Assembly (NCBI GenBank): GCA_030272155.1
Contig: CP126202.1
Location: 558,001-622,000, forward strand
Reading direction: 5' to 3'
DNA length: 64,000 nucleotides
From: Tetradesmus obliquus
Taxonomy: Eukaryota; Chlorophyta; Chlorophyceae; Sphaeropleales; Scenedesmaceae
Below are positions 1 through 64,000 of the stretch, one piece after another (within the stretch, counting starts at the first letter, position 1; each line of letters begins with the position of its first letter). Position numbers and translations under genes: made by a program. Under the pieces are notes generated by a model. The model saw nothing but the letters and a program-made list of their open reading frames with translations, was not told the origin of the DNA and searched no databases.

Positions 1-1956
1 AGCTTCCTTGCAACGGGCTGAATGCTGCTGCTGCCGCTGCTGCTGCTGTTGCTGGTGGGTTGCTGGCTGTACTGCTGTGAGTACAGGTCAGACCACTGCT
101 TGGCTTCATGGGCCACAAACTTGTGGCCGCATCCCTTGTGGCTGTGCGCGAACGCGAGGGTGATGCAACCTGTAGTTTATTGACGATCGCGGCAGGCAGG
201 CGCATACGTCGGAAGCGTGCAAGTGAACAGGAGCAGCAGAAGCAGCAGCAGAAGTGCCGAGTGCGTAGTGGCCACATGCATGGATTCAATCGCAACATAA
301 ATAGCAACCATGTATTTACATCAAACTAAGCATGATGAACGCGTGCGATGGCCTGTAATGTCGCCTGTGGGACTGCTGTCCTTCACAACCTTCGTTGCAA
401 ATACAGGACTCACCACTGCTTGCGAGTAATGCCAGAGCGCAAACAAAAAGCCGCAACTTTGAAATAGACATTATCATTCTCAGTTGAATTGAGCACGTCT
501 ATGATCTGACTTGTAGATGTAGATGTAAGTCAAGTGCGTATCTAGCTTGAGTTAATGTGTGTAGCTGACTGACGATCGCTTGATGTACTTGGAAGAAACC
601 TGGACTAAGGCTAGCTTATATACCGAGCGATTGCTGGCGCATGCACGCACGGAACCTCCGAAAACCGGCAGCTTCCGGCAGCACAAACCCTGGAACTAGC
701 CCGGAACCACACATCGGCAGCGTCCTTCTTCGTTGAGCTGAACAAAGAAAAATAATATGATACAGAAAAAGGTTGTTACAATATTTTGGTCAGGTTTGGA
801 TGAGTTTAAACCCGCTTGGTGTCAGCTTGGCACCGAGGTACTGGCAGCAAAGACACACAGCTGTTACGGCGTATGGGACCACGACATATAACAAAATTTG
901 TGCTAAAAGTAGTAGCTGTGTATGTAATGGAATGTATTGCTACAACGATGGCCCCGCACGCATCTTATGCCAGTGAAGTTCTGTCAGCTGCAATCCTAGC
1001 TGACGCACAGCATGCGTGCAGGGAATTAGCAAACATCTGCATGGAGCACAAGATTTGTCGTGTTCATCATGCGATTGCTATTGCACAGGACGGGCTGGTT
1101 TGTGTCAGATACCGCAGCCACTGAGTGCAGCTAGAGTCCACTGCCTCACCAGCTCAGCCTGGCAGTGCCGCCCAGGCTGCAAGTTTCTGACTTCGTCCAT
1201 GCCATGCCACACCGTGTGGCTGCACCCGTTAGGTTTGCAAACCACTAAGCATAAGGTTGCACTTTCTTGCTTGCCTTGAAGAAGCCGCGTCTGCAATGCC
1301 AGGCAGTTGCAGTGGTGAGCTGGCAAGGGTTCTGTCGTCAGCGGTTGTTGCTCCTGTGCTTGTGCTGCTGATGCCCCTGGTATGCAGGTGCAGCTGACCA
1401 GCAACGTAAGGATGTTTTCTGGGTCACCGCATGAGGTCATTCATAGTGGCAAGTCCTTTGCATAGTGGCTAGTCCTCTGCGACACCTTCATACTGCAGTG
1501 TGCCACAGCTCAGTGTCTTGCGCTCGGAAGTTTCATCATTCTTGAATTCCTTCTTACTTTCTTTTGGAGACGTATACATATACTCTTGCTTTGCGAGAAG
1601 ATCGCGAAGGCCACAGTTTGCTGACGCACTGGTGGTCAGGAGCCCGCATGTGTCCGCCTTGACTCAGCTCTTAACTTTAAACTAGGGCTGCTTTAACAGC
1701 CTCGAGCCGGGCGGGGCAGCTTGGCGGGGGCTGCAGTATGTCCGGTGAGCTTTTGATGCTGTAGCTGGCCAGCATGCGCCGTTGAGAAGGCCAAATTGTT
1801 TTATCTGTGCTTTTATATGCATGTGCGCAGTGTTATGTTTTGCCAGCACCTGTGACAGTGTATGCAGCAGCACCCTTGATAGCCATCCCGGCCACAGCAG
1901 CACTCGCCTCCCGTTCAGTTTTCTCCTGGTAACCTGCATGAACATCAACCAATCGC
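1..1956. other. Upstream intergenic region, no gene supported
   Basis: Only short overlapping open frames occur on both strands, with no recognisable domain, no convincing signal peptide and no splice-consistent chain of exons. There is a short CTG/GCTGCC run at 25-55. The final part, just before 1957, should contain the promoter and 5' UTR of the PEX13 gene, but I cannot point to a specific element. Confidence 0.4.
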
Positions 1957-3017
1957 ATGGCATCACAGCAGCTGGCCTGTGACCATGCCATGCTGCTGCC
2001 ACTGCTGACTCTGTGCCCTCTCCTGCCGTGCACTTGCCTCACGCGCCCGCACATACAACGCATCATTTTGCTGCTGCAGCACCCCCTGCAAAGCCTTGGG
2101 AACGCACTGGAGCAGCCGCAACAGCAGCAGGCAGCGACCCCGCAGCACCCAAGCCTTGGGAGCAGGCAGGCGCCTCAGCCCTCACCTCTCCTGCAAGCGC
2201 TGATGTAGCAGCAGGCAGTCAACCCACTAGACCCTGGGAGCGCCAGGGTATAACAAGCAACGGCTACGCCAGCACATCATACGGCACCAGGCCAGGCATG
2301 TACGGCGCAGCTGGTGCTGCTGGCCCGTATGGCAGCAGCACCTACGGCAGCACGTACGGCCAGCCCTATGGCAGCAGCACATACGGCAGCGGGCTGTATG
2401 GTAACACCAGCGGCATGTACGGCAGCAGTAGCTATGGCACTGGCTATGGCAGTAGCTACGGCAGCGGGTCAATGTACGGCGCCGGATCCGTGTACGGCGG
2501 CGGCGGCGGCATGTACGGCAGCACAGGCGGCATGTACGGCAGCAGCATGTATGGCGGCGGGGGCATGTATGGTGCTGGTGGGATGTACGGCAGTGGCGGC
2601 ATGTACGGAATGCGGCCAGGGCTTGGCGGTGGCATGTATGGGCAGCCAGGGTTTGGCGGCCCAGGTGGTATGGGAGGACCCTTTGACCCCAATGCGCCGC
2701 CGCCAGCGCCGCCGACAGCCTGGCAGGCAGTGCTTGCAGGAATCAATGGCGTCATGATGTTCTTCGGGCGGCTATCATTCCTAGTCGATGAGAATGCACA
2801 TGCAGTGCATTTCTTCATCTCGGCGCTGCTGCAGCTGCTGGATAGAGCGGGGTCGTTGTATGGCGAGATCGCGCGGTTCATCCTGCGAGTGATCTTCAAG
2901 CGCAAGCGGCCGCCAGGGCAGCTAGCTAAAGGGCAGCTGGCACTGCCGCCAGGTGCACCTGGCGCAGCAGATGCAGCAGCAGCAGGCAGGCTGGGTTTTT
3001 CAGGCAGGCCAGGTGCC

Positions 3018-3055
<38 letters not shown>

Positions 3056-3158
3056 GTTTGGCGCTGCGTGGTCGCCTCCTGCGCTGCCTGGCAGCAGTGT
3101 GGCTGCTGGAGATCTGCCAACTGGCGGCCACTGGGAGAACCTGTGGAGTGACAGTTAG
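1957..3158 (+). CDS. PEX13: Peroxisomal membrane import protein PEX13
   Basis: PEX13 is a peroxisomal membrane component of the docking complex that receives the import receptors PEX5 and PEX7. My model has two exons, 1957-1978 and 2080-3158, split by a 101-bp GT-AG intron. This gives 1101 nt, 366 residues, ending in TAG. The protein opens MASQQLASPPAKPWER, and the PPxKPWER motif recurs as KPWEQ and RPWER, as in plant PEX13. Residues ~75-205 are a Tyr/Gly/Ser/Met-rich tract. The conserved segment follows: WQAVLAGINGVMMFFGRLSF, then LVDENAHAVHFFISALLQLL, and a basic KRKRPP. The tail ends GGHWENLWSDS. No SH3 domain is seen, as in plant PEX13. A start inside the longer upstream frame would need GTG, so the spliced ATG start is preferred. 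The terminal part is repeated four more times downstream. Confidence 0.9.
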
Positions 3159-3178
3159 CCACATGCAGCACCACAGCA

Positions 3179-3980
3179 GCAGCAGCAGCAGCAGCAACGG
3201 CAGACGAGCTGGGGTTGTTAGGAAGGCCAGGCGCCCCAGCAGCAGCAGCAGCAGCAGGTGCAGCGTTTGGCGCTGCGTGGTCGTCTCCTGCCCTGCCCAG
3301 CAGTAGTATGGCTGCTGCTGGTGACCCGCCAACTGGTGGCCACTGGGAGAACCTGTGGGGTGACAGCTAGCAGCATGCAGCACCACAGCAGCAGCAGCGG
3401 CCAAGCTGGGCTTCCAGGCATGCTGGCTGCCCTAGCAGCAGCAGGAGGTGCAGGGTTTGGCGCTGCGTGGCCGCCTCCTGCACTGCGTGGAAGCAGTACG
3501 GCTGCTGCTCGGGTCCTGCCAACTGGCGGCCACTGGAAGCAATCGTAGGGTGACAGCGAGCAGCATGCGGCGCAGCAACAACAGCAGCAGCAAAAGTAGC
3601 AGGCAAGCTGGGGTTACCTGTGCAGGCTGGGCGTTTTAGCAGCAGCAGCAGCATTGGCAGCTGGAGCAGGGTTTGGCACGTTGTTGCCTCCTGCACTCCC
3701 TGGCATCAGTGTGGCTGCTGCTGGGGACCTACCCAGGTCACTGGGAGAACTTATTGGCCAACAGCTAGCACTCTGCGGCGCAATAGCAGCAGCAGCCGCA
3801 AGCTGTGTTACCTATGCAAGCCAAGCGTGCCAACAGCAGCCGCAACATTAGTAGCTGACGCAGGGTTTGGTGCTGCATGGCCGCTTCCTCTGCTGCCTGG
3901 CAGTGGTATGGGCTGGGGCCAATTGCCGGCCACTGGGAGATTATGCAGGGTGAACAACGAGCATCATGCAGCGCAGTAGT
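3179..3980 (+). repeat. Four decayed tandem copies of the PEX13 3' end
   Basis: The segment coding for the PEX13 tail (Ala run, FGAAW, PPALPGSS, GGHWENLW, stop) occurs again four times. The common core GTTTGGCGCTGCGTGG starts near 3056 (real gene) and then near 3265, 3455, 3670 and 3865, a period of about 190-215 bp. The copies have substitutions, shifted frames and differing stop positions. They lie after the stop codon and so would be 3' UTR or intergenic. Confidence 0.85.
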
Positions 3981-5904
3981 AGGCCACTGGTTCAAGCTGT
4001 TGGTGGTTGGGTTTGCACGCTTGTACACGCTTGGCTGCTGCATTCTGGTGTGTCTGCTGGTGTGTGTGGTGGCATTTGGCAGCTTGGTTGTTGTGGTTCA
4101 CGCTATCTAGGGTTGAAGTTGCAGCAACCTGGCAACTTGGCCTGTCTGTAGTTGCTATTTCAACAAGGTTGTGTTCCACTGCTAGCTGTGTATGCTGTTG
4201 TTTTCTGCCTGCTGAGATGTGGGTTGCAGATAGGCACTTGATTGTTCTTGGCTTGGCAATGCAGTGGGCGTTTACTGTGTCTGTGAATGCAATCTCGCCA
4301 CAGCATTTGTTATGGTGTGCATGGCATGCCATGCAGTTATGTGCATTTGCTGCAGTGCTTGTAGCATAGGTTTGGGCTCGGCTATTAGGTAGCTTGTACT
4401 TGTACCTTGTATGGGTAGTGATATCGCAGTTATGTCGGACATGATGTGGTGTTTGGTTGACATGGTGGGTGACCACTGTGCTGTGTTCAGCCGGAAACAT
4501 CATGGCCCTCGAGGACACACGTTGGCGCCGCGCACAGAGGCTCTGTGCAGGTTGTTGGTCGGTGTCCGGCAGGACACCACGTTCTGTGATTGTTTGTGCG
4601 TGCAATTGGTATGCAGCTCTCGCATAGGAGACGCATATTTGCATACACTGTTGCACCTGACGCAGCTGCATGCATAACATGCTGGTGACCGGCTGAATCA
4701 CCATCAGTCCTTGCTGCCACTGGCATTTGTCATGTTCTGCTTGGTTTTGTAATCACTGTACACACTTTCCTGCAAACAGCCACACGCCTGCACATCACAC
4801 ACTTTCCTGCAAACAGCCACATGCCTTCAACCGTAGGCAACAACCCTCGGTGTATTCTGTGTCCTGAGAGTGTCTCCACACAAACACCCCTAGCGTCTTC
4901 AACATGTCCGCACACCATGCTCACACCTTCTACTAGATGATGCATGACTTCAAGCAAAGACCAGCTTTTCACAGTAAACCCATCTGCAAACCATCATTAT
5001 GCAGCCCCAGTTGCAACTGCAACAGAAGGGTACCAGGCCGCAGAGTGCAGTTGATGGGCGCTCCTATCTCCTTTGCAAGTCTGCAAGTTTGCAGGCGAGG
5101 AGCTATATGACGGACCCACATGTAACTTTCCCCTCCCACAACGTATTCAAGGCAAATGCAGATTGGCCAATCATAGCCCTCAATATCTGCACCACGCTCA
5201 ATGTCATAAAAACCCAAACGGAGCACCTCTTGCGATGGCATGCACAATTTGGCAGCAGGTACACTACACAGTGTACTTGCATGCAGGGTGAGCCTCAGCT
5301 GCATGCATTTCGCCTGATAAAACACGCGCAAGCACATCGTGCTTCAATAGCATGTGCTGTGTGACACGTGAGTGATCAAGCAGCTAGATCAGTACTGATA
5401 CTGCATGCACCAACTTATGTGCAAGAGCAGCGCTGCGTCATGGCAAGGACGGAGTGTGAGAGGTGCATAGTGTGCCGTGGTACACCATCTTCAGATGCAT
5501 GGTGTAGTGGCCATAACGGCTGAGTGAAATGAACAGATGCACTGTGTGACGGGGGGCTGCTGCACAGCGTTGCTATTGCTAATGCTAATGCAGATTGCAT
5601 TTGTCTTCTGCACACAACCTGTGACAAGCATATGCCCAACGCAAGGGCTCATGAGCATGCACCACGATATGCGACATACCATAGCGACGTGAATCAAGTT
5701 CGCTACAAAAGCATCAAGGTTGAGTATGTAGTCCAAATTTCCCATGGGGAATGTTGAAGGCAGCACCTCAGAACTGTTATTGTGCGGTGCTGCCGCGTCG
5801 TGTAGATCTACCATTGCTGGTCACTGAATGCTTTGGCATGCGATGTAGCACAGTGCTACAGAATCTGCTGGAGGGAAGAACGTTGCCTGGAAAACAGCCC
5901 GCGC
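3981..5904. other. Intergenic, no gene supported
   Basis: No frame here shows a domain or a splice-consistent exon chain. One perfect 24-nt direct repeat is present at 4761-4784 and 4798-4821, separated by 13 nt. The region lies between the 3' ends of PEX13 (+) and the protease-RCC1 gene (-), so the two genes are convergent. Confidence 0.4.
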
Positions 5905-8900
5905 TCAAGCACACAAACCCGGCATGGATGTAGGTGAGGTGACAGCGCGTTCATCCTCCTCCCACTGTTTGAAACCCAACTTGCCACCCAGATTGTCGCC
6001 CCAGCACATCACTTGCTGATCTGCCGAGGCTGCACACGTTGCATACTCGCCAGCATACAGGGCCGTCACATTCCTGAGCCCTTTGACCAGCAGTGGTGTG
6101 GCGCTGCCTTGATGCATCCCAAATGTCCCACTGGTGTAACCTTGCCCTAGCTGCCCGGCAAAATTGGCTCCCCAGCAGTACACCTGCCCACCAGTGTCCG
6201 CTGCCACCCGCACTAGAGCACAGCCATGCCATATGCCTAGCGCAACATCCGAAACGTCACCTGGAGGGAGAGGCACCTCCCACGGCTCCCAGTCATTGTT
6301 AGAAAGCAGCGGGTCAGCGCCATACTGCCCCCAACACCATAGTGATGCGACTGGTTTTGTGTCTCCTCGCCCGCTCGTGGCGGGGCGCACAACACTGCAC
6401 ACGACGTTCCCATCCTTACTCAACGACCAGCAGCCAGGGTCAACTCTTGTCAATGTTGGGTCACGTGTCATGCCCCCCCAACATTGTATAGACCCATCTA
6501 CACGCGACCCGCATATGGTCGACTGGGCCACAGCAACATGAGTCACCACTGCTGTGAGGTTGACGTCGGTAGCTCTTCTGTCAAATATGGCGGGCCTGAC
6601 CCCCCTGTCCCACCAACACTGCATAGCGGAAGCCGAGCTTCCGGCTTCGGCCTCATACAACACACACGCGCGGATATAGCTCACAACCAACTGTATGATG
6701 CGTGGCGATTGCCTCAGGTCTTGAACAGCCACCGGCACTACCGAGTTGCTCCTCCTCCCGTTGCCGAGCTGCGCCTCATGCCCGTTGCCCATGCAGTACA
6801 CCTTGTTGCCCTCTGAAGGAGGTGCCAGCACGCACGTGTAGCAAAAGCCAGCTCCCAAGTCGCTGACAGGCATGCCAGCAAGGGCAGTTGCAGGTGCAAG
6901 TGTCAAGCGTTGTTCGAGTCCTCTGGGGCCATCTGGGCCAAGCCCCATCGCACCATCATCGTTGTATCCTGCACACTCTACGCTGCCGTCATTCAACAGC
7001 ACACAGGTATGGCCGCTGCCAAAAGCTACCTGCTTGGCGCAGCGCTTGCAGGCTGGGTCGCCTACAGCCTCCAATGCTTCCTGGCTGCATCCACCTGCAG
7101 TGTAGCGACAACAGCAGCAATAGCTGAAGTTGGGGTAGCAACTGCGGCATTACCACCATGCACACACAGCACGTGCCCCTTCAGTGACATCCAACAAACA
7201 CGTGATGGCAGCATTTGAGCAGTTGTTGCCTGCTGGCTGGTACCTGCTGCGACATTTGCTCACTGGCTCTTGACTTGCCTGCTGGACAACACAAAGTGAT
7301 GACAACTGCAATGCAAGTCACCAGAACTTAACCCAGCTTTGGCTGAACGAAGAAAGAACATCTATCACAGCGTGATATACTCTGGTCATCAGCTGGTGTA
7401 GTGGCTGTGTCTGCCACTTCTGTGTACTCACTGGGACCCGGAGATGGTGGCGGGCTGGGCTGCTGCGGCGAAGCGGGAGACGGAGATGGCGCGCCTGGTG
7501 GATCTGGGCTAGGCGGTGGCGAAGTGCGTGGAGGCGACGGCGACAGAACAGGACGAGGGCTAGGCGATGGCATTGGCGGCGGCACCACTGCCTTCAGCAG
7601 CTGAGCCACCTCCCCGCAAAGCCTGAACGGTCCTGTGCCAACAGATGAGAGCTTCCTTCCAGAAGTATGTGCCTTTGAAGGCAGGTTGGAGGCCACCAGC
7701 TCTGCCAAAATGTCAGCCCTTTCAAGGTCATCCCGACGTATGATGTGACAGCCAGAGTGGCAAGGTCATCTGCTAGCTTCACAAGCCGCAGTGGCTGCTT
7801 AGGGTTGTACAACACACAGCCAGGTGCAGTGGTATCGTACACGTATGATGCCTGCTGGAGCCGCTGCTTGACTTGTGAGGTGCTGGCTGCAAAGTTTGCC
7901 GTGGTAAACTGCACTGCAAAGGTGTAGTCGGGCTGCATGATGTAGCCAGATGCATATGCCATTTTGAATGTGCCGTTGATGCCCCATTTGGTGGACCAGT
8001 TGCATGTCGTCGCATCACACACAGAGCATCTTAGGCATTCAGGATGCAAAACCAAGCGCATTGCTTGCCAGGCAAGTAGACCAGCTCTGCAGCCTGCATA
8101 CTGCTAATAGGAGTACTGATCGAGCATTTCAACCAGACAAATGCGCTGGGTTGTGAAGTTGCAAGCACATTTGCCACATGCCGAAATGGACACTGCACTT
8201 CTTTGCCGCCTGCAGCCGTGTTGATATACTTGTGTGCGTCTCTGCTGTCACCAAGAATGGCCCCGGTTCAAGACTGCCCCCCCACAAATGCAGCAGGAAC
8301 ATAACCCAGTGAAGTCGGATGTGACAATGAACAAATGAATCATGTGTGCAGACGTGTTGATTGGTTCCAAATGCACTGCAGCAGCTGGTGCCGCATGTGT
8401 CGCAATCTTCCAGCTGGTGCCTGCCGCAGCAACTGCCGTGACGGCCGCCCACCTGTTCTTGCAGAGCCAGTAGCCGTCGCTGCTGCTGCGCGGGTCGTCC
8501 CACCAGCCGTAGCAGAACACCGCGTGCATCACCCCCTCAGTGCCAGGCTGAAGCTCGTTCATAGCCAAAAACACGCCTTGCTTATAGCCTGTAAACCGCT
8601 CGAAATCAGCCCAAGGCAGTGCCATGGATGTTATGACGCCACCTGTGAGCATGATCTGCTCCTTCACTTTGGCCATAGGCTTCAGCGCGTTGCCATTGTA
8701 TGCTGCAGACAGCTTTCCACCTGCGGAGAAGAGGGCAGACAGCGGCAGCTGTTTGATGTTTCAAACAACTGGATCCAGCATCTCCGAAGATGCTTACAGC
8801 TTTTCAGCATCATTGAATGCAAAGCTGCTGGAGAGAATCAGCGCTGAGCGCTGCAACCGCCTGCATTCAGTCACCAGGCAACAACGTGGCGACACTCGCG

Positions 8901-10214
8901 CACCGCGCATCTGTCAGTGTTCACAGCTGCCACAACTGTGGCCTTGCGTGCTACTAGCGCACTCATGAGTCGTCTCTACTAGCAAACGTGCCTACTAGCA
9001 AACGTGCTTGTCCCCTCATGAGTCGTGGCCTGTCTGCTAGTAGAGATGCGCTGATCAGCGCTGCAATTGCCTGCCCTCACTCACCCCGCGGCAGCACGTC
9101 TATACCCGCGCACCACCCATCTGTCACGCAATAGCAGCCTCGTCGCCACTGGGACTGTAGTCCAAGCAGTCGCGCGACGTCCACTTTGCCACTCCTCCCT
9201 GATTTACCCATTGCACCGCTTCATCATATGATGCGCCATGCCACAACTGACACGGGGATACAATCTGCGTGCAAACAAACGAAAATGAAGTGGCCACCGC
9301 CAGATAGTCAAAACACTTGATCAATCATATCTGCATGCTCAGCACAGCACACTGCAAACTGAGGATATTTTTGCAGAGCGCCAACAGCCAGCGATGCTAT
9401 CGAATGCAAACTGCATGCTCACCACAGCACACTGCACATTGTCATTGCTGTGCTGCATGTCGTGCATTTGACGTATGTTGCTGCTTTGCACAATAGGACT
9501 CTGCCATTAGAAGCTGCTCGCCCAAGAAACACAGCCTTACTTGCAGAAGCTCAAGTCCTGCTCTGATAGGTTCAACTTCTGCCAGCTTTGCTGCTTGTAC
9601 ACATTTATGGCAGCCTCCGCAGCAGCAGTCATTGCAAATCCCACGCACGACAAGCAGGTGCCCTGAGTCTGCACACAGCAGCGGAGAAGCAAACAGCTGC
9701 GGTGATGCAGGCAGCTGCGATAATGCAGACAGCTGCGGTGATGCAAACAGCTGCGGTGATGCAACCAATTGTGGGTTGTGCCGTGCTTCTTAGGCTCTGA
9801 TCAGAGCAAGGCATTGCGCATGCAGATGGACATTGTTCCCCTGGTCCAATGTTGCAGCCAGTTGCGTCATCAACAGAGCCGCATTTGCTGCTGCTGCAGC
9901 TGCGCACTAGGGCCTACACTAACCTGTGCAGGGCTGATGAAGGCATTGCGTCCAGGCGTGTCTGCTGTGTTGTTTGATGAGTAGGCCGAGGGAGTCAGCG
10001 CCAACAGCAACACGTCAACACAGTCCAGGTCTGTGATGTCTTTCACGCCGCATGCTGCCTGTGCAATCTGTGTTAGGCTCAACCCAGCACCCAGATTGCC
10101 AAGTAAGTCCCGCTTGTTCCTGCTAATGCGGTAGTTGCGCCGGGTGGCATTGGGAGCAGCTCCCAGCCCCTTGCCTTTGTACTGCAGACCAGTTGAATAG
10201 CTGCAAGGCAGCAA
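5905..10214 (-). CDS. Papain-like cysteine protease fused to Pro-rich linker and RCC1 repeats (5' end incomplete)
   Basis: Predicted secreted C1A peptidase. Exons I can support, in gene order: ~10200-9924; 9668-9541 with the active-site motif QGTCLSCVGFA and LSEQDLSFC; 9264-9128 (HGASYDEAVQWVNQGG); 8720-8453 (GGVITSM, catalytic His in MHAVFCYGW, Asn in YWLCKN); 8029-7432 (WSTKWGINGTFKMAY, GPFRLCG, then a SPPPSP-type linker); 7094-5905. The last intron is phase-consistent (A+GT restores Ser). The last exon codes ~390 residues of RCC1 propeller repeats of the form HTCVLLNDGSVECAGYN and VYCWGANFAGQLGQG, ending in TGA. Val replaces the usual Trp after the catalytic Cys, as in other algal members I know. 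Problems: the joins after 9541 and around 8453/8029 are not certain, the signal peptide exon is not found, and the 8029-7432 exon holds a frameshift near 7740. The protease part and the RCC1 part could alternatively be two genes. Confidence 0.7.
8835..9125 (-). repeat. Two ~80-bp direct copies within a protease intron
   Basis: The stretch around 8835-8915 (AGCGCTGCAAC...CCCATCTGTCA type) is repeated with divergence at about 9047-9125, next to the 3' edge of the exon 9264-9128. Between them is a shorter duplicate, CTACTAGCAAACGTGC, twice near 8979-9006. This is the same exon-edge duplication pattern seen in the other genes. Confidence 0.6.
9689..9766 (-). repeat. 18-bp minisatellite before the active-site exon
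   Basis: Four consecutive 18-bp units of the type GCAAACAGCTGCGGTGAT run from 9689 to 9760, followed by a partial unit. They lie inside the intron, directly upstream (in gene direction) of the acceptor of the exon carrying the protease active-site Cys. Confidence 0.85.
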
Positions 10215-12283
10215 CCGGAATAGCCCTGTTCAACTTTCGGTGGAAACTGCTGCCAGCATGCATATGCTCTCGCCCTGTAAAAGGCGGCTCAGGCGAGGCT
10301 GCGCAGGACAGGGGCCAATAATTGATACAGAGTGCATTCCTGCTGCTGTACAGCAGCAATACATGTATGCTGCGGCCACTTATATGCAGCACGCAGGTGA
10401 TCATGCTGATGGCATGTGCTGCTCACCCAGGTGCCACCCGCTGCAGCTGGCTCCGTGGTACGTCTGCACAATGTCAAAGTAACACAGCACCGCCCGTAAA
10501 GTGCAGGCTTGCATGCAACGTCCAGAATCTGTGTTGAACCACAGTTGTTTGCAGACCCTCAAGCATTGCATTTCACTAGCTGCTGCTGTTTTGCGAAAGG
10601 CTCACCCGTGTGTTTGCCTGCTGAAAGCACCAGTTCAATCAACACCACAATTGGCATGTTGTGTGCCACCCGCTTGCCTGCTGCTGTTGAGGTGTAACCA
10701 CGCCTTCCAGCACGCAAGGTGCCACCAGCATCACCACGGTGCGGCAATGCTGCTGGTGACGCTAGGCGATGCGTCTAGTGTCACCGGGTAGTGCTGCTGG
10801 TGTTGACTGATGAGCAGTAGATTCACCACAGCAGTGCTTGCCTACATGTCGCAGCAGCTGCTGCAGCCAGCTGCTAAATACAAGCAGGCAGGCGCTGCAA
10901 TTCAGCCGTTGTGTGCTGCAGTCCACCGAGTGACTCACCATGCAGATGAATGGAAGCAGCTGATAGGCCTACCAACAGCGCTATGCCTGCAAAAAGATTG
11001 GGCGCCGCAGACATGCATTTGCAGGAGGTGCTGACAGCGGCAACGCTAGCCTGCGTAAAACTTGATGTGTGACACATTACCGGAGTTGCATAACTGCACT
11101 GCATAGCTGCAGCAGCAGGCAGACTTTGGCACTGGAACACGTACTTTACCAATGACTTGAATGCATAGAGAGCTCGTGGGTTACTGCCTTGATGATATGT
11201 TTGCATTTGGAGCGACCCAGTTGCTGTGCTGCTGCACAACCAGAAGTAGCAGCCAAGAAGCAGCAGAGGCACTAGTAGTGTAAAGCAGCGTGCAGAAACA
11301 GACTTACTCAGCGCCCTTGTACGTGTCCACGTCATGCAGGCTCCTGAGCTGTGCCGTGAGGCAGTCCGAAAGGCGGAACTTGCTTCGTTGTGCACTGCAC
11401 AGTGCAGCAACAGCAGCAGCTGCTTGCGTGTGGGCACAGCACCGTGATCACACCGGCTCGTGATTAGCTTACGATTTCGACTGTATTAACAATTTCTTCA
11501 GCGGGTTGCTCACAACGAAAGTCACGCTAATCACCGCGTCGCGGCGTGTCGGAGATTGCACAGAGAGTCCACTCTGAGAAAAAATATACACCAGTAATAT
11601 ATCAAAAGACGGTATAAGTAGTCAAAGGTCATGGGTTGAATGATCAGCATGCATCTCGGCGTGGAAGCCTGGAGGTTTCGGCATGGGAGCAAACCACAAG
11701 CCCAGGTCTGGCCATGACATGGTCAGGTGGGGCGGTGGCACACACTGTGTTTCTTGTTTGACCAATGAGGCTTCTAAAGCAATCAGATGAACCATAAACT
11801 GTCCACAAGCCGTCCAGTTCATCAGATAGCACTGCGATGCTGATACAGACGCTGATACAGACCCTGATACAGACCCATCAGCTTCAAGCAACTTGCACTG
11901 CAATTGAATTGCGTGCCTGGCGTGCCTGGCCCAGGAAGCTGCAACAGCTCTACTGCACAGGCAGGTTATGCCGCAACCAGATGAGCACATGGCGAGCAAG
12001 CCTTGCTCTGGCACTGAGTGCCAGGAAACCTGTGAATAACTCGCCTGCCAGGTAGTACCTAGGTACTGAGGCCTCAGCATGCAGCATCCTAATCATATCG
12101 CCAAAAAAATCAATGCACCCGTCAAACAGAAGACAGAAGTAAAGAAGGCTGCGCAGCAGATCACAGGCAAAGCAAATGGGGCACATCCTATCACGGCCTG
12201 ATGTCATAGCACACCAAACCAGACGTGACACAGGCCCTGAATTGCAAGCATCGGGTGCGTGCAACGGCAGCGCAGCCCATCAA
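10215..12283. other. Region with possible upstream protease exons, otherwise unassigned
   Basis: The missing first exons of the protease gene should lie here on the minus strand. One coding-like stretch is 11395-11313, which reads in one frame as ...KFRLSDCLTAQL and RSLHDVDTYKGAE, between a CTGTGCAG acceptor and a GTAAGT donor. I cannot link it to the protease with confidence. A minus-strand open frame at 11622-12080 has no recognisable domain and may be the 3' UTR of the RING gene. Three 12-bp units GCTGATACAGAC lie at 11839-11874. Confidence 0.35.
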
Positions 12284-12628
12284 TCAATCAGTCAGCGTCA
12301 CCACTTCCTGCACTTTGTGCCTGCACATGGGGCACTCACTGCCAGGATCATACATGCTTGCACAGCCGCTGCACAGGCACAGGTGCATCAGCCCACCATG
12401 CAGCAGCCCCACCTCCCGCACACCCTCCCAGCACACCACACATAGCACCTCAGCGCCATCATCACTGTCAGCATCACTGCCGTGTCCGCCTGCTGCTGCT
12501 GCTGCTACATCAAAGGCGCCCGCAGGTGCAGCAGCAAGCGGCAGCACGCCTGTTGCTGTTGCTGCTGCCGCCGTTCGAAGTTCCGCAAACGCACGGTGTG
12601 GTGGCAGTACAAAGCCTGACGGCTGTTG

Positions 12629-12660
<32 letters not shown>

Positions 12661-13427
12661 GGTCTGGTGAGGCAGCGCGCAGTTGCTGGTAGCCAGCAGC
12701 AGCAGAGGGTGGATGTAGTGCTGCAGCCTGCAGCGGGTTGTATGGCGCTGACAGCGCTGGAGTAATGACTGGCACTGCACTTGCAGTCGGTGGCCCACAT
12801 GGCGCTGCTGCTGCTGCAATGTGCCTTGTGCCGGCTGCTGCTGCTGCTGCTGCTGCTGCTGCGGAGCTGGTCGCAGGTGCAACTGGCGTCCTCACAAGCC
12901 GGCTCCCACCAGGTGCTGGTGCTGCTGCTACTGCTGCAGGGCCAGTTATAGGGGTGGCGAGGCCAGCTGGTGGCCCATTGGCAGCAGCTGCAGATGGCTG
13001 GCTCTGCTTGCTTCTGCTGCTGCTGCTGGTGCTGCTGCTGCTGCTGGCCTGGGCTGGCTGGCATGCTGCTGTTGCGCTCGGCATCCCAGCAGCTGCGGCA
13101 GCACGCCTGGGTGCCTTGCCAGCAACAGCAGCAGCAGCAGCAGCAGCAGTAGGAGTAAACTGCTTGCTGGGGGCTGCTGGGGCTGAAGTTGCCACAGCCT
13201 GCCGCTGCTTGCTGCCCCTGCTGCTGCTCGTTTCCTTTACTGCAGCTGACGTGGCAGCAGCAGAAGGTGCAGGATGCTGCAGTGGCTTGCAGCTAAACGG
13301 CAGCAGCAGCAGCAGCATCAGCAGCAGCTGGCTGCTTTGAGGCAGCAGCTGAAGCTAAGGATGAATCAGCCTGCTGCTGCCTGCTGCTGTTCTGATGTGC
13401 ATACTTTGACGGCGCCACTCCTGCTGC

Positions 13428-13486
<59 letters not shown>

Positions 13487-13604
13487 GTGGTGGTGCATCG
13501 TCCCGGGCTGCTGCAGCTGTGATTTCTTTGGATGAGGTCTTGCTGGCAGAAGTGCCTTGCTGTTTCTGCTGCTGGCGGGCTTTGGCGGGTGCCTGGGCTT
13601 GCAT
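12284..13604 (-). CDS. Ala/Ser-rich RING finger protein
   Basis: Likely E3 ubiquitin ligase. Two exons, 13604-13405 and 13292-12284, with a 112-bp GT-AG intron (acceptor TTTAG). Phase 2 joins exactly and gives 402 residues ending in TGA. Most of the protein is low-complexity Ala, Ser, Gln and Pro coded by CAG/CTG runs. The last ~55 residues form a C3HC4-type RING: CVVCWEG, then HLCLCSGC, then ECPMCR. A C-terminal RING of this spacing resembles the MUL1/LRSAM-type zf-C3HC4_3 group. No membrane segment is seen. The chosen ATG lies just after an acceptor-like CCTTGCAG, so a further 5' exon is possible; a coding-like stretch (RLESGDQYMFIGRMRLFVAE) around 13790-13720 could belong to it. The substrate is unknown. 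Confidence 0.65.
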
Positions 13605-13935
13605 GACCTCTGCAAGGCAAAAGCAGCAGCAACAGCAGCAGCAGCAGCAGCAGCACATGCATATGCGAGCGTGCCACAAATGTTGCGTTGACAGGAGTGT
13701 TGTTGTAGCAGCAGCACAGTTCTGCCACAAACAAGCGCATGCGGCCAATAAACATGTACTGATCACCTGATTCTAGTCGCTCTGTGAGTGGCAGCACTCG
13801 ATGCTACTCGGCAAAGCACGCACTCAATTGCCAGGCTGAAGCGTATGCAGGAGTTGCTGCCGACGGCAGATGCGTCCAGTCAGCGAATTACATGGTGAGC
13901 TTACATGTGCTGCTGTATCCCAGCTGTCACTGCAT

Positions 13936-16900
13936 TCACCATCTCACATGATAAGCCCGCATGTGCTGCTGCATCCCAGCTATCGCTGCATTGCCGGCAA
14001 GCTCACCTGGACTGCCGGGGCTCAACCTGGTGCTGCTGCCCAATCCCCCAGTTGCAGCAGCAGTGATTCCTTCAAGCGCAGTTGAAGAGCCAGCCCGTAC
14101 TGCGCTGCTACTGCTGCTGCTGCTGCCGCTGGCGCCGGCGTTGAGACGAGCAATCTGGCCCTCTGCTGCTGGCATTGCCTCCACCCCTGCTGCTATTGCT
14201 GCAGCAGCAGCTGATGGCTCTCGCGCTGCCTGCTCACTGGCCCTGCTGCTGCCACTGCTGCTACTGCTGCGCACTCTGCTGCCACCGCTGCTTGTGGCCA
14301 CCTGCCTACCGCCCGTCCTCCTGGCCTGCTTCTTATTGGCCTTGCTGCTGCTGCTGCTGCTGGTGGTGGTGGTGGTGGTGTGTTCCGATGATGCATGCAG
14401 CTGGCCATTGTCAGCAGCAGCTGCAGCAGCAGCAGCAGTGGTGTCCGATGCTGTTGCAGCAGCGACAGCGTCTGCCGATGAGCTGAAGCATGTTGCAGCA
14501 GCAGCCACCTCAACAGATGCTGACATGTAGAGCTGCTGCAGCGCAGCCACCTCAACAGATGCTGACATGTAGAGCTGCTGCAGCGCAGCCACCAGCTTCC
14601 TGAAGGGTGCAAGCGGTGCACCCTCCCATGCCCAGCACACGCCAAACCATGCGCACACCAGCACAACTGCCCAAGTTTGTGCCTGTGTAAAGTCCATCTC
14701 TGGCCAATCAACGTGCATGCCACCCAAACCACAGCGCAGAGGAAAGCACAGAAGGCACGCGGCACTCAGAACAAACAGCGCAGAAGCAGCAGCAAGCTGC
14801 CTGGCCAGCAGCCACACACAGCCGCTGTGCAGGCTGCTGATGTAACTCAGCGCACCACGGCCACTGCCGGCCATGCGAGCTGCTACGATTGTGCTGATGT
14901 GCGGCAGCACATTGTGGCCAAGGTCAACCACGCTAGCTGCAGCAAGTGCAGTCTGTGCAGCCATAGCCCTCACAGTGGCTGCAATTGACTGACAATATCT
15001 GTCTGGCTGCTGCAGCACAACAAGCAGCTCACGGAAGGGTGGGAACTGCACCACGATCCATGCATAGCCCACAATAGTTCCAGACACAATGATCGCCTCA
15101 ATTGCAAACACTGTCTTCTGCACCAAAACAAGCTTCCAGCTAGCTTGTGGGTGAGCAGGAGCAAAAAGCCCGCCGCATATCTGCCACAGCAAGGTCACAT
15201 AGAAAAGCGCAAGAGCTACAGCAATCAGGAGCCACGCAAGGCGCGTCGTGGCCCACCACAGACCACAACCCACATCACGCAGCACACCACCTATGCGGCA
15301 CAGCAGACTGCCCATGTAACGCAGCCCACCACGCAGATCAAGCAGCATACCACCCTTGTCAGGGCTAGCGCTGCAGGCTGCAGCAGGCTGCACACCCCGA
15401 CCTGCTGCTCGCGCTGCTGCTGCTGCTGCCCTGCGCCGAGGCTTCGCACTCTGGGCCGAGGCGGACTGCCACAACTGCCGCAACGCAGCCAAGCATAGTA
15501 CCAGCACCGTCAAACATGTGCCTGTCAGTTTAAAAGTGTCCTGCAGTGTTAGATGTGCAGCACGCCGGTCAGATGCAGGTTGACCCGCCGTGCTGGTGCT
15601 GCTTTTATCATCAGCAGTCTTCCTGTGCTCGTGCAGTGGTTTAATTGGCACTGCACCCTGCGGTGGCCCAAACTCCCGCCACACAGCATCAAACGTGTTG
15701 ACGCCTTTGCCGCAGTCAAAGCAGTCAAGCGTGGGCTCTGCTGTATAGCCTGTCGCTTATTTAGAGTGCATGTCAAACCCCGGAGCTTGCACATGCGCGG
15801 CCAGATGTTGGCCCGCGACGTGCCATAACACGAGGTGCTTGCTGGCAGGCCGTGTGACGGGGGAGCGAAGGCACGCGCCGCAGTTGTGCAGAAAGGCTTG
15901 TTCTTCAAAGAACGGCAGGGCGCCAGCGTCGTGTGTGTCCAGGCATTCTTGGCAGGCGTTGGGAGCGCAGAAATCGTCCTCGTAGGCATCCCAGTTATAG
16001 TCGACTATAACTGTCGCAGACGTCTGCAGGGTCGTCGCTTTCGCTGGCAAAACGCGACAGCCTGCAGGAGGGGAGGGACAACAGCGATGGCAGCAGCAGC
16101 AGCAGCAGCATGCATGCATGCATTCGATGCTTGCAGGGGCCAGAAGTGTAGCAGCCCAGGTGTGGCAATTACCAAGAACATTGGCTTCAGGGTTCACCTA
16201 CGGAGCAGCTGATGGAAGTGCTGCCAACGGCCAAGCACAGCTTGCAGGGCAACAGACCGTCTGTTGACAACTTGGGCTACGTTGTGCAGGCTTCATCATG
16301 GGGAAAACAAGCCCAAGGTAACATATGGCCTGCACCGTCAACTGTCAGCAGTTTGCACATCAGCTCTGGCGGGGTTGACATCCGACATGCACTGCAGGCA
16401 GTCTGCTGCTGCATATAAACTTGATAGTGGTTTGAAACCACTTTGTGTACTGCTTGCTGCTCAAGGTGGCAACAACCTTGGAGTGGGGCGTACTGTCTGC
16501 AGCGTGAGCGTTCCTGGCATTGCAATGCACCAGCTCTTGCATGTATGCCTGCACCATTGCTGCTGCTGCTGCTGCTGCTGCTCACCACCAAACGGTTGCG
16601 TGATGTGCGAGCACGTTGCGCAGCACAGTGCTGACACTGTCAGACGCAAGGCAGGAGTGGCAGTTTCTGTAGCCAGAGTCGCTGACCATCAAGGCTTGAT
16701 CAAGATCAAGATCAGGGTCAAGATCACTGTCTTCCCACCTGCAGCAATCATCATCAGCAGCAGACAGGTGTTTGCAGGACTTGAGGCAGGGGCCTGGGAC
16801 AGCGAGAGGTGGCCGCTGCGCAAACCATGGACAGCATGAAGCCCACAATTCACAGCAATTTCGTTTATGAACATGTAGTACGCATTCACTGCAAACAACA

Positions 16901-17262
16901 GCTCATTATTCGCCTCTGAAGCACGTACTACTCAACAGTTGGACAAGATCATTCAATTCAGCAGTTGCTGCAGTGCATGACAATTGCCATGGCACTGCTC
17001 AGTTGCCTGCACCAGAGACGCCAGGGGCAAACATACAGCACCTCATGCCGCAAGAAATGGCTGTGGCTAAAGATCAGTGCTCAAACCTGTCTTTCAAGAG
17101 ATGGGCGCAGCTGGAGCACTGGTTCGCTGCTGCGGTGTCATGCCGCTTCATGTGGCTGTCGCGTATGCGAGCTGCGAAATCCTCACGCCTTAGCTCAGCT
17201 GTTGTAACAATTGTAGACAGAAGAAGCAGCCACAGGACGCATTGCGAGCTGCCCCGAGCCAT
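13936..17262 (-). CDS. Five-CxxC secreted/membrane protein, copy A (interrupted)
   Basis: I do not recognise this family. Exon 1, 17262-17087 (176 nt), has a signal peptide (MARGSSQCVLWLLLLSTIV), then ARIRDSHMKRHD and CSSC. Exon 2, 16738-16586, has an acidic DPDLDLD repeat, then CHSCLAS, VLRNVLAHH and TVWW. Exon 3, 16061-13936, has CQECLD, FLHNCGACL, SKHLVLWHVAG, DMHSK, CFDC and VWREFGPP. It continues as ~580 open codons with about five hydrophobic spans (for example CLTVLVLCLAAL, LLIAVALALFYVTLLW, ALFVLSAACLLCF) and a Ser/Thr/Ala-rich tail, ending in TGA. Splice phases agree. Two lesions are visible against copy B: about 10 extra bases forming a palindrome at 15992-16013, and TAA where copy B has Tyr after HSK. 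The gene may be a recent pseudogene, carry sequence errors, or express only its membrane part. The spaced CxxC pairs suggest metal binding or disulfides; this is inference. Confidence 0.55.
15992..16013. repeat. Perfect 22-bp palindrome inside copy A exon 3
   Basis: CAGTTATAGTC is followed at once by its exact reverse complement. It sits in the coding exon between the codons for ADVCD and DYNWDAYEDD. Removing ten bases of it restores one frame across the exon, so it coincides with the frameshift. Confidence 0.9.
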
Positions 17263-20083
17263 GCTTGTCCGGCAATCGGATCTCTGGACTGGAGTCAGGC
17301 AGCAGGAGAGGATGCCGTCGATATCAACATTATCCACCTCCTTGATCAACCTGAACGCTGATCAAAGCATCCAAGGTTTGGGTGGCCGGGGTCGGACATA
17401 GACCGCCACCAGCTGCCACGTGAACTACAGGCACCAGCTGCACAACATGAGCATCAGGACATATCATCATCGCGAGTGATGTCCAAACAAACTTTTTTAC
17501 ATCTTTCTCACATCTTGCACGTTACACAACGTAAACTGCCCGGAATACTACCACTGTACTGTGGGGCAGCCTGTGCTGCATGCACATGTGAGGCATCACC
17601 AGCACTGCTCCCGCGGAAAGGCCAGCGCTCAGCAGTCGCACTCAGCAAGGCATGCATACGCAGTCTGGAAAAATGTCTCTCGTTCTGCACACGACCACAT
17701 GCCCAACAACCAGCAGCACCACACAATACCATGCCATAGTGCGCAGCCTTGCTTTGATGTTGATCGGCAGCCCGCGAGCCATGCATTCACGAATACCCTG
17801 GCGTGGTGCTGCTTTGATCAAGGCAGCCATCACATGGCTGCCACACATCTGTTACGGGGCTTCGTCACCATGACTGCGCCTCACAAACAGCATGAGCACC
17901 ACGTTGGCGACTACGGCTATGCAAGCTTGTGCCGTGCACACCTCGTAGTGCATGCACCCAGGCACACATGCAAGCAGTGCTACAGCATGCGGTGTTTCAT
18001 TTGCAGATGCACATAGTGCAAGAGTCTGCACGCACGCCACTGTGCAGCATGCAACACCAGGCGCTTCACTCAGCACAGAGTTGCCTGCAGCGTAGTCGAA
18101 ACAAAAATGGCATCCTGCAAGCTGCCTATAGTTCTGCAGCGCATGCTTCTGTGCCCAAGACACCAGGCTGCGCAGAAGATGGGAGAGCATACAGCAAGCC
18201 TTACACACATGTTTGCAAAATGCACGCCGCTGCTGCAAGTTTGCAAAAGGCACCTGCATGCAATCAGTTGCAGACCAGCAGCCGGATCTATCTGTAGCTG
18301 CCAGAAGCACCCCACACTGCAAAGAGCAGCAGCACAGCCAAGAACGCACTGCGGCACACACTGAAGTGCCGTTGGCAGTGCCATCCACTGCTGGCTCGTT
18401 TGCAAAGGCTGCGTTTCATCTCCTTTGCAATAGCTGCACACGGACGGCACAACACAGGCGGCTGCACCTCAACAGCAGCAGAAGCTCCAGCCAGCAGCCA
18501 CAGCTGTGTGCAAAATAATAATCGTGCCTGGTGAATCTGCCGCTGCACATACGCCACTGCAGAATCCACAGCATGCAGTGTGTACACGTGTGCTGTCTGG
18601 CAAGCGCTTCACCAGCCCTCATAATGACTGTTCAGCATGCTCCCGCAACTGCACAGCGCTGTACAATACTGCACTGAATAAACCGCTCTGCACACCACTG
18701 TGCAGCATTGCACGTTGCGCACCACTGCACAGCACAGCACAGCTGAGCACAGCCGTGCACTGCACACAAGCTAGCTGCCAGCACTGCATACATTGTGCAA
18801 GACACATGCATGTGGCACATGCTGCCAGCTTTGCACTGTTAGCCCATGTGCTGCGGCCCAGTAGCCCACACAGCATCCCTCAAAGCACAATACCAGAGCA
18901 AGTCTCATGTGCCACCAAAGGGCTGCTTGGCCATGACCGTAGCTGCTGCACTGTCACGTGCTGCCACAGCAATCATCAATAACATGCGGCCAACAAGCAG
19001 CGTCTTGCCACAAAAACCAAGACAAGACAGCGCACTGTACGCCAGGGCAGGTCTAACGCGCCAAAACAGCTGCTTGATTGTGACGCCGCCGCCGCAGGCT
19101 GACTGTTGCAGGAGCAGCGCTGGCACAGGCCACTGCCACGCAAACCACCCTGCTGTCAACACCACACGCAGCGCCGAGCCAAGCGAAAACACACCACGCT
19201 CTTCACCGGAGCAGGCCTCATGCGCCAGGGCAGCTGTTTGTCACGATACAGCTGCTGCAGGCCACTGCCGCAGCACCCACCTGCTACCAACGCCACGAAC
19301 AGTGGCTAGCACAAAGAAAGTATTATGCCCTCCACCAAAGCAGGATCAAGCGCAACAGCAGCTGCTTGGCCGTACGAGCCGCAACACCACCCACAGCGCC
19401 ATGCCGTCCACCACAAGACCGCAACCTCCACCCAACACTGCAAGGCGGTCTCATGCACGATTCTGACGCCGTAGCTGCAGGTCAGTGCTGCAGGAGCAAC
19501 CAACAGCTGATGACACAACCATATGCAGCGCCGTCCCACACAAGCAAACACACAGAGAACGGTGTTGCACAGGCACGCCACGGCCGCACACCAGCAGGCA
19601 TCGCCCCGCGCTACACATGTGCAGCGTTGTTGCAAACATGCAATCGCCCAGCGAGCGCAGCCAGTGTGTGTTGAACAGCAGCTGCTGCAGCGCAGCTGGG
19701 CAGCCACTGCAACAGCTACAGCTACAGCCTGCTGCTGCATGAGCGCTGCCGAGGCAAGCAATGAGCACGCACGGCCATGCAGCACGACAGCACGCACAAG
19801 AGGAAGCACGATAGCTGCTGCCACCAGCAAACAGGGGCAGGCAGAGGCATCTGTCAAGCTGTGCTTCAACTCTTCTGCTGTGCTTAGCACTGTGCATACA
19901 CAGCGGGCCAGCCGACAAGCTGGTCAGCATGTGAGCGCACAAGCACAAAATGCATGGCATGACAACCGCGTACGCAGCTGCAGTGCCTGCTGCTGTTGTG
20001 TGCCACCGCCACCAGCAGCAAGAGTAGGGCAGGTGACAAAATGGAAAAAAGGTCCAGAAACAACGCATCCTCCCGCTGCCACC
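17263..20083. other. Low-complexity intergenic region with a degenerate tandem array
   Basis: No gene is supported. The promoter of copy A (-) should lie just above 17262, and the 3' flank of the C2H2 gene (-) just below 20084. Many open frames run on both strands because of CAGC/TGCA-rich composition, but none has a domain or consistent splice sites. Confidence 0.4.
18890..19540. repeat. Degenerate tandem array, ~150-bp period
   Basis: At least four diverged units share the order: GCAAG/GCAGG..TCATG, a CAGCTGCTTG-like core, a GCTGCAGG/TGCAGGAGCA motif, GGCCACTGCC, then AACACC/AACGCC. Clear members begin near 18895, 19035, 19210 and 19340, with a partial one near 19445. Unit length is uneven. 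It has no recognisable coding function. Confidence 0.55.
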
Positions 20084-21811
20084 TCACGCAATGGCAAGCC
20101 CAGCCATCGACGCAGCAACAGCTGCAGCACTGCTGCGCCCGGCATCGCCTGCCGGGACGACACCATCTCCACCACCACCTGCTGCTGCTGCTGCTGCTGC
20201 TGCACCATGCGAGCCCCCAGGGCGCCGGCGCCCATACCTCCTGCTGCCGCTGCCTGCTGCTGCAGCTGCTGCTCCTGCTGCTGCTGGTGCATCACCACCA
20301 CTGCCCCCACCACCAGCGGCAGCGCCAGCAATAGCAGCAGTGCTGCTAGCGCCAGCCGCATCACCACCTCCTGCAGCAGCTGCAGCAGTGCTCGCCGGCT
20401 TGGGCCTCCACACAACTGTCACATGGCCTGCTGCGCCTACGCCTGCTGCTGCCGCACCGCCACCACCCCTGCCGCTGCCACTGCCTGTCGTTCCCGTGCC
20501 GCAGCGTCCCTTGCCCCTGCCCCGGCCCCCGCTGCGCCTGCTGCTGCCATCACCAGCTCCTGCTGCTGCTGATGCTTCACCTCCATCCCCTGCTGCTGCT
20601 TCATGGCCCTTCCCGCCACCTCCTGCAAGCGCAGCACTGACAGCACTTGCAGCAGCAGCAGCAGCAGCTGAGCTGGCTGCATCTGCATCAGCAGGCTGCA
20701 TGCTGCTTGAGCGGCTGCCGCGGGCCCTGCCCCTGCCACGCTGACGCCGCCTGCCTGTGCGTACAGCAGCAGCAGCATCGCCCTCGCCTGCCGCCGCCCC
20801 TGCAGCTGCGCCGTCATGCGCAGCACTTGCAGAAAACACATCACTGCCAGGCTCCCCTGTTGCTGCTGCTGCTGCTGCTGCTGCGTTGCGGCCTCTGCCG
20901 CTGCGGCCGTGGTGGCGCCTGGAACGGCCGCTACCACGCGCTGCTGCTGTGCTGCCTTCTCCAGCCTCATCACCTGCTGCTGCTGCTGCTGCTGCACTCT
21001 CAAGGTCGCCTGCCTGCGCACCATCCTGCTGCTGCTGCTGCTGCCTCCTCCTCTCAGGCCTGCGCCTGCCCCTGCCCCTGCCGGCACTTTCTTCTGCAGC
21101 CTCATCGTCTGCTGCCTCATCACCTGCAGCCTCATCACCTGCTGCTGCTGCTGAGTCAGCGTGAGCTAATGGTGAATCAGCCTCAGCTGCAGAGTCACCA
21201 TCCTCCTGCTCGGCAGCAGGCCGCCGCAGCAGCGTGACCCGCGCGCCGTTTGCGCCAGGGGTTGGCTTGCGCACAGGCACCCACAGGGCCGCAACTGCGT
21301 TCTTTGCGGCGTTCACTGCATCATCCACATGCAGGCCTGCAGCTGCAGCTGTTGCTGTGTCAGCAGCAGCATCGTGCTCGTGTGCTCCGTCCTCAGCTGC
21401 TGCTGCACCCCGCCTGCCCCGGCCTGCTGTTCTGCTGCTGCCCCTGGCACCTCTGCCAGTCCTCCTGTGCCTTGCTGCATCCCTGTCAGCGGCCTCTGCT
21501 GCCTCAACAGCATCAGGCTGATGTGCTTCAGCACCAGCAGCTGGTGCAGAGCTGCAGCTGGCATCTAGCGCGTCTGAATCCGGCTGCCGGCCAGGCTTGG
21601 TGCGCCTGCCCCTGCCCCTGCCCCTGCGTGGGCCCCTGCCATCTGCTGCTGTTGCCCCAGCAGCTGCTGCTTTCGCGCCTTCTTGCCGCTCATCTTCAAA
21701 GTCATCACTCTCGCTCTCTGCAAGGTTTGAAGCCTGATGGACGCGCTCCTGGTGTTGCTTGAAGGCGTCGCGAGACGGCAGCACCTCCCCGCACTCGGCA
21801 CAAAAGAACAT
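20084..21811 (-). CDS. C2H2 zinc-finger protein with long Ala/Arg/Gly-rich tail
   Basis: Single open frame of 575 residues from ATG at 21811 to TGA. The N-terminus carries one C2H2 finger, CAECGEVLPSRDAFKQHQ followed by ERVHQ, followed at once by an acidic patch (ESESDDFEDE). The rest is low complexity: RGRGRGRR-type basic blocks at several points, poly-Ala runs, Gly-rich tracts and acidic DEAAGDEAADDEA repeats. The RG blocks resemble RNA-binding or nucleolar proteins, so a nucleic-acid-binding role is likely, but no specific family is recognised. It is divergent from the XRN-like exonuclease gene, with 354 bp between the two start codons, so the two may share a promoter. Introns are not needed, although an intron in the repetitive part cannot be excluded. 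Confidence 0.65.
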   Translation of the reverse strand: MFFCAECGEVLPSRDAFKQHQERVHQASNLAESESDDFEDERQEGAKAAAAGATAADGRGPRRGRGRGRRTKPGRQPDSDALDASCSSAPAAGAEAHQPDAVEAAEAADRDAARHRRTGRGARGSSRTAGRGRRGAAAAEDGAHEHDAAADTATAAAAGLHVDDAVNAAKNAVAALWVPVRKPTPGANGARVTLLRRPAAEQEDGDSAAEADSPLAHADSAAAAGDEAAGDEAADDEAAEESAGRGRGRRRPERRRQQQQQQDGAQAGDLESAAAAAAAGDEAGEGSTAAARGSGRSRRHHGRSGRGRNAAAAAAAATGEPGSDVFSASAAHDGAAAGAAAGEGDAAAAVRTGRRRQRGRGRARGSRSSSMQPADADAASSAAAAAAASAVSAALAGGGGKGHEAAAGDGGEASAAAGAGDGSSRRSGGRGRGKGRCGTGTTGSGSGRGGGGAAAAGVGAAGHVTVVWRPKPASTAAAAAGGGDAAGASSTAAIAGAAAGGGGSGGDAPAAAGAAAAAAGSGSRRYGRRRPGGSHGAAAAAAAAGGGGDGVVPAGDAGRSSAAAVAASMAGLAIA

Positions 21812-22165
21812 TGCGTCGGGCTATCACTTCATCCTGAGGCAACGAACACGAAATGTTGTTCAAAAGGATAGCACGTTGATGATAAGATCGAGGCTAACCA
21901 TGGACCTAAAACGGAACATTGCTATAACGTTTGTTTGTTTTGCTGGTGTCGCAGACGCCCCACGATGTCACACGATGATCGTCAAAGCTAGCAATACTTT
22001 GTTTCGGTGTAGTACCGGCTGCTTATAGCAGCATCACCAGTGCAAGAGCCATGAAGAAGGCAACTGCTGCTGCCTGAGTTGTGCTGCCTCCTTCCTTTTT
22101 TGCCTGAAGTCTGACTTTATTGCAACGAAGACTATCTACCGGCACAACATCAAAAAATACTAGCC
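21812..22165. promoter_or_regulatory. Bidirectional promoter region
   Basis: This 354-bp gap separates the start codons of the C2H2 protein (-) and the XRN-like nuclease (+), so it should hold both promoters and both 5' UTRs. It is visibly more AT-rich than the flanking genes. I see no definite TATA box or named element. Confidence 0.45.
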
Positions 22166-24135
22166 ATGGGGATCCCTGGCTTCAATACCTGGTTCTATGA
22201 GAACAACAAGGCTGCGTACCAGCCACTGGCTCAGACAACAGTAGACCATCTGTACATTGACATGAACTCGGTGCTGCACAATGTGCTGCGAAAAGGTAAG
22301 GCACAGCATCCTATGTGCCTAAGCCATGCACGCACTGGAGTGGGCTCACCTCCGCCGGTCATAGCAACTGGCATGCAGCTGCTGTGCTGCTGCTGCTGCT
22401 GCTGCTGGTGCTGGCCCAGCCGTGCCCTCATGCAGCAGCTGCTCAAGATCTGTCTTGTGCCAGCTTCAAACCGCTGTCTTATAATCCCTGCCAGCCGAAA
22501 TCATGACAGCTACCACCTGCTGCTGCACAAGCCCTGCCAGCTGCCCATGTTTCTGCAAACCCAGCGCATTCCTGCAACCCCTGTGCATTCCTGCAAACTT
22601 TCCTGCAGCCGAGCACTACGACAAGTACCACGCGCTGCTGCACAAGCGGCTGGACGCAATCCTGCGGCTGACCAACCCGCGCAAGAGCGTGATGCTGGCC
22701 ATTGACGGGCCTGCACCGCTTGCTAAGCTCATCACGCAGCGCGAGCGGCGCAAGGTGCGGCAAACTAGAATTGTTGTTGTGCGGTTTTTGGTAGTAAGTG
22801 CTTTGTACGGGGTGACGCTCCTGGCGAAGCTCATCACGCAGCGTGAGCGGCGCAAGGTGCGCTGCTGTTGGTGCTTATATGGAAGTGATGTGTGCCTGTA
22901 ACCCGTGTAGCACCAGCTTACAAGACTTTGGTTTGAGATGCAAATGACAAAATAACAATGTCATTTGTGGTTTAAAGTTCACAACACTGCGTGTGTGCCT
23001 TCTGTGCTCGCAGAAGACATTCTCTGTGGAGTCGCGCAAGAAGGGCCAGCAGCAGCAGGGCGGCGGCAGCAGCGGCAGCAGCAGCAAGGGCAAGAAAGCT
23101 CGCAGCAACGTGGTGTCCAGCACCGCGCTGACACCCGGTACCCCCTTCATGCACGACGTGTGTGTGTCCTGCTGCTACTATGTGTGCGCGCGCCTTGCCA
23201 ACCGCAAGTGGCAGCACGTGAGTCAGTAGTAGTGCTACCCAGCATATCTGTTACACTTGGCGCCTGCCCTGGTTTTGCGTGTTTGCCAGTATCGTACGCT
23301 GTCAGCAAATGATGTTTATTGTGGGATGGCCTCAGCTGCTGGTGTGCGCACAGCAGCCATTTTTTGAAACCGTGGACATGCTGCAGCTGGAATAGGAGCT
23401 GCCCCACCGTAGCTGGCAAGGGCGATGTTGTATGAGCTGTTGATGCACCAAATACGTCAGCAACCCACAGCATATTGCCTGTGAATAGATTGTCTGATTT
23501 GCAGCTTGAGTGGGAGCTGTCAGGCCCAACTGTGGCTGGCAAGGCTCATATGCATGTGATGCTGCTGATGCACCAAACACAATTAAAGAGTGTAAAATAT
23601 CGCTTGTTTTGTTGCTTGATTTGCAGCTGGAGTGGGAGCTGTCAGGTCCTACTGTTGCTGGCGAGGGAGAGGTGAAGATCCTGGGGCGCCTGGCAAGGCC
23701 ACGCCACGACGACTCGGTGTCACCCGCCGACACACACAGTGAGTGGCGGCTGTGAGTGACACGGGTGACGCTAGTGACACGGGTGCGTGTTTGTGTGGGG
23801 AGGAGGAAGGGGGCGAGGTGAAGAACCTGGGGCGGCTGGCACGCCATGATGACTCGGTGGCACCCAGTGACACTCACAGTGAGTGACGCTGGGGTTGACA
23901 CGGGTGACACTAGTGGCGCGCTTCGGTCACCTGTTTTGGTGACGCGTGTGGGTGGGAGGGGCAACAGGTGGCACAGGTGACACTATTCCAGACACGGCTG
24001 GGACATCACGCTAAGCCAGCTTTACTTCTGCTGTTGCTGCTGCTGCTGCGGCTGCTGCTGCAGTGATTGTTGGATATGACGCTGACCTCATGCTGCTGGC
24101 GCTGGTGAGCAGCACGCCGCGGCTGCACACCATCA

Positions 24136-24176
<41 letters not shown>

Positions 24177-25571
24177 TGCTGCTGCAGTGATTGTTGGAGA
24201 TGACGCAGACCTCATCCTGATGGCTCTTGTGAGCAGCACGCCGCGCCTGCACATCCTCAACTCAGCGCTTGGGGAAGAGAAGAACCTGAGCCCGCAGAGT
24301 GCGGTGCTGAGCGTGGACAAGCTGCATGCAGTGTGGCAGGCAGGCGTGATGGCAGGTGCGCGCATATGTATCAAATGTAATTCTGCATAGCATGTCAGGC
24401 TTGCTGTTCGACTTGCTTCTTACGTGTTTTGAGCCCGCAGAGTGCGGTGCTGAGTGTGGACAGGCTGCATGCAGTGTGGCAGGCTGGCGTCATGGCAGGT
24501 GCATTGTTTGGTTTTCTGCTTTTGCCTGTACAGCTGTGCAGATGCTGCTGAAGACAGTGTGCGAGAATGCAGTGCTGAGCGTGGACGAGCTGCATGCACT
24601 GTGGCAGGCAGGCGTCATGGCGTCTTGCTGTGTTGCTCGGTCGAAGCATTTCAAGAAACGCGCGATAGAGCTGACAAGCATGGTTGCATGCTAGCATAGG
24701 CTCCGCTCTCTGTACATCCTGTTGCTTCCAGGCAACTCAACTGATGTCTTTCTTTTACTGCACCTCTGCAGGCAAGGCCGGCGCCGTCAAGGGCGGCGGC
24801 AAGGCTGCGCAGCAGCAGCAGAAGCAGCAGCAGCAGGCGCAGGCGCTTGCAGCGGCGCAGTTGGCCCCACTGTCCCGGCAGCAGCTGCTGCAGCTGCTTG
24901 GTGCTAAATCTGACTTGGCGCTGCTTGCTATTCTGGCCAGTGGCAACGACTACCTGCCTGCAGTGAAAGGGGCACCAAAACTGGAGACGCTGTGGGCCAG
25001 GTGGGTAGCAGCAATACGTTTCGTGTTTTTACTCAGTCTCTGTGTTGTATTGTAATATTCTGGCCAGTGGCAATGACTATTTGCCTGCAGTGGAAGGCGC
25101 ACCACAGCTGTAGACACTGTGGGATAGGTGAGTGAGCAGCAGCTGGATGGTGCATCAGCGTATGTTTTTTGGCAGGATTTGCAGTTGTTGCAGCTGCCTG
25201 ACGCACTCGGGCTCTAGCTGGGTTTGGCAAGCAGGATAGGGTGGCTGTGCTGGTGCATGCTTTGGAGTGACCCAGCTCTGCTGCGCTGCGCTGTTTTCCT
25301 TGTTGCTGGTGCGCTTTGTTTCTGCAGCTATGTGAAGGTGCGGCAGCTGCCGCAGTTTGCTGGCTGCTCTATCATCACCATGACCAACAACACACCGCTG
25401 GAGCAGCAGCAGCAGCAGCAGCAGCAGTTCGCTGCTGCCAACGGCAACAGCAGCAGCAGCCACAGCCGGGAGCTTGCAGTGTCAGCAGAGCTTGATACGC
25501 TGATGCTGTCCGAGGTCCTGGCAGTGGCAATGGAGGTTGCGGGGTACTTCAATACCCTACAGCATCCCGGC

Positions 25572-25610
<39 letters not shown>

Positions 25611-28600
25611 AACAGCCACAGCAGCAGCAGCAGCAGCAGTGCAGCTGGTTTGAGCAGGGAGGCTGCTGCTGCGCTGCCTTGGCTGAAAGGGCTGCTGTGG
25701 ACGATGAGCATGTACTATGCAGGTGAGCCGCGCTGCTGCTGCTGCTGCCGCTGCTGCTGCTTTGCTGGGACGGGTGCTGCTTGTATCGGCAACAGTCACA
25801 CACACTTGTCGGAAGCAGCTGCTGGGATGTCTTATTTAGCACTGCGAACATAGCCACTGCCAAGATATACTTACTAGGGACGCTTTGTGCTGTCGTTATG
25901 CATGATGTTATGAAGTGTAACTTATGCTGATGTGGCTTGCAACCTTATGTAGTAATTGTGTAAAAAAAACACCTGCAGGTGACTGCCCCGACTACCGCTG
26001 GACCTACAAAGGTGCTGCACCAAGCACAGCAGGCATCCGCGCCCTCGCAGCAGCAGCAACAGCAGCCATGAACGGCAGCAGCAGCAGCAACGGCAATGCA
26101 GCAGCAGCGCCACAGGGTCCCTCAGAGCATCACAAGCTGCGGCTGAGCAGCTTTTCTGTAAGCGTGTGCAGCAGCGGTGGCAGCAGCAGCAGCAGCAGCA
26201 GCGCTGCTGCAGGCGCGTGGCAGGCTGCTGTTGCTGCTGCTGCCGCGCGGCTGGGTGGCAGCAGCGACATCAACTTTGACCCACTGCTGCCACACGTGTG
26301 CAGGTGAGGTGCTGGGGGTGCTGCTGCATTGCTGCCATGCAGACTCACACTGCACAACGCAGATTTAGCATCAAACACTGTCCGGCAGAACAGAAATGCG
26401 TATCGCCATATGCACAACTGAAGTCTGTGGGATGCATAATGGCGTGTCACTGTAGCACGACAAGTGCAGTAAAACGACAGCCTTGCAGCTCAACCAGAAC
26501 TCGTAGCTCTCTCACACCTGCCGTGAGTAACATGTGGCAGCAGCAGTGCATCCACGCAAGCGGCACCTTGCACCCAACGCATCCAGCGCAGATCAAGGCA
26601 GTAGCACGCATTATGCACTCCTGCTGCTGCTGCTGCTTTGGTTGTATTGCTGCTGCAGTCTCGCGCTGCTGCCCGCTGGCGCGCAGCAGCATGTGCCGGC
26701 TGCGGTGCAGCACTTGATGGACAGCGCAAGCCCCATCTACGACATGTACGCTGCCTGTGAGGGCTGTGAAGCGGCAGCACAGGAAGCTTATGTGGCGCAG
26801 CGCGCATACGACGTGAGTGGGTGGGGTTCAATGCGTCAGGGTTTGGCTAGGGTTTGGCTAGGGTTTGCTGGTTTGAATGCTCCAGCCTGTGAGGGCTGCG
26901 AGGCAGCAGCACAGGAGGCCTATGCGGTGGCACAGTGCACGTACGTTGTGAGTGTTTTAGAGTTTGACTGATTGTTTTGCGCAAAAGTGCCGTAGAACTG
27001 CAGCTTGCAATAGATCAGCACAGCAGCACACCACGTGCTTATCAGATTACACCATTCTTTGCAAGCACACCCATATCTTTGACTGTTTGCGGTGCTGCCT
27101 GCCTTCTCCTCTTTGGCTGATCCACCGTGGATGGATCGCCTTTTAGGCTGTTCTCGGCCAGATCAAGGCACTCGAGGCAGAGGTGCAGGCTCTGCAGCAG
27201 GGCGATGCAGGCGAGCAGCAGCAGCAGCTGCAGGCGCGCCAGGACGAGCTTGCTGCTGCCAAAGCTGCTGCGCTGGCGGTGCTGCAAGCGGCACTGGCCA
27301 AGCGCAAGCAGCATGAGGCGGCGGAGCACCCAGACGGTGGGTTGGTTTGCAGCAGTGCAACTTGATCATTGTCATTGTCATCAACACATAATATTCGATT
27401 CATCCGTAACCAGCCAGCAAAGGTAGCTCTGTGTCTTTGGTGACGGGAGCGTCTGGCGTCTGCACAGCTTTGAACAGTAGAAGGCAGCAGAGCATCCCTT
27501 GATGAACTTTGCACACATTTATGAGCCTTGTAAACCCAGTCTGGGCACCTGCTTGCGCACACATCACAACTTCGTCATTCTGATCACTTATAACTGTTAC
27601 TTCGTGTGTGTTTGACTGTCGGCAGGCGTCAACACGTTTGACCTGGCGCGGCTGGAGGCGGCAGTGGCGGCTGTGCCTGCCAGCAGCTACAGCGGAGAGC
27701 AGCGGGCACTCACTCAGCTCAGCCACAGCCTGCTGTTCAGGTGTGTTTTTTTGTCATCTGTTTCGTGTATATATCTGCATCTAAAATGTAACAACATTGC
27801 TTGCGTGCAGCTACAGCGGCGAGCAGCGGGCGCTGACCCAGCTCAGCCACAGCCTGCTGTTCAGGTGAATTTATGTTGTCTGCTGCTGTGCCAGCATGTC
27901 CCTAGAATGTATGAGGAGTGGTTTCGGGCAGCTACAGCGGGGAGCAGCGGGCCCTGACGCAGCTCAGCCACAGCCTGCTGTTCAGGTCCGTTGTTTATTA
28001 TGTTATGATGTTATCATGTGTGTCTGAGGTGTAAAGTGGATGCCTGCCAGCAGCTACAGCGGAGAGCAGCGAGCCCTGACGCAGCTCAGCCACAGCCTGC
28101 TGTTCAGGTGTGATTCGTTTGTTTGCTATTTTGTATATATTTGAATCTGGACTGTCAGAAGAATGCTTGCGTGCAGCTACAGTGGCCAGCAGCGGGCACT
28201 CACCCAGCTGGGCCACAGCCTGTTGTACATGTATGTTCGACTACTCTGCTGCCACGCAAACTGTTTCAGGTGCAGTTGCATTAGGTTGTACACATAAGCA
28301 CCACACTCACCGTACATGTGACACTGGTTATTGTTTCTGCTGCTTGTTGTACCCTGCAGGATGGGCCAGCAGCAGCAGCAGGGCCACAACCGGCAGTACA
28401 ACCAGCAGCAGTACGGCCAGCAGCAGTACGGTCAGCAGCAGTACGGTCAGCAGCAGTATGGTCAGCAGCAGTACAGCCGCCTGCCAGGCCGGGCCTTCCG
28501 GCCGCCCCCTCCCCCTGTGGAACGCTTTGGGCCTGCCTTCAGCAGCAGGGGCTATGGTGGGGGGCCTGTGGTCATCCGTAGCCTACTATGGGAGACTGCC

Positions 28601-30238
28601 TTCGGCTGCCAGGTGCGTGGTTTCTGCTGCTTGCCTGTTGAGCTGTTTTCTCGTGTCAAGGGGCAACTTTCAGGGTAGCTTGCGGGGTACAGGGTGAAGC
28701 GTGCGGGGTAGTGTGCGGGTGCTGGGTGGAGGCGGGCCATCCGCAGTTTGCTGTAGAAGACTGCCTTGTTTTTGCGGGCATGGTTTTTCACGCAACCTCT
28801 TACCCTGTCATGTTACATCTCTGCTGTGCATGCAGGGATCAGGAGGACCCCTTGGCCCTGTGCAGCACTGTCACTCCAGCCATTCTTTTTATTTGTCAAT
28901 ATATTGAAACCATGAAGCCTAACAAATCTGTGTTGCCTTCTGTGCATGCAGGTGCAGGAGGACCCGGACTTGGCCCTGTACAGCAAGTATATGGTGGTGG
29001 GCACCGACTCAGCAGCAGCAGCAGGGGGTGCTGCAGGTGCTGCTGCAAGCGATGCAGCAGCAGCAGCAGCAGCAGGGCAGCAGCACAAGCGCAAGCACAC
29101 GCCGCCTCCTGCAGGTGCAGCCGGCACAGCAACTGCAAGCCAGCAGCAGCAGCAGCAGGGTGATGGGAGTGCAGCCAGCAACATTGCTGCTGCAGCTGCC
29201 CTGAAGGCTGCACTGAGAGCAGCAAGCGGCTCCAAAGCAGTAGCAGGGCCGCCACCTCAGAATGTGACCAAGGCGAGCACAGCAGACAGTGCTGCAGTGG
29301 CTGCAGCAGCAGTGGAGGCTGCTGCTGCTGCCGCTGCCGCTGCTGCTGCCGCGCTGGCAGCACATCAGCTAACTCCGCCGTCTGCACAGCAGCAGCAGCA
29401 GCAGCACGGCAAGAAGCAGCAGCATGGTTCTGGGCAGGGTGATGCAGCTGCTGCTGCAGCAGCAGATGGGGCCAAGCAGCCAAGGCGCAAAAGCCCGTCG
29501 CCTAAGCCACGCGGCAGGCAGCAGCAGCAGCAGCAGCAGCAGCAGGGCCAGGGCCGCCGCAACAGCGGCAGCAGCAGCAGCAATGGTGCTGCTAGGGATG
29601 ACTGCCACGCAGTGGGCACTGCACCTGCACCAGCACCTCAGAAGGTGCCAATGCCGAGCAGCTTGCTGAACAGAGCATCAGCCGGCGGAGCAGCAGCAGC
29701 AGCAGCAGGCGGTGCTGGTGGTGTGACAGCTGGGTATGCTGGGCAGGGCGGCTATGGTGGCACCTACACGCCGCAGCAGCAGCAGCAGCAGCAGCAGCCG
29801 GCGGGATACAACCCGTTGCAACACCAGTACGACTACCAGCAGCAGCAGTACCAGTACCAGCAGCAGCAGCAGCAAGCGCAGGGATGGTACCAGCAGCAAG
29901 GCAGCTACCAGACAGTGCAGCCTCAGCAGCCGCAGCAGCAGCAATGGAACTGGCAACAGCACCAGCAGCAGCAGCAGCAGCCGGCTGGTTCGTCCAACCC
30001 CCTGCAGCAGCAGCCGCAGCAGCTGCAGCCTCCGTGGCAGCAGCCGCAAGTGGCGCAGTACCAGCAGCAGCAGCAGCTACAGTACCAGCAGCCGCAGCCG
30101 TTGCGTAGTGTGTCGCCGACAGGCATAGCCGCCGGCAGCAGCAGCAGCGGTGGCGTTGGTGCTGTGCCGCGGCCTGTGCTGCCTCATGCTGCACGCGCAG
30201 CAGCGCGGCTGCCGCTGCCTGGCATGCACTTCCCCTGA
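22166..30238 (+). CDS. XRN-family 5'-3' exoribonuclease, divergent, Gln-rich C-terminus
   Basis: Processive 5'-3' degradation of RNA. Thirteen exons: 22166-22295, 22609-22754, 23014-23217, 23627-23738, 24188-24355, 24772-25000, 25328-25722, 25979-26303, 26659-26812, 27162-27336, 27626-27740, 28360-28612, 28952-30238. All are GT-AG with consistent phases, 3693 nt, 1230 residues, TGA stop. XRN motifs in order: MGIPGFNTWF, LYIDMNSVLH, AIDGPAPLAKLITQRERR, TPGTPFM, VAGEGEVKIL, HMIVGDDADLILMAL, LASGNDYLP, then ASPIYDMY. Low-complexity inserts (GQQQQGGGSSG, poly-Q, poly-A) interrupt the catalytic core. Exon 12 has a GHNRQYNQQQYG tract with QQQYG repeats, and exon 13 is a 428-residue Gln/Ala/Ser-rich region. 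The opening MGIPGFNTWF differs from the usual MGVPxFxRWL, so this is a divergent XRN; nuclear versus cytoplasmic location is not clear. Many introns carry copies of neighbouring exon edges. Confidence 0.85.
22818..26950 (+). repeat. Exon-edge copies in XRN introns 2-9
   Basis: Copies of exon ends lie in adjacent introns. 22818-22860 repeats the exon 2 end (LAKLITQRERRK). About 23381-23410 and 23503-23550 repeat the start of exon 4, and 23800-23885 its end. 24061-24134 repeats the start of exon 5 (IVGYDADLMLLALVSS). 24436-24500 and 24566-24625 repeat its end (AVLSVDxLHAVWQAGVMA). 25054-25130 repeats the exon 6 end with a TAG. 26880-26950 repeats the exon 9 end (EGCEAAAQEAY). The copies show substitutions and some stops. 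Confidence 0.85.
27811..28230 (+). repeat. Four extra 54-nt copies of the XRN exon 11 end
   Basis: The last 54 nt of exon 11 (coding SYSGEQRALTQLSHSLLF) are repeated at 27811-27864, 27932-27985, 28054-28107 and 28177-28230. Each copy is exactly 54 nt, is preceded by AG and followed by GT, has no stop in the used frame, and enters and leaves in phase 2. Each could therefore be spliced in without changing the frame. The fourth copy is the most diverged. Confidence 0.92.
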
Positions 30239-30256
30239 AGCGGGTGGGTCGGGAGT

Positions 30257-30524
30257 GATGTGTTGTTGGGCTGTGTTTTGGTGGTTGATGGTTGCTGTGT
30301 TTGCTGTTGCTCGGCGTAAGCATGAGAATGCTTGTTACGTCAGGCCTGCCACGGGGTGGGTTGTGGGCCCTTGGCTGGGCCGGGAATGATGGCAGACGGC
30401 TATAGACTGGGTACTCGCTCCATCAGCCTGTCATTGGCTTGACAATGGGCTGTGCTGCCGTCGTGTGAGACACTAATCGTGATGTATTGGTGGGCTGTGT
30501 TTTGGTGGTTGATGGGTGTTGCTG
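30257..30524 (+). repeat. Direct repeat downstream of the XRN stop
   Basis: A ~44-bp segment centred on TGGGCTGTGTTTTGGTGGTT occurs near 30257-30300 and again near 30480-30524, both after the stop codon. It extends the tandem-copy pattern into the 3' UTR. Confidence 0.8.
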
Positions 30525-30537
30525 GTAGCACGCATTG

Positions 30538-30542
30538 TGTAA
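30538..30542 (+). terminator. Possible polyadenylation signal TGTAA
   Basis: TGTAA is the known green-algal polyadenylation signal. This one lies 300 nt after the XRN-like stop codon. A five-base motif is weak evidence by itself. Confidence 0.3.
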
Positions 30543-30782
30543 CAGTATCACTGGCTTTCAAACCTTTTCTCAATCTCAGCTGCTGGCTGCACGCAGGGTC
30601 GGGTGACCAGAGTCGAGCAGAAACATTTGAAAAGTGCCACCCTGTCACCGGCGCGGGAAGCCGGCATCCAAAGCTCAGATGCTTTGGCGGTGCAGTTTCT
30701 ACAGACTGAATATCAGAAAAGTATGTTTTTTGCCTGCCTTGTAACGATCACGAAGTCTGAGTTCCTCCGGATAGACTGAGGC

Positions 30783-32490
30783 ATGGCACGGGGTGGCTTG
30801 CAACTGGTCCTATGGCTGCTGCTTCTCTGTGTAGTTGCTACAAGAGCTGATATAAACCGGAAAGAGCTCGCAGCTCGCATACGCGACAGCCACATGAAGC
30901 GGCATGATCCTAAAGCAGCAAAGCAGTGCACCCGCTGCACGTAGGTCTTGAAGGAGAAGTGAGTTCATTGGATCCATGAAAGACATCAGTTCATTCTGTC
31001 ACAGCTACATGGGATGCAGCTGCCTTCTCTGGTGCAGGCCGCTGTGCAGCAGTGCCGTGGCAACTGCTATCTGCTGCTGCCATCCATCTCATCTGTGCGG
31101 CTTGCTGGCAGCAAGTGCAGCATGCAGGTGCTTGAAAATGCGTTGTTCAGATGCTAAGCTCATTCATTTCCGAGCCGTGTAGCTTCCCGAAGCTTCAGAC
31201 GCTCAATCATCTGCGCAGCTGCTACCTCCCATTGCCTCCACTCGCTGCCCCGTCCTGCAAACAAGTTGTAACACCTGCTGCTCCTGCTGTCAACCGCTGC
31301 AGGTGGATTGATTCAGCTTTGAGGACGGATGATAACTCCTACAGGGACTGCCAGTCCTGCCTTGCATCCAAGAACATCAGCACTGTGCTGCGCAACGTGC
31401 TGGCACATCACACAACCGTTTGGTGGTGAGCACCAGCAGCAGCAGCAGCAGCACTTGCCAAGTGTGGAGGCAGGCGGTCAAGGGAGAGCTGCTACTATGC
31501 GCCGTTACTGTAACACTCTCAGCAGCCTGCTAAGATCACAGTTGCTTCTGGGCCGTCAAAGCCATCAGCAGTTTTTTTTGCATTTGGCAGCTCCTCACTG
31601 GGTCGACAGTCAGCGGAGCAGACCAGCAACTGAAGGACAGCAGAACCATCACATCAGCAAACGGCTGCTATCAGCTGCGAGAAGCAGGCAGCTTGTTTGT
31701 GCTTGTGTTCACATTTTGCTCACCACATCTGAGAGCTAGCACAAGCAGCCGCGCTGTCCTGCAAACCAGCAGGTCTGCTCCGCAGCGCCCCTGTCATGTT
31801 CTATTGGCGGGACAACTACGCCAGCAGTCGGCGCAGCCGTGCAGCACGCTATAGCTTTTATTTGCACAACCCTTCTGGTTAGGCTCCTGACCGTTTTCTT
31901 TACCCTGTGAGTATGCTGTAGCTGCCCGTCTTGTTCTAGCCCGCACAGACTTAGGGCCTAAAACTGTCCGTGACAGCAGCTTTGCCTGATTGTCACCATA
32001 ACGTTCCTGTCAGTGCTTTGAAGCTGTTCAATGCTTCGAAGCATCTTTGCAATCTTATAAATTCGATCTGTTTTCTGCTTGTCTCGCAGGCTGTCGCGAT
32101 TCAAGGAGAGCGACCACATCACAGACCACGTGCATGATGATGCAGACAGATTCACCGCATCCGGCTACTGCCAAGAGTGCTTGGATGAAGACGACCCGCT
32201 GGTGTCCGACGAGAAAGCGTTTCTGCACACGTGTGGCGTGTGCCTGCACTCCTCAAAACTCCGCCGCTCCAGCAAGCATCAGGTGTCGTGGCACCTCGCA
32301 GGCGTGTATCTGGACGCGTACTTGCAGACCCCATCGCTGGACCGCCACTCAAAGTATGCATCGCCAGAGCCTGGTGACTATGATTGCTTTGATTGCGACG
32401 AAGACGTCAACGATTTTGATATGGTGTGGCGGGAGTTTGGGCCGCCAAAAGATGCACTGTCGTCAGTGCTAGGCAAGCGTAGGCGCAGCA
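30783..32490 (+). pseudogene. Five-CxxC family, copy B (truncated)
   Basis: Same exon order as copy A, on the opposite strand. Exon 1, 30783-30958, is 176 nt exactly as in copy A: signal peptide MARGGLQLVLWLLLLCVV, then ARIRDSHMKRHD and CTRC. Codon 54 is TAG (30942-30944). Exon 2, 31303-31425, has CQSCLAS, STVLRNVLAHHTTVWW and a GTGAGC donor. Exon 3 starts at 32090 and reads WWLSRFKESD, CQECLD, FLHTCGVCLHS, SKHQVSWHLAG, DRHSKYASPE, CFDC and VWREFGPPKD. After about 32460 similarity to copy A stops, so the multi-span membrane part is missing; the sequence instead runs into the inverted copy C. The intact reading of exon 3, with Tyr where copy A has TAA, shows what the family sequence looks like. 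Confidence 0.75.
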
Positions 32491-32500
32491 CTGCTCTTAC

Positions 32501-32677
32501 CTCTCTTTCATGTGCAAAGTGCAGTGGGCACAGCGCTCTGCTGTTGCTGGGTCCTGCCGCGTCATGTGATGAGCGCTGATGTCAGCTGCTATGTCGCTTC
32601 GGCTTATACCGGCATTTGCATACACCACAAACAGAAGCAGCAGCCATACGACAAGCCTGCGAGCTGCCGCGTGCCAT
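32501..32677 (-). pseudogene. Five-CxxC family, copy C first exon only
   Basis: Minus-strand relic of exon 1: MARGSSQ at 32677, then after one extra base the frame LVVWLLLLFVVYANAG, HHMTRQDPATAERCAHC and LHMKER, ending at a GTAAGA donor. It is 177 nt against 176 in copies A and B, so a single inserted G within the signal-peptide codons breaks the frame. It points toward copy B in inverted arrangement; no further exons of copy C are found. Confidence 0.75.
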
Positions 32678-33676
32678 GCTTGTTTTGGGGCACTTAAGGT
32701 GTGTGACCGTTGACGCGCGAACCGTGTGCTGTTTTGTTCAGCAGTAATCATTAAACCGCTCGGTTCACTAGAGTTTCGTGGAAGCTGCTAGTGCTGTTGC
32801 CTGAGTTTGAATCACCGCCAGCTGCTGGTTAGATCTTTACCTGACAACTCGGCGTGTGCCCTTCATCAACAGCTGCTGAGAAATTAAGCATGCATCAATT
32901 ATAACTGTTCTATTAATACTGGTATATGTTCGCTCTGCGCTTGCATGTACAAACTCAGAGTGTTGGGGCAAGGGTGCAACTCCAATGTTGAGTTGCTGCA
33001 CTGCACTGAGACGCACATTGGGCGTTGGGAGATCAGAATGTACAATGAAGGTTACACGTGCTGCATCTACAAGCAGGGCTTAAAGAGTCGAAAGCGGACG
33101 CAATGCTCAGGCAGTCTGAGACAAGCTGGTGGTTGCTGCAGCAAGACAGTGGAACTCCTAGAACATGGTGTACACTCTTGCACGTGGAACAGCGATATCG
33201 CTGTTATCTTTTTAGCTGATTAGCTTTTACTTTGTTGCTCATCGGCAATTGACTTCACCGACCGTTTTCTCAAAGTGCAGTGCTGCTGCACTGAAGCAGT
33301 GCTGCTGTCCTGTGGCACGTGGGCACGTGCAGGCACTGCGTCTTTCAGCACATGCTCTTTCATCGTGCTGCTACCAACACCACGCAATATGTAAGTATAC
33401 CTAATCATTCTTACTACATTTGCTGCGGATTCAGCCTTCCACTCGTCCTCGAAAGCTTGTCCAAGGTCGTTTGCTGCTGACGACACCAGAAACGGTCGCG
33501 ACCGTGTCTGTGTGGCACAAGCAGAGTTTTCCACCGTACACGAAAGGTCGCAATCTAGAACTTCTTGCTTAGGTGCAGCTATAACGTTCCTGCAGTGGCA
33601 TCACAGCAGCACGGCCCCTTCTCAATCGGCCTGGAGCAAGCCTTGCAGGAGAGAACGCCTCTGGCCCAGCAGCGCC
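32678..33676. other. Unassigned region with two small convergent open frames
   Basis: A plus frame 32945-33223 (ATG, 92 aa, starts MYKLRVLGQG) and a minus frame 33534-33220 (104 aa, contains RPFLVSSAANDLGQAFEDEW, no ATG at its start) overlap at their stops. The minus frame has a fairly natural residue composition and could be a last exon. Neither has a recognisable domain. The upper end should hold the promoter of the NTF2-like gene. Confidence 0.3.
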
Positions 33677-36600
33677 ATGGCAAAAGTTATGGACAGAGAC
33701 ACGATCCAGTTCATCATGCGATCCATGACCACCAACAACAGGCAAGTGCCACGGCTTAGCACACTAACAGCAGCAGGAAGCAGCGCGGTGCGGTTACTGC
33801 TCCAGGCATCCGATGGTAGCGCTTGTGCAATGAGCTGTGTGCATTCATGCGGCATCCACACCTTACTCTAGTACCCTGTGAGTGGCAGGTGTGCAGTGTT
33901 TCTATGTAATGCAGACCAGCTCTTGCTGCAGACCAGATCTCTGCTGCCTTGTAGTGCATTACATTACATTACATTACATGCTCCACTCAACGAGGAGTGG
34001 GAACCCCAGTCAGGAGCCAACGAGAGGCTCATAGGGGGAGGAAACATCAAAGAACAACTCATCATCGTCCAAACCGTCAGACGAAAACGCAGAAAAAACC
34101 CATCAGCATCATCAATAGCTTGAGCAATAGCCTGAGAGGACAGAAAGACCTAAGGATCAGTGCACCTGATCAGATCATGAGCACCTGGCAGCACCCTGCC
34201 AATACAACTTGCAGGCTGGCATGCCCCTGCCACATGTACTAGGGATCCTTGTGCGCTTTGCAGGGAGTTGCAGCGTTGCGTTGGCACGTCAGCTCCTCAC
34301 TGATGATGTGAAGCTGTTGCACTTATCTTCTGCTGTGCTGTGCCTTTCTCCTATGCTGTTATGCTGCTGTGCTTGATTGCTGCGCAGGGAGCTGCAGCGG
34401 CGTGTTGCAGACCAGTTCCTCACTGATGACGTGAAGCTGGTGCACGTCCTGGGCGATGTGCAGGGCAGGGACGCCCTGTACGGCGTGTACAGGGCAGCAG
34501 TGACAGGTGGGTGATGCGTGTATTGCATGGTGCATTGGGTTTTGCGCTTCACTGGGAATGTGCAGGCCAGGGACTCCCCGCGTCGGACGCGCTGTACGGC
34601 GTGTACAGGGCAGCAGTGACAGGTGGGTGAATGTGCATTGTGCGTGCATCACAGCAGCAGCAGTGCGTGCTGCATTAGCTGTTCTGGCCAGCACACCCAT
34701 GGGTGTGATCCAAGCAGTGTTTGCAGGAAAGTATTGCACTGCAGGTAACAGCTGCTGCTCCCCCCTTAGCCGCAACTGCAGGCCTGGACTACGAGCTGCT
34801 GTTTACCGAGATCGTGGTGGATGAGCACATTGCAGCATGCTGGGTGGACCTCAACATTGAGCTGGCACCCTTGTACAAAAATGTTGACGGCTGCTGCTGC
34901 TGCTCCTGCAAACGTGTCTGCCTGCTGCTGCAGGCCTGGACTACGAGCTGCTGTTCAACGAGATGGTTGTGGATGAGCACATGGCAGCATGCTGGGTGGA
35001 CCTCAACCTCAAGCTGCCGCCCTTCTTCCTCAGGCGCTACCACCTGCCCACGGTGGTCATGCTGCGCTTCAGACACTGCGAGGACGGCCTGTGAGTAACA
35101 TAACTTTGCTGCTGCACTGGATGCCTTGTTATCGGGTTGTCAGTGCTGCTTTTGAGAACTTCAGCAGCAGTCCATTGTACGAGTACAGGTACCACTGCAT
35201 TAGTTGCCTGGCTGCGCTCGCTCACAAGGAGCGGCGCAGAAGGCATCCACTGCAGTGGCGCCTCCTCTTGGCCATTTATATAACAAATAAACAAAATTAC
35301 AGCAAGTCGTGATGCATGACGCGCCGGTATTGCAGCGACCTTCTATGCTCCCTGCAGCAGCACCACTTCCTGATCAAAACAATAAGGTTCTGGTGAATCA
35401 CAGCGTTTGCAGTAAGGCTTGATGCATAATGTAGTGACATTGCAGTCTGCTTCTCTGCAGTTTGCTTTAATGCTCAGTCTGCGTCATGCATCTGGCAAGC
35501 ATGACGCCTCTAGGCTAGGTTATAGCGCTCCACATCTGATTGCGTACTTGTGATAACTTCTGCTGCTACTGCTGCTGCTGCTGCTGTTATTGCTGCTGCT
35601 GCCCTGCAGGATTGCATCTGTGAGCAGATTGACCACCACGGCATCTTCTTGGCCATGTGATGATTGCACTGCCCTGAGCACAACTGCTATTTTGCTGATG
35701 CTGCTGCTGCTGCTGATGACCCGCAGGATTCGCATCTGCGAGCAGATTGACCACCACAGCGTCTTCGTGCTCATGTGGGCGCTAGGCTGGCCCTTCAGTG
35801 CGGTGTGGGACCTGGTGGTGCGGCGCATCACCGGCACCATGATGAGCACATCAGGTGAGGTTTGCTCCCCTTCAGGCCATAGGCAAGCAATTTGCATGTC
35901 AGGCTGCAGCTGGATATGCTGGTGTGGCACGGCTGTGGTTCAGGGATTGAAGCATGTGAGCACATCATGTTTTGGTGATGTTCGGTTTGTTTGTGCTCAT
36001 GTGGGCGCTAGGCTGGCCGGTCAGCACTGTGTGGGACCTGGTGGTGCGGCGCATCACCGGCACCATGATGAGCACATCAGGTGGGGTTCGCTTGCTGTGC
36101 AAAGACCAAAAGAGCAAGAGGTGTGAGCTGGCGTCCTAGCACGCTGTGTGGTGAACATCAGGTTGAATTGCCAGCAGTTTGGGAGTCGCAGCAGGCAATG
36201 GAGCCATTTATATCTTCATGTGGGTGCGGGACTGGCCCTTCAGTGGGGCGCATGATCGTACGTTCACGCACCGCGCTGAAGGGCCAGTCCAGCACGCGTG
36301 TTGTAATCATGAGGAGTGTCACTGGCAAATTGGTGTCACTGGCAAATTGACAAGCACCTCGGCCGAGTGTTGCTGGAGCGGTAGGGCAAAGGTTCTGCTG
36401 GGGTCGACTTTGCTGTTTCTCAGCACCTTCGCCACAGTGCGCTCATAAGGGCACTGGAGCGTCAAAGGCCGCACCTTGTGTGCTAGACGGCAGGTTCTGA
36501 CATCCAATGCGGCAATATGGCCATGCACGCTTCTTCACCACGCTCATCCTGTTGCTGGGGAGCATGTGAAGTAGTGCTGTGTTGGCACCCTAGACGTGAC

Positions 36601-36885
36601 CTCCTGTTGTGGCCTTGTGCCTACACTGCTATGCTCCGCTGCTGCAGTCATGCTTGCCTCGGGGCAGTCCTGCATCAGAGTGCAGCACAGGTACTGAGCA
36701 TGTGGGGCTGTGTCGGCCCCTCGTCAACCTTTGAGGACTTTCATTTAGTTTCAACACTTCACGCAACGCGTTGTTGATCTCTATCTTTCCCGTGTTGCAT
36801 GCATGCATCACACGCTTTGCAGCACTGCAACGTGCTGCTGAGCACGCAGATGGCAATCAGCATGACTATTAGCTCTACATTGCAC

Positions 36886-36927
<42 letters not shown>

Positions 36928-38811
36928 TATTGCTTCTTCTTCTTGCAGGCTGGCCTGCTGATGCAGCAGAAGACGCCACACGCGCTGCACTCACAGTGGG
37001 CCTCAGCACCTCCGGCTGGCTGCTGAGCCAGTTCCTGCTAGAGCCCCCCAAACTTGCCGATACAAATGAAACTGCTGCCATTGCTGCCATCGCTGCTGCT
37101 GCTGCTTGCAGGCTGGGCTGTTGATGCGGCAGAAGATGCCACACGCGCAGCACTCGCCATCAGCTTGACGAGATCCGGTTGGCTGCTGAGCCAGTTCCTG
37201 CCGGAGCCCCTGCTGGACTCGCTGACCTCAAAACACTGCTGCCATTGCTGCCACCGCTGCTGCTGCTGCTGCTGCCTGCAGGCTGGGCTGTGGATGCAGC
37301 AGAGGACGCAACCTGGGCAGCACTCACTGTCAGCCTCCAAAGCTCCGGCTGGCTGCTGAACCAGTTCCTGCCAGAGCCCCTGCTGGACTCGCTGAGTCAG
37401 GCGCTGCCGCAGGGCTTAGTGCAGCAGCTGGGCCTCCGCAGCTGGGGCGGTTTAGACAGCGAGCCTGCAGAGGGTTTAGCAGAGCGCGTGCTGAACCCTG
37501 CAGAGCAAATGGCGATGAATGCGCAGATGAATGCAGCTCACGCAAGCTACATGGATTGCTTTGGTGTTGAGAAAGGTAAAGAACATTTGTATTTACGCTG
37601 GCAGCCACTGCCAGTCAGCAGCAGCAGCAGCGGTGAGCCGGCGGCGGCTGGCAACGACAGCGCTGCTGCTGCTCCTGCTGCTGCTGATGCAGCCTCAGGC
37701 AGTGGGGGTGGGTACACAGCCACTGCTGCTGCTGCTGGTGACAAGCCAGCAGATGAGCATGCTCAGGCCAAGCCAGCAGCAGCAGCAGCAGCAGCAGGCA
37801 GTGTGCTTAGCAGCACAGTGGCAGGCGGCTCGTACCCTGCTGCTGCCGGCAGCTACGGGGACAGCACTGCTGGCAAGGATTCTGCGAATGCTGCTGCTGC
37901 TGCTGCTGCTGCTGCTGTGAGTGCCAAGGGGCTGGAGGCTGCAGTGCCATTGGCTGCAGTGCCACTGCCAGTGGAGCCAGCAGCAGCAGTTGACAGCTCA
38001 GCAGCGGTTGACAGCTCAGCAGCTGGCAAGCCAGCAACAGCAGAGAAGCACGCTGGTGCCACAGCAGCTGGTTCAACAGCAGCTGGCAAGTCAGCAGCAG
38101 CAGAGCAGCAGGGCGCTGTGACAGCTGGAGGTAAAGGAAAGGGCAAGGCAGCAGCAGCTGCTGACAGCTCAGCAGCAGCTGGCGGCTCCTCAGCAGCAGC
38201 GGTGGAAAGGGAGGCTGAGGCTGCAGGTGGCAGCAAGGGAAATGTGGAAGCAGCTGATGCTGGCTCAGCAGCAGCTGACAGCTCAGCAGCGGCAAGAAAG
38301 GAGGGTGGGGCTGCAGGTGGCGGCAATGGCAAGCCGGCAGCAGCAGGGACAGCCACGCCAGCAGCAGCTCCAAAGCTGTCGGGCCCTGGCAGCAGTTCGG
38401 GTGAGTGATATTGTGTGCTTGTTGCATCACGCCTGTAGTGGGCTATCGAGGCACTTGAACTGAGGGCGATGCCCGGCAGATGATGCGGTGTTGTCTTGGC
38501 CCCTTGAAGGGTGTCGGACGAGTTGCTACTAGTCTCAGCAAGGCAGCATTGCCGCTGTCTTGAGCAGCAGTGACACGGCTTCGACCTGAGTTTGAAGCAG
38601 CAAGTCTGGCTCAGCAGGACGGGTTTGAAGTCAGCAGGAGGCTGCATGTGAAATGTCGAGGGGGGGGGGGGGGGGGTGTCCTTTTATAGGGTACACCATG
38701 CGGAGGGAATTCGTTCGGATTTTTGTCACTGTGCACCATGCACTTGCCTGGTGACTGGCTGCCTCCCCTGCCCTTGCTGTTGCTGCAGGTAAGCGCAAGA
38801 AGAAGCACTGA
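33677..38811 (+). CDS. NTF2-like (SnoaL-fold) protein with low-complexity tail
   Basis: Six exons: 33677-33741, 34388-34506, 34934-35090, 35727-35854, 37282-38400, 38789-38811. They sum to 1611 nt, 536 residues, TGA stop. Intron 1 uses a GC donor (AACAG then GCAAGT); the others are GT-AG. Residues ~22-150 (RRVADQFLTDDVKLVHVLGD, DYELLFNEMVVDEHMAACWV, FFLRRYHLPTVVMLRF, RICEQIDHHSVFVLMWALG) have the layout of an NTF2-like domain as found in uncharacterised plant and algal proteins; this is a pattern judgement, not a search. WAVDAAEDATWAALTVSLQ and NQFLPEPLLDSL follow, then ~250 residues of Ala/Ser/Gly. The last exon codes only KRKKKH, a basic tail like a nuclear signal. Retaining intron 5 would instead end the protein at once. 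No enzyme activity can be assigned. Confidence 0.7.
33957..33979 (+). repeat. CATTA microsatellite in intron 1
   Basis: Four and a half perfect CATTA units inside intron 1 of the NTF2-like gene. Confidence 0.9.
34263..37215 (+). repeat. Exon-edge copies in NTF2-like introns
   Basis: 34263-34322 repeats the start of exon 2 in the intron before it. 34559-34632 repeats its end (RDALYGVYRAAVTG) in the intron after it. 34780-34880 repeats the start of exon 3 (GLDYELLFTEIVVDEHIAAC). 35609-35650 repeats the start of exon 4; 35990-36082 and 36216-36260 repeat its body and end (WALGWPxSxVWDLVVRRITG). 36951-37050 and 37111-37215 repeat the start of exon 5 (DAAEDATRAAL, SGWLLSQFL). The copies show substitutions. 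Confidence 0.88.
38660..38676 (+). repeat. G17 homopolymer
   Basis: Seventeen consecutive G in the last intron of the NTF2-like gene. It could form a G-quadruplex and is also a likely place for sequencing length errors. Confidence 0.9.
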
Positions 38812-39139
38812 GCTGGCCGACTTGATCAGGTGCATTGCTGTGGCTTGATTGTTGGTATGGTGGTAATGATGATGATTGGGTACACTGCGGATACCTGGCC
38901 AACAAGCAGCAGCACTGCAGCTCTGCAGCAGCACTGCAGCACGGCAGCACTGCACCAAACTTTGCGGCTGGCCTAGCTAGTGCAACACAGGCACTGCTTT
39001 GCGCATGGGTTACGCTACTTGACTTGACTTGACTAAGTTGGACCTGTTTTCCAAGTACCTAGACCCAGAAACTCGTACCGCATTGTGTTGCAGCATGGTC
39101 GTGCCAGGCATTTTCGCTGGCCAACGCAATAGGCTAATC

Positions 39140-39205
<66 letters not shown>

Positions 39206-40034
39206 GTGCAGGTGGCATTGAGGGTGACAGCGCTGCAGCCAGCAGCACAACAGGCGATACCGGCAGGGTGGCAACAGGTGCGCCACAGGCTGGCAACGCA
39301 GCACTTCCTACGGCACGCCGCCAGCAGCTGCAGTACTGGAGCGTGTCTTGAATATAGGGAGGATGATGATCAGATGGATGCGGGACTGTCTTTGTGTTGT
39401 TCGAGGTTGGTTGCAGTTTGACTGCAGCACAGTACCGTATGCGTACGGTACACATGTCCATGCACTTGCAGCAGCAGAGCGAGCTGCTAGATATGGTATG
39501 GTGACTATGGTGTGGGGTGCTGTTGCTGTGGCTAAGATTGGGTTTCGTAGTACTTGAGTAACACGCTGAAAGCTCTGCTTACACGAGGAAGCAACTACTG
39601 CTCGTGCTGGGGAACATGCATTCCCAGGCAACCCGGGCAAACCACGGAACACCTCTGCCACAACCGTCAACTAGGGCTTTGAGGGGAGCTGCTGCAGCGT
39701 TTTGCCAGCCACATTATGCACTGAGATATGATCATTCATCAACCAGTGTATGCATGACGACCAGTCGCTAACTTGATCGCTACCCCCGGAACCTTTTACG
39801 ACAACAACCCTTTCATCAAAGCGCTGCAGGCTCAGAGTTGTAACATTTATTTGACAAACAATTATTTCGACCGATACATGCGCTGACAAGCAAGCGCAGA
39901 GCGTCATAGTCTCGGAATCAACGATAACAGCAGCAGCAGTAGCCAGACAGCTCCTGCAAGAACCAACACCACCCGGCTGCTCCCGTTCAGCAGCAGCAAT
40001 CGATGTTTTTAAAAACAACATACCAGTGCTTCCA
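38812..40034 (+). other. Intergenic, with CTG array and a possible alternative last exon
   Basis: A CTG run of about 21 units occupies 39141-39203. It is followed by an acceptor and an open stretch 39212-39351 (GIEGDSAAASSTTGDTG to QLQYWSVS, then TGA). Its phase would fit directly after the NTF2-like exon ending at 38400, so it may be an alternative terminal exon. A minus-strand frame 40022-39671 with an ATG has no domain, and its start lies 13 bp from that of the LOG gene. Confidence 0.35.
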
Positions 40035-40644
40035 ATGAGCCAGTCAGCAGCAACAGCAGCACCACCGCCACGCCGCAAGGTCGTTGCTGTGGTGGGTGAC
40101 AACTGCCTGGATGCAGCAGCGATGCGCAACACAAGCAGCAGCTGGCTGAAGAGGTGAGCTGTGTTTGCTGTGTAATAATGTGTTTCCTTTCAAGCATGGA
40201 TGTTGCAGCAGAGTTGTGGCTGCAGGCGAGCATGATGCTTTGTGAGCGCAACTGCCAGTAGTGCCTGTAGTCGCAACCAGCCAGTGGCGAGTGTGGTGCT
40301 GCTGATTCAGACAGCCTGGCTGGGTGCTGGCCAGCACTGGCGGTCACCCCAAAACATGGTTTTGGGGAAAAAGATGCTCAACTGCAGCCACACACGCATT
40401 CGAAAGTGATGTCGTGATGCATGTGTCAGTGGCTGTGCATGTGCACAAAGTGGCTCCCTTCACAACCCGCCGTTCAGTTTCAGGCTCATTACATCCACTG
40501 CTTGTTTGACTGGCCACAAGCTGTGTGCACCACACAAGTCGTTACTATAGTGGTGTGCTGCTGCAGGTTGGGCAAGCCACTGTTGATGCGGGGCACAGGG
40601 TGCTCACAGGCGGACTGGCAGGTGAGGCAGCAGCAGCAGCAGCA

Positions 40645-40715
<71 letters not shown>

Positions 40716-41017
40716 GGCAGCAGTTGCAGTGTTTGCTGCTGCGGCTGATGGTCACAGCTGCCAGTGCTACCACCACTTCCAGGGTCAGCGTCATCAGGCT
40801 GTACCTGACCTGCTTCTGCTGCCGATGTCAACCATCTAATAGCGATGCTGATTAGGCCTCCATCAGCAACAGAGGCTGCGCTGCCCCTGCTGCTGCCGCT
40901 GCTGCTGCTGCTGCTGCTGTTGCTGCTATTGCTGCTGCCGCATGTCTCGCAGGTGTCATGGACGCCGCCATGAAGGGCGGCAGCAGCAGCAGCAGCTACC
41001 AAGAGGGTGACAACACC

Positions 41018-41055
<38 letters not shown>

Positions 41056-42199
41056 ATGCCTTGCAGGTGTCATGGATGCCGCCATGAAGGGCGCCCGCAG
41101 CAGCAGCCATTACAGGGAGGGCGACACCATTGCTGTGCTGCCTGGAGAGGACCCGGCAGCAGCCAGCAGCAATGCGGACATTGTGATATGCACCGGCTTG
41201 GGATCCTATAGAAATGGTAAGTGGCATGTGCTGCTGGCTTTGCTACTAGTACTGCAGGATGTCATCTCACATGTCTGCTGCCAGTCACTGCTAAGCTGGC
41301 TCGTGGCCGGGTGCATTGCTGTGCTGCCTGGACAGGACCCGGAAGCAGCCGGCAGCAGTGCTGACATTGTGATATGCACCGGCCTGGGCTCCTACAGGAA
41401 TGGTGAGTGGCATGTAGAAATGATGAATTGATTCGGCTCATAGATTTTGAGGAATTAAAGTAACGCATAACTATATGTGCTGCTGGCTTCCGTACTGCTT
41501 GGCGAGGCACCAGCGGCAGCCAGCAGCCATGCTGCCATTGCCATGTGCACAGGCTTGGAGTTGATGGATGGTGTGTGCTTCTGGTTTTGCTGTTGCTTGA
41601 TGTCAGCTCAAATCTTTGCTGCCAGTCACCTGCTGAGCTGGCGCATGGCTGGCTGCATTGGTGTGCACCTATCCTGTGCCGCAGCAATCTCCTGCATGCC
41701 ACACCTCGCCAGTGCACACTGAGCGATGAGCGATATACTCGTGCCAGTGGAGGTAGCACCACGGTGGTATGTACATAGCGATTTCGAAAGCACAGCAGCG
41801 TAGCTTCCTGCCACACCTGCCTTGATGCAGCCTGTCTGCTCTGCTTCCTGCTGGTGCTGCTCTTCTACCTGCTCTGTTATGTGCATGCTGCTGCAAGCTG
41901 CCAACCAAACCTTGGCCTCCCAGCTTTTACAAGCAGCTGTACCGCTGCAACACTAACCGTTTCCTGCAGGCATTGTGGGCCGCGCAGATGCAGTGATCGC
42001 TGTCGGCGGCGGCGTCGGCACCTTGCAGGAAATCTGCATTGCCTGGAAGGCTGCCAGGCTGGTGGTGGTGATGGCGGGCGTCAGCGGCGCCACGTCAGCG
42101 CTTGCAGGAAAGTGCATCGACGGCCGCGGTGGGCCGGGCCGGCGGGCTGTGCTGGGGGCGAATACGGCTGAGCAGGCAGTGCAGCTGCTGCAGCTGTGA
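40035..42199 (+). CDS. LOG-family protein (TIGR00725-type nucleotide-binding)
   Basis: Family related to the cytokinin-activating phosphoribohydrolase LOG. Exons 40035-40153, 40567-40621, 41067-41216 and 41970-42199, all GT-AG, ~184 codons, ending in TGA. Motifs in order: RRKVVAVVGD, KQQLAEEVGQATVDAGHRV, LTGGLAGVMDAAMKGA, IAVLPGEDP, ADIVICTGLGSYRNGIVGRA, DAVIAVGGGVGTLQE, then AAVLGANTAEQAV-like ending. The GGGVGTLQE signature replaces the plant LOG PGGYGTLEE, so enzyme activity on cytokinin nucleotides is uncertain. The summed exons are two bases over a multiple of three: the frame of VVAVVGDNCLDAAAM must change before QHKQQLAEE, near 40120-40128. This is either an assembly error or a real lesion. 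The start ATG precedes MSQSAATAAPPPRRK. Confidence 0.72.
40954..41570 (+). repeat. Exon-3 edge copies in the LOG-family gene
   Basis: 40954-41006 repeats the start of exon 3 (GVMDAAMKGGSS) in the preceding intron, with its own acceptor and a GTGACA after it. 41308-41401 repeats its end (IAVLPGQDPEAAGSS, CTGLGSYRNG, GTGAGT donor), and 41499-41560 repeats it again, more decayed, both in the following intron. Confidence 0.88.
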
Positions 42200-43947
42200 T
42201 ATTCATGATGTTTGTGCTGAACTTCAACTTGAAGTTGGAGTTGATCAAGGTAGCATTTTCCACAGTAGAAACACTAAGGCTGATGCATCATCATTGTGTT
42301 ACAATTTGAATTTTCTTGAAGGTGTGCTCGTGGCATGTTTGGATGGGGTGCTGCTCCTGGTGCACAGCATGCTCTCCTGCAGTGGCCGCAGCAGGCTGCT
42401 AGCGCTATGTAGCGCAGTATACTTTGCCTCAGGCAGGCTGCTGTTTGGCGGGCTGTGCACTGCCGCGCCGACATCCGGTGACAGAACCTATTGTTGGACC
42501 GAGATCGTCTCGTTGGCACGAATGACAATGCAGAAGTGCCACTGCGGTGCCAGCCCCTGCTGCACTACAGGTACAGGTGCACTACAGGTACAGGCTGACC
42601 AGCCAGCCAGCCCAGCTGGACCCTTCGCCTGGTGACCTGTTGCGCGCACAACTGCATCACGTGTATCAGTATCAGAGTTTCTAAAAAAAACAGAAGATCA
42701 AATGCACAGTAGAACTCGTGGGAGGTGATAGTGAAGGCGGGCGAAGCTAGAAGCTAGAACTTCCAGCCCTGAAGACAGCCAGAATCACCGCTGCCATTAC
42801 AAAATAGCGAAGCAGGCGATAAACGAACAATTTTTAGTCTAATTTGTCAATTGATGCGCAGAACCACCGCGTTCCCGGGTGTCACCTGGCGGTTGTTCCG
42901 TGCGGTAGTGAGTCTCAAGAAGCGGGGAAAGCACTGACAGTCACCGACACCTTGCAATGCTTCGGGCGTCCCATAACTGCACCAAACTGGTCGTTTCTGC
43001 TGATTGATCAGCTGCAGTTGTTGGCTCGCACTGCACGGTGCTGGGCTCGGTCTGGCTGAAGCTGCCGCGTTGACGTTCCTGGCTTAGGCCGTCAGAAAAG
43101 CTCTTTTAAGCCCGACAAAGCAATATTCAGCTGAGAGTAGCAGTTGATAGGCCACAAGGAGCACCAAGAATATTGACGTAAAACAGACGGCAACGCAAGG
43201 AGCAGGTCACCATCGCCGGCAGCACGGCCACGAGTAGCTGTGGTCAAACGAAACTGGAAGGTGAGTGCTGCTTAGCACAGATGCGGTCAATGCAATGCGC
43301 CATTTCTGCGGAGCAGCAGCTCCAGCCCATCAGGCAGAAGCATCGCCAAGCACGCAGTAACAGCACTTGAAAAAAACATTCGACTATATACCAAACGGAT
43401 ATAACAGCTGCCGAAGTCAGCTGGGCTGCCAGCGCTTGAAGGGAAGTGAGAACTGGGATGCACACAGCAGGCCTACTGAGCCTACAGCGTTCGAACCAGC
43501 AGCGTGCCAGCTTGCTGCCATGAGTTGACTCTGGTCAACATGCACACTACAGTGGCTGTAGCACTGCAACATCAGCAGCAGTGCTTCCAGCAGGAATGCA
43601 AATCAACCTGCACAGCCAGGCTGCCAGGCAGCTTTGCCACCCCTGCAGGAAGCTCCATCCCAGACCTAGTCAGCAGAAGCACCATTCAGCAGCAGCACCA
43701 CACAGCAGCAACCCAATGGCTCCTCAGATGCGGCAGCTGCCCCAGCGCCAGCTTGCAACTGTTTCCTGCAGCTGTCTCCTGCAGCTGCAGCTTACTCCTA
43801 TCCACCAGCAGCAGCGCCACCAAACCTCCGCAGCACTCTGCATCCTGTACAGCTCACATCATGCGTGTCCTGTCCACCTGCTGCTTGCAGGAGCTTTACA
43901 AACTGCCCCAGCAGGCAAAAACAAACAAAACTCCGGAGCAAGGCAGC
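42200..43947. other. Intergenic, no gene supported
   Basis: This is between the LOG-family stop and the acyltransferase start. A minus frame 43465-43244 starts with ATG and has a hydrophobic stretch but no domain. An upstream in-frame ATG at 43861 (MRVLSTCCLQELYKL) could extend the acyltransferase N-terminus. The promoter of that gene should lie here. Confidence 0.35.
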
Positions 43948-44818
43948 ATGCAGGCAGCAGGCATGGCTTGCCAGAAGCGCTCAGCAGCAGGGAGCCGCGA
44001 TGACTGTACCATCATGGTGGATGGCAGCAGCACTGCTGCCGCTGCAACACCAGCAGCAGCAGCAGCAGCAGCAGCGCCGGCAGTGCGCAGCAAGCCGCGC
44101 ACCTACTATGTGGACTGGCTGCGAGTGTTCCTGACAGGTGCGTGATGCAACTGCTGCTTTCCCCTCTTTGCTGAAATAAGGCGGCCATTCATGACACGAT
44201 ACACATGTGAAGTATGCGTCAGCAATCAACGGTCAACAATCGACTTTTCCTGACACGTGAGTGGTGCGGCTGCTGGTGTTGTTGCCTGTTGAGATAAGCC
44301 GCAATCTCATGATGTGTGTATGTACGAGGCATTGCTGTTGGTAGTAATGTGAGCAAGTATCTCTTCAGCATTGTCACTGTCAGCACGCCATACAATGCAT
44401 TGCTTTTGTAATGTAAGCGTAAGTTCGTCGCTGCGTGGGCATACAAAACGACTGCATACACAGCTCGTGCGGATAAGACAGCAGCAGCCAGTGGCGCAGC
44501 CATTGTGGCATGCTACACAGCAGCAGCAGCAGCAGCAGCAGCAGCGCCGGCGGCTGTGCTGGTGAACAGGGCATCTCAGCAGCAAGTGTCTGCAGCAGCT
44601 ACCCCCGTTCGTTTGCTTGCAGCAGCTGCAGCTGGCTGCATTGCAAATTGCAGTTGTCACTGCTGCCGTGCCTGGCATGCTGCTGCTGTCAAATCACGTC
44701 ACATGCTCCCTTTGAGCGTAAGCCAGTGCTCCTGTGTGACTTTTTGTGCCGCAGTGCTGGTGCTGCTGCACCAATGCATCACGAAGTAACTCAGCACTTG
44801 GAAGCCATGGAAGTCACA

Positions 44819-44903
<85 letters not shown>

Positions 44904-47057
44904 CACCTGACGCTTTCCTGCTGCTGCCGCAATCTCTTCTACTTCTGCAGTGCTGGTGCTGCTGCACCACTGCCTGACCGAGTACCTGTCCACTTGGAAG
45001 CCGTGGAAGGCTCGCAAGGGCGACACCGCGCACTGGCTGCTGGTGCAGCTGTTTGTGAACGGCAATCAGGCCTACTTCATGACGCTGTTCTTCTTCCTGT
45101 CAGGTGGGAATTGGTTTGTTACAGGAGTTACAATGTTTTGGGTGTGGTTCACCAGGGGCCATGGTGCAGCTGCTTGTGAATGGCAACCAGGCCTAGTTCA
45201 TGACGCTGTTCTTCTTCCTGTCAGGTGAATATAGCAGTTATCTGGGTTGGGCTTTAGATTTTGGGGCGTGTAGGGCTGGACAGTCAACACGGATCGGCAA
45301 CCAGTCCTACTTCATGATACCCTTCTTCTTCCAGTCAGGTGCGGCGAGCGATGTAGTGCTCAGTGGTGTAGGCTTGTGGCTTGTGGCTCAAGGTTTGGGA
45401 TGTTCGCCAGCAGGGAGTGGCAACTGACCTTTGTCATTACGCTGTTGTTCTTCAGCTGGGTTTACAGTTCCGGGTTCAGGGTAGATCTACTGAATGTGCT
45501 GAGAGAGGTTCACATGGCAGTGCGTTGCGTTTTAATGGCTTGCGCAAGGCTGACTTGTAGCATCCGCTCACTCAGACGATCTGTCTGCTTGTACGCACCC
45601 GCACGCCTGTACGTGCCGACCTCATACAAGCGCAAGGGCCCCTGGGAGTTCCTCAAGGGCCGCACCCTGCACTTACATCACACATAAATAACAGACCTTG
45701 CGGCACACTGCTACGACAGCTGCACGCAAGCTCTAGCCTGCGCACTGACACCGCCTGTCTGCTTTGCTGCACACGCTGTGATGCGACTGCAGGCCTGTAC
45801 GTGCCCCCTTCCTACAAGCGCAAGGGCCCCTAAGAGTTCCTCAAGGAACATGCTTGACATTGAAAAAGCGTGCGGCATGCTGTTTGGCCAGATGCATCAT
45901 AAGCTGAGCTGTGCACTCACACCATCTGTCATGCCTGCCGTGCACGCGCAGGCCTGTATGTGCCCCCTTCATACAAGCGCAAGGGCCCCTGGGAGTTCCT
46001 CAAAGACCGCACCCTGCGCCTCGTCATCCCCTGCCTCTTCTACAGCATGATCATTGCACCTTTCAACATCTGGTGGGTCAAGCACACCACAGACCCAAAA
46101 GCCACGATGGGTCAAGCATTCGCCGAATGGTTTGCCCCCGGATGGCCGACAAAGTACGTGCTGCCGACAGGCCCGCCTTGGTTCATCTGGATGCTCTGGT
46201 GCTTCAACGTGGCGTATGTTATCATCAAGGTCATGGCGGATTCGGCGGTTGGGAAGAAGCTGCTGCAGGCAGTCTGTAAGGCTTGCAGGAAAGGCGATGG
46301 TGCAGCAGCAGCGCTGCCGCAGCAGGGGGATGACAAAAAAGAGGCGGCAGGGTCCGCTGCTAAGCCTGCAGCACCCAGCTGCGTGGAATACACCACTAGG
46401 CAGTGGCTGGTCGGCGGCGCGGTGCTCACGTTCGTGCTGTTTGTGCTCATGTTTGCCACGCGCGTGCTGGATATGCTCGCTTTCAACCTGCGGCCTGCTG
46501 TCTTCGTCTCCCAGGGTCCGTTTGTGGCTTTCATGCCTGACTACTTTGTGGTGTATGTGGTGGCGTTTGGCCTCGGCATCTACTCTGGTCCTGCAAGCTG
46601 GAATGTGCTGGCCCGCATGCCCAGCGGGTATGCGGCTTGGTGGCTCAGCATCTCAGGTATCTGGTGGGTGCTTGGCGGTTGGATTCCAAACATCCTGCTG
46701 CTGCGGCAGATGTCCCTGCAGTTTGGCATGGGGACATTCATGGGCAGCTGGATGCTCCGTACTTTTGTGGAGCAGTCATTCTGCGTGGTGTGGTCAGCAG
46801 GGCTGCTGGTGCTGTTCAGGGAGGCGTTTAACATCCAGCCAAAGTGGCTCGGGCGCCAGATCATTAACGGCGCGTACGGCGCGTACATCATCCACCCGCC
46901 GATTATCATCCTGTTTGCGCGTGCGGTGATGGGGCTGGATGCGCTCGCGCCCAGCGCTGTGATCAATGCGGCGGTGATTAGTCTGCCGGTGGTGGTGTGT
47001 GCATGGACGGTGGCGGCGGCTGTGCGCGCGATCCCCGGCTTTGACCGCGTGCTGTAG
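43948..47057 (+). CDS. Membrane acyltransferase, acyltransferase-3 / OpgC-like
   Basis: Integral membrane O-acyltransferase of the acyltransferase-3 (PF01757) type. Three exons, 43948-44137, 44951-45103 and 45952-47057, give 482 residues, TAG stop, all phases consistent. After an Ala-rich N-terminus comes the family signature YYVDWLRVFLTVLVLLHHC, close to the RxxYxDWLRV of bacterial glucan-modifying OpgC/MdoC proteins. Then AYFMTLFFFLSG, the basic YKRKGPWEFLKDRTLRLVIP, and about nine further hydrophobic spans, including WFIWMLWCFNVAYVIIKVM, YFVVYVVAFGLGIY and GAYGAYIIHPPIIILFARAV. A cytosolic Ala/Lys-rich loop lies near residues 215-245. The likely acceptor is a polysaccharide or lipid; the substrate is unknown. 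The bacterial resemblance may reflect old transfer. Its exon edges and its 3' end are repeated nearby. Confidence 0.82.
44517..45850 (+). repeat. Exon-edge copies in the acyltransferase introns
   Basis: 44517-44560 resembles the exon 1 Ala run. 44756-44814 repeats the start of exon 2 (LVLLHQCITK then stop). After exon 2, its end (NGNQAYFMTLFFFLSG) recurs at 45153-45225 with a TAG, at 45292-45339 and, weakly, at 45405-45460. The start of exon 3 (YVPPSYKRKGPWEFLK) occurs early at 45600-45672 and at 45790-45850, the latter with a TAA. Confidence 0.88.
44820..44902 (+). repeat. CTG array, about 27 units
   Basis: Uninterrupted CTG run of 83 nt in intron 1 of the acyltransferase gene, ending 48 nt before the exon 2 start. 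It is the longest pure triplet run in the window. Confidence 0.95.
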
Positions 47058-47169
47058 GCTGCCGCTGTGCTTGGATGCCTTGCAGTCTGCCACCAGATGA
47101 GTTGCTGCTGCGCCTTTCACTTTTCACATTTTGGCTGAAGGCAGTGCAACAGTTTCAAACTGGCAGGCA

Positions 47170-47745
47170 GCTGTCAGCGGTGATGGGGCTGGATGCGCTT
47201 GCGTTCAGCGCTGTGATCAATGCGACGGTGATTAGGTTGCCGGTGGTGGTATGCGCGTGGGCGGTGGCGGCGGCTGTGCGTGCGATCCCAGGCTTTGACC
47301 GCGTGCTGTAGGCAGCTGCTGTGTTTGGATTGGATGCGCTACAGTGTGTGGCTAGTTGAGATGCTGTTGTTGCCACGCCTTCAATGCATGCTGTGACCAG
47401 CGGCAGTGCAGCATGTCTCATGATGACAGGCAGCTCTCAGCGGTGATGGGGCTGGATGCGCTTGCACCCAGTGCTGTCATCAATGCGGCTGTGTGTTGTT
47501 TGCCAGTGCTGGTGTGGACGGTGGCGGCGGCTGTGCGCGCCATTCCAGGCTTTGACCGCGGCTGTAGGCGGCTGTTCTTCCTTGGATGCCGTGCAGTGTG
47601 TGGCCAGATGAGTTGCTGTGAGATGAGTTGCTGCCGTGCCTTTCACTCTTCACATTGTGGCTGGAGACAGTGCAGCAACTTGCAAACTGACAGGCAGCTG
47701 TCGGTGGTGGCTGTGGCTGTTCCAGGCTTTGACCATGTGCAGTGC
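47170..47745 (+). repeat. Three decayed copies of the acyltransferase 3' end
   Basis: The terminal coding segment (AVMGLDALAPSAVINAA, VAAAVRAIPGFDRVL, stop) recurs at about 47170-47312, where it is nearly intact and keeps its stop, at 47430-47575 with small deletions, and as a short remnant with VAVPGFDH near 47700-47745. All are after the real stop codon at 47057. Confidence 0.9.
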
Positions 47746-48122
47746 TGCTGGCAAGGTATCTAGCAGGTATCATGCAGGTGTTTGCAGTTGTTCGAGAATG
47801 TGTTGCTGCTGCCACAACTGTTGAAGGGCAGCTGGGAAATGACAGGTGGTCAAAAAAATTTTGTCATGGATGTTGACCGGTGTTGCTGCTGTTGCTGCAC
47901 GGTGTTCTGCTGTTGCTGACGCTTTGCTGGCTGCCAGAGAGAGTGGTGGCTGCTGTTGCCACAGCACTTTGCAGCAACTGGCTGTAATTGTGCAAGTCTG
48001 TGCATTGCAGCAAGCTGACGCCCTCTGGCTCAACACAGCAGTGATGTTGTCATGGCGTGGTGCTGCAGTGCAGCTTGCCGCATGTATGGCGCCTCATCAC
48101 AACATGGCTTCAGCAAGGTGGC

Positions 48123-48156
<34 letters not shown>

Positions 48157-48583
48157 TGCTGCTGCTGCTGCTGCTGCTGCAGCAGCTCACACCGCAGCTT
48201 GCTGCACCAAGAGCGCCTGCAGCAACTGGAAGGAGTGTGAATTGCGTTTCTTCTAATGAGTTTGATTGATTTGAGTTAAGTTCCAGTTTCCATGATAAGC
48301 AGGATGGTGCAGGGAAGTGTTTCTGTTACAACTCCTAGCTTTGAGACGGAAAACGCGCTGGGTTGCTGCGTGTGCACATGGGTGACAGCAAGGCACAGGA
48401 ACAGGGTGGGGGGGGGGCCGGCGGAGGTTATTGTGTGGCCATGTGTTATATTTTAAAAATTGATTAGTATTTACGTGCCAGGGGCTCTGAAGGTCGCTTT
48501 TGAACTGTTGCTGGCAGGTCAGCTGGTGGGAAGGGTGGGAACCTTGCAGGATGTGATGTGGCGACTCTAAACCCTCAACTCTA

Positions 48584-48694
48584 GATCAACCCCATTGCCC
48601 TTTATGTTGGCGCCCCTGTGTTGCACAGGCAAGAGAGAATGGGAGAGAGAGTGGCAACGGCATGGCTCCAACATTAAGGGCAATGGGGTTGATC
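48584..48694. repeat. 27-bp inverted repeat with 57-bp loop
   Basis: Arms 48584-48610 (GATCAACCCCATTGCCC...) and 48668-48694 (...GGGCAATGGGGTTGATC) match in 26 of 27 positions as reverse complements. The 57-bp spacer does not pair further. This could be a small foldback element or the stem of a transcript. I found no target-site duplication. Confidence 0.85.
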
Positions 48695-49544
48695 GGTGTG
48701 CGCGCTGTGGAACGTTGATATCCTCAAGTGCACGTGACCTTTGGAGGCAGTTCTGTGCTGTCGTCATGCGTTGTTGTGCTGCAAACTTCAGATGCAGCTT
48801 GCTGGTGCTGGCTGAACCCTTCAGCTAGCGGCTAGCTAGCCTACTGTAGTGCACTGCAGCAATGTGTGCAGTCAGGATGGCTGTTGGCTATTCAGAGGAG
48901 GAGATGTAACACCCAGCAGTTCAGTCCAACTCTGCCCTTCTACACGCGCGGTTTATGTGCTGAATCTTGACGTTATGCAGAACTGCGCAGCAGCACTGAC
49001 ATGTGAAAACAAACAACCTTACTACTGGGACGCTGCAAACCCAAATCATGAGCGGACGGCGCGGACAACATCAGCCTCATCTCAGGTGAAAGGCAGAAAC
49101 ACAAAGCAGGATAGTGCCGCATCCAAACGCACAGCTTGCGCAGCCGCCTAGTCTACACGTGCACATGGCACTAAAGCAGCATGTGGCACTGATGCAGCAG
49201 CTGCTGCCAAGCCTGCTTGTCTTGCTGGCAGGCGGCCCCCAGCTCTGTGTATGATGATGGAGAGCGGCGCAGGAGGGGAAGGCAAGCTACGAGAAAGCAC
49301 GAAAGCTACGGCCCTAAAGAGAAAAGTGGGCCCATTCATTGCATTGCATTTGTTACACGGAGGCGGGTCTCACCAACCCCGCAGGGGCTAGGTACTGCCA
49401 GTCAAGCCAACACTCCGCCGATTAAGCCCTCGTATCATAAGGACCAGCGGGTATTTGTCCAACCTCCAGTTCCCCACACCACCGTAAACGCAAGCATGCA
49501 TGCAATACAAGCCTTTGTTTGGTTTGTTTGTGCAAGCCCAGAAG

Positions 49545-49597
49545 AGGTCTGTTACAGGGGGGGGCAAGCGATCACCCTTAAGTGAGTCACTTGCAGC
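49545..49597 (+). repeat. Dispersed ~54-bp repeat, copy 1
   Basis: The segment with CTGTTACAGG, GGCAAGC, ATCACCC and AGTGAGTCACT matches 61753-61805 in the same orientation over ~54 bp, with about nine differences. It lies about 140 bp before the tRNA gene. Confidence 0.75.
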
Positions 49598-49733
49598 TGC
49601 AAGCCCTGGCTGCGCTGAAAAATTGGCTTTGCGGCATTCACCACTTGCTGCTGCTGCCACGTCTGCATCCAGCAGCAGGGGTGCCTGCCTGCACATCAGT
49701 GGCCTTCCGATGCTCAGGTCGGCGGTTCGAACC

Positions 49734-49832
49734 GGGTCTTTGGCGCAGTTGGTTAGCGCGTAGGTCTCATAACATGACTCAATAAGAGTGAGAGACATCC
49801 TAAGGTCGCCAGTTTGATCCTGGCAAGGCCCA
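49734..49832 (+). tRNA. tRNA-Met (CAU, elongator) with 25-nt intron
   Basis: Acceptor stem GGGTCTT pairs with AAGGCCC (one G-U), discriminator A. D arm is GCGC-AGTTGGTTA-GCGC, anticodon loop CTCATAA with CAT at 49768-49770, T arm GCCAG-TTTGATC-CTGGC. An intron of about 25 nt (49772-49796) follows the base 3' of the anticodon, as in plant elongator tRNA-Met genes. Mature length is 74 nt before CCA. The T loop reads TTTGATC, not TTCGATC, which changes the usually invariant C56, so it may be a weakened or inactive copy. Confidence 0.8.
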
Positions 49833-49895
49833 GAACACTCGCGGGTTCAGGCACGCTGCATTTTGCACCTTCACGCACACCTGAAGCAGCTGCCG

Positions 49896-50125
49896 CGCGC
49901 CGTCCTCAGCCGGCCCAGGGCGCGCCCTCCACCTGATGGACCACTACCGCCAGCCTTTCCACAGCGTCAACGTTCCGGTAAGATTGTTTGTTTTCGACGC
50001 CCATGTCGAGTGATCAGGATGCTTACATGCCGTGTATATGCCATATGCAAACTCTCTGTCAACAGCTCCAAGGCGGTGCAGGAGAAGTTCACGGTCTCTT
50101 ATTGTGAACTTCACCAAGTACTGTG
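49896..50125 (+). CDS. Possible exon pair of an unrecognised gene
   Basis: A coding-like stretch ends at 49977 (GPGRALHLMDHYRQPFHSVN then VP) at a GTAAGA donor. A second starts at 50073 after CCAAG (AVQEKFTVSYCELHQVLW) in matching phase 0. No start codon, domain or further exon is found, so this is a tentative fragment only. Confidence 0.25.
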
Positions 50126-50229
50126 GCTCAGCAGTGCTGCGGCTTCTGCTGCGCACTGCACATGCTCCACAGCGCAGGCTGCCGAAGCATGGCGTGCATG
50201 CGGACCGAGCAACGGCTGCTAGACCCTAG

Positions 50230-51321
50230 ACCATCACGCACGTCACCCAGCTGCGCCATCGCTGCTTTTGCTACGCGCTCTGCTGCCACAGTTGTAGGGA
50301 AGCAGTTGATCGGCATGCAGCTGCCGCACTGTTTAAGTTTCTGCAGGTGCACAACCAGCTGATTTTGCACAGAGCACACATAACATACTGATGTCCAATT
50401 ACATTCGTTGGCAATTGCAACCTTGGCACAGCAGTGTTGTACAATGTCTACGCTGAGCCCTTTTGCAAGCAGAGCTGTGAGCCCTGGCATGCAAGTGTGA
50501 AATGCAGAACCATCTCCCAACACCTCCTGTCCCGATGCAACAGTCATTTGACACGAACACCAGATGATGCAGCAATTATCTGCTTCTTGAACTGATCGCA
50601 AAGGAATGAATTGCGTAGCAAACAGCCACGCCCACCCGTGCACGCCCTGGTAACCGACACGTGCGGTAACACCAACTGCAAGCACCCTCCAGCTGGCACC
50701 AAACAGCACTGTGCAGCTACACAATGCATGCTGCAAACCGCACAAAACATAGCCACAACATGTACTGCTGTGCCCGCGGCCGCACCTACGTGGTGGTTGC
50801 TGACAGCAAGACTGCAATCGATTGCATGCAAGCAGGCCAGCACTGGAGCGCTGGCATGTGTTTTTGTAAGATGGAGTGTTTATATGTTTATATGCACCAG
50901 GCACACTCACAAGGCGCAGCAGCACAGGGCCACTCTGCAGAGTCAAGGGCCAGGTTATAGGCTCCAAAACCCAACCCCTTGGCAAACCCTGACAATAACA
51001 GAAGATGGACTCAATGATTGAAACAACAGCAGCGTTGTCCAAAGGAGACAACAGACCAGCCAAGAGCACGTTGCCAGGGGCTAGCAACGTTGCTGCAGGT
51101 GCACGCCAAATCACACGCACTCAATTGCAGGGTCAACAATATGCAACCAACACGACCAGCACCCATGCAGCTTCAATACGCAGCACCAGCCTTGTGTGGT
51201 GTGGTGCTCGCCACACAGCATCAAACCAGCAGCCCGCTGCGGTAGCAGCAGGGCCCGTCACAGCTGTGTCAGCAAATGATGTTGCAGTGGGTGGGCGCTA
51301 GCTAGCCGGAAAAGCTCGCAT

Positions 51322-51356
<35 letters not shown>

Positions 51357-51910
51357 TTCCTGGCAGTAGTGTGCAGCTGAAGCCACACACAGCAAGTGCA
51401 GGGCGTTGACACATCACAACAATGCAGCAAACCACTGTGGCCAACGGCATCCCTATGCTGGATAACAGACAAATGCACAACACACGCTTTGCGCTTGCAG
51501 CGTACAAAGCTGTACAGGCGGAAGTGCAGGTTTGTGTGCAGTTGTTGTGTAGAGGTTAGCACAGTCAGACGCGATGTGCCGCACCCCTGACAGCAGACTG
51601 ACAAGAGCACACATACAACGAGTCAAAGCATTGCAACCGTCTGGCAGCAGGCAAGCGCTGCGCACTTTGAAACTGACAACCCCAGTCCGCAGCCGGCGCA
51701 ACAATAATGGTGTGACCATGACATACCAAAGTAACCCAAAAGTGTGACAGACAAGTGCATGCTGTGCTGCCTGTCACGGCCACCTAACCATATCCCTGCA
51801 CACAAGAAGCATGCACATGGTTGCAGCTTTAACATAGTGTCACAGCCCCACGCACACTTATCAGTCCACCCCAACACTGTAGCTTGCCACAGAGTGCAGC
51901 GCTGCGACAA

Positions 51911-51951
<41 letters not shown>

Positions 51952-54104
51952 GGCTACTGACCCAAAGCCAAGGCACAGTGCAGCACTACAGATAACAAGC
52001 GTGTGTTCAGGCAGGAACAGCCGCAACAGACAACCGCGGCGGCTGAACAGCCGTGTTGTAAACGCCGCAAAAGAACAAGACGGACCAGCACGACGCTCAA
52101 ACAACCAAGGCGGTCATACTGCAATATAACTGGCTGCTGAGCAGACAGCAGTGGGGTTTGTAGAGCCAAACTGCCAGGCAGCAGCAGAGCCTCTACATTG
52201 CTGACAGGATCAACAGAAAAGCACGCCGTGGACAACGTGCCTGGCTATTGCGCTGCACAGTTTGAAAGCTAGTTTGGGTGCATTTAGTAGTTCAAGCAGG
52301 CCCTGCCTGGCGTTGCTGCACACAAGATACAAGTGTTTGATGTCATATGGACCAACAACCACACACGAGCATTGCAGGAACAGCTGCAAAGGCCAATGCC
52401 CGGACGCTGCACACAGCCTCACTTGCAGTTAAGCATGCATATGGCTATACACCGAATATGCCCTCCCCTGCCAAGACGAAAACCCCCGCAGAAAAGAACC
52501 TCTGTGAAAAACACCCGTACACAGGGCACAAAACGACACCAGCTGCCGCTTGGCGTGGTGTCACGCCCTAACAGGCAGGCGCCACGCCTCACAGCAGCAC
52601 AGCAGGGTTTTGCCCTGTCGAATCAAAGCAGGGTTCTGCCCTATCGGCAGCACAGCAGGGTGTTGCCCTATCGGCTAACCCTGCACAAACCAGGTGCAAT
52701 TGAAGCAGGCTGCACATCCACCAGCTTGCGCCAGCCACGATTGCAGTATGCTGGCACAAGAGGCATGCAGCAACACCTGATGCATGTCAAGCATATGCGC
52801 ACCAATCGCATCAAGCTGCTCACGTCCTGATGCATGCAATGCAGTCCCTTTGCACACGCAGAGAGACCGGCCATGCATCAACAGCTGGCGTACCAAAGCA
52901 TGCAGCGGCGACTTGTGCGTACAGACACGTACTGCAGCGATGGGCACAGTCAGCATGCGTCTGCAGCACCTTTCATCTGGCTACAGTGCCAGACCAAGTA
53001 CATGCACCTGCTGCAGCAATAGCACAGTTGCTGAGCCCTTGCTGCGGCATGCCTGCTGCACAAAGAACAATACGAGTCAACACAACGCTGCCACAGCATT
53101 GCTTTGCAGTGACAGCAGCTATATCGAGCATATACGGCAGTCATGCGAGCGCGGCTGGTGTTAAGGCAGCCCCAAAAGAACCTAGACCCCCCAAAAACAA
53201 ATAGCGACTGTGGCAAGACAGGGGGGCCCTGAGCACCAGTGCTGTTCACACAGGTGCTGCGCACCAATGCTTGCTTGCACTGATGCTCAGCAACAGTGCT
53301 TGTTGGCATATCAGATGCTGGGGCGCGGTGATAACATGTACCCGCTGCTTACAAGGCTGCTGACAAGGCGACCAGGTGCCCTTGTATCTTCACCACAAAG
53401 GCAACAAAGCATCATGACACAGAGACGAAGCAGCAGACATAACATGATACTTTCTGCATGCTGAACGTTCATCTGATTTGTTCAAAACTGGTCTGACCAA
53501 CACTGTTAATTTGACTGCTTTGACTGGTCAACGGGCAGCACAGCGACATCCAAGACAACTACACAGCAGCTAAGGGACATTCCATGCTGCAGCATTGTAC
53601 AGTGCATTTACACTGTCAAATTGTGAACACAACTCCAGCACTTGCAAACTCTGCTGAATCATGTACAGAGTAAAGTATGCGGAGCTGCATTGTGCAGGCA
53701 GGCACTGACCCACTTCATGTAGCAAGGTGCACACACTGAAACATATGCATGCTGGAGACACGTTGGCTTCTGCTGCATGCTTGCTTAGATCCAGCTTCCT
53801 CCACACCCGACAAAAACAGTGCAACCAAAATTTGACATCAATGCATGCCAACTGCAAAGCCAGGCAAGTGCTTGCGGAACGCGCCGCAGCACGCCACCGA
53901 CCAGCTGGTAAAGAACCGCTGCATTTCAAAAGACACAACCAGCCTGCAGCCACATCCCAAAAGACAACCAATCACACACGACACCACGCAGCGACGCATA
54001 CAGCTACGCACACCACACAAGCACACGCCAGACCGGTCGTCTCTCCGTGCACATGCACATGATCAAGATCCAGGGTTTTGGCCCACCAGCCGCCGCACCA
54101 AACC
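50230..54104. other. Gene-poor region, no gene supported
   Basis: A 330-codon minus frame (51120-50128) lacks an ATG start, has no domain and is Cys-rich in a way typical of noncoding TGC/GCA-rich sequence. Short CAG runs occur at 51325-51355 and 51917-51950. A 26-bp tandem repeat is listed separately. The lower-strand end is the 3' flank of the kinase gene. Confidence 0.4.
52594..52673. repeat. 26-bp tandem repeat, three units
   Basis: Three imperfect units of the form GCAGCACAGCAGGGT then TTTGCCCTATCG follow each other. No coding role is apparent. Confidence 0.8.
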
Positions 54105-57100
54105 CTAATCCCAGTAGCCCACCATAGGTCCCAAGGCATCACCTGCACTGAGAGCCTTCGGGGCCAAATCAACGCCAGAGCCACTCAGCCGCCACTGCTG
54201 CTGCTGCTGTACTAACCATACGCTGCCTGATTGCTTGCCTGATAGCTTGCCTGCATCCTGGCTGCCCATGACATCATCCAGCGCGCTGCAATCCACGCCT
54301 CGCGCAAACGCCTTGCGCCCGGTCACAAGCACATTGTCAAACGCCTGCATCTCGCTCACGTCAGCGCCAGTGCTCACAGCAGCAGCAGCAGCAGCGTCTG
54401 CCGCATTGCTGCGCAGCGCCTGTAGGGCTTGCAGCCGCTGCTGGTGCGAGCCGCTGTTGCCTGAATGATCCACAGGAGGCACGCTGTGCCGCCGCACCGC
54501 AGCAGCCTGCTTGAACCCCCCACCTTGAACCCTCCCCGGCCCTGCATCTGCGCCGCTGCCAGCCGCACTGCTGCCGAAGCCCAAGCCAGGGTTCAGCCCA
54601 GCCGCCAAAACCTGATCCAGGGTGCTGTAGCCTCCTCCTCCTGCTGAACCGCCGTTGCAGGTCTGCAGCACTGCACCCGCTGACAGTGGCAGCCGCATCG
54701 CTGCTGGTAGAGCTGCAGCAGCAGGGCGGGCCCAGTTTGCCCTGGGGGTCACAGCCTCAGGGATAGCCTGCAGGCCACGCACTGCTGCTGCAGCTGGGGA
54801 GGCATTGTTGAAGCTGACACTCTTGCGCACTGGCTGCCTGGCGACGCCAGCAGCAGCAGCAGCGGCAGATGTAGCTGCCTGGGCAGCAGCAGCAGCTGCT
54901 GCAGCGCTGCTGTTGTCCGCTGCCTCAGCAGCAGCAGCTGCAGCTGCAGCTGCTTTTGCGACACCATAGAAGCTTGCTGCGCCGGTGCTGCCGCTGCTGG
55001 CGCCGCTGCCGCGCCTGCTGCTGCTCCTGCTGCTGCCGCCAGGCTGCAGCACACCTGTCAGTGGCGCAGACGCACTGGCAGCAGCAGCAGCAGTCGGCTG
55101 TAGCCACGGCCCGCTGGGCCAGCTCTGCTGCATGTCCATGTGCTGTAGCGCAGTTAGCTGCAGCGCCAGTTGAATCTGCAGCAGCTGCTCTGCGACAGCA
55201 CTAATGCAGGGCCGCTCTGCCGGCTCTGCTGCCCAGCACTGCTCAGCCAAAACAATGAGCTCAGGAGGAGATCCTGGCTGCCAGGGGGGCCGCTGCTTGG
55301 CTAAAACAAGCTGCATGACCTCCATGCTGTGGCTGCAGTTCCTGAAGGGAGTGGTGCCGCCATGCACCACCTCCCAGACTGCAACAAAGTGACAGAAAAG
55401 AGGTGCGACGGAAGCAAGGCGGTCAGAAACTCAACATGAGCAAGCAGGCACGAGCTGCATGACCTCCCAGCTGTGGCTGCAGTGCCTGAAGGGGGTGGTG
55501 CCGCCATGCACCACCTCCCAGACTGCAAGGAAAGAGGTGACAAGGGAAGCAGAAAGCAAGAAGGTGAGCAAACAGCATGAGCAAGCGGCACGAGCTGCAT
55601 GCCCTCCCAGCTGTGGCTGCAGTGCCTGAAGGGGGTGGTGCCGCCATGCACCACCTCCCAGACTGCAGAAAAAGGGATGACAAGCGAAGCAGAAAGCAAA
55701 AAGGTAAGAAAAGCAACATGAGCAAGCCAGCACCAGCCGCATGACCTCCATGCTGTGGGTGCAGTGCCTGAAGGGGGTAGTGCTGCCATGCCACCTCCCA
55801 GACTGCAAGAAGAGAATGAAGAATGCAGAGAGCGTGCATGCGGTGATTACGTAGCAGTAATGCAGTTGTAAACAGCTTGACTTATCCTCACTGAACACCA
55901 TGTGCACTGTCAGCAAGCATCCAGTGCAGCACATGATGCACTAAATACCATGTACACATCACTGTCAGCAAGCATCCAGTGCAGCACACGATGAGGCTGT
56001 ACGGCTGCCCAGCAGCACCACCACCAGCAGCAGCAGCAGCCACTTAATAAGCATGCCCATGCTGTACAGTGGACGGTCTGACGTAATACCACGTCACTCT
56101 ATATCAACCTAACATAAGACAGCAGCAGCAGCCGCCACTCACTGAGCATGCCCATGCTGTACACGTCAGCCGCCTTGGACTGCTTGCCGGTGAGCAGCAG
56201 CTCCGGCGCCATCTGCAGCAGCAGCAGCAGCAGCAGCAGGGTGCAGGGACACAAAAGTGTCAGCAATCTTGCCGCATACTTGGTGCTAGTCTGATAACGC
56301 CATTCAACAGCGAACTGCACTCAGCAGCAGACTGCAATCCAATTTCCTGTCTCCCATCACCATGCTGCTGCCTGCGACCTTTAACCCTCAAACGACGGCC
56401 ATGCAATGCATGAATACGATCCAGGCTGTTGAAACACCATTAGGCTCACATGCGTGATGGCGCCTTGTTACTGTTGCTGCCGCTCGTGCTGCTGCTGGTT
56501 GATGCTGTCGGTCGCCTCCAGCAAGTGCAAATGAATGCAATGCACTAACAGTGGCTCACCAATTTGACACAGAGTGCATACCCCGTTAACAGTGCACTCA
56601 CGTGTGTGATGGTGTGAAGGCTCTGCGTGCTGCTGCTGCTGCTGCTGCTCGTGCTGCTGCTGCTGCTGCTTGTGCTGTTGCTGACTAGTGCCGTCGTTGC
56701 AGCCTCATGTTTGCGATATACTCACGTGTGTGATGGTGCCCAGGCTCTGCGTGCTGCAGTGGCTCTTGCCTGCATCCAAAGCCCTGGACAGCGAGAAGTC
56801 CATCACCTGGACATGAAAGCCAACAAAAACACAGCAGGTTAAGACACACCAGATAACCAGATACTTCACACACAGCAGGATGTATCAGGATAGGATGTCG
56901 GACATGTAATCAGCAAGCTGGGCCCACAAGTGCCATGCAAGCAGCACACAGCAGCCCAAGACAGACTGGCATACATTACGCACTGCTGCTCGCCAAGCAG
57001 CACCGGCAACTGCCTACACAGGGCCTCTGCTGTGCTGCTGGCTCCCTTAGTCACAGTTGTGTGCTGCTCATGCAAACGCCTGCTGCGCAGAGTTGTTGGT

Positions 57101-60100
57101 TACAAGCGTAGCCACGTCGCGCAATGCTGGGGTCAAACATATGGTCAAACATGCGGTCAAACATGTGGTCAAACATGCGGTCAAACATACCTTGCACACA
57201 AAGTCGACGCCCTCCGCGTTGCGGCTGCTGCTGCTCCTGCAGCTCCTGCCGCCCTCCGCATTGCCGTTGCATGCTGCAGGGCTCGTCGCATCCGCTGCTG
57301 CTGCTGCATTGTTGTTGTGGTTAGCAGCGGGCTGCGTGCTGACGAGGCAAACATTGCCTGCCTTCAGGTCCCCGTGCATGAGGCCCTTGCTGTGGAGGTA
57401 CTCCAAGCCGCGCGCAACATCCAGCAGGCACGATAGCATGCGCTCCTGATGATGCAGCAAAACAAACAGCGAAGACAGAGAAAATGAGACAATGTAGCGG
57501 TGTGCTGGCAGCAAAGGCAGGGACATGAGCGACGGGCAAGCAAGAGCAACAGCCGCAACAGCACACAGCAGCGAGGTTGCAACAGAGCTGCCGGCCGCCG
57601 CAGCAACAGCAGGCACCCTGGCTGTCAATTTGACACACTGCGCAGCGCAGCACCAAACCGCCAACCCGTCAAAGCAAGTCTGCAGCTACAATTGCGCACT
57701 GAAATGTACACATCAGCTGCACAGCATGTCAACAGCAGCCAGCAGCAGCAGCAGCAGTGCCTCACCATGGTCGCAAACTTGCCATTCTTTGCTGCTGCGT
57801 CCAGCGGCCCGCCATCACACAGCTCCTGCACAATCCCTGCAAACAAGTAACAGAAAGACCGTACATCAGTTGAAGGTCAGTGTGCGAAGCGTTACTAAGG
57901 CGGTGCTTCTACTCGACGAAGCTACTGCTGACCGAGCACTGTACCGCAAGCGTCACAGCATGCTCTCAACCGGCACCACCATGCAGCCTTCAGATGCAGC
58001 ACGATGCAACAATGATGCTATGAAACAGCAACTTGCAGCAAACGGGCCATCACAGAAGCTTGCAGAAAGCACCCCAACAATGCAGCTTGCAGGAGCCAGC
58101 CAGACACAGCAGCTTGCAGGAAACCGATCAAATCGAAACACAGCTTGCAGCAACTTGCAGGACACCACCGGAACACAGCAGCTTGCAGGAAACGCGCGCA
58201 CACACATGTCTGCGCCTCCAGATCGTCCTCGTCCTCGTCGTCGTCAAAAGTAACACAGCATCGTGCAAGATACTATTAAACACCACAGCTTGCAGGCAAC
58301 AGTCAAACAAATCAGCTTGCAGGACGCACATGTCTGCGTCTCCAGATCGTCCTCGTCATCGTCAAATCCAACACAGCAGCTTGCAGGATACTATTCAACA
58401 CCACAGCTTGCAAGCCATGCACAAACAAATCAGCTTGCAGGAGACGCACATGTCTGCGCCTCCAGATCGTCCTCGTCATCATCAGCTGCGCCAGCCACCC
58501 CCAGCCAGCCGTCAGCCGCCTCTGAGTCAGCAGCACCAAGCTCCAGCACGCCACACGCTGACGTGGCAGTGCCTGCCGCAGCGTCCAGGTGCAGGCTGCT
58601 GTAGCGGCGGCCGCCTTCCTGCAAGGAGCCGCCGCCGCAACCCGACACTGCTGCTGCTGCTGCTGGTTCGGCAGCCGCCTCGTCATGCGCGCCGCTGCCG
58701 CTGCCGCTAAACGCTGTACGTAGCATTTGCTGGCCCTGCTGCTGCTGCGGTGCCGCGCCGCCGCACTCGTCATCAATCACAGCCTTGGCTCGCTGCCACA
58801 TGAGCACATGATGTGTCTGCACCACATTCTTGTGGCAGGCCTGCAGCATGAGGTCTGTTTCGTGCACTGCATGTGCTGCTGCGCGTAGTCCCGAGTGGTA
58901 AAGCACTTTCACTGCTACTGGCTGACCCCGCCACTGGCCCTTGTATACTTTGCCATGTGCCCCACAGCCCAGCACGACACCTGGCAGCACACCAGAAGGG
59001 TTTGCAGGAAAACGGCGTTGCAGGAAACAGAGGGCGGAAGTGAAGTCTTGGGTGAGACAGCAGCAGCAGCAGCTAGGGCCCGCGGCGTGCGTGCGGCACA
59101 GTGCCCACACAGCAGCGGCATGTGCAGGCATGCTCAGCCTGGTGCCAGGGCATAGATGCTTACAAAGCAGATATGCTTGGATGCCGCATGGCTGCATGCA
59201 TCTGTAGGCGTGCCGGAGTGTACAATTTTGCTGAAAAGACAGAAATACAATAAAAAAAATACAACCGTCAAGTGCAGCGTGTCCACGCACGCCACTGCCT
59301 CATGCGCGCCGCACATCGCCACCGCGCTGATGATCATTCATCCAAAGCTCCACACTTGCAGGAAGCACACTTGCAGGAAGCACGCTTGCAGGAACACACT
59401 TGCAGGAAACAGCAGCACACTCACCTAAGCTGATGTCCTCCCCAGCCTGCTGCTGCAACATGCTGCTGCCTGACTCCTGCTGCTGCTGCTCCTGCCGCAG
59501 CTGCCGCTGCTCGCTCCCTGGCTGCGAGGATGCAGCCTGCACAGCAGGGCTGCTCCTGCTGAGCACACAAGTCCATCCGCAGCCCAGCGGCGTTACAGTG
59601 TTGGCAGATGCTCGCCCGCTCAGAGGCAGCGGGCCGCTGTCTGACCTCACACCCGACTTGCTGCCGCCACTGCTGCCGCTGCGGCTGCTGCCGGCCTTGC
59701 TGTGGTTGGGCTGTTTATTAAAAGAGATGCTGTCATGCGCTGCGATCCTGCAAGCCGGGCTGCCGCTGCTCCTGCTGCTGACGCTGCTGCTGCGCACCGT
59801 GAGCAGCGGGGTTTCTGCTGCTGATGACGGTGCTGCTGCTGGTGCTGCTGCTGGTGGCAGTTGGCTGTGCAGGCCCTGCCACAGGGCCTCGGAGCCCTGC
59901 TGCTCCTGCCGCTGCCGCTGCTGCGACTGCGACTGCAGTTGCTGCTGCGGTGCAGGCTGCTGCTGCTGCTCGTTGTGTGCAAGGTAAGTGGCGAAGCTAG
60001 GTGCTGCGAGTTCTGGGACGCTGTCGTCAAAGCTAGGTGATGCTAGTGCGTGGGGAATATCTACGGATGCAAACGCTTCGTCCTCATCATCACTGTGACT

Positions 60101-60847
60101 GCCATCATCACCTGCTGCTTCTAAGCACTGCACAAGACCCTGCTCCTGCGTATGAGCAGCCGCAGCTGCAGCTGCATCAGACACAGCCGCTGCTGCGTTG
60201 GATGCTTTGGCAGCAAGCAGAGCCAGCAGCACTGCTGCATACTTTCCTCCTGCTGCTACGACCGCCAGCGGCACGTGCCGCAGCTGCTGCCAGGCCAGTG
60301 CTGCATACAGCAGCAGCTGCTCGCATGCTATGCTAGAAGGCCCTGCTGCTGGCTCCAAAGTAGCCCTCTGCTGCTGGAGCTGCTGCTGCTGCTGCAGAGG
60401 CCTCACGCCTGCCTGCGTGCTGTGCCTGCCCAGGAGGAAGCCTCCAAGGCAGCTGATAAGCACAAACACGATGACATCTGCAAGCATCAACGAGCAGAAA
60501 GATGCTGCTGGTGAAGCGCTGCCCGGCATGCCTCATGCAGGAAGACGTGGTGGTGCTGCACCTCACAGCCAGGGGCTCTGCCACAGAGTTGTAGCTTTGC
60601 AGCTGAACTATCCAAACAGCGCATCGGCTGTTGAAAATTATACTACTGAAGCACGGATCAAATCAAGCTCACCCGGAAGCGTGTAGCCTGGCGTTGCACC
60701 GTGAGCAGCGACTTGATTCAGCGCCCCGGCGATGCAGCCCGTGTCAGCTGTCCACGACTGCTGGATTGGAGCTCCAGGCAGTGATACTAGGATGAGGGCA
60801 GCAAGCAAGCACTCTTGCAAGGCCATGATGCCCGAGAGTGGCTGCAT
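54105..60847 (-). CDS. Receptor-like protein kinase, TKL type
   Basis: Eight GT-AG exons: 60847-60673, 60477-59425, 58980-58450, 57836-57766, 57445-57191, 56806-56726, 56212-56143, 55378-54105. They sum to 3510 nt, 1169 residues, TAG stop, all phases fit. Order: signal peptide (ECLLAALILVSLPGA), a very short ectodomain, one membrane span (VIVFVLISCLGGFLLG), ~340 residues of Gln/Ser/Ala-rich juxtamembrane sequence, then the kinase: loop LGCGAHGKVYKGQW, VAVKVL, WIVQELCDGGPL, catalytic loop MHGDLKAGN, VMDFSLSRA, MAPELLLTGKQ, ADVYSMGMLIWEV, RPCISAVAEQLLQ. HGD replaces HRD (non-RD), and DFS replaces DFG. Low-complexity inserts interrupt the N-lobe and the catalytic loop. A ~350-residue Ala/Ser-rich tail ends GYWD. 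The ligand is unknown. Several exon edges are duplicated in introns. Confidence 0.87.
55457..55806 (-). repeat. Three extra copies of the kinase exon 8 start
   Basis: Exon 8 begins WEVVHGGTTPFRNCSHS with acceptor TTGCAG. Intron 7 contains three more copies ending at about 55525, 55665 and 55804 (period ~140 bp), each with a GCAG acceptor before TCTGGGAGGT. The two nearest copies read WEVVHGGTTPFRHCSHS; the most distant lacks the VV codons. Confidence 0.92.
56586..56640 (-). repeat. Copy of the kinase exon 6 end
   Basis: The last ~35 nt of exon 6 plus its GTGAGT donor (coding STQSLGTITH in the real exon at 56760-56726) recur here, downstream in intron 6, with a few changes. Confidence 0.8.
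57131..57190 (-). repeat. 12-bp array starting at a splice donor
   Basis: Five 12-bp units GGTCAAACATNN fill 57131-57190. On the gene strand the first unit is the donor of exon 5 itself (GTATGTTTGACC), and the following units read GCATGT, ACATGT, GCATGT and ATATGT. Confidence 0.95.
58203..58365 (-). repeat. Copies of the kinase exon 3 end
   Basis: The end of exon 3 (DDEDDLEAQT and its GTGCGT donor, at 58450) is repeated near 58203-58245 and 58328-58365 in the following intron, with a ~125-bp period. Between the copies are many CAGCTTGCAGGA-like motifs. Confidence 0.85.
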
Positions 60848-62485
60848 TGCTATTGTTCATGTCAGGCTGCCTCCATGTTGCACAGATCTTTACATTGATA
60901 GACTAGGCTTGTCTACATGGCCAAGCAAAGCTGTCTTGATTGAAGTCATCACCAGCCGTGTCACGTTGCTGGTTGCCGACAGGTTATTGTGTCGACGGAT
61001 GGGTCAGCAGAGCATATTTGATGTAAATCGGTGCTACGAGGGATGGTATGCACGGCCAGGTGGCGTGTCCGGCCCATGTGCCTGAAGCCTGAGAGCACGG
61101 GAGCACGGGGGCGTCAGAAGCAAACTGCCTTGACAGCAAGCACACGTACACGACAGAGGCTCCGAAAGACAGTAGAACATGAACACGGTCCGACGTATTT
61201 GAGACTGTGTTGCCGCAGGCATACCCGACAGACACCATTCGTGATGGCTGGCTCATGCTGGCCAAGGGGCCCCCAGGTCTGATTTGTGACAGATTTGCAT
61301 GTGCCAGCAACTCACAATGGTGAGCTTGCAGCTCACGCCATCACCAACACAGTGCCATGCACATAGAAAAAACTGGCCACAAAACAGCCTGCAAACTCGA
61401 TGCAGCAGGATGGCCTGCACCACTGGTGCACCATGACTGCCCACTGTGCGACTGTCGGAATCATCGCAGGAGTACTGTTGCTCACCCACTGGGTTGCTGG
61501 GCCAGCAGCAGCTGCTGTGGACAGGGCATGCAAAAAGGGGAATGCGTGCAACAGAATGCTTGTGCACAAGCACTGCCGGTGGATGTGCCGACATGTCTGT
61601 GTACACAGCACACCAGCCTGAGGATGTGTTTGTTGCAAAAAACTGTACACAAGCAAGCAGCTGAACGGAACACACCGTACTTTTTTGTTGCTGCCAACAA
61701 GGCTGCTCGTCAATGCAGAAACATGCCAACAGATATGCAGCTTCAGCCGAGAGAGGCTTGTTACAGGAGAAGGCAAGCTATCACCCGAGAGTGAGTCACT
61801 CGCCCTACTTTCAGCTCACATATCGTATGAACTCGATAGCAAGCCTTGAAACATAACAGCAGCGTATCACAGCTGCTAATCACCCGCAACAGCTCACTGC
61901 ATTGCATGCATCATCAACATCAAAAAGCAGGATTGTGTCCCAACCAGAATAAGGAATGCTCTCTCGTTGATACTGGCATTTTGCAGCCAGGTGGTTGCAC
62001 AAAGAACTGTGCAATTGTTTGGACATCAAACTCTACCCACGCTTGAACATACTGATAATGGCCGACATCAGACGCCCAGAAGACAACTTGGAGGTCCACT
62101 CATGTTGTCAGAACTGTTGTGGCACTCACAGCTTGCAGGTCTGCTCATATGCCTCACAACCACAAGACCCTGTGCATCACCACACCTGTCACACTCCTGA
62201 AGTGAGTACAACTTGTAATCGCAACCAGACAGATCACCAACATGCACCTGAATGCAGGACAAGAGCACCAGCACTCGCCTGACAGTCACCTTTGCGCAGA
62301 GGCAAACCAAGGACATAACATGTCCAGTAATAACGCACGCATTCTGTCCAGTGCAGCACCTGCTGTGTCGCTTTCTTGGCACTGAACTGTTGCTGCGCAT
62401 GAAAGCTCAGCACGCTACTGTAACAGCCGCTGCGGCTGGTAGCTGCTGTAACTTTGCCCGCAGATTGTCACAGGCGCAAGCCCTA
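60848..62485. other. Intergenic, no gene supported
   Basis: This holds the promoter of the kinase (-) at its lower end and the 3' flank of the subtilase (-) at its upper end. No domain or exon chain is recognisable. It contains copy 2 of the dispersed repeat. Confidence 0.4.
61753..61805 (+). repeat. Dispersed ~54-bp repeat, copy 2
   Basis: Partner of 49545-49597: GAGGCTTGTTACAGG, GGCAAGCTATCACCC, GAGTGAGTCACT. Same orientation. Confidence 0.75.
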
Positions 62486-64000
62486 CTAGCCGCTCCTAGT
62501 ACTGCAGCCACTAATGTTCCTGTTGCTCGGGCAGCTCGAACTGCTGCCTCTGCACACTGCATCTGCCACACACGGCCCAGTAGATGCCCTGCACACATAT
62601 CCCACAGGCATAAAGTCGTAGCAGCAGCTCACCCTGTTGCCGCTGCTGTTGCGCACAGCCAGAGTATACTTGCCATTTGGGCAGCTCCTACTGCCAGCAG
62701 CTGGTAGGGTCCCTGTTAGGGCTGAAACACAGAGTGGCAGGCCGGTGCTTGGGCAGGTTACACCAGCAGCAGCAGGATGAGGGCTGGGGCTGGGATTAGG
62801 GCTTGGGCTTGGGCTGGGGCTGGGTTTAGGGCTTGGGCTTGGGCTTGGGGTGGGGTTTGGCTGCATTGCAGGAGTGGGTGAAGCGCCGGGCGGTCCAAAG
62901 GGAGCAGGAGGGCCAGCAGGCCCTGCAAGTGCCGCTACTGCTGCCTTCACGCAGTCTAGCGCAGCAGCTGCGTTCAGGATGCCACCTGATATGCGCTTCA
63001 TGCCTGATGTGTCGCCGACTGCCGGCTTGACTGGCTGCGCCAGGCTGGTGGCTTTTATGCAGCGGATGACCTGTGCTGCTGTGGCGCTGGGCACAACATT
63101 GCGGAGGAGCAGGGCCACTGCTGCAACATACGGCGTGGCCTGGGGACAGGAGAGGCAGCAAAGCAGACAGGGCGACACACAGTCAGCGTGATAAAGTATG
63201 CACCCAAAGTGGCATGATGATCCAGAAGTGCGTAGAAAGTCTTAGCACCGCTAAAATTACAATACGGCTGTAGTGTGTACGTGCTACAGCTGTGTCTGCT
63301 GCCACCCAATTATCAGCATTGGTGCACAACTCATTTGCTGACACTGTAGTTGGCTATATATGAGGCTGCAGCCATCATCCCAAAAGATTGCCCTCATGTG
63401 ACAAGCAGGTGCCCCATCTGCATGTAGCACACCGCAGCAGCCAAGACCCATGCAGCTGTATTGCTTCTCTAGGATCTGTACATTCAATTTTTGAATCTGT
63501 AGAAGGCCCCTCACCATAGAAGTGCCTGACCAAGTGGCAGAGGCCCAGTAGTTTGAAATGGTGCTGTCAGCATAGTGGCTGGGAATGTCTGAAAAAATGC
63601 CCACACCTGCACACACATACACACAACCACAACAGCAGAAGAGGAGTGTTCAGCAGTAATTAAAGCCTTGCCTTGTGATTGGTAAGCTACTGCTGCTACC
63701 CAGACTAAGCAGCTCATACCAGCCAAAGCTATTCCGTGCCTGACTGTTTGGGCGTGAGCGACGTACTGTGTGTACAGCAGCAGTGCGGCAGCCACGCACT
63801 CTGATCCACCGCGAGTTACAAGTTGCATGTGCTATTGCATCAGACGCAGTCAAGCCTGCTTTTCAGCCTATGCTCTTCCGACGCACTGCTCACCTGGTGC
63901 CGCCACACCCACTGCCGATCCCCAGTTTGAAAACGTGGCCAGGCGGTCCGAGTTATCCACAGCCGCCACTGTAAGCACGCAGTCGGGGTACAGCGCTGCA
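62486..64000 (-). CDS. Subtilisin-like serine protease, C-terminal part (partial)
   Basis: Peptidase S8, 5' end beyond the window. Exons: 64000-63894 (ALYPDCVLTVAAVDNSDRLA, TFSNWG, VAAPG), 63606-63515 (DIPSHYADSTISNYWASATW then SGTSM), 63139 to about 62486 (ATPYVAAVALLLRNVVPSAT, AAQVIRCIKATSLAQPV). The nucleophile Ser is in SGTSM, split from ATPYVA by a phase-0 intron; both introns are GT-AG and phase-consistent. After the catalytic domain come a PSPSPSPNPSPSP-type linker, as in algal cell-wall and secreted proteins, and a Cys-rich tail (CPSTGLPLCV, SRSCPNGKYTLAVRN). A strong GTGAGC after SSGNR might be a donor, so the last ~50 residues before the stop are less certain. The catalytic Asp and His are not in the window. 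Confidence 0.85.

Follow-up and report, generated by a model that had tools for sequence, protein, structure and literature searches.

Copies of exon edges beside their exons in Tetradesmus obliquus genes

Background

In a potato RdRp gene, one new intron is traced to a tandem genomic duplication that spanned the boundary of an intron and an exon (PMC4974935). The same source presents the Rogers model, in which an intron is gained through a duplicated exonic AGGT segment, so that tandem duplication provides spare GT and AG sites. Tandem exon duplication has been quantified through exonic bases with same-gene homologs of at least 80% identity, largely intronic, which are given as about 2% in human, 0.08% in fly and 0.06% in worm (PMC9013439). 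Short tandem duplications from staggered-break repair, a direct, local and ordinary class of mutation, are introduced as short (<100 bp) insertions in PMC8355091. Mass change of intron content is described for Introner elements, chiefly in lineages that evolve fast, green algae among them (PMC9860276).

Here we describe copies of exon edges in a stretch of 64,000 nt from Tetradesmus obliquus (GCA_030272155.1, contig CP126202.1, positions 558,001-622,000, forward strand), referred to as the window. Exon-edge duplication is known in kind; its density here is unusual. Exon-edge copying in Tetradesmus was unreported among the literature matches listed, which included few subscription journals and did not cover bioRxiv as such.

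Sequences and analysis

The exon set of the window consisted of 26 homology-anchored exons of three genes (XRN-like, SigF-like NTF2 and LOG + acyltransferase), referred to as the anchored genes. The ab initio gene finder was run with repeats masked; the unmasked version strayed into CAG repeats. Since the gene finder calls many copies exons, the window statistics were restricted to the homology-anchored exons. Simple repeats were masked in the self-comparison of the window and in the exon/intron controls. A wider sample comprised 20 loci of 10 kb on seven contigs; its exons are gene-finder predictions, which makes its statistics weaker than those of the window. CAG/CTG runs are plentiful in the window. 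Neither an Rfam search of the window at the gathering threshold nor a tRNA scan gave any match.

Results

The masked self-comparison of the window yielded 45 direct-repeat HSPs less than 1 kb apart, against 3 inverted ones within 1 kb and 3 direct ones more than 10 kb apart. In the anchored genes, 19 of 46 pairs of an exon and its adjacent intron scored at least 20, whereas 0 of 552 pairs with a non-adjacent intron did so; with the adjacent intron reverse-complemented, 1 of 46 pairs reached this score and 0 of 46 a score of 22. Chance similarity from CAG-rich composition, or an assembly error, might be suspected, as CAG/CTG runs are so abundant. However, the near-empty non-adjacent and reverse-complement controls, repeat-masked in window and sample, refute trinucleotide composition as an explanation. 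Assembly error is very unlikely because the copies diverge 3-23% from their exon and both LOG copies also occur in a gene model of another strain (P0050). Chance and assembly error together deserve almost no credence; the exon-edge copies are real. The repeats are direct and local in window and sample, as expected of tandem duplication across a junction. The preliminary description had proposed local tandem duplication across exon edges, to be checked by self-comparison and by a control for composition, and both bear it out. No element common to the introns, as with Introners, was seen: each copy matches its own adjoining exon, and for these copies the 552 pairs with a non-adjacent intron gave no sign of similar introns in unrelated genes.

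In the sample there were 97 near direct, 7 far direct and 7 inverted repeats, and a score of 22 was reached by 69 of 446 adjacent exon/intron pairs vs 2 of 892 non-adjacent ones. At least 24 was scored by 32 of 267 exon sides. Edge-anchored copies stood beside confident exons at 9 of the 20 loci, a patchier distribution than in the window; of 19 matches lying downstream of confident exons, 5 had no contact with the 3' edge. The claim that almost every gene carries such copies is therefore supported for the six gene parts originally named, but not for the whole window or the sample. The window is nearly empty at 10-20 kb, with no local direct repeat in one comparison and one weak 61% pair in the self-comparison.

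The anchored genes, a protein kinase and a PEX13-like gene together contained 40 copies, 34 intronic and 6 post-stop (Table 1). Thirty belong to the anchored genes (12 before and 18 after the exon, 2 of the latter behind the acyltransferase stop codon), where 15 of 23 introns bear copies and 13.4% of intron bases are copies. The kinase has 6, on 3 of 10 exon sides tested, and the PEX13-like gene has 4, all post-stop. By eye, another decayed copy of the 5' edge of XRN exon 23627-23738 lies near 23383.

Table 1. Exon-edge copies in the window (positions counted from its first letter)
Gene	Feature	Position	Strand	Remarks
PEX13-like	four copies of last exon's end	3265..3953	+	beyond stop codon at 3158
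XRN-like	3'-edge copy, exon 22609-22754	22821..22856	+	with GT; score 30; mismatches by codon position 0/0/3
XRN-like	5'-edge copy, exon 23627-23738	23505..23544	+	exon/intron match; TGCAG intact
XRN-like	3'-edge copy, exon 23627-23738	23811..23865	+	exon/intron match
XRN-like	5'-edge copy, exon 24188-24355	24064..24135	+	exon/intron match; CTG tract upstream
XRN-like	3'-edge copies x2, exon 24188-24355	24430..24621 (24430-24498, 24564-24621)	+	exon/intron match
XRN-like	3'-edge copy, exon 24772-25000	25056..25123	+	exon/intron match; in-frame stop
XRN-like	exon whose final 54 nt open the cassette array	27626..27740	+	exon/intron match
XRN-like	cassette array, four in-frame 54-nt units	27811..28230 (27811-27864, 27932-27985, 28054-28107, 28177-28230)	+	
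XRN-like	short 5'-edge copy, exon 28952-30238	28840..28867	+	score 21 (weak)
NTF2-like	5'-edge copy, exon 34388-34506	34264..34322	+	exon/intron match; frameshifted
NTF2-like	3'-edge copy, exon 34388-34506	34585..34622	+	exon/intron match; GTGGGT intact
NTF2-like	5'-edge copy, exon 34934-35090	34782..34872	+	exon/intron match; TGCAG intact
NTF2-like	5'-edge copy, exon 35727-35854	35610..35659	+	exon/intron match; frameshifted
NTF2-like	3'-edge copy (35990-36080) and mid-exon unit (36216-36248), exon 35727-35854	35990..36248	+	
NTF2-like	5'-edge copies x2, exon 37282-37575	36949..37225 (36949-37047, 37112-37225)	+	CTG tracts between
LOG part	5'-edge copy, exon 41067-41216	40953..40979	+	exon/intron match
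LOG part	3'-edge copies x2, exon 41067-41216	41314..41558 (41314-41402, 41492-41558)	+	
Acyltransferase	5'-edge copy, exon 44951-45103	44770..44813	+	stop codon, then long CTG tract
Acyltransferase	3'-edge copies x2, exon 44951-45103	45162..45317 (45162-45208, 45292-45317)	+	first with in-frame stop
Acyltransferase	5'-edge copies x2, last exon 45952-47057	45605..45847 (45605-45670, 45793-45847)	+	second with in-frame stop
Acyltransferase	post-stop copies x2 of last exon's end	47177..47567 (47177-47311, 47440-47567)	+	
Protein kinase	5'-edge copies x3, exon starting 55378	55450..55802	-	TGCAG intact in 3/3
Protein kinase	3'-edge copy, exon 56726-56806	56602..56627	-	GTGAGT intact; score 20 (weak)
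Protein kinase	3'-edge copies x2, exon ending 58450	58206..58355 (58206-58231, 58330-58355)	-	

The rule proposed earlier, that 5' exon ends recur in the preceding intron and 3' ends in the following intron or after the stop, was obeyed by 39 of the 40 copies. All 15 upstream copies start within 15 bases of the exon's 5' edge and 24 of 25 downstream copies derive from its 3' end. The exception, 36216-36248, corresponds to the middle of the exon, with 44 exon bases left on its 5' side and 51 on its 3' side, and is taken as a third unit of a 3'-edge array. Of the unusual density and polarity claimed for the window only the density stands: polarity is a geometric consequence of duplication over a junction, and a copy inside the exon would alter the protein, so that the spare copy has to lie in the adjacent intron.

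The exon part matched by a copy measures 26-135 bp. Purely exonic AGGT units, as in the Rogers model, were not found: in the anchored genes 24 of 30 matches extend to no more than 4 bases from an existing junction, and 9 of 30 pairs (both post-stop copies among them) have intron sequence beyond the splice consensus in common, as required of a junction-spanning unit. This intron part is unrecognisable in the other 21 pairs, and 4 of the 12 pairs that diverge by at most 5% at codon positions 1 and 2 have it in common. Of the 28 intronic copies in these genes, 24 have an intact splice dinucleotide (its position extrapolated by 1-51 bases in 10 of the 28), as have 6 of 6 kinase copies, in agreement with the earlier remark that the splice site is usually included. 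With the sample included, 45 of 55 are intact, about the level that we estimate from the measured divergence alone, and by this estimate splice sites in copies are not specially preserved.

Most copies are single-edge pieces that lack the opposite exon edge. The whole exon with both splice sites of tandem exon duplication was not found, except for the four XRN cassettes, which themselves repeat the final 54 nt of an exon of 115 nt. AG precedes and GT follows each of them, the gaps are 67-70 bp and none has a stop; three encode the exon's own peptide, SYSGEQRALTQLSHSLLF, and the fourth differs by three changes. Exonic bases with an intronic copy of at least 80% identity amount to 16.9% in the three genes, which were chosen from a flagged window, and in the sample those with a copy amount to 3.4%, or 1.3% if only copies outside predicted exons are counted; as methods differ, these figures compare only roughly with those of PMC9013439.

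In the LOG part, the P0050 model splices from within the exon, at 41182, into the first copy, at 41336. This join can be reproduced in the window and is possibly a prediction error; it is the sole case resembling a new intron between copies. Mid-sized indels were seen by eye in the spacer at 41403-41484. Every NTF2 exon edge occurs once in P0095 (an annotated protein of another strain) and in P0096 (read off a relative's contig of 2,004 bases), in line with the suggestion that the edge in use is the one joined directly to the exon body. Against its own genome, the 450-bp NTF2 array gave, among the matches listed, nothing longer than about 60 bp, and this in the CTG-rich part of the array.

Copy ages are mixed, with pair identities in the sample from 100% (L010) down to 72%. 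Regular arrays occur there too, with units that are 137 bp and identical in L010, about 150 bp in L022 and about 98 bp in L028. In several close pairs (L010, L019, L022, L028, NTF2 exon 4, LOG exon 3) similarity fades about 5-18 bp past the junction, as if the exon edge had been pasted with 5-18 bp of intron into a nearby intron by template switching at TGCAG or AG/GT, or by patch repair. Patch repair is expected to invert about half of its copies, but inverted copies are nearly absent. Some of the youngest arrays also have the spacer in common, and the NTF2 exon 4 copies follow each other at 226 and 219 bp, like an array. We therefore consider such pasting improbable.

In L028 the exon and a copy are identical over 48 bases (41 exonic) with a hardly alignable intron side, whereas by eye the array copies differ alike in exon and intron parts; L026 looks similar by eye. 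Gene conversion between exon and copy would keep exon parts alike while intron parts drift. It would also suit the NTF2 exon of P0095, which reads GLSTSGW like window copy 36949-37047 and unlike the window exon (SLQSSGW; P0096 has GLKSSGW). This support comes from single loci, however, and conversion alone should, we reason, give no third-position excess of the kind reported below, making it a very remote prospect.

The period to the nearest copy in the window is 102-254 bp, above the <100 bp of the staggered-break insertions. The nearest spacers measure 52-137 bp; among the 20 nearest copies none comes nearer to the junction than 52 bp (for the 19 intronic spacers, P = 2e-5, assuming a junction evenly placed in the unit). 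In the sample 19 of 21 spacers were at least 50 bp vs 13.9 expected, a floor of 50 bp that was picked post hoc, while the apparent spacer grows as the inner end of a copy decays. A CTG tract lay at most 140 bp upstream of 6 of the 10 copied 5'-edges, against 1 of the 13 that have no copy (P = 0.019; 23 edges, of one of the two edge types); 3'-edges with copies had none (0 of 9). The preference for exon edges implied by the preliminary description was not confirmed inside gene bodies, where 14 of 17 arrays overlap an edge vs 11.7 expected (P = 0.17); across the whole region including intergenic stretches 8.2 are expected (P = 0.002).

With a single copy taken for each edge (20 of the 30 copies), third codon positions took a share of 0.60 of the differences in the window vs 0.44 in simulated dead copies, and 0.557 vs 0.432 in the sample (21 of 51 pairs), with 0 of 300 runs reaching the observed value in either set. 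The copies hold the exon level of third-position G+C (77.5 vs 78.2%), and composition shows no net drift (52 GC-to-AT vs 47 AT-to-GC changes). GC-to-AT mutation bias was rejected as the cause of the excess, the singleton rate from G/C not being above that from A/T (ratio 0.76, at most 13 arrays). Private changes by codon position were 24/21/42 in copies and 3/1/12 in exons (8 of 20 edges, with at least two copies); this count cannot separate the readings since the copy branch includes earlier exon changes.

The copies might be functional for the most part, as tandem or alternative pieces of exons that are kept by coding constraint. The third-position excess in two separate sets with G+C held, the 20 of 30 copies free of gap or stop, the XRN cassettes, a spacer floor near short-intron size and the LOG model that uses a copy all fit. 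Stops are nevertheless near the neutral level in the window (present in 5 of the 28 copies within introns, once behind a frameshift, vs 6.4 of 30 simulated) and not depleted in the sample (2 vs 2.7). The period is a multiple of three in only 7 of 30, without bias toward frame preservation, and the post-stop acyltransferase copies lean to the third position as elsewhere (4/1/7 and 4/1/9). With the splice dinucleotides near the level of divergence alone, the single NTF2 edges in P0095 and P0096 and the other exon edge missing from most copies, constraint as the main explanation is unlikely. Simple neutral decay does not explain all: the spacer floor and the third-position excess are left over.

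Discussion

The best reading, which we consider probable, is recurrent short tandem duplication that leaves spare exon edges in the intron or after the stop, where they decay. Short direct tandem duplications would arise often in the genome, with units that may span a splice junction; the gene would keep using the splice site that directly adjoins the body of the exon. At CTG/CAG tracts, breaks or slippage may assist the start of 5'-edge duplications, and selection may purge duplications whose extra splice site falls less than about 50 bp away, where splicing would be disturbed. The XRN array leads a minority of copies that may be, or may recently have been, spliced as exons, which would leave a mild coding signature. 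A tandem unit should, however, have more of the intron part in common than is seen, unless spacer indels are frequent. The likeness to the potato RdRp gene lies in a boundary-crossing duplication that adds another set of splice signals; in potato a new intron came from a single duplication, whereas the present window has dozens of copies, whose use in transcripts is putative.

A bolder version, to which we give limited credence, is that Tetradesmus continually makes trial exon edges that survive only with the spacing of a working intron, many of them in minor isoforms, the XRN cassettes being caught in use and the LOG model being a nascent intron. If true, temporary splicing would produce coding-like third-position divergence ahead of decay. 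The spare splice sites and new exons proposed earlier are possible for the XRN array and the LOG gene model and are not established; most copies look like remnants, while splicing as new exons is conceivable for a few.

The mean intron of T. obliquus is given as 462 bp, vs 230-302 bp in three related Sphaeropleales (PMC5966456). The copies may bear on these long introns, yet the proposed intron enlargement was not significant, copy-bearing introns having a median of 449 vs 352 bp (P = 0.15). Each doubled edge lets the choice of splice site be followed as a natural experiment, with two near-identical sites that lie tens to hundreds of bases from each other and of which one continues the exon. 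Pairs of graded age would allow measurement of which site wins, how close a rival is tolerated, and at what rate a spare edge becomes an exon or intron.

Exon-edge copies in the window

Self-comparison of the masked window gave 45 direct-repeat and 3 inverted HSPs within 1 kb, plus 3 direct HSPs more than 10 kb apart. The 26 exons of three plus-strand genes were fixed by homology (see table), and the exon limits of a kinase gene on the minus strand were drawn by eye. Pfam supported the kinase and the acyltransferase; the PEX13-like ORF had no Pfam match, and its name is a reading shared by the preliminary description and the present analysis.

Coordinates of the homology-anchored genes and the XRN cassette array (window positions)
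Feature	Position	Strand	Remarks
XRN-like gene	22166-30238	+	homology-anchored exons
SigF-like NTF2 gene	33677-37575	+	homology-anchored exons
LOG plus acyltransferase	40035-47057	+	homology-anchored exons
XRN cassette array	27811-28230	+	four 54-nt cassettes, each bounded by AG and GT, all in frame, 67-70 bp gaps

In the three anchored genes, 19 of 46 adjacent exon/intron pairs had a match score of at least 20, against 0 of 552 non-adjacent pairs and 1 of 46 reverse-complement controls, showing that the copies beside exon edges reported in the preliminary description are real and dense. Behind these matches lie 30 copies, 12 upstream and 18 downstream. Every one of the 12 upstream copies started no more than 15 bases from the 5' edge; 17 of the 18 downstream copies derived from the 3' exon end, the exception (36216-36248) being mid-exon. 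The kinase gene added 6 copies, on 3 of 10 tested sides, and the PEX13-like gene 4, all 3' of the stop codon. In the three window genes, 16.9% of exonic bases had a copy at 80% identity or more.

Copies in the genome sample

Twenty loci of 10 kb, chosen at round positions on seven contigs, gave 97 near direct, 7 far direct and 7 inverted HSPs. A score of at least 22 was found on 69 of 446 predicted-exon sides and in 2 of 892 control comparisons. For confident exons (codon score at least 10), 32 of 267 sides scored at least 24, and edge-anchored copies were present at 9 of the 20 loci. Among the 27 pairs retained for this exon set, the 8 upstream copies all touched the 5' edge; 14 of 19 downstream copies touched the 3' edge and 5 did not. 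Copies at 80% identity or more covered 3.4% of exonic bases, or 1.3% if only copies outside predicted exons are counted. The window is copy-rich and loci differ strongly; the phenomenon itself is already known in kind. Minisatellite-like arrays with units of 74-191 bp, some with exon-like pieces, were seen at L019:25-1135, L022:3963-4618, L023:8080-9862 and L018:9302-9802.

Geometry, spacers and codon positions

The duplication process proposed in the preliminary description is broadly right, but the one-sided polarity cited for it is not separate evidence, because a direct tandem duplication across a junction necessarily leaves its spare copy on the side described. Nor does junction preference lend independent support: 14 of the 17 observed arrays overlapped an edge, against 11.7 expected under random placement within the three gene bodies, leaving out all-exon placements (P = 0.17); placement across the whole region gave 8.2 expected (P = 0.002). 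Exon-derived copies should also stay recognisable for longer, since exons are conserved.

Two features go beyond geometry. One is a spacer floor: at 20 window edges the nearest copy started 52-137 bp from the junction. All 19 intronic spacers were at least 50 bp (P = 2e-5, assuming the junction is evenly placed in the unit), as were 19 of 21 in the sample (13.9 expected), a limit picked post hoc for spacers that are inflated by decay of the inner ends of copies.

The other is the codon signature. In the window, exon/copy mismatches at codon positions 1, 2 and 3 numbered 57, 34 and 131, at about 647 sites per position. We simulated a dead copy beside an exon that accepts synonymous changes and one tenth or none of the others, at equal mutation rates. 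The observed third-position share was 0.59-0.60 in the window (simulated 0.43-0.45), 0.557 for confident sample exons (0.432) and 0.489 for all 51 sample pairs (0.435, P = 0.02). The third-position G + C of the exon is retained in the copies. Mutation bias does not explain the excess. Stop codons in copies at about the neutral rate (window and sample), splice dinucleotides retained in 45 of 55 copies and periods without regard for reading frame count against function. Either most copies are dead and a few serve for some of their lifetime, or synonymous sites in exons change more quickly than introns do; the data fit both readings.

Candidates for function and comparison with other proteins

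Among predicted T. obliquus proteins, the acyltransferase query matched P0050 at 98% over its whole length, and the NTF2-like query matched P0095 at 84% across 79% of the query; the differences from the window suggest that both come from a different strain. In P0050, SLOG (LOG-like) and acyltransferase-3 parts form a single annotated protein of 706 aa, which is either a genuine fusion or the result of two gene models being joined.

The best single candidates for function are the XRN cassette array and LOG 41067-41402. Three cassette peptides are the same as that of the exon despite 4 base differences each (counted by eye). At the LOG site the P0050 sequence, SSNADI-DPEAAGSSADI, is precisely the one that the window would encode with a GT-AG intron at 41183-41335, between exon and copy. 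This join may be a prediction artefact, because our own ab initio model places the donor at the identical base; real or not, the copy is present in the other strain.

Origin of the copies

Intron sequence past the splice consensus was common to only 9 of 30 window pairs. Some close pairs have lost the intron part, as at sample locus L028 (48 identical bases, 41 exonic), and young arrays at L010 and L022 share the whole unit. The spacer 41403-41484 was apparently rebuilt by a deletion and by an AT-rich insertion located some 13 bp past the donor (by eye). The missing intron parts would be explained if mid-sized indels were frequent in spacers or if exon parts underwent conversion. Copy-paste of bare exon edges is a less likely rival, given the near absence of inverted copies. 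The GLSTSGW of the P0095 exon agrees with the window's outer copy 36949-37047, whereas the window exon (37282-37575) reads SLQSSGW, a hint that copy and exon may have exchanged sequence, or else an old polymorphism. Copy 34782-34872 reads LNIELAPLY, its own exon LNLKLPPFF and the distant relative P0099 LNIKLAPLY; at these positions the copy is nearer P0099 and may retain older residues.

A CTG run of at least 4 lay within 140 bp upstream of 6 of 10 5' edges with copies versus 1 of 13 without (P = 0.019), and of none of 9 3' edges with copies. Duplications at 5' edges may start from repeat-tract instability; for 3' edges the only lead would be ordinary short tandem duplication through break repair (PMC8355091). 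CAG/CTG runs are very dense in exons and introns at 12600-14300, 29000-30100, 39141-39204, 40627-41054 and 44820-44902. Simple repeats masked made up 5.4% of the window, and 8.8% of window plus sample under a laxer rule. Across window 1-64000, Tandem Repeats Finder listed periods no longer than 42 bp or of 90 bp and more, with none between, so unit sizes may have a gap there. What deserves specialist attention is the spacer floor together with the codon signature.
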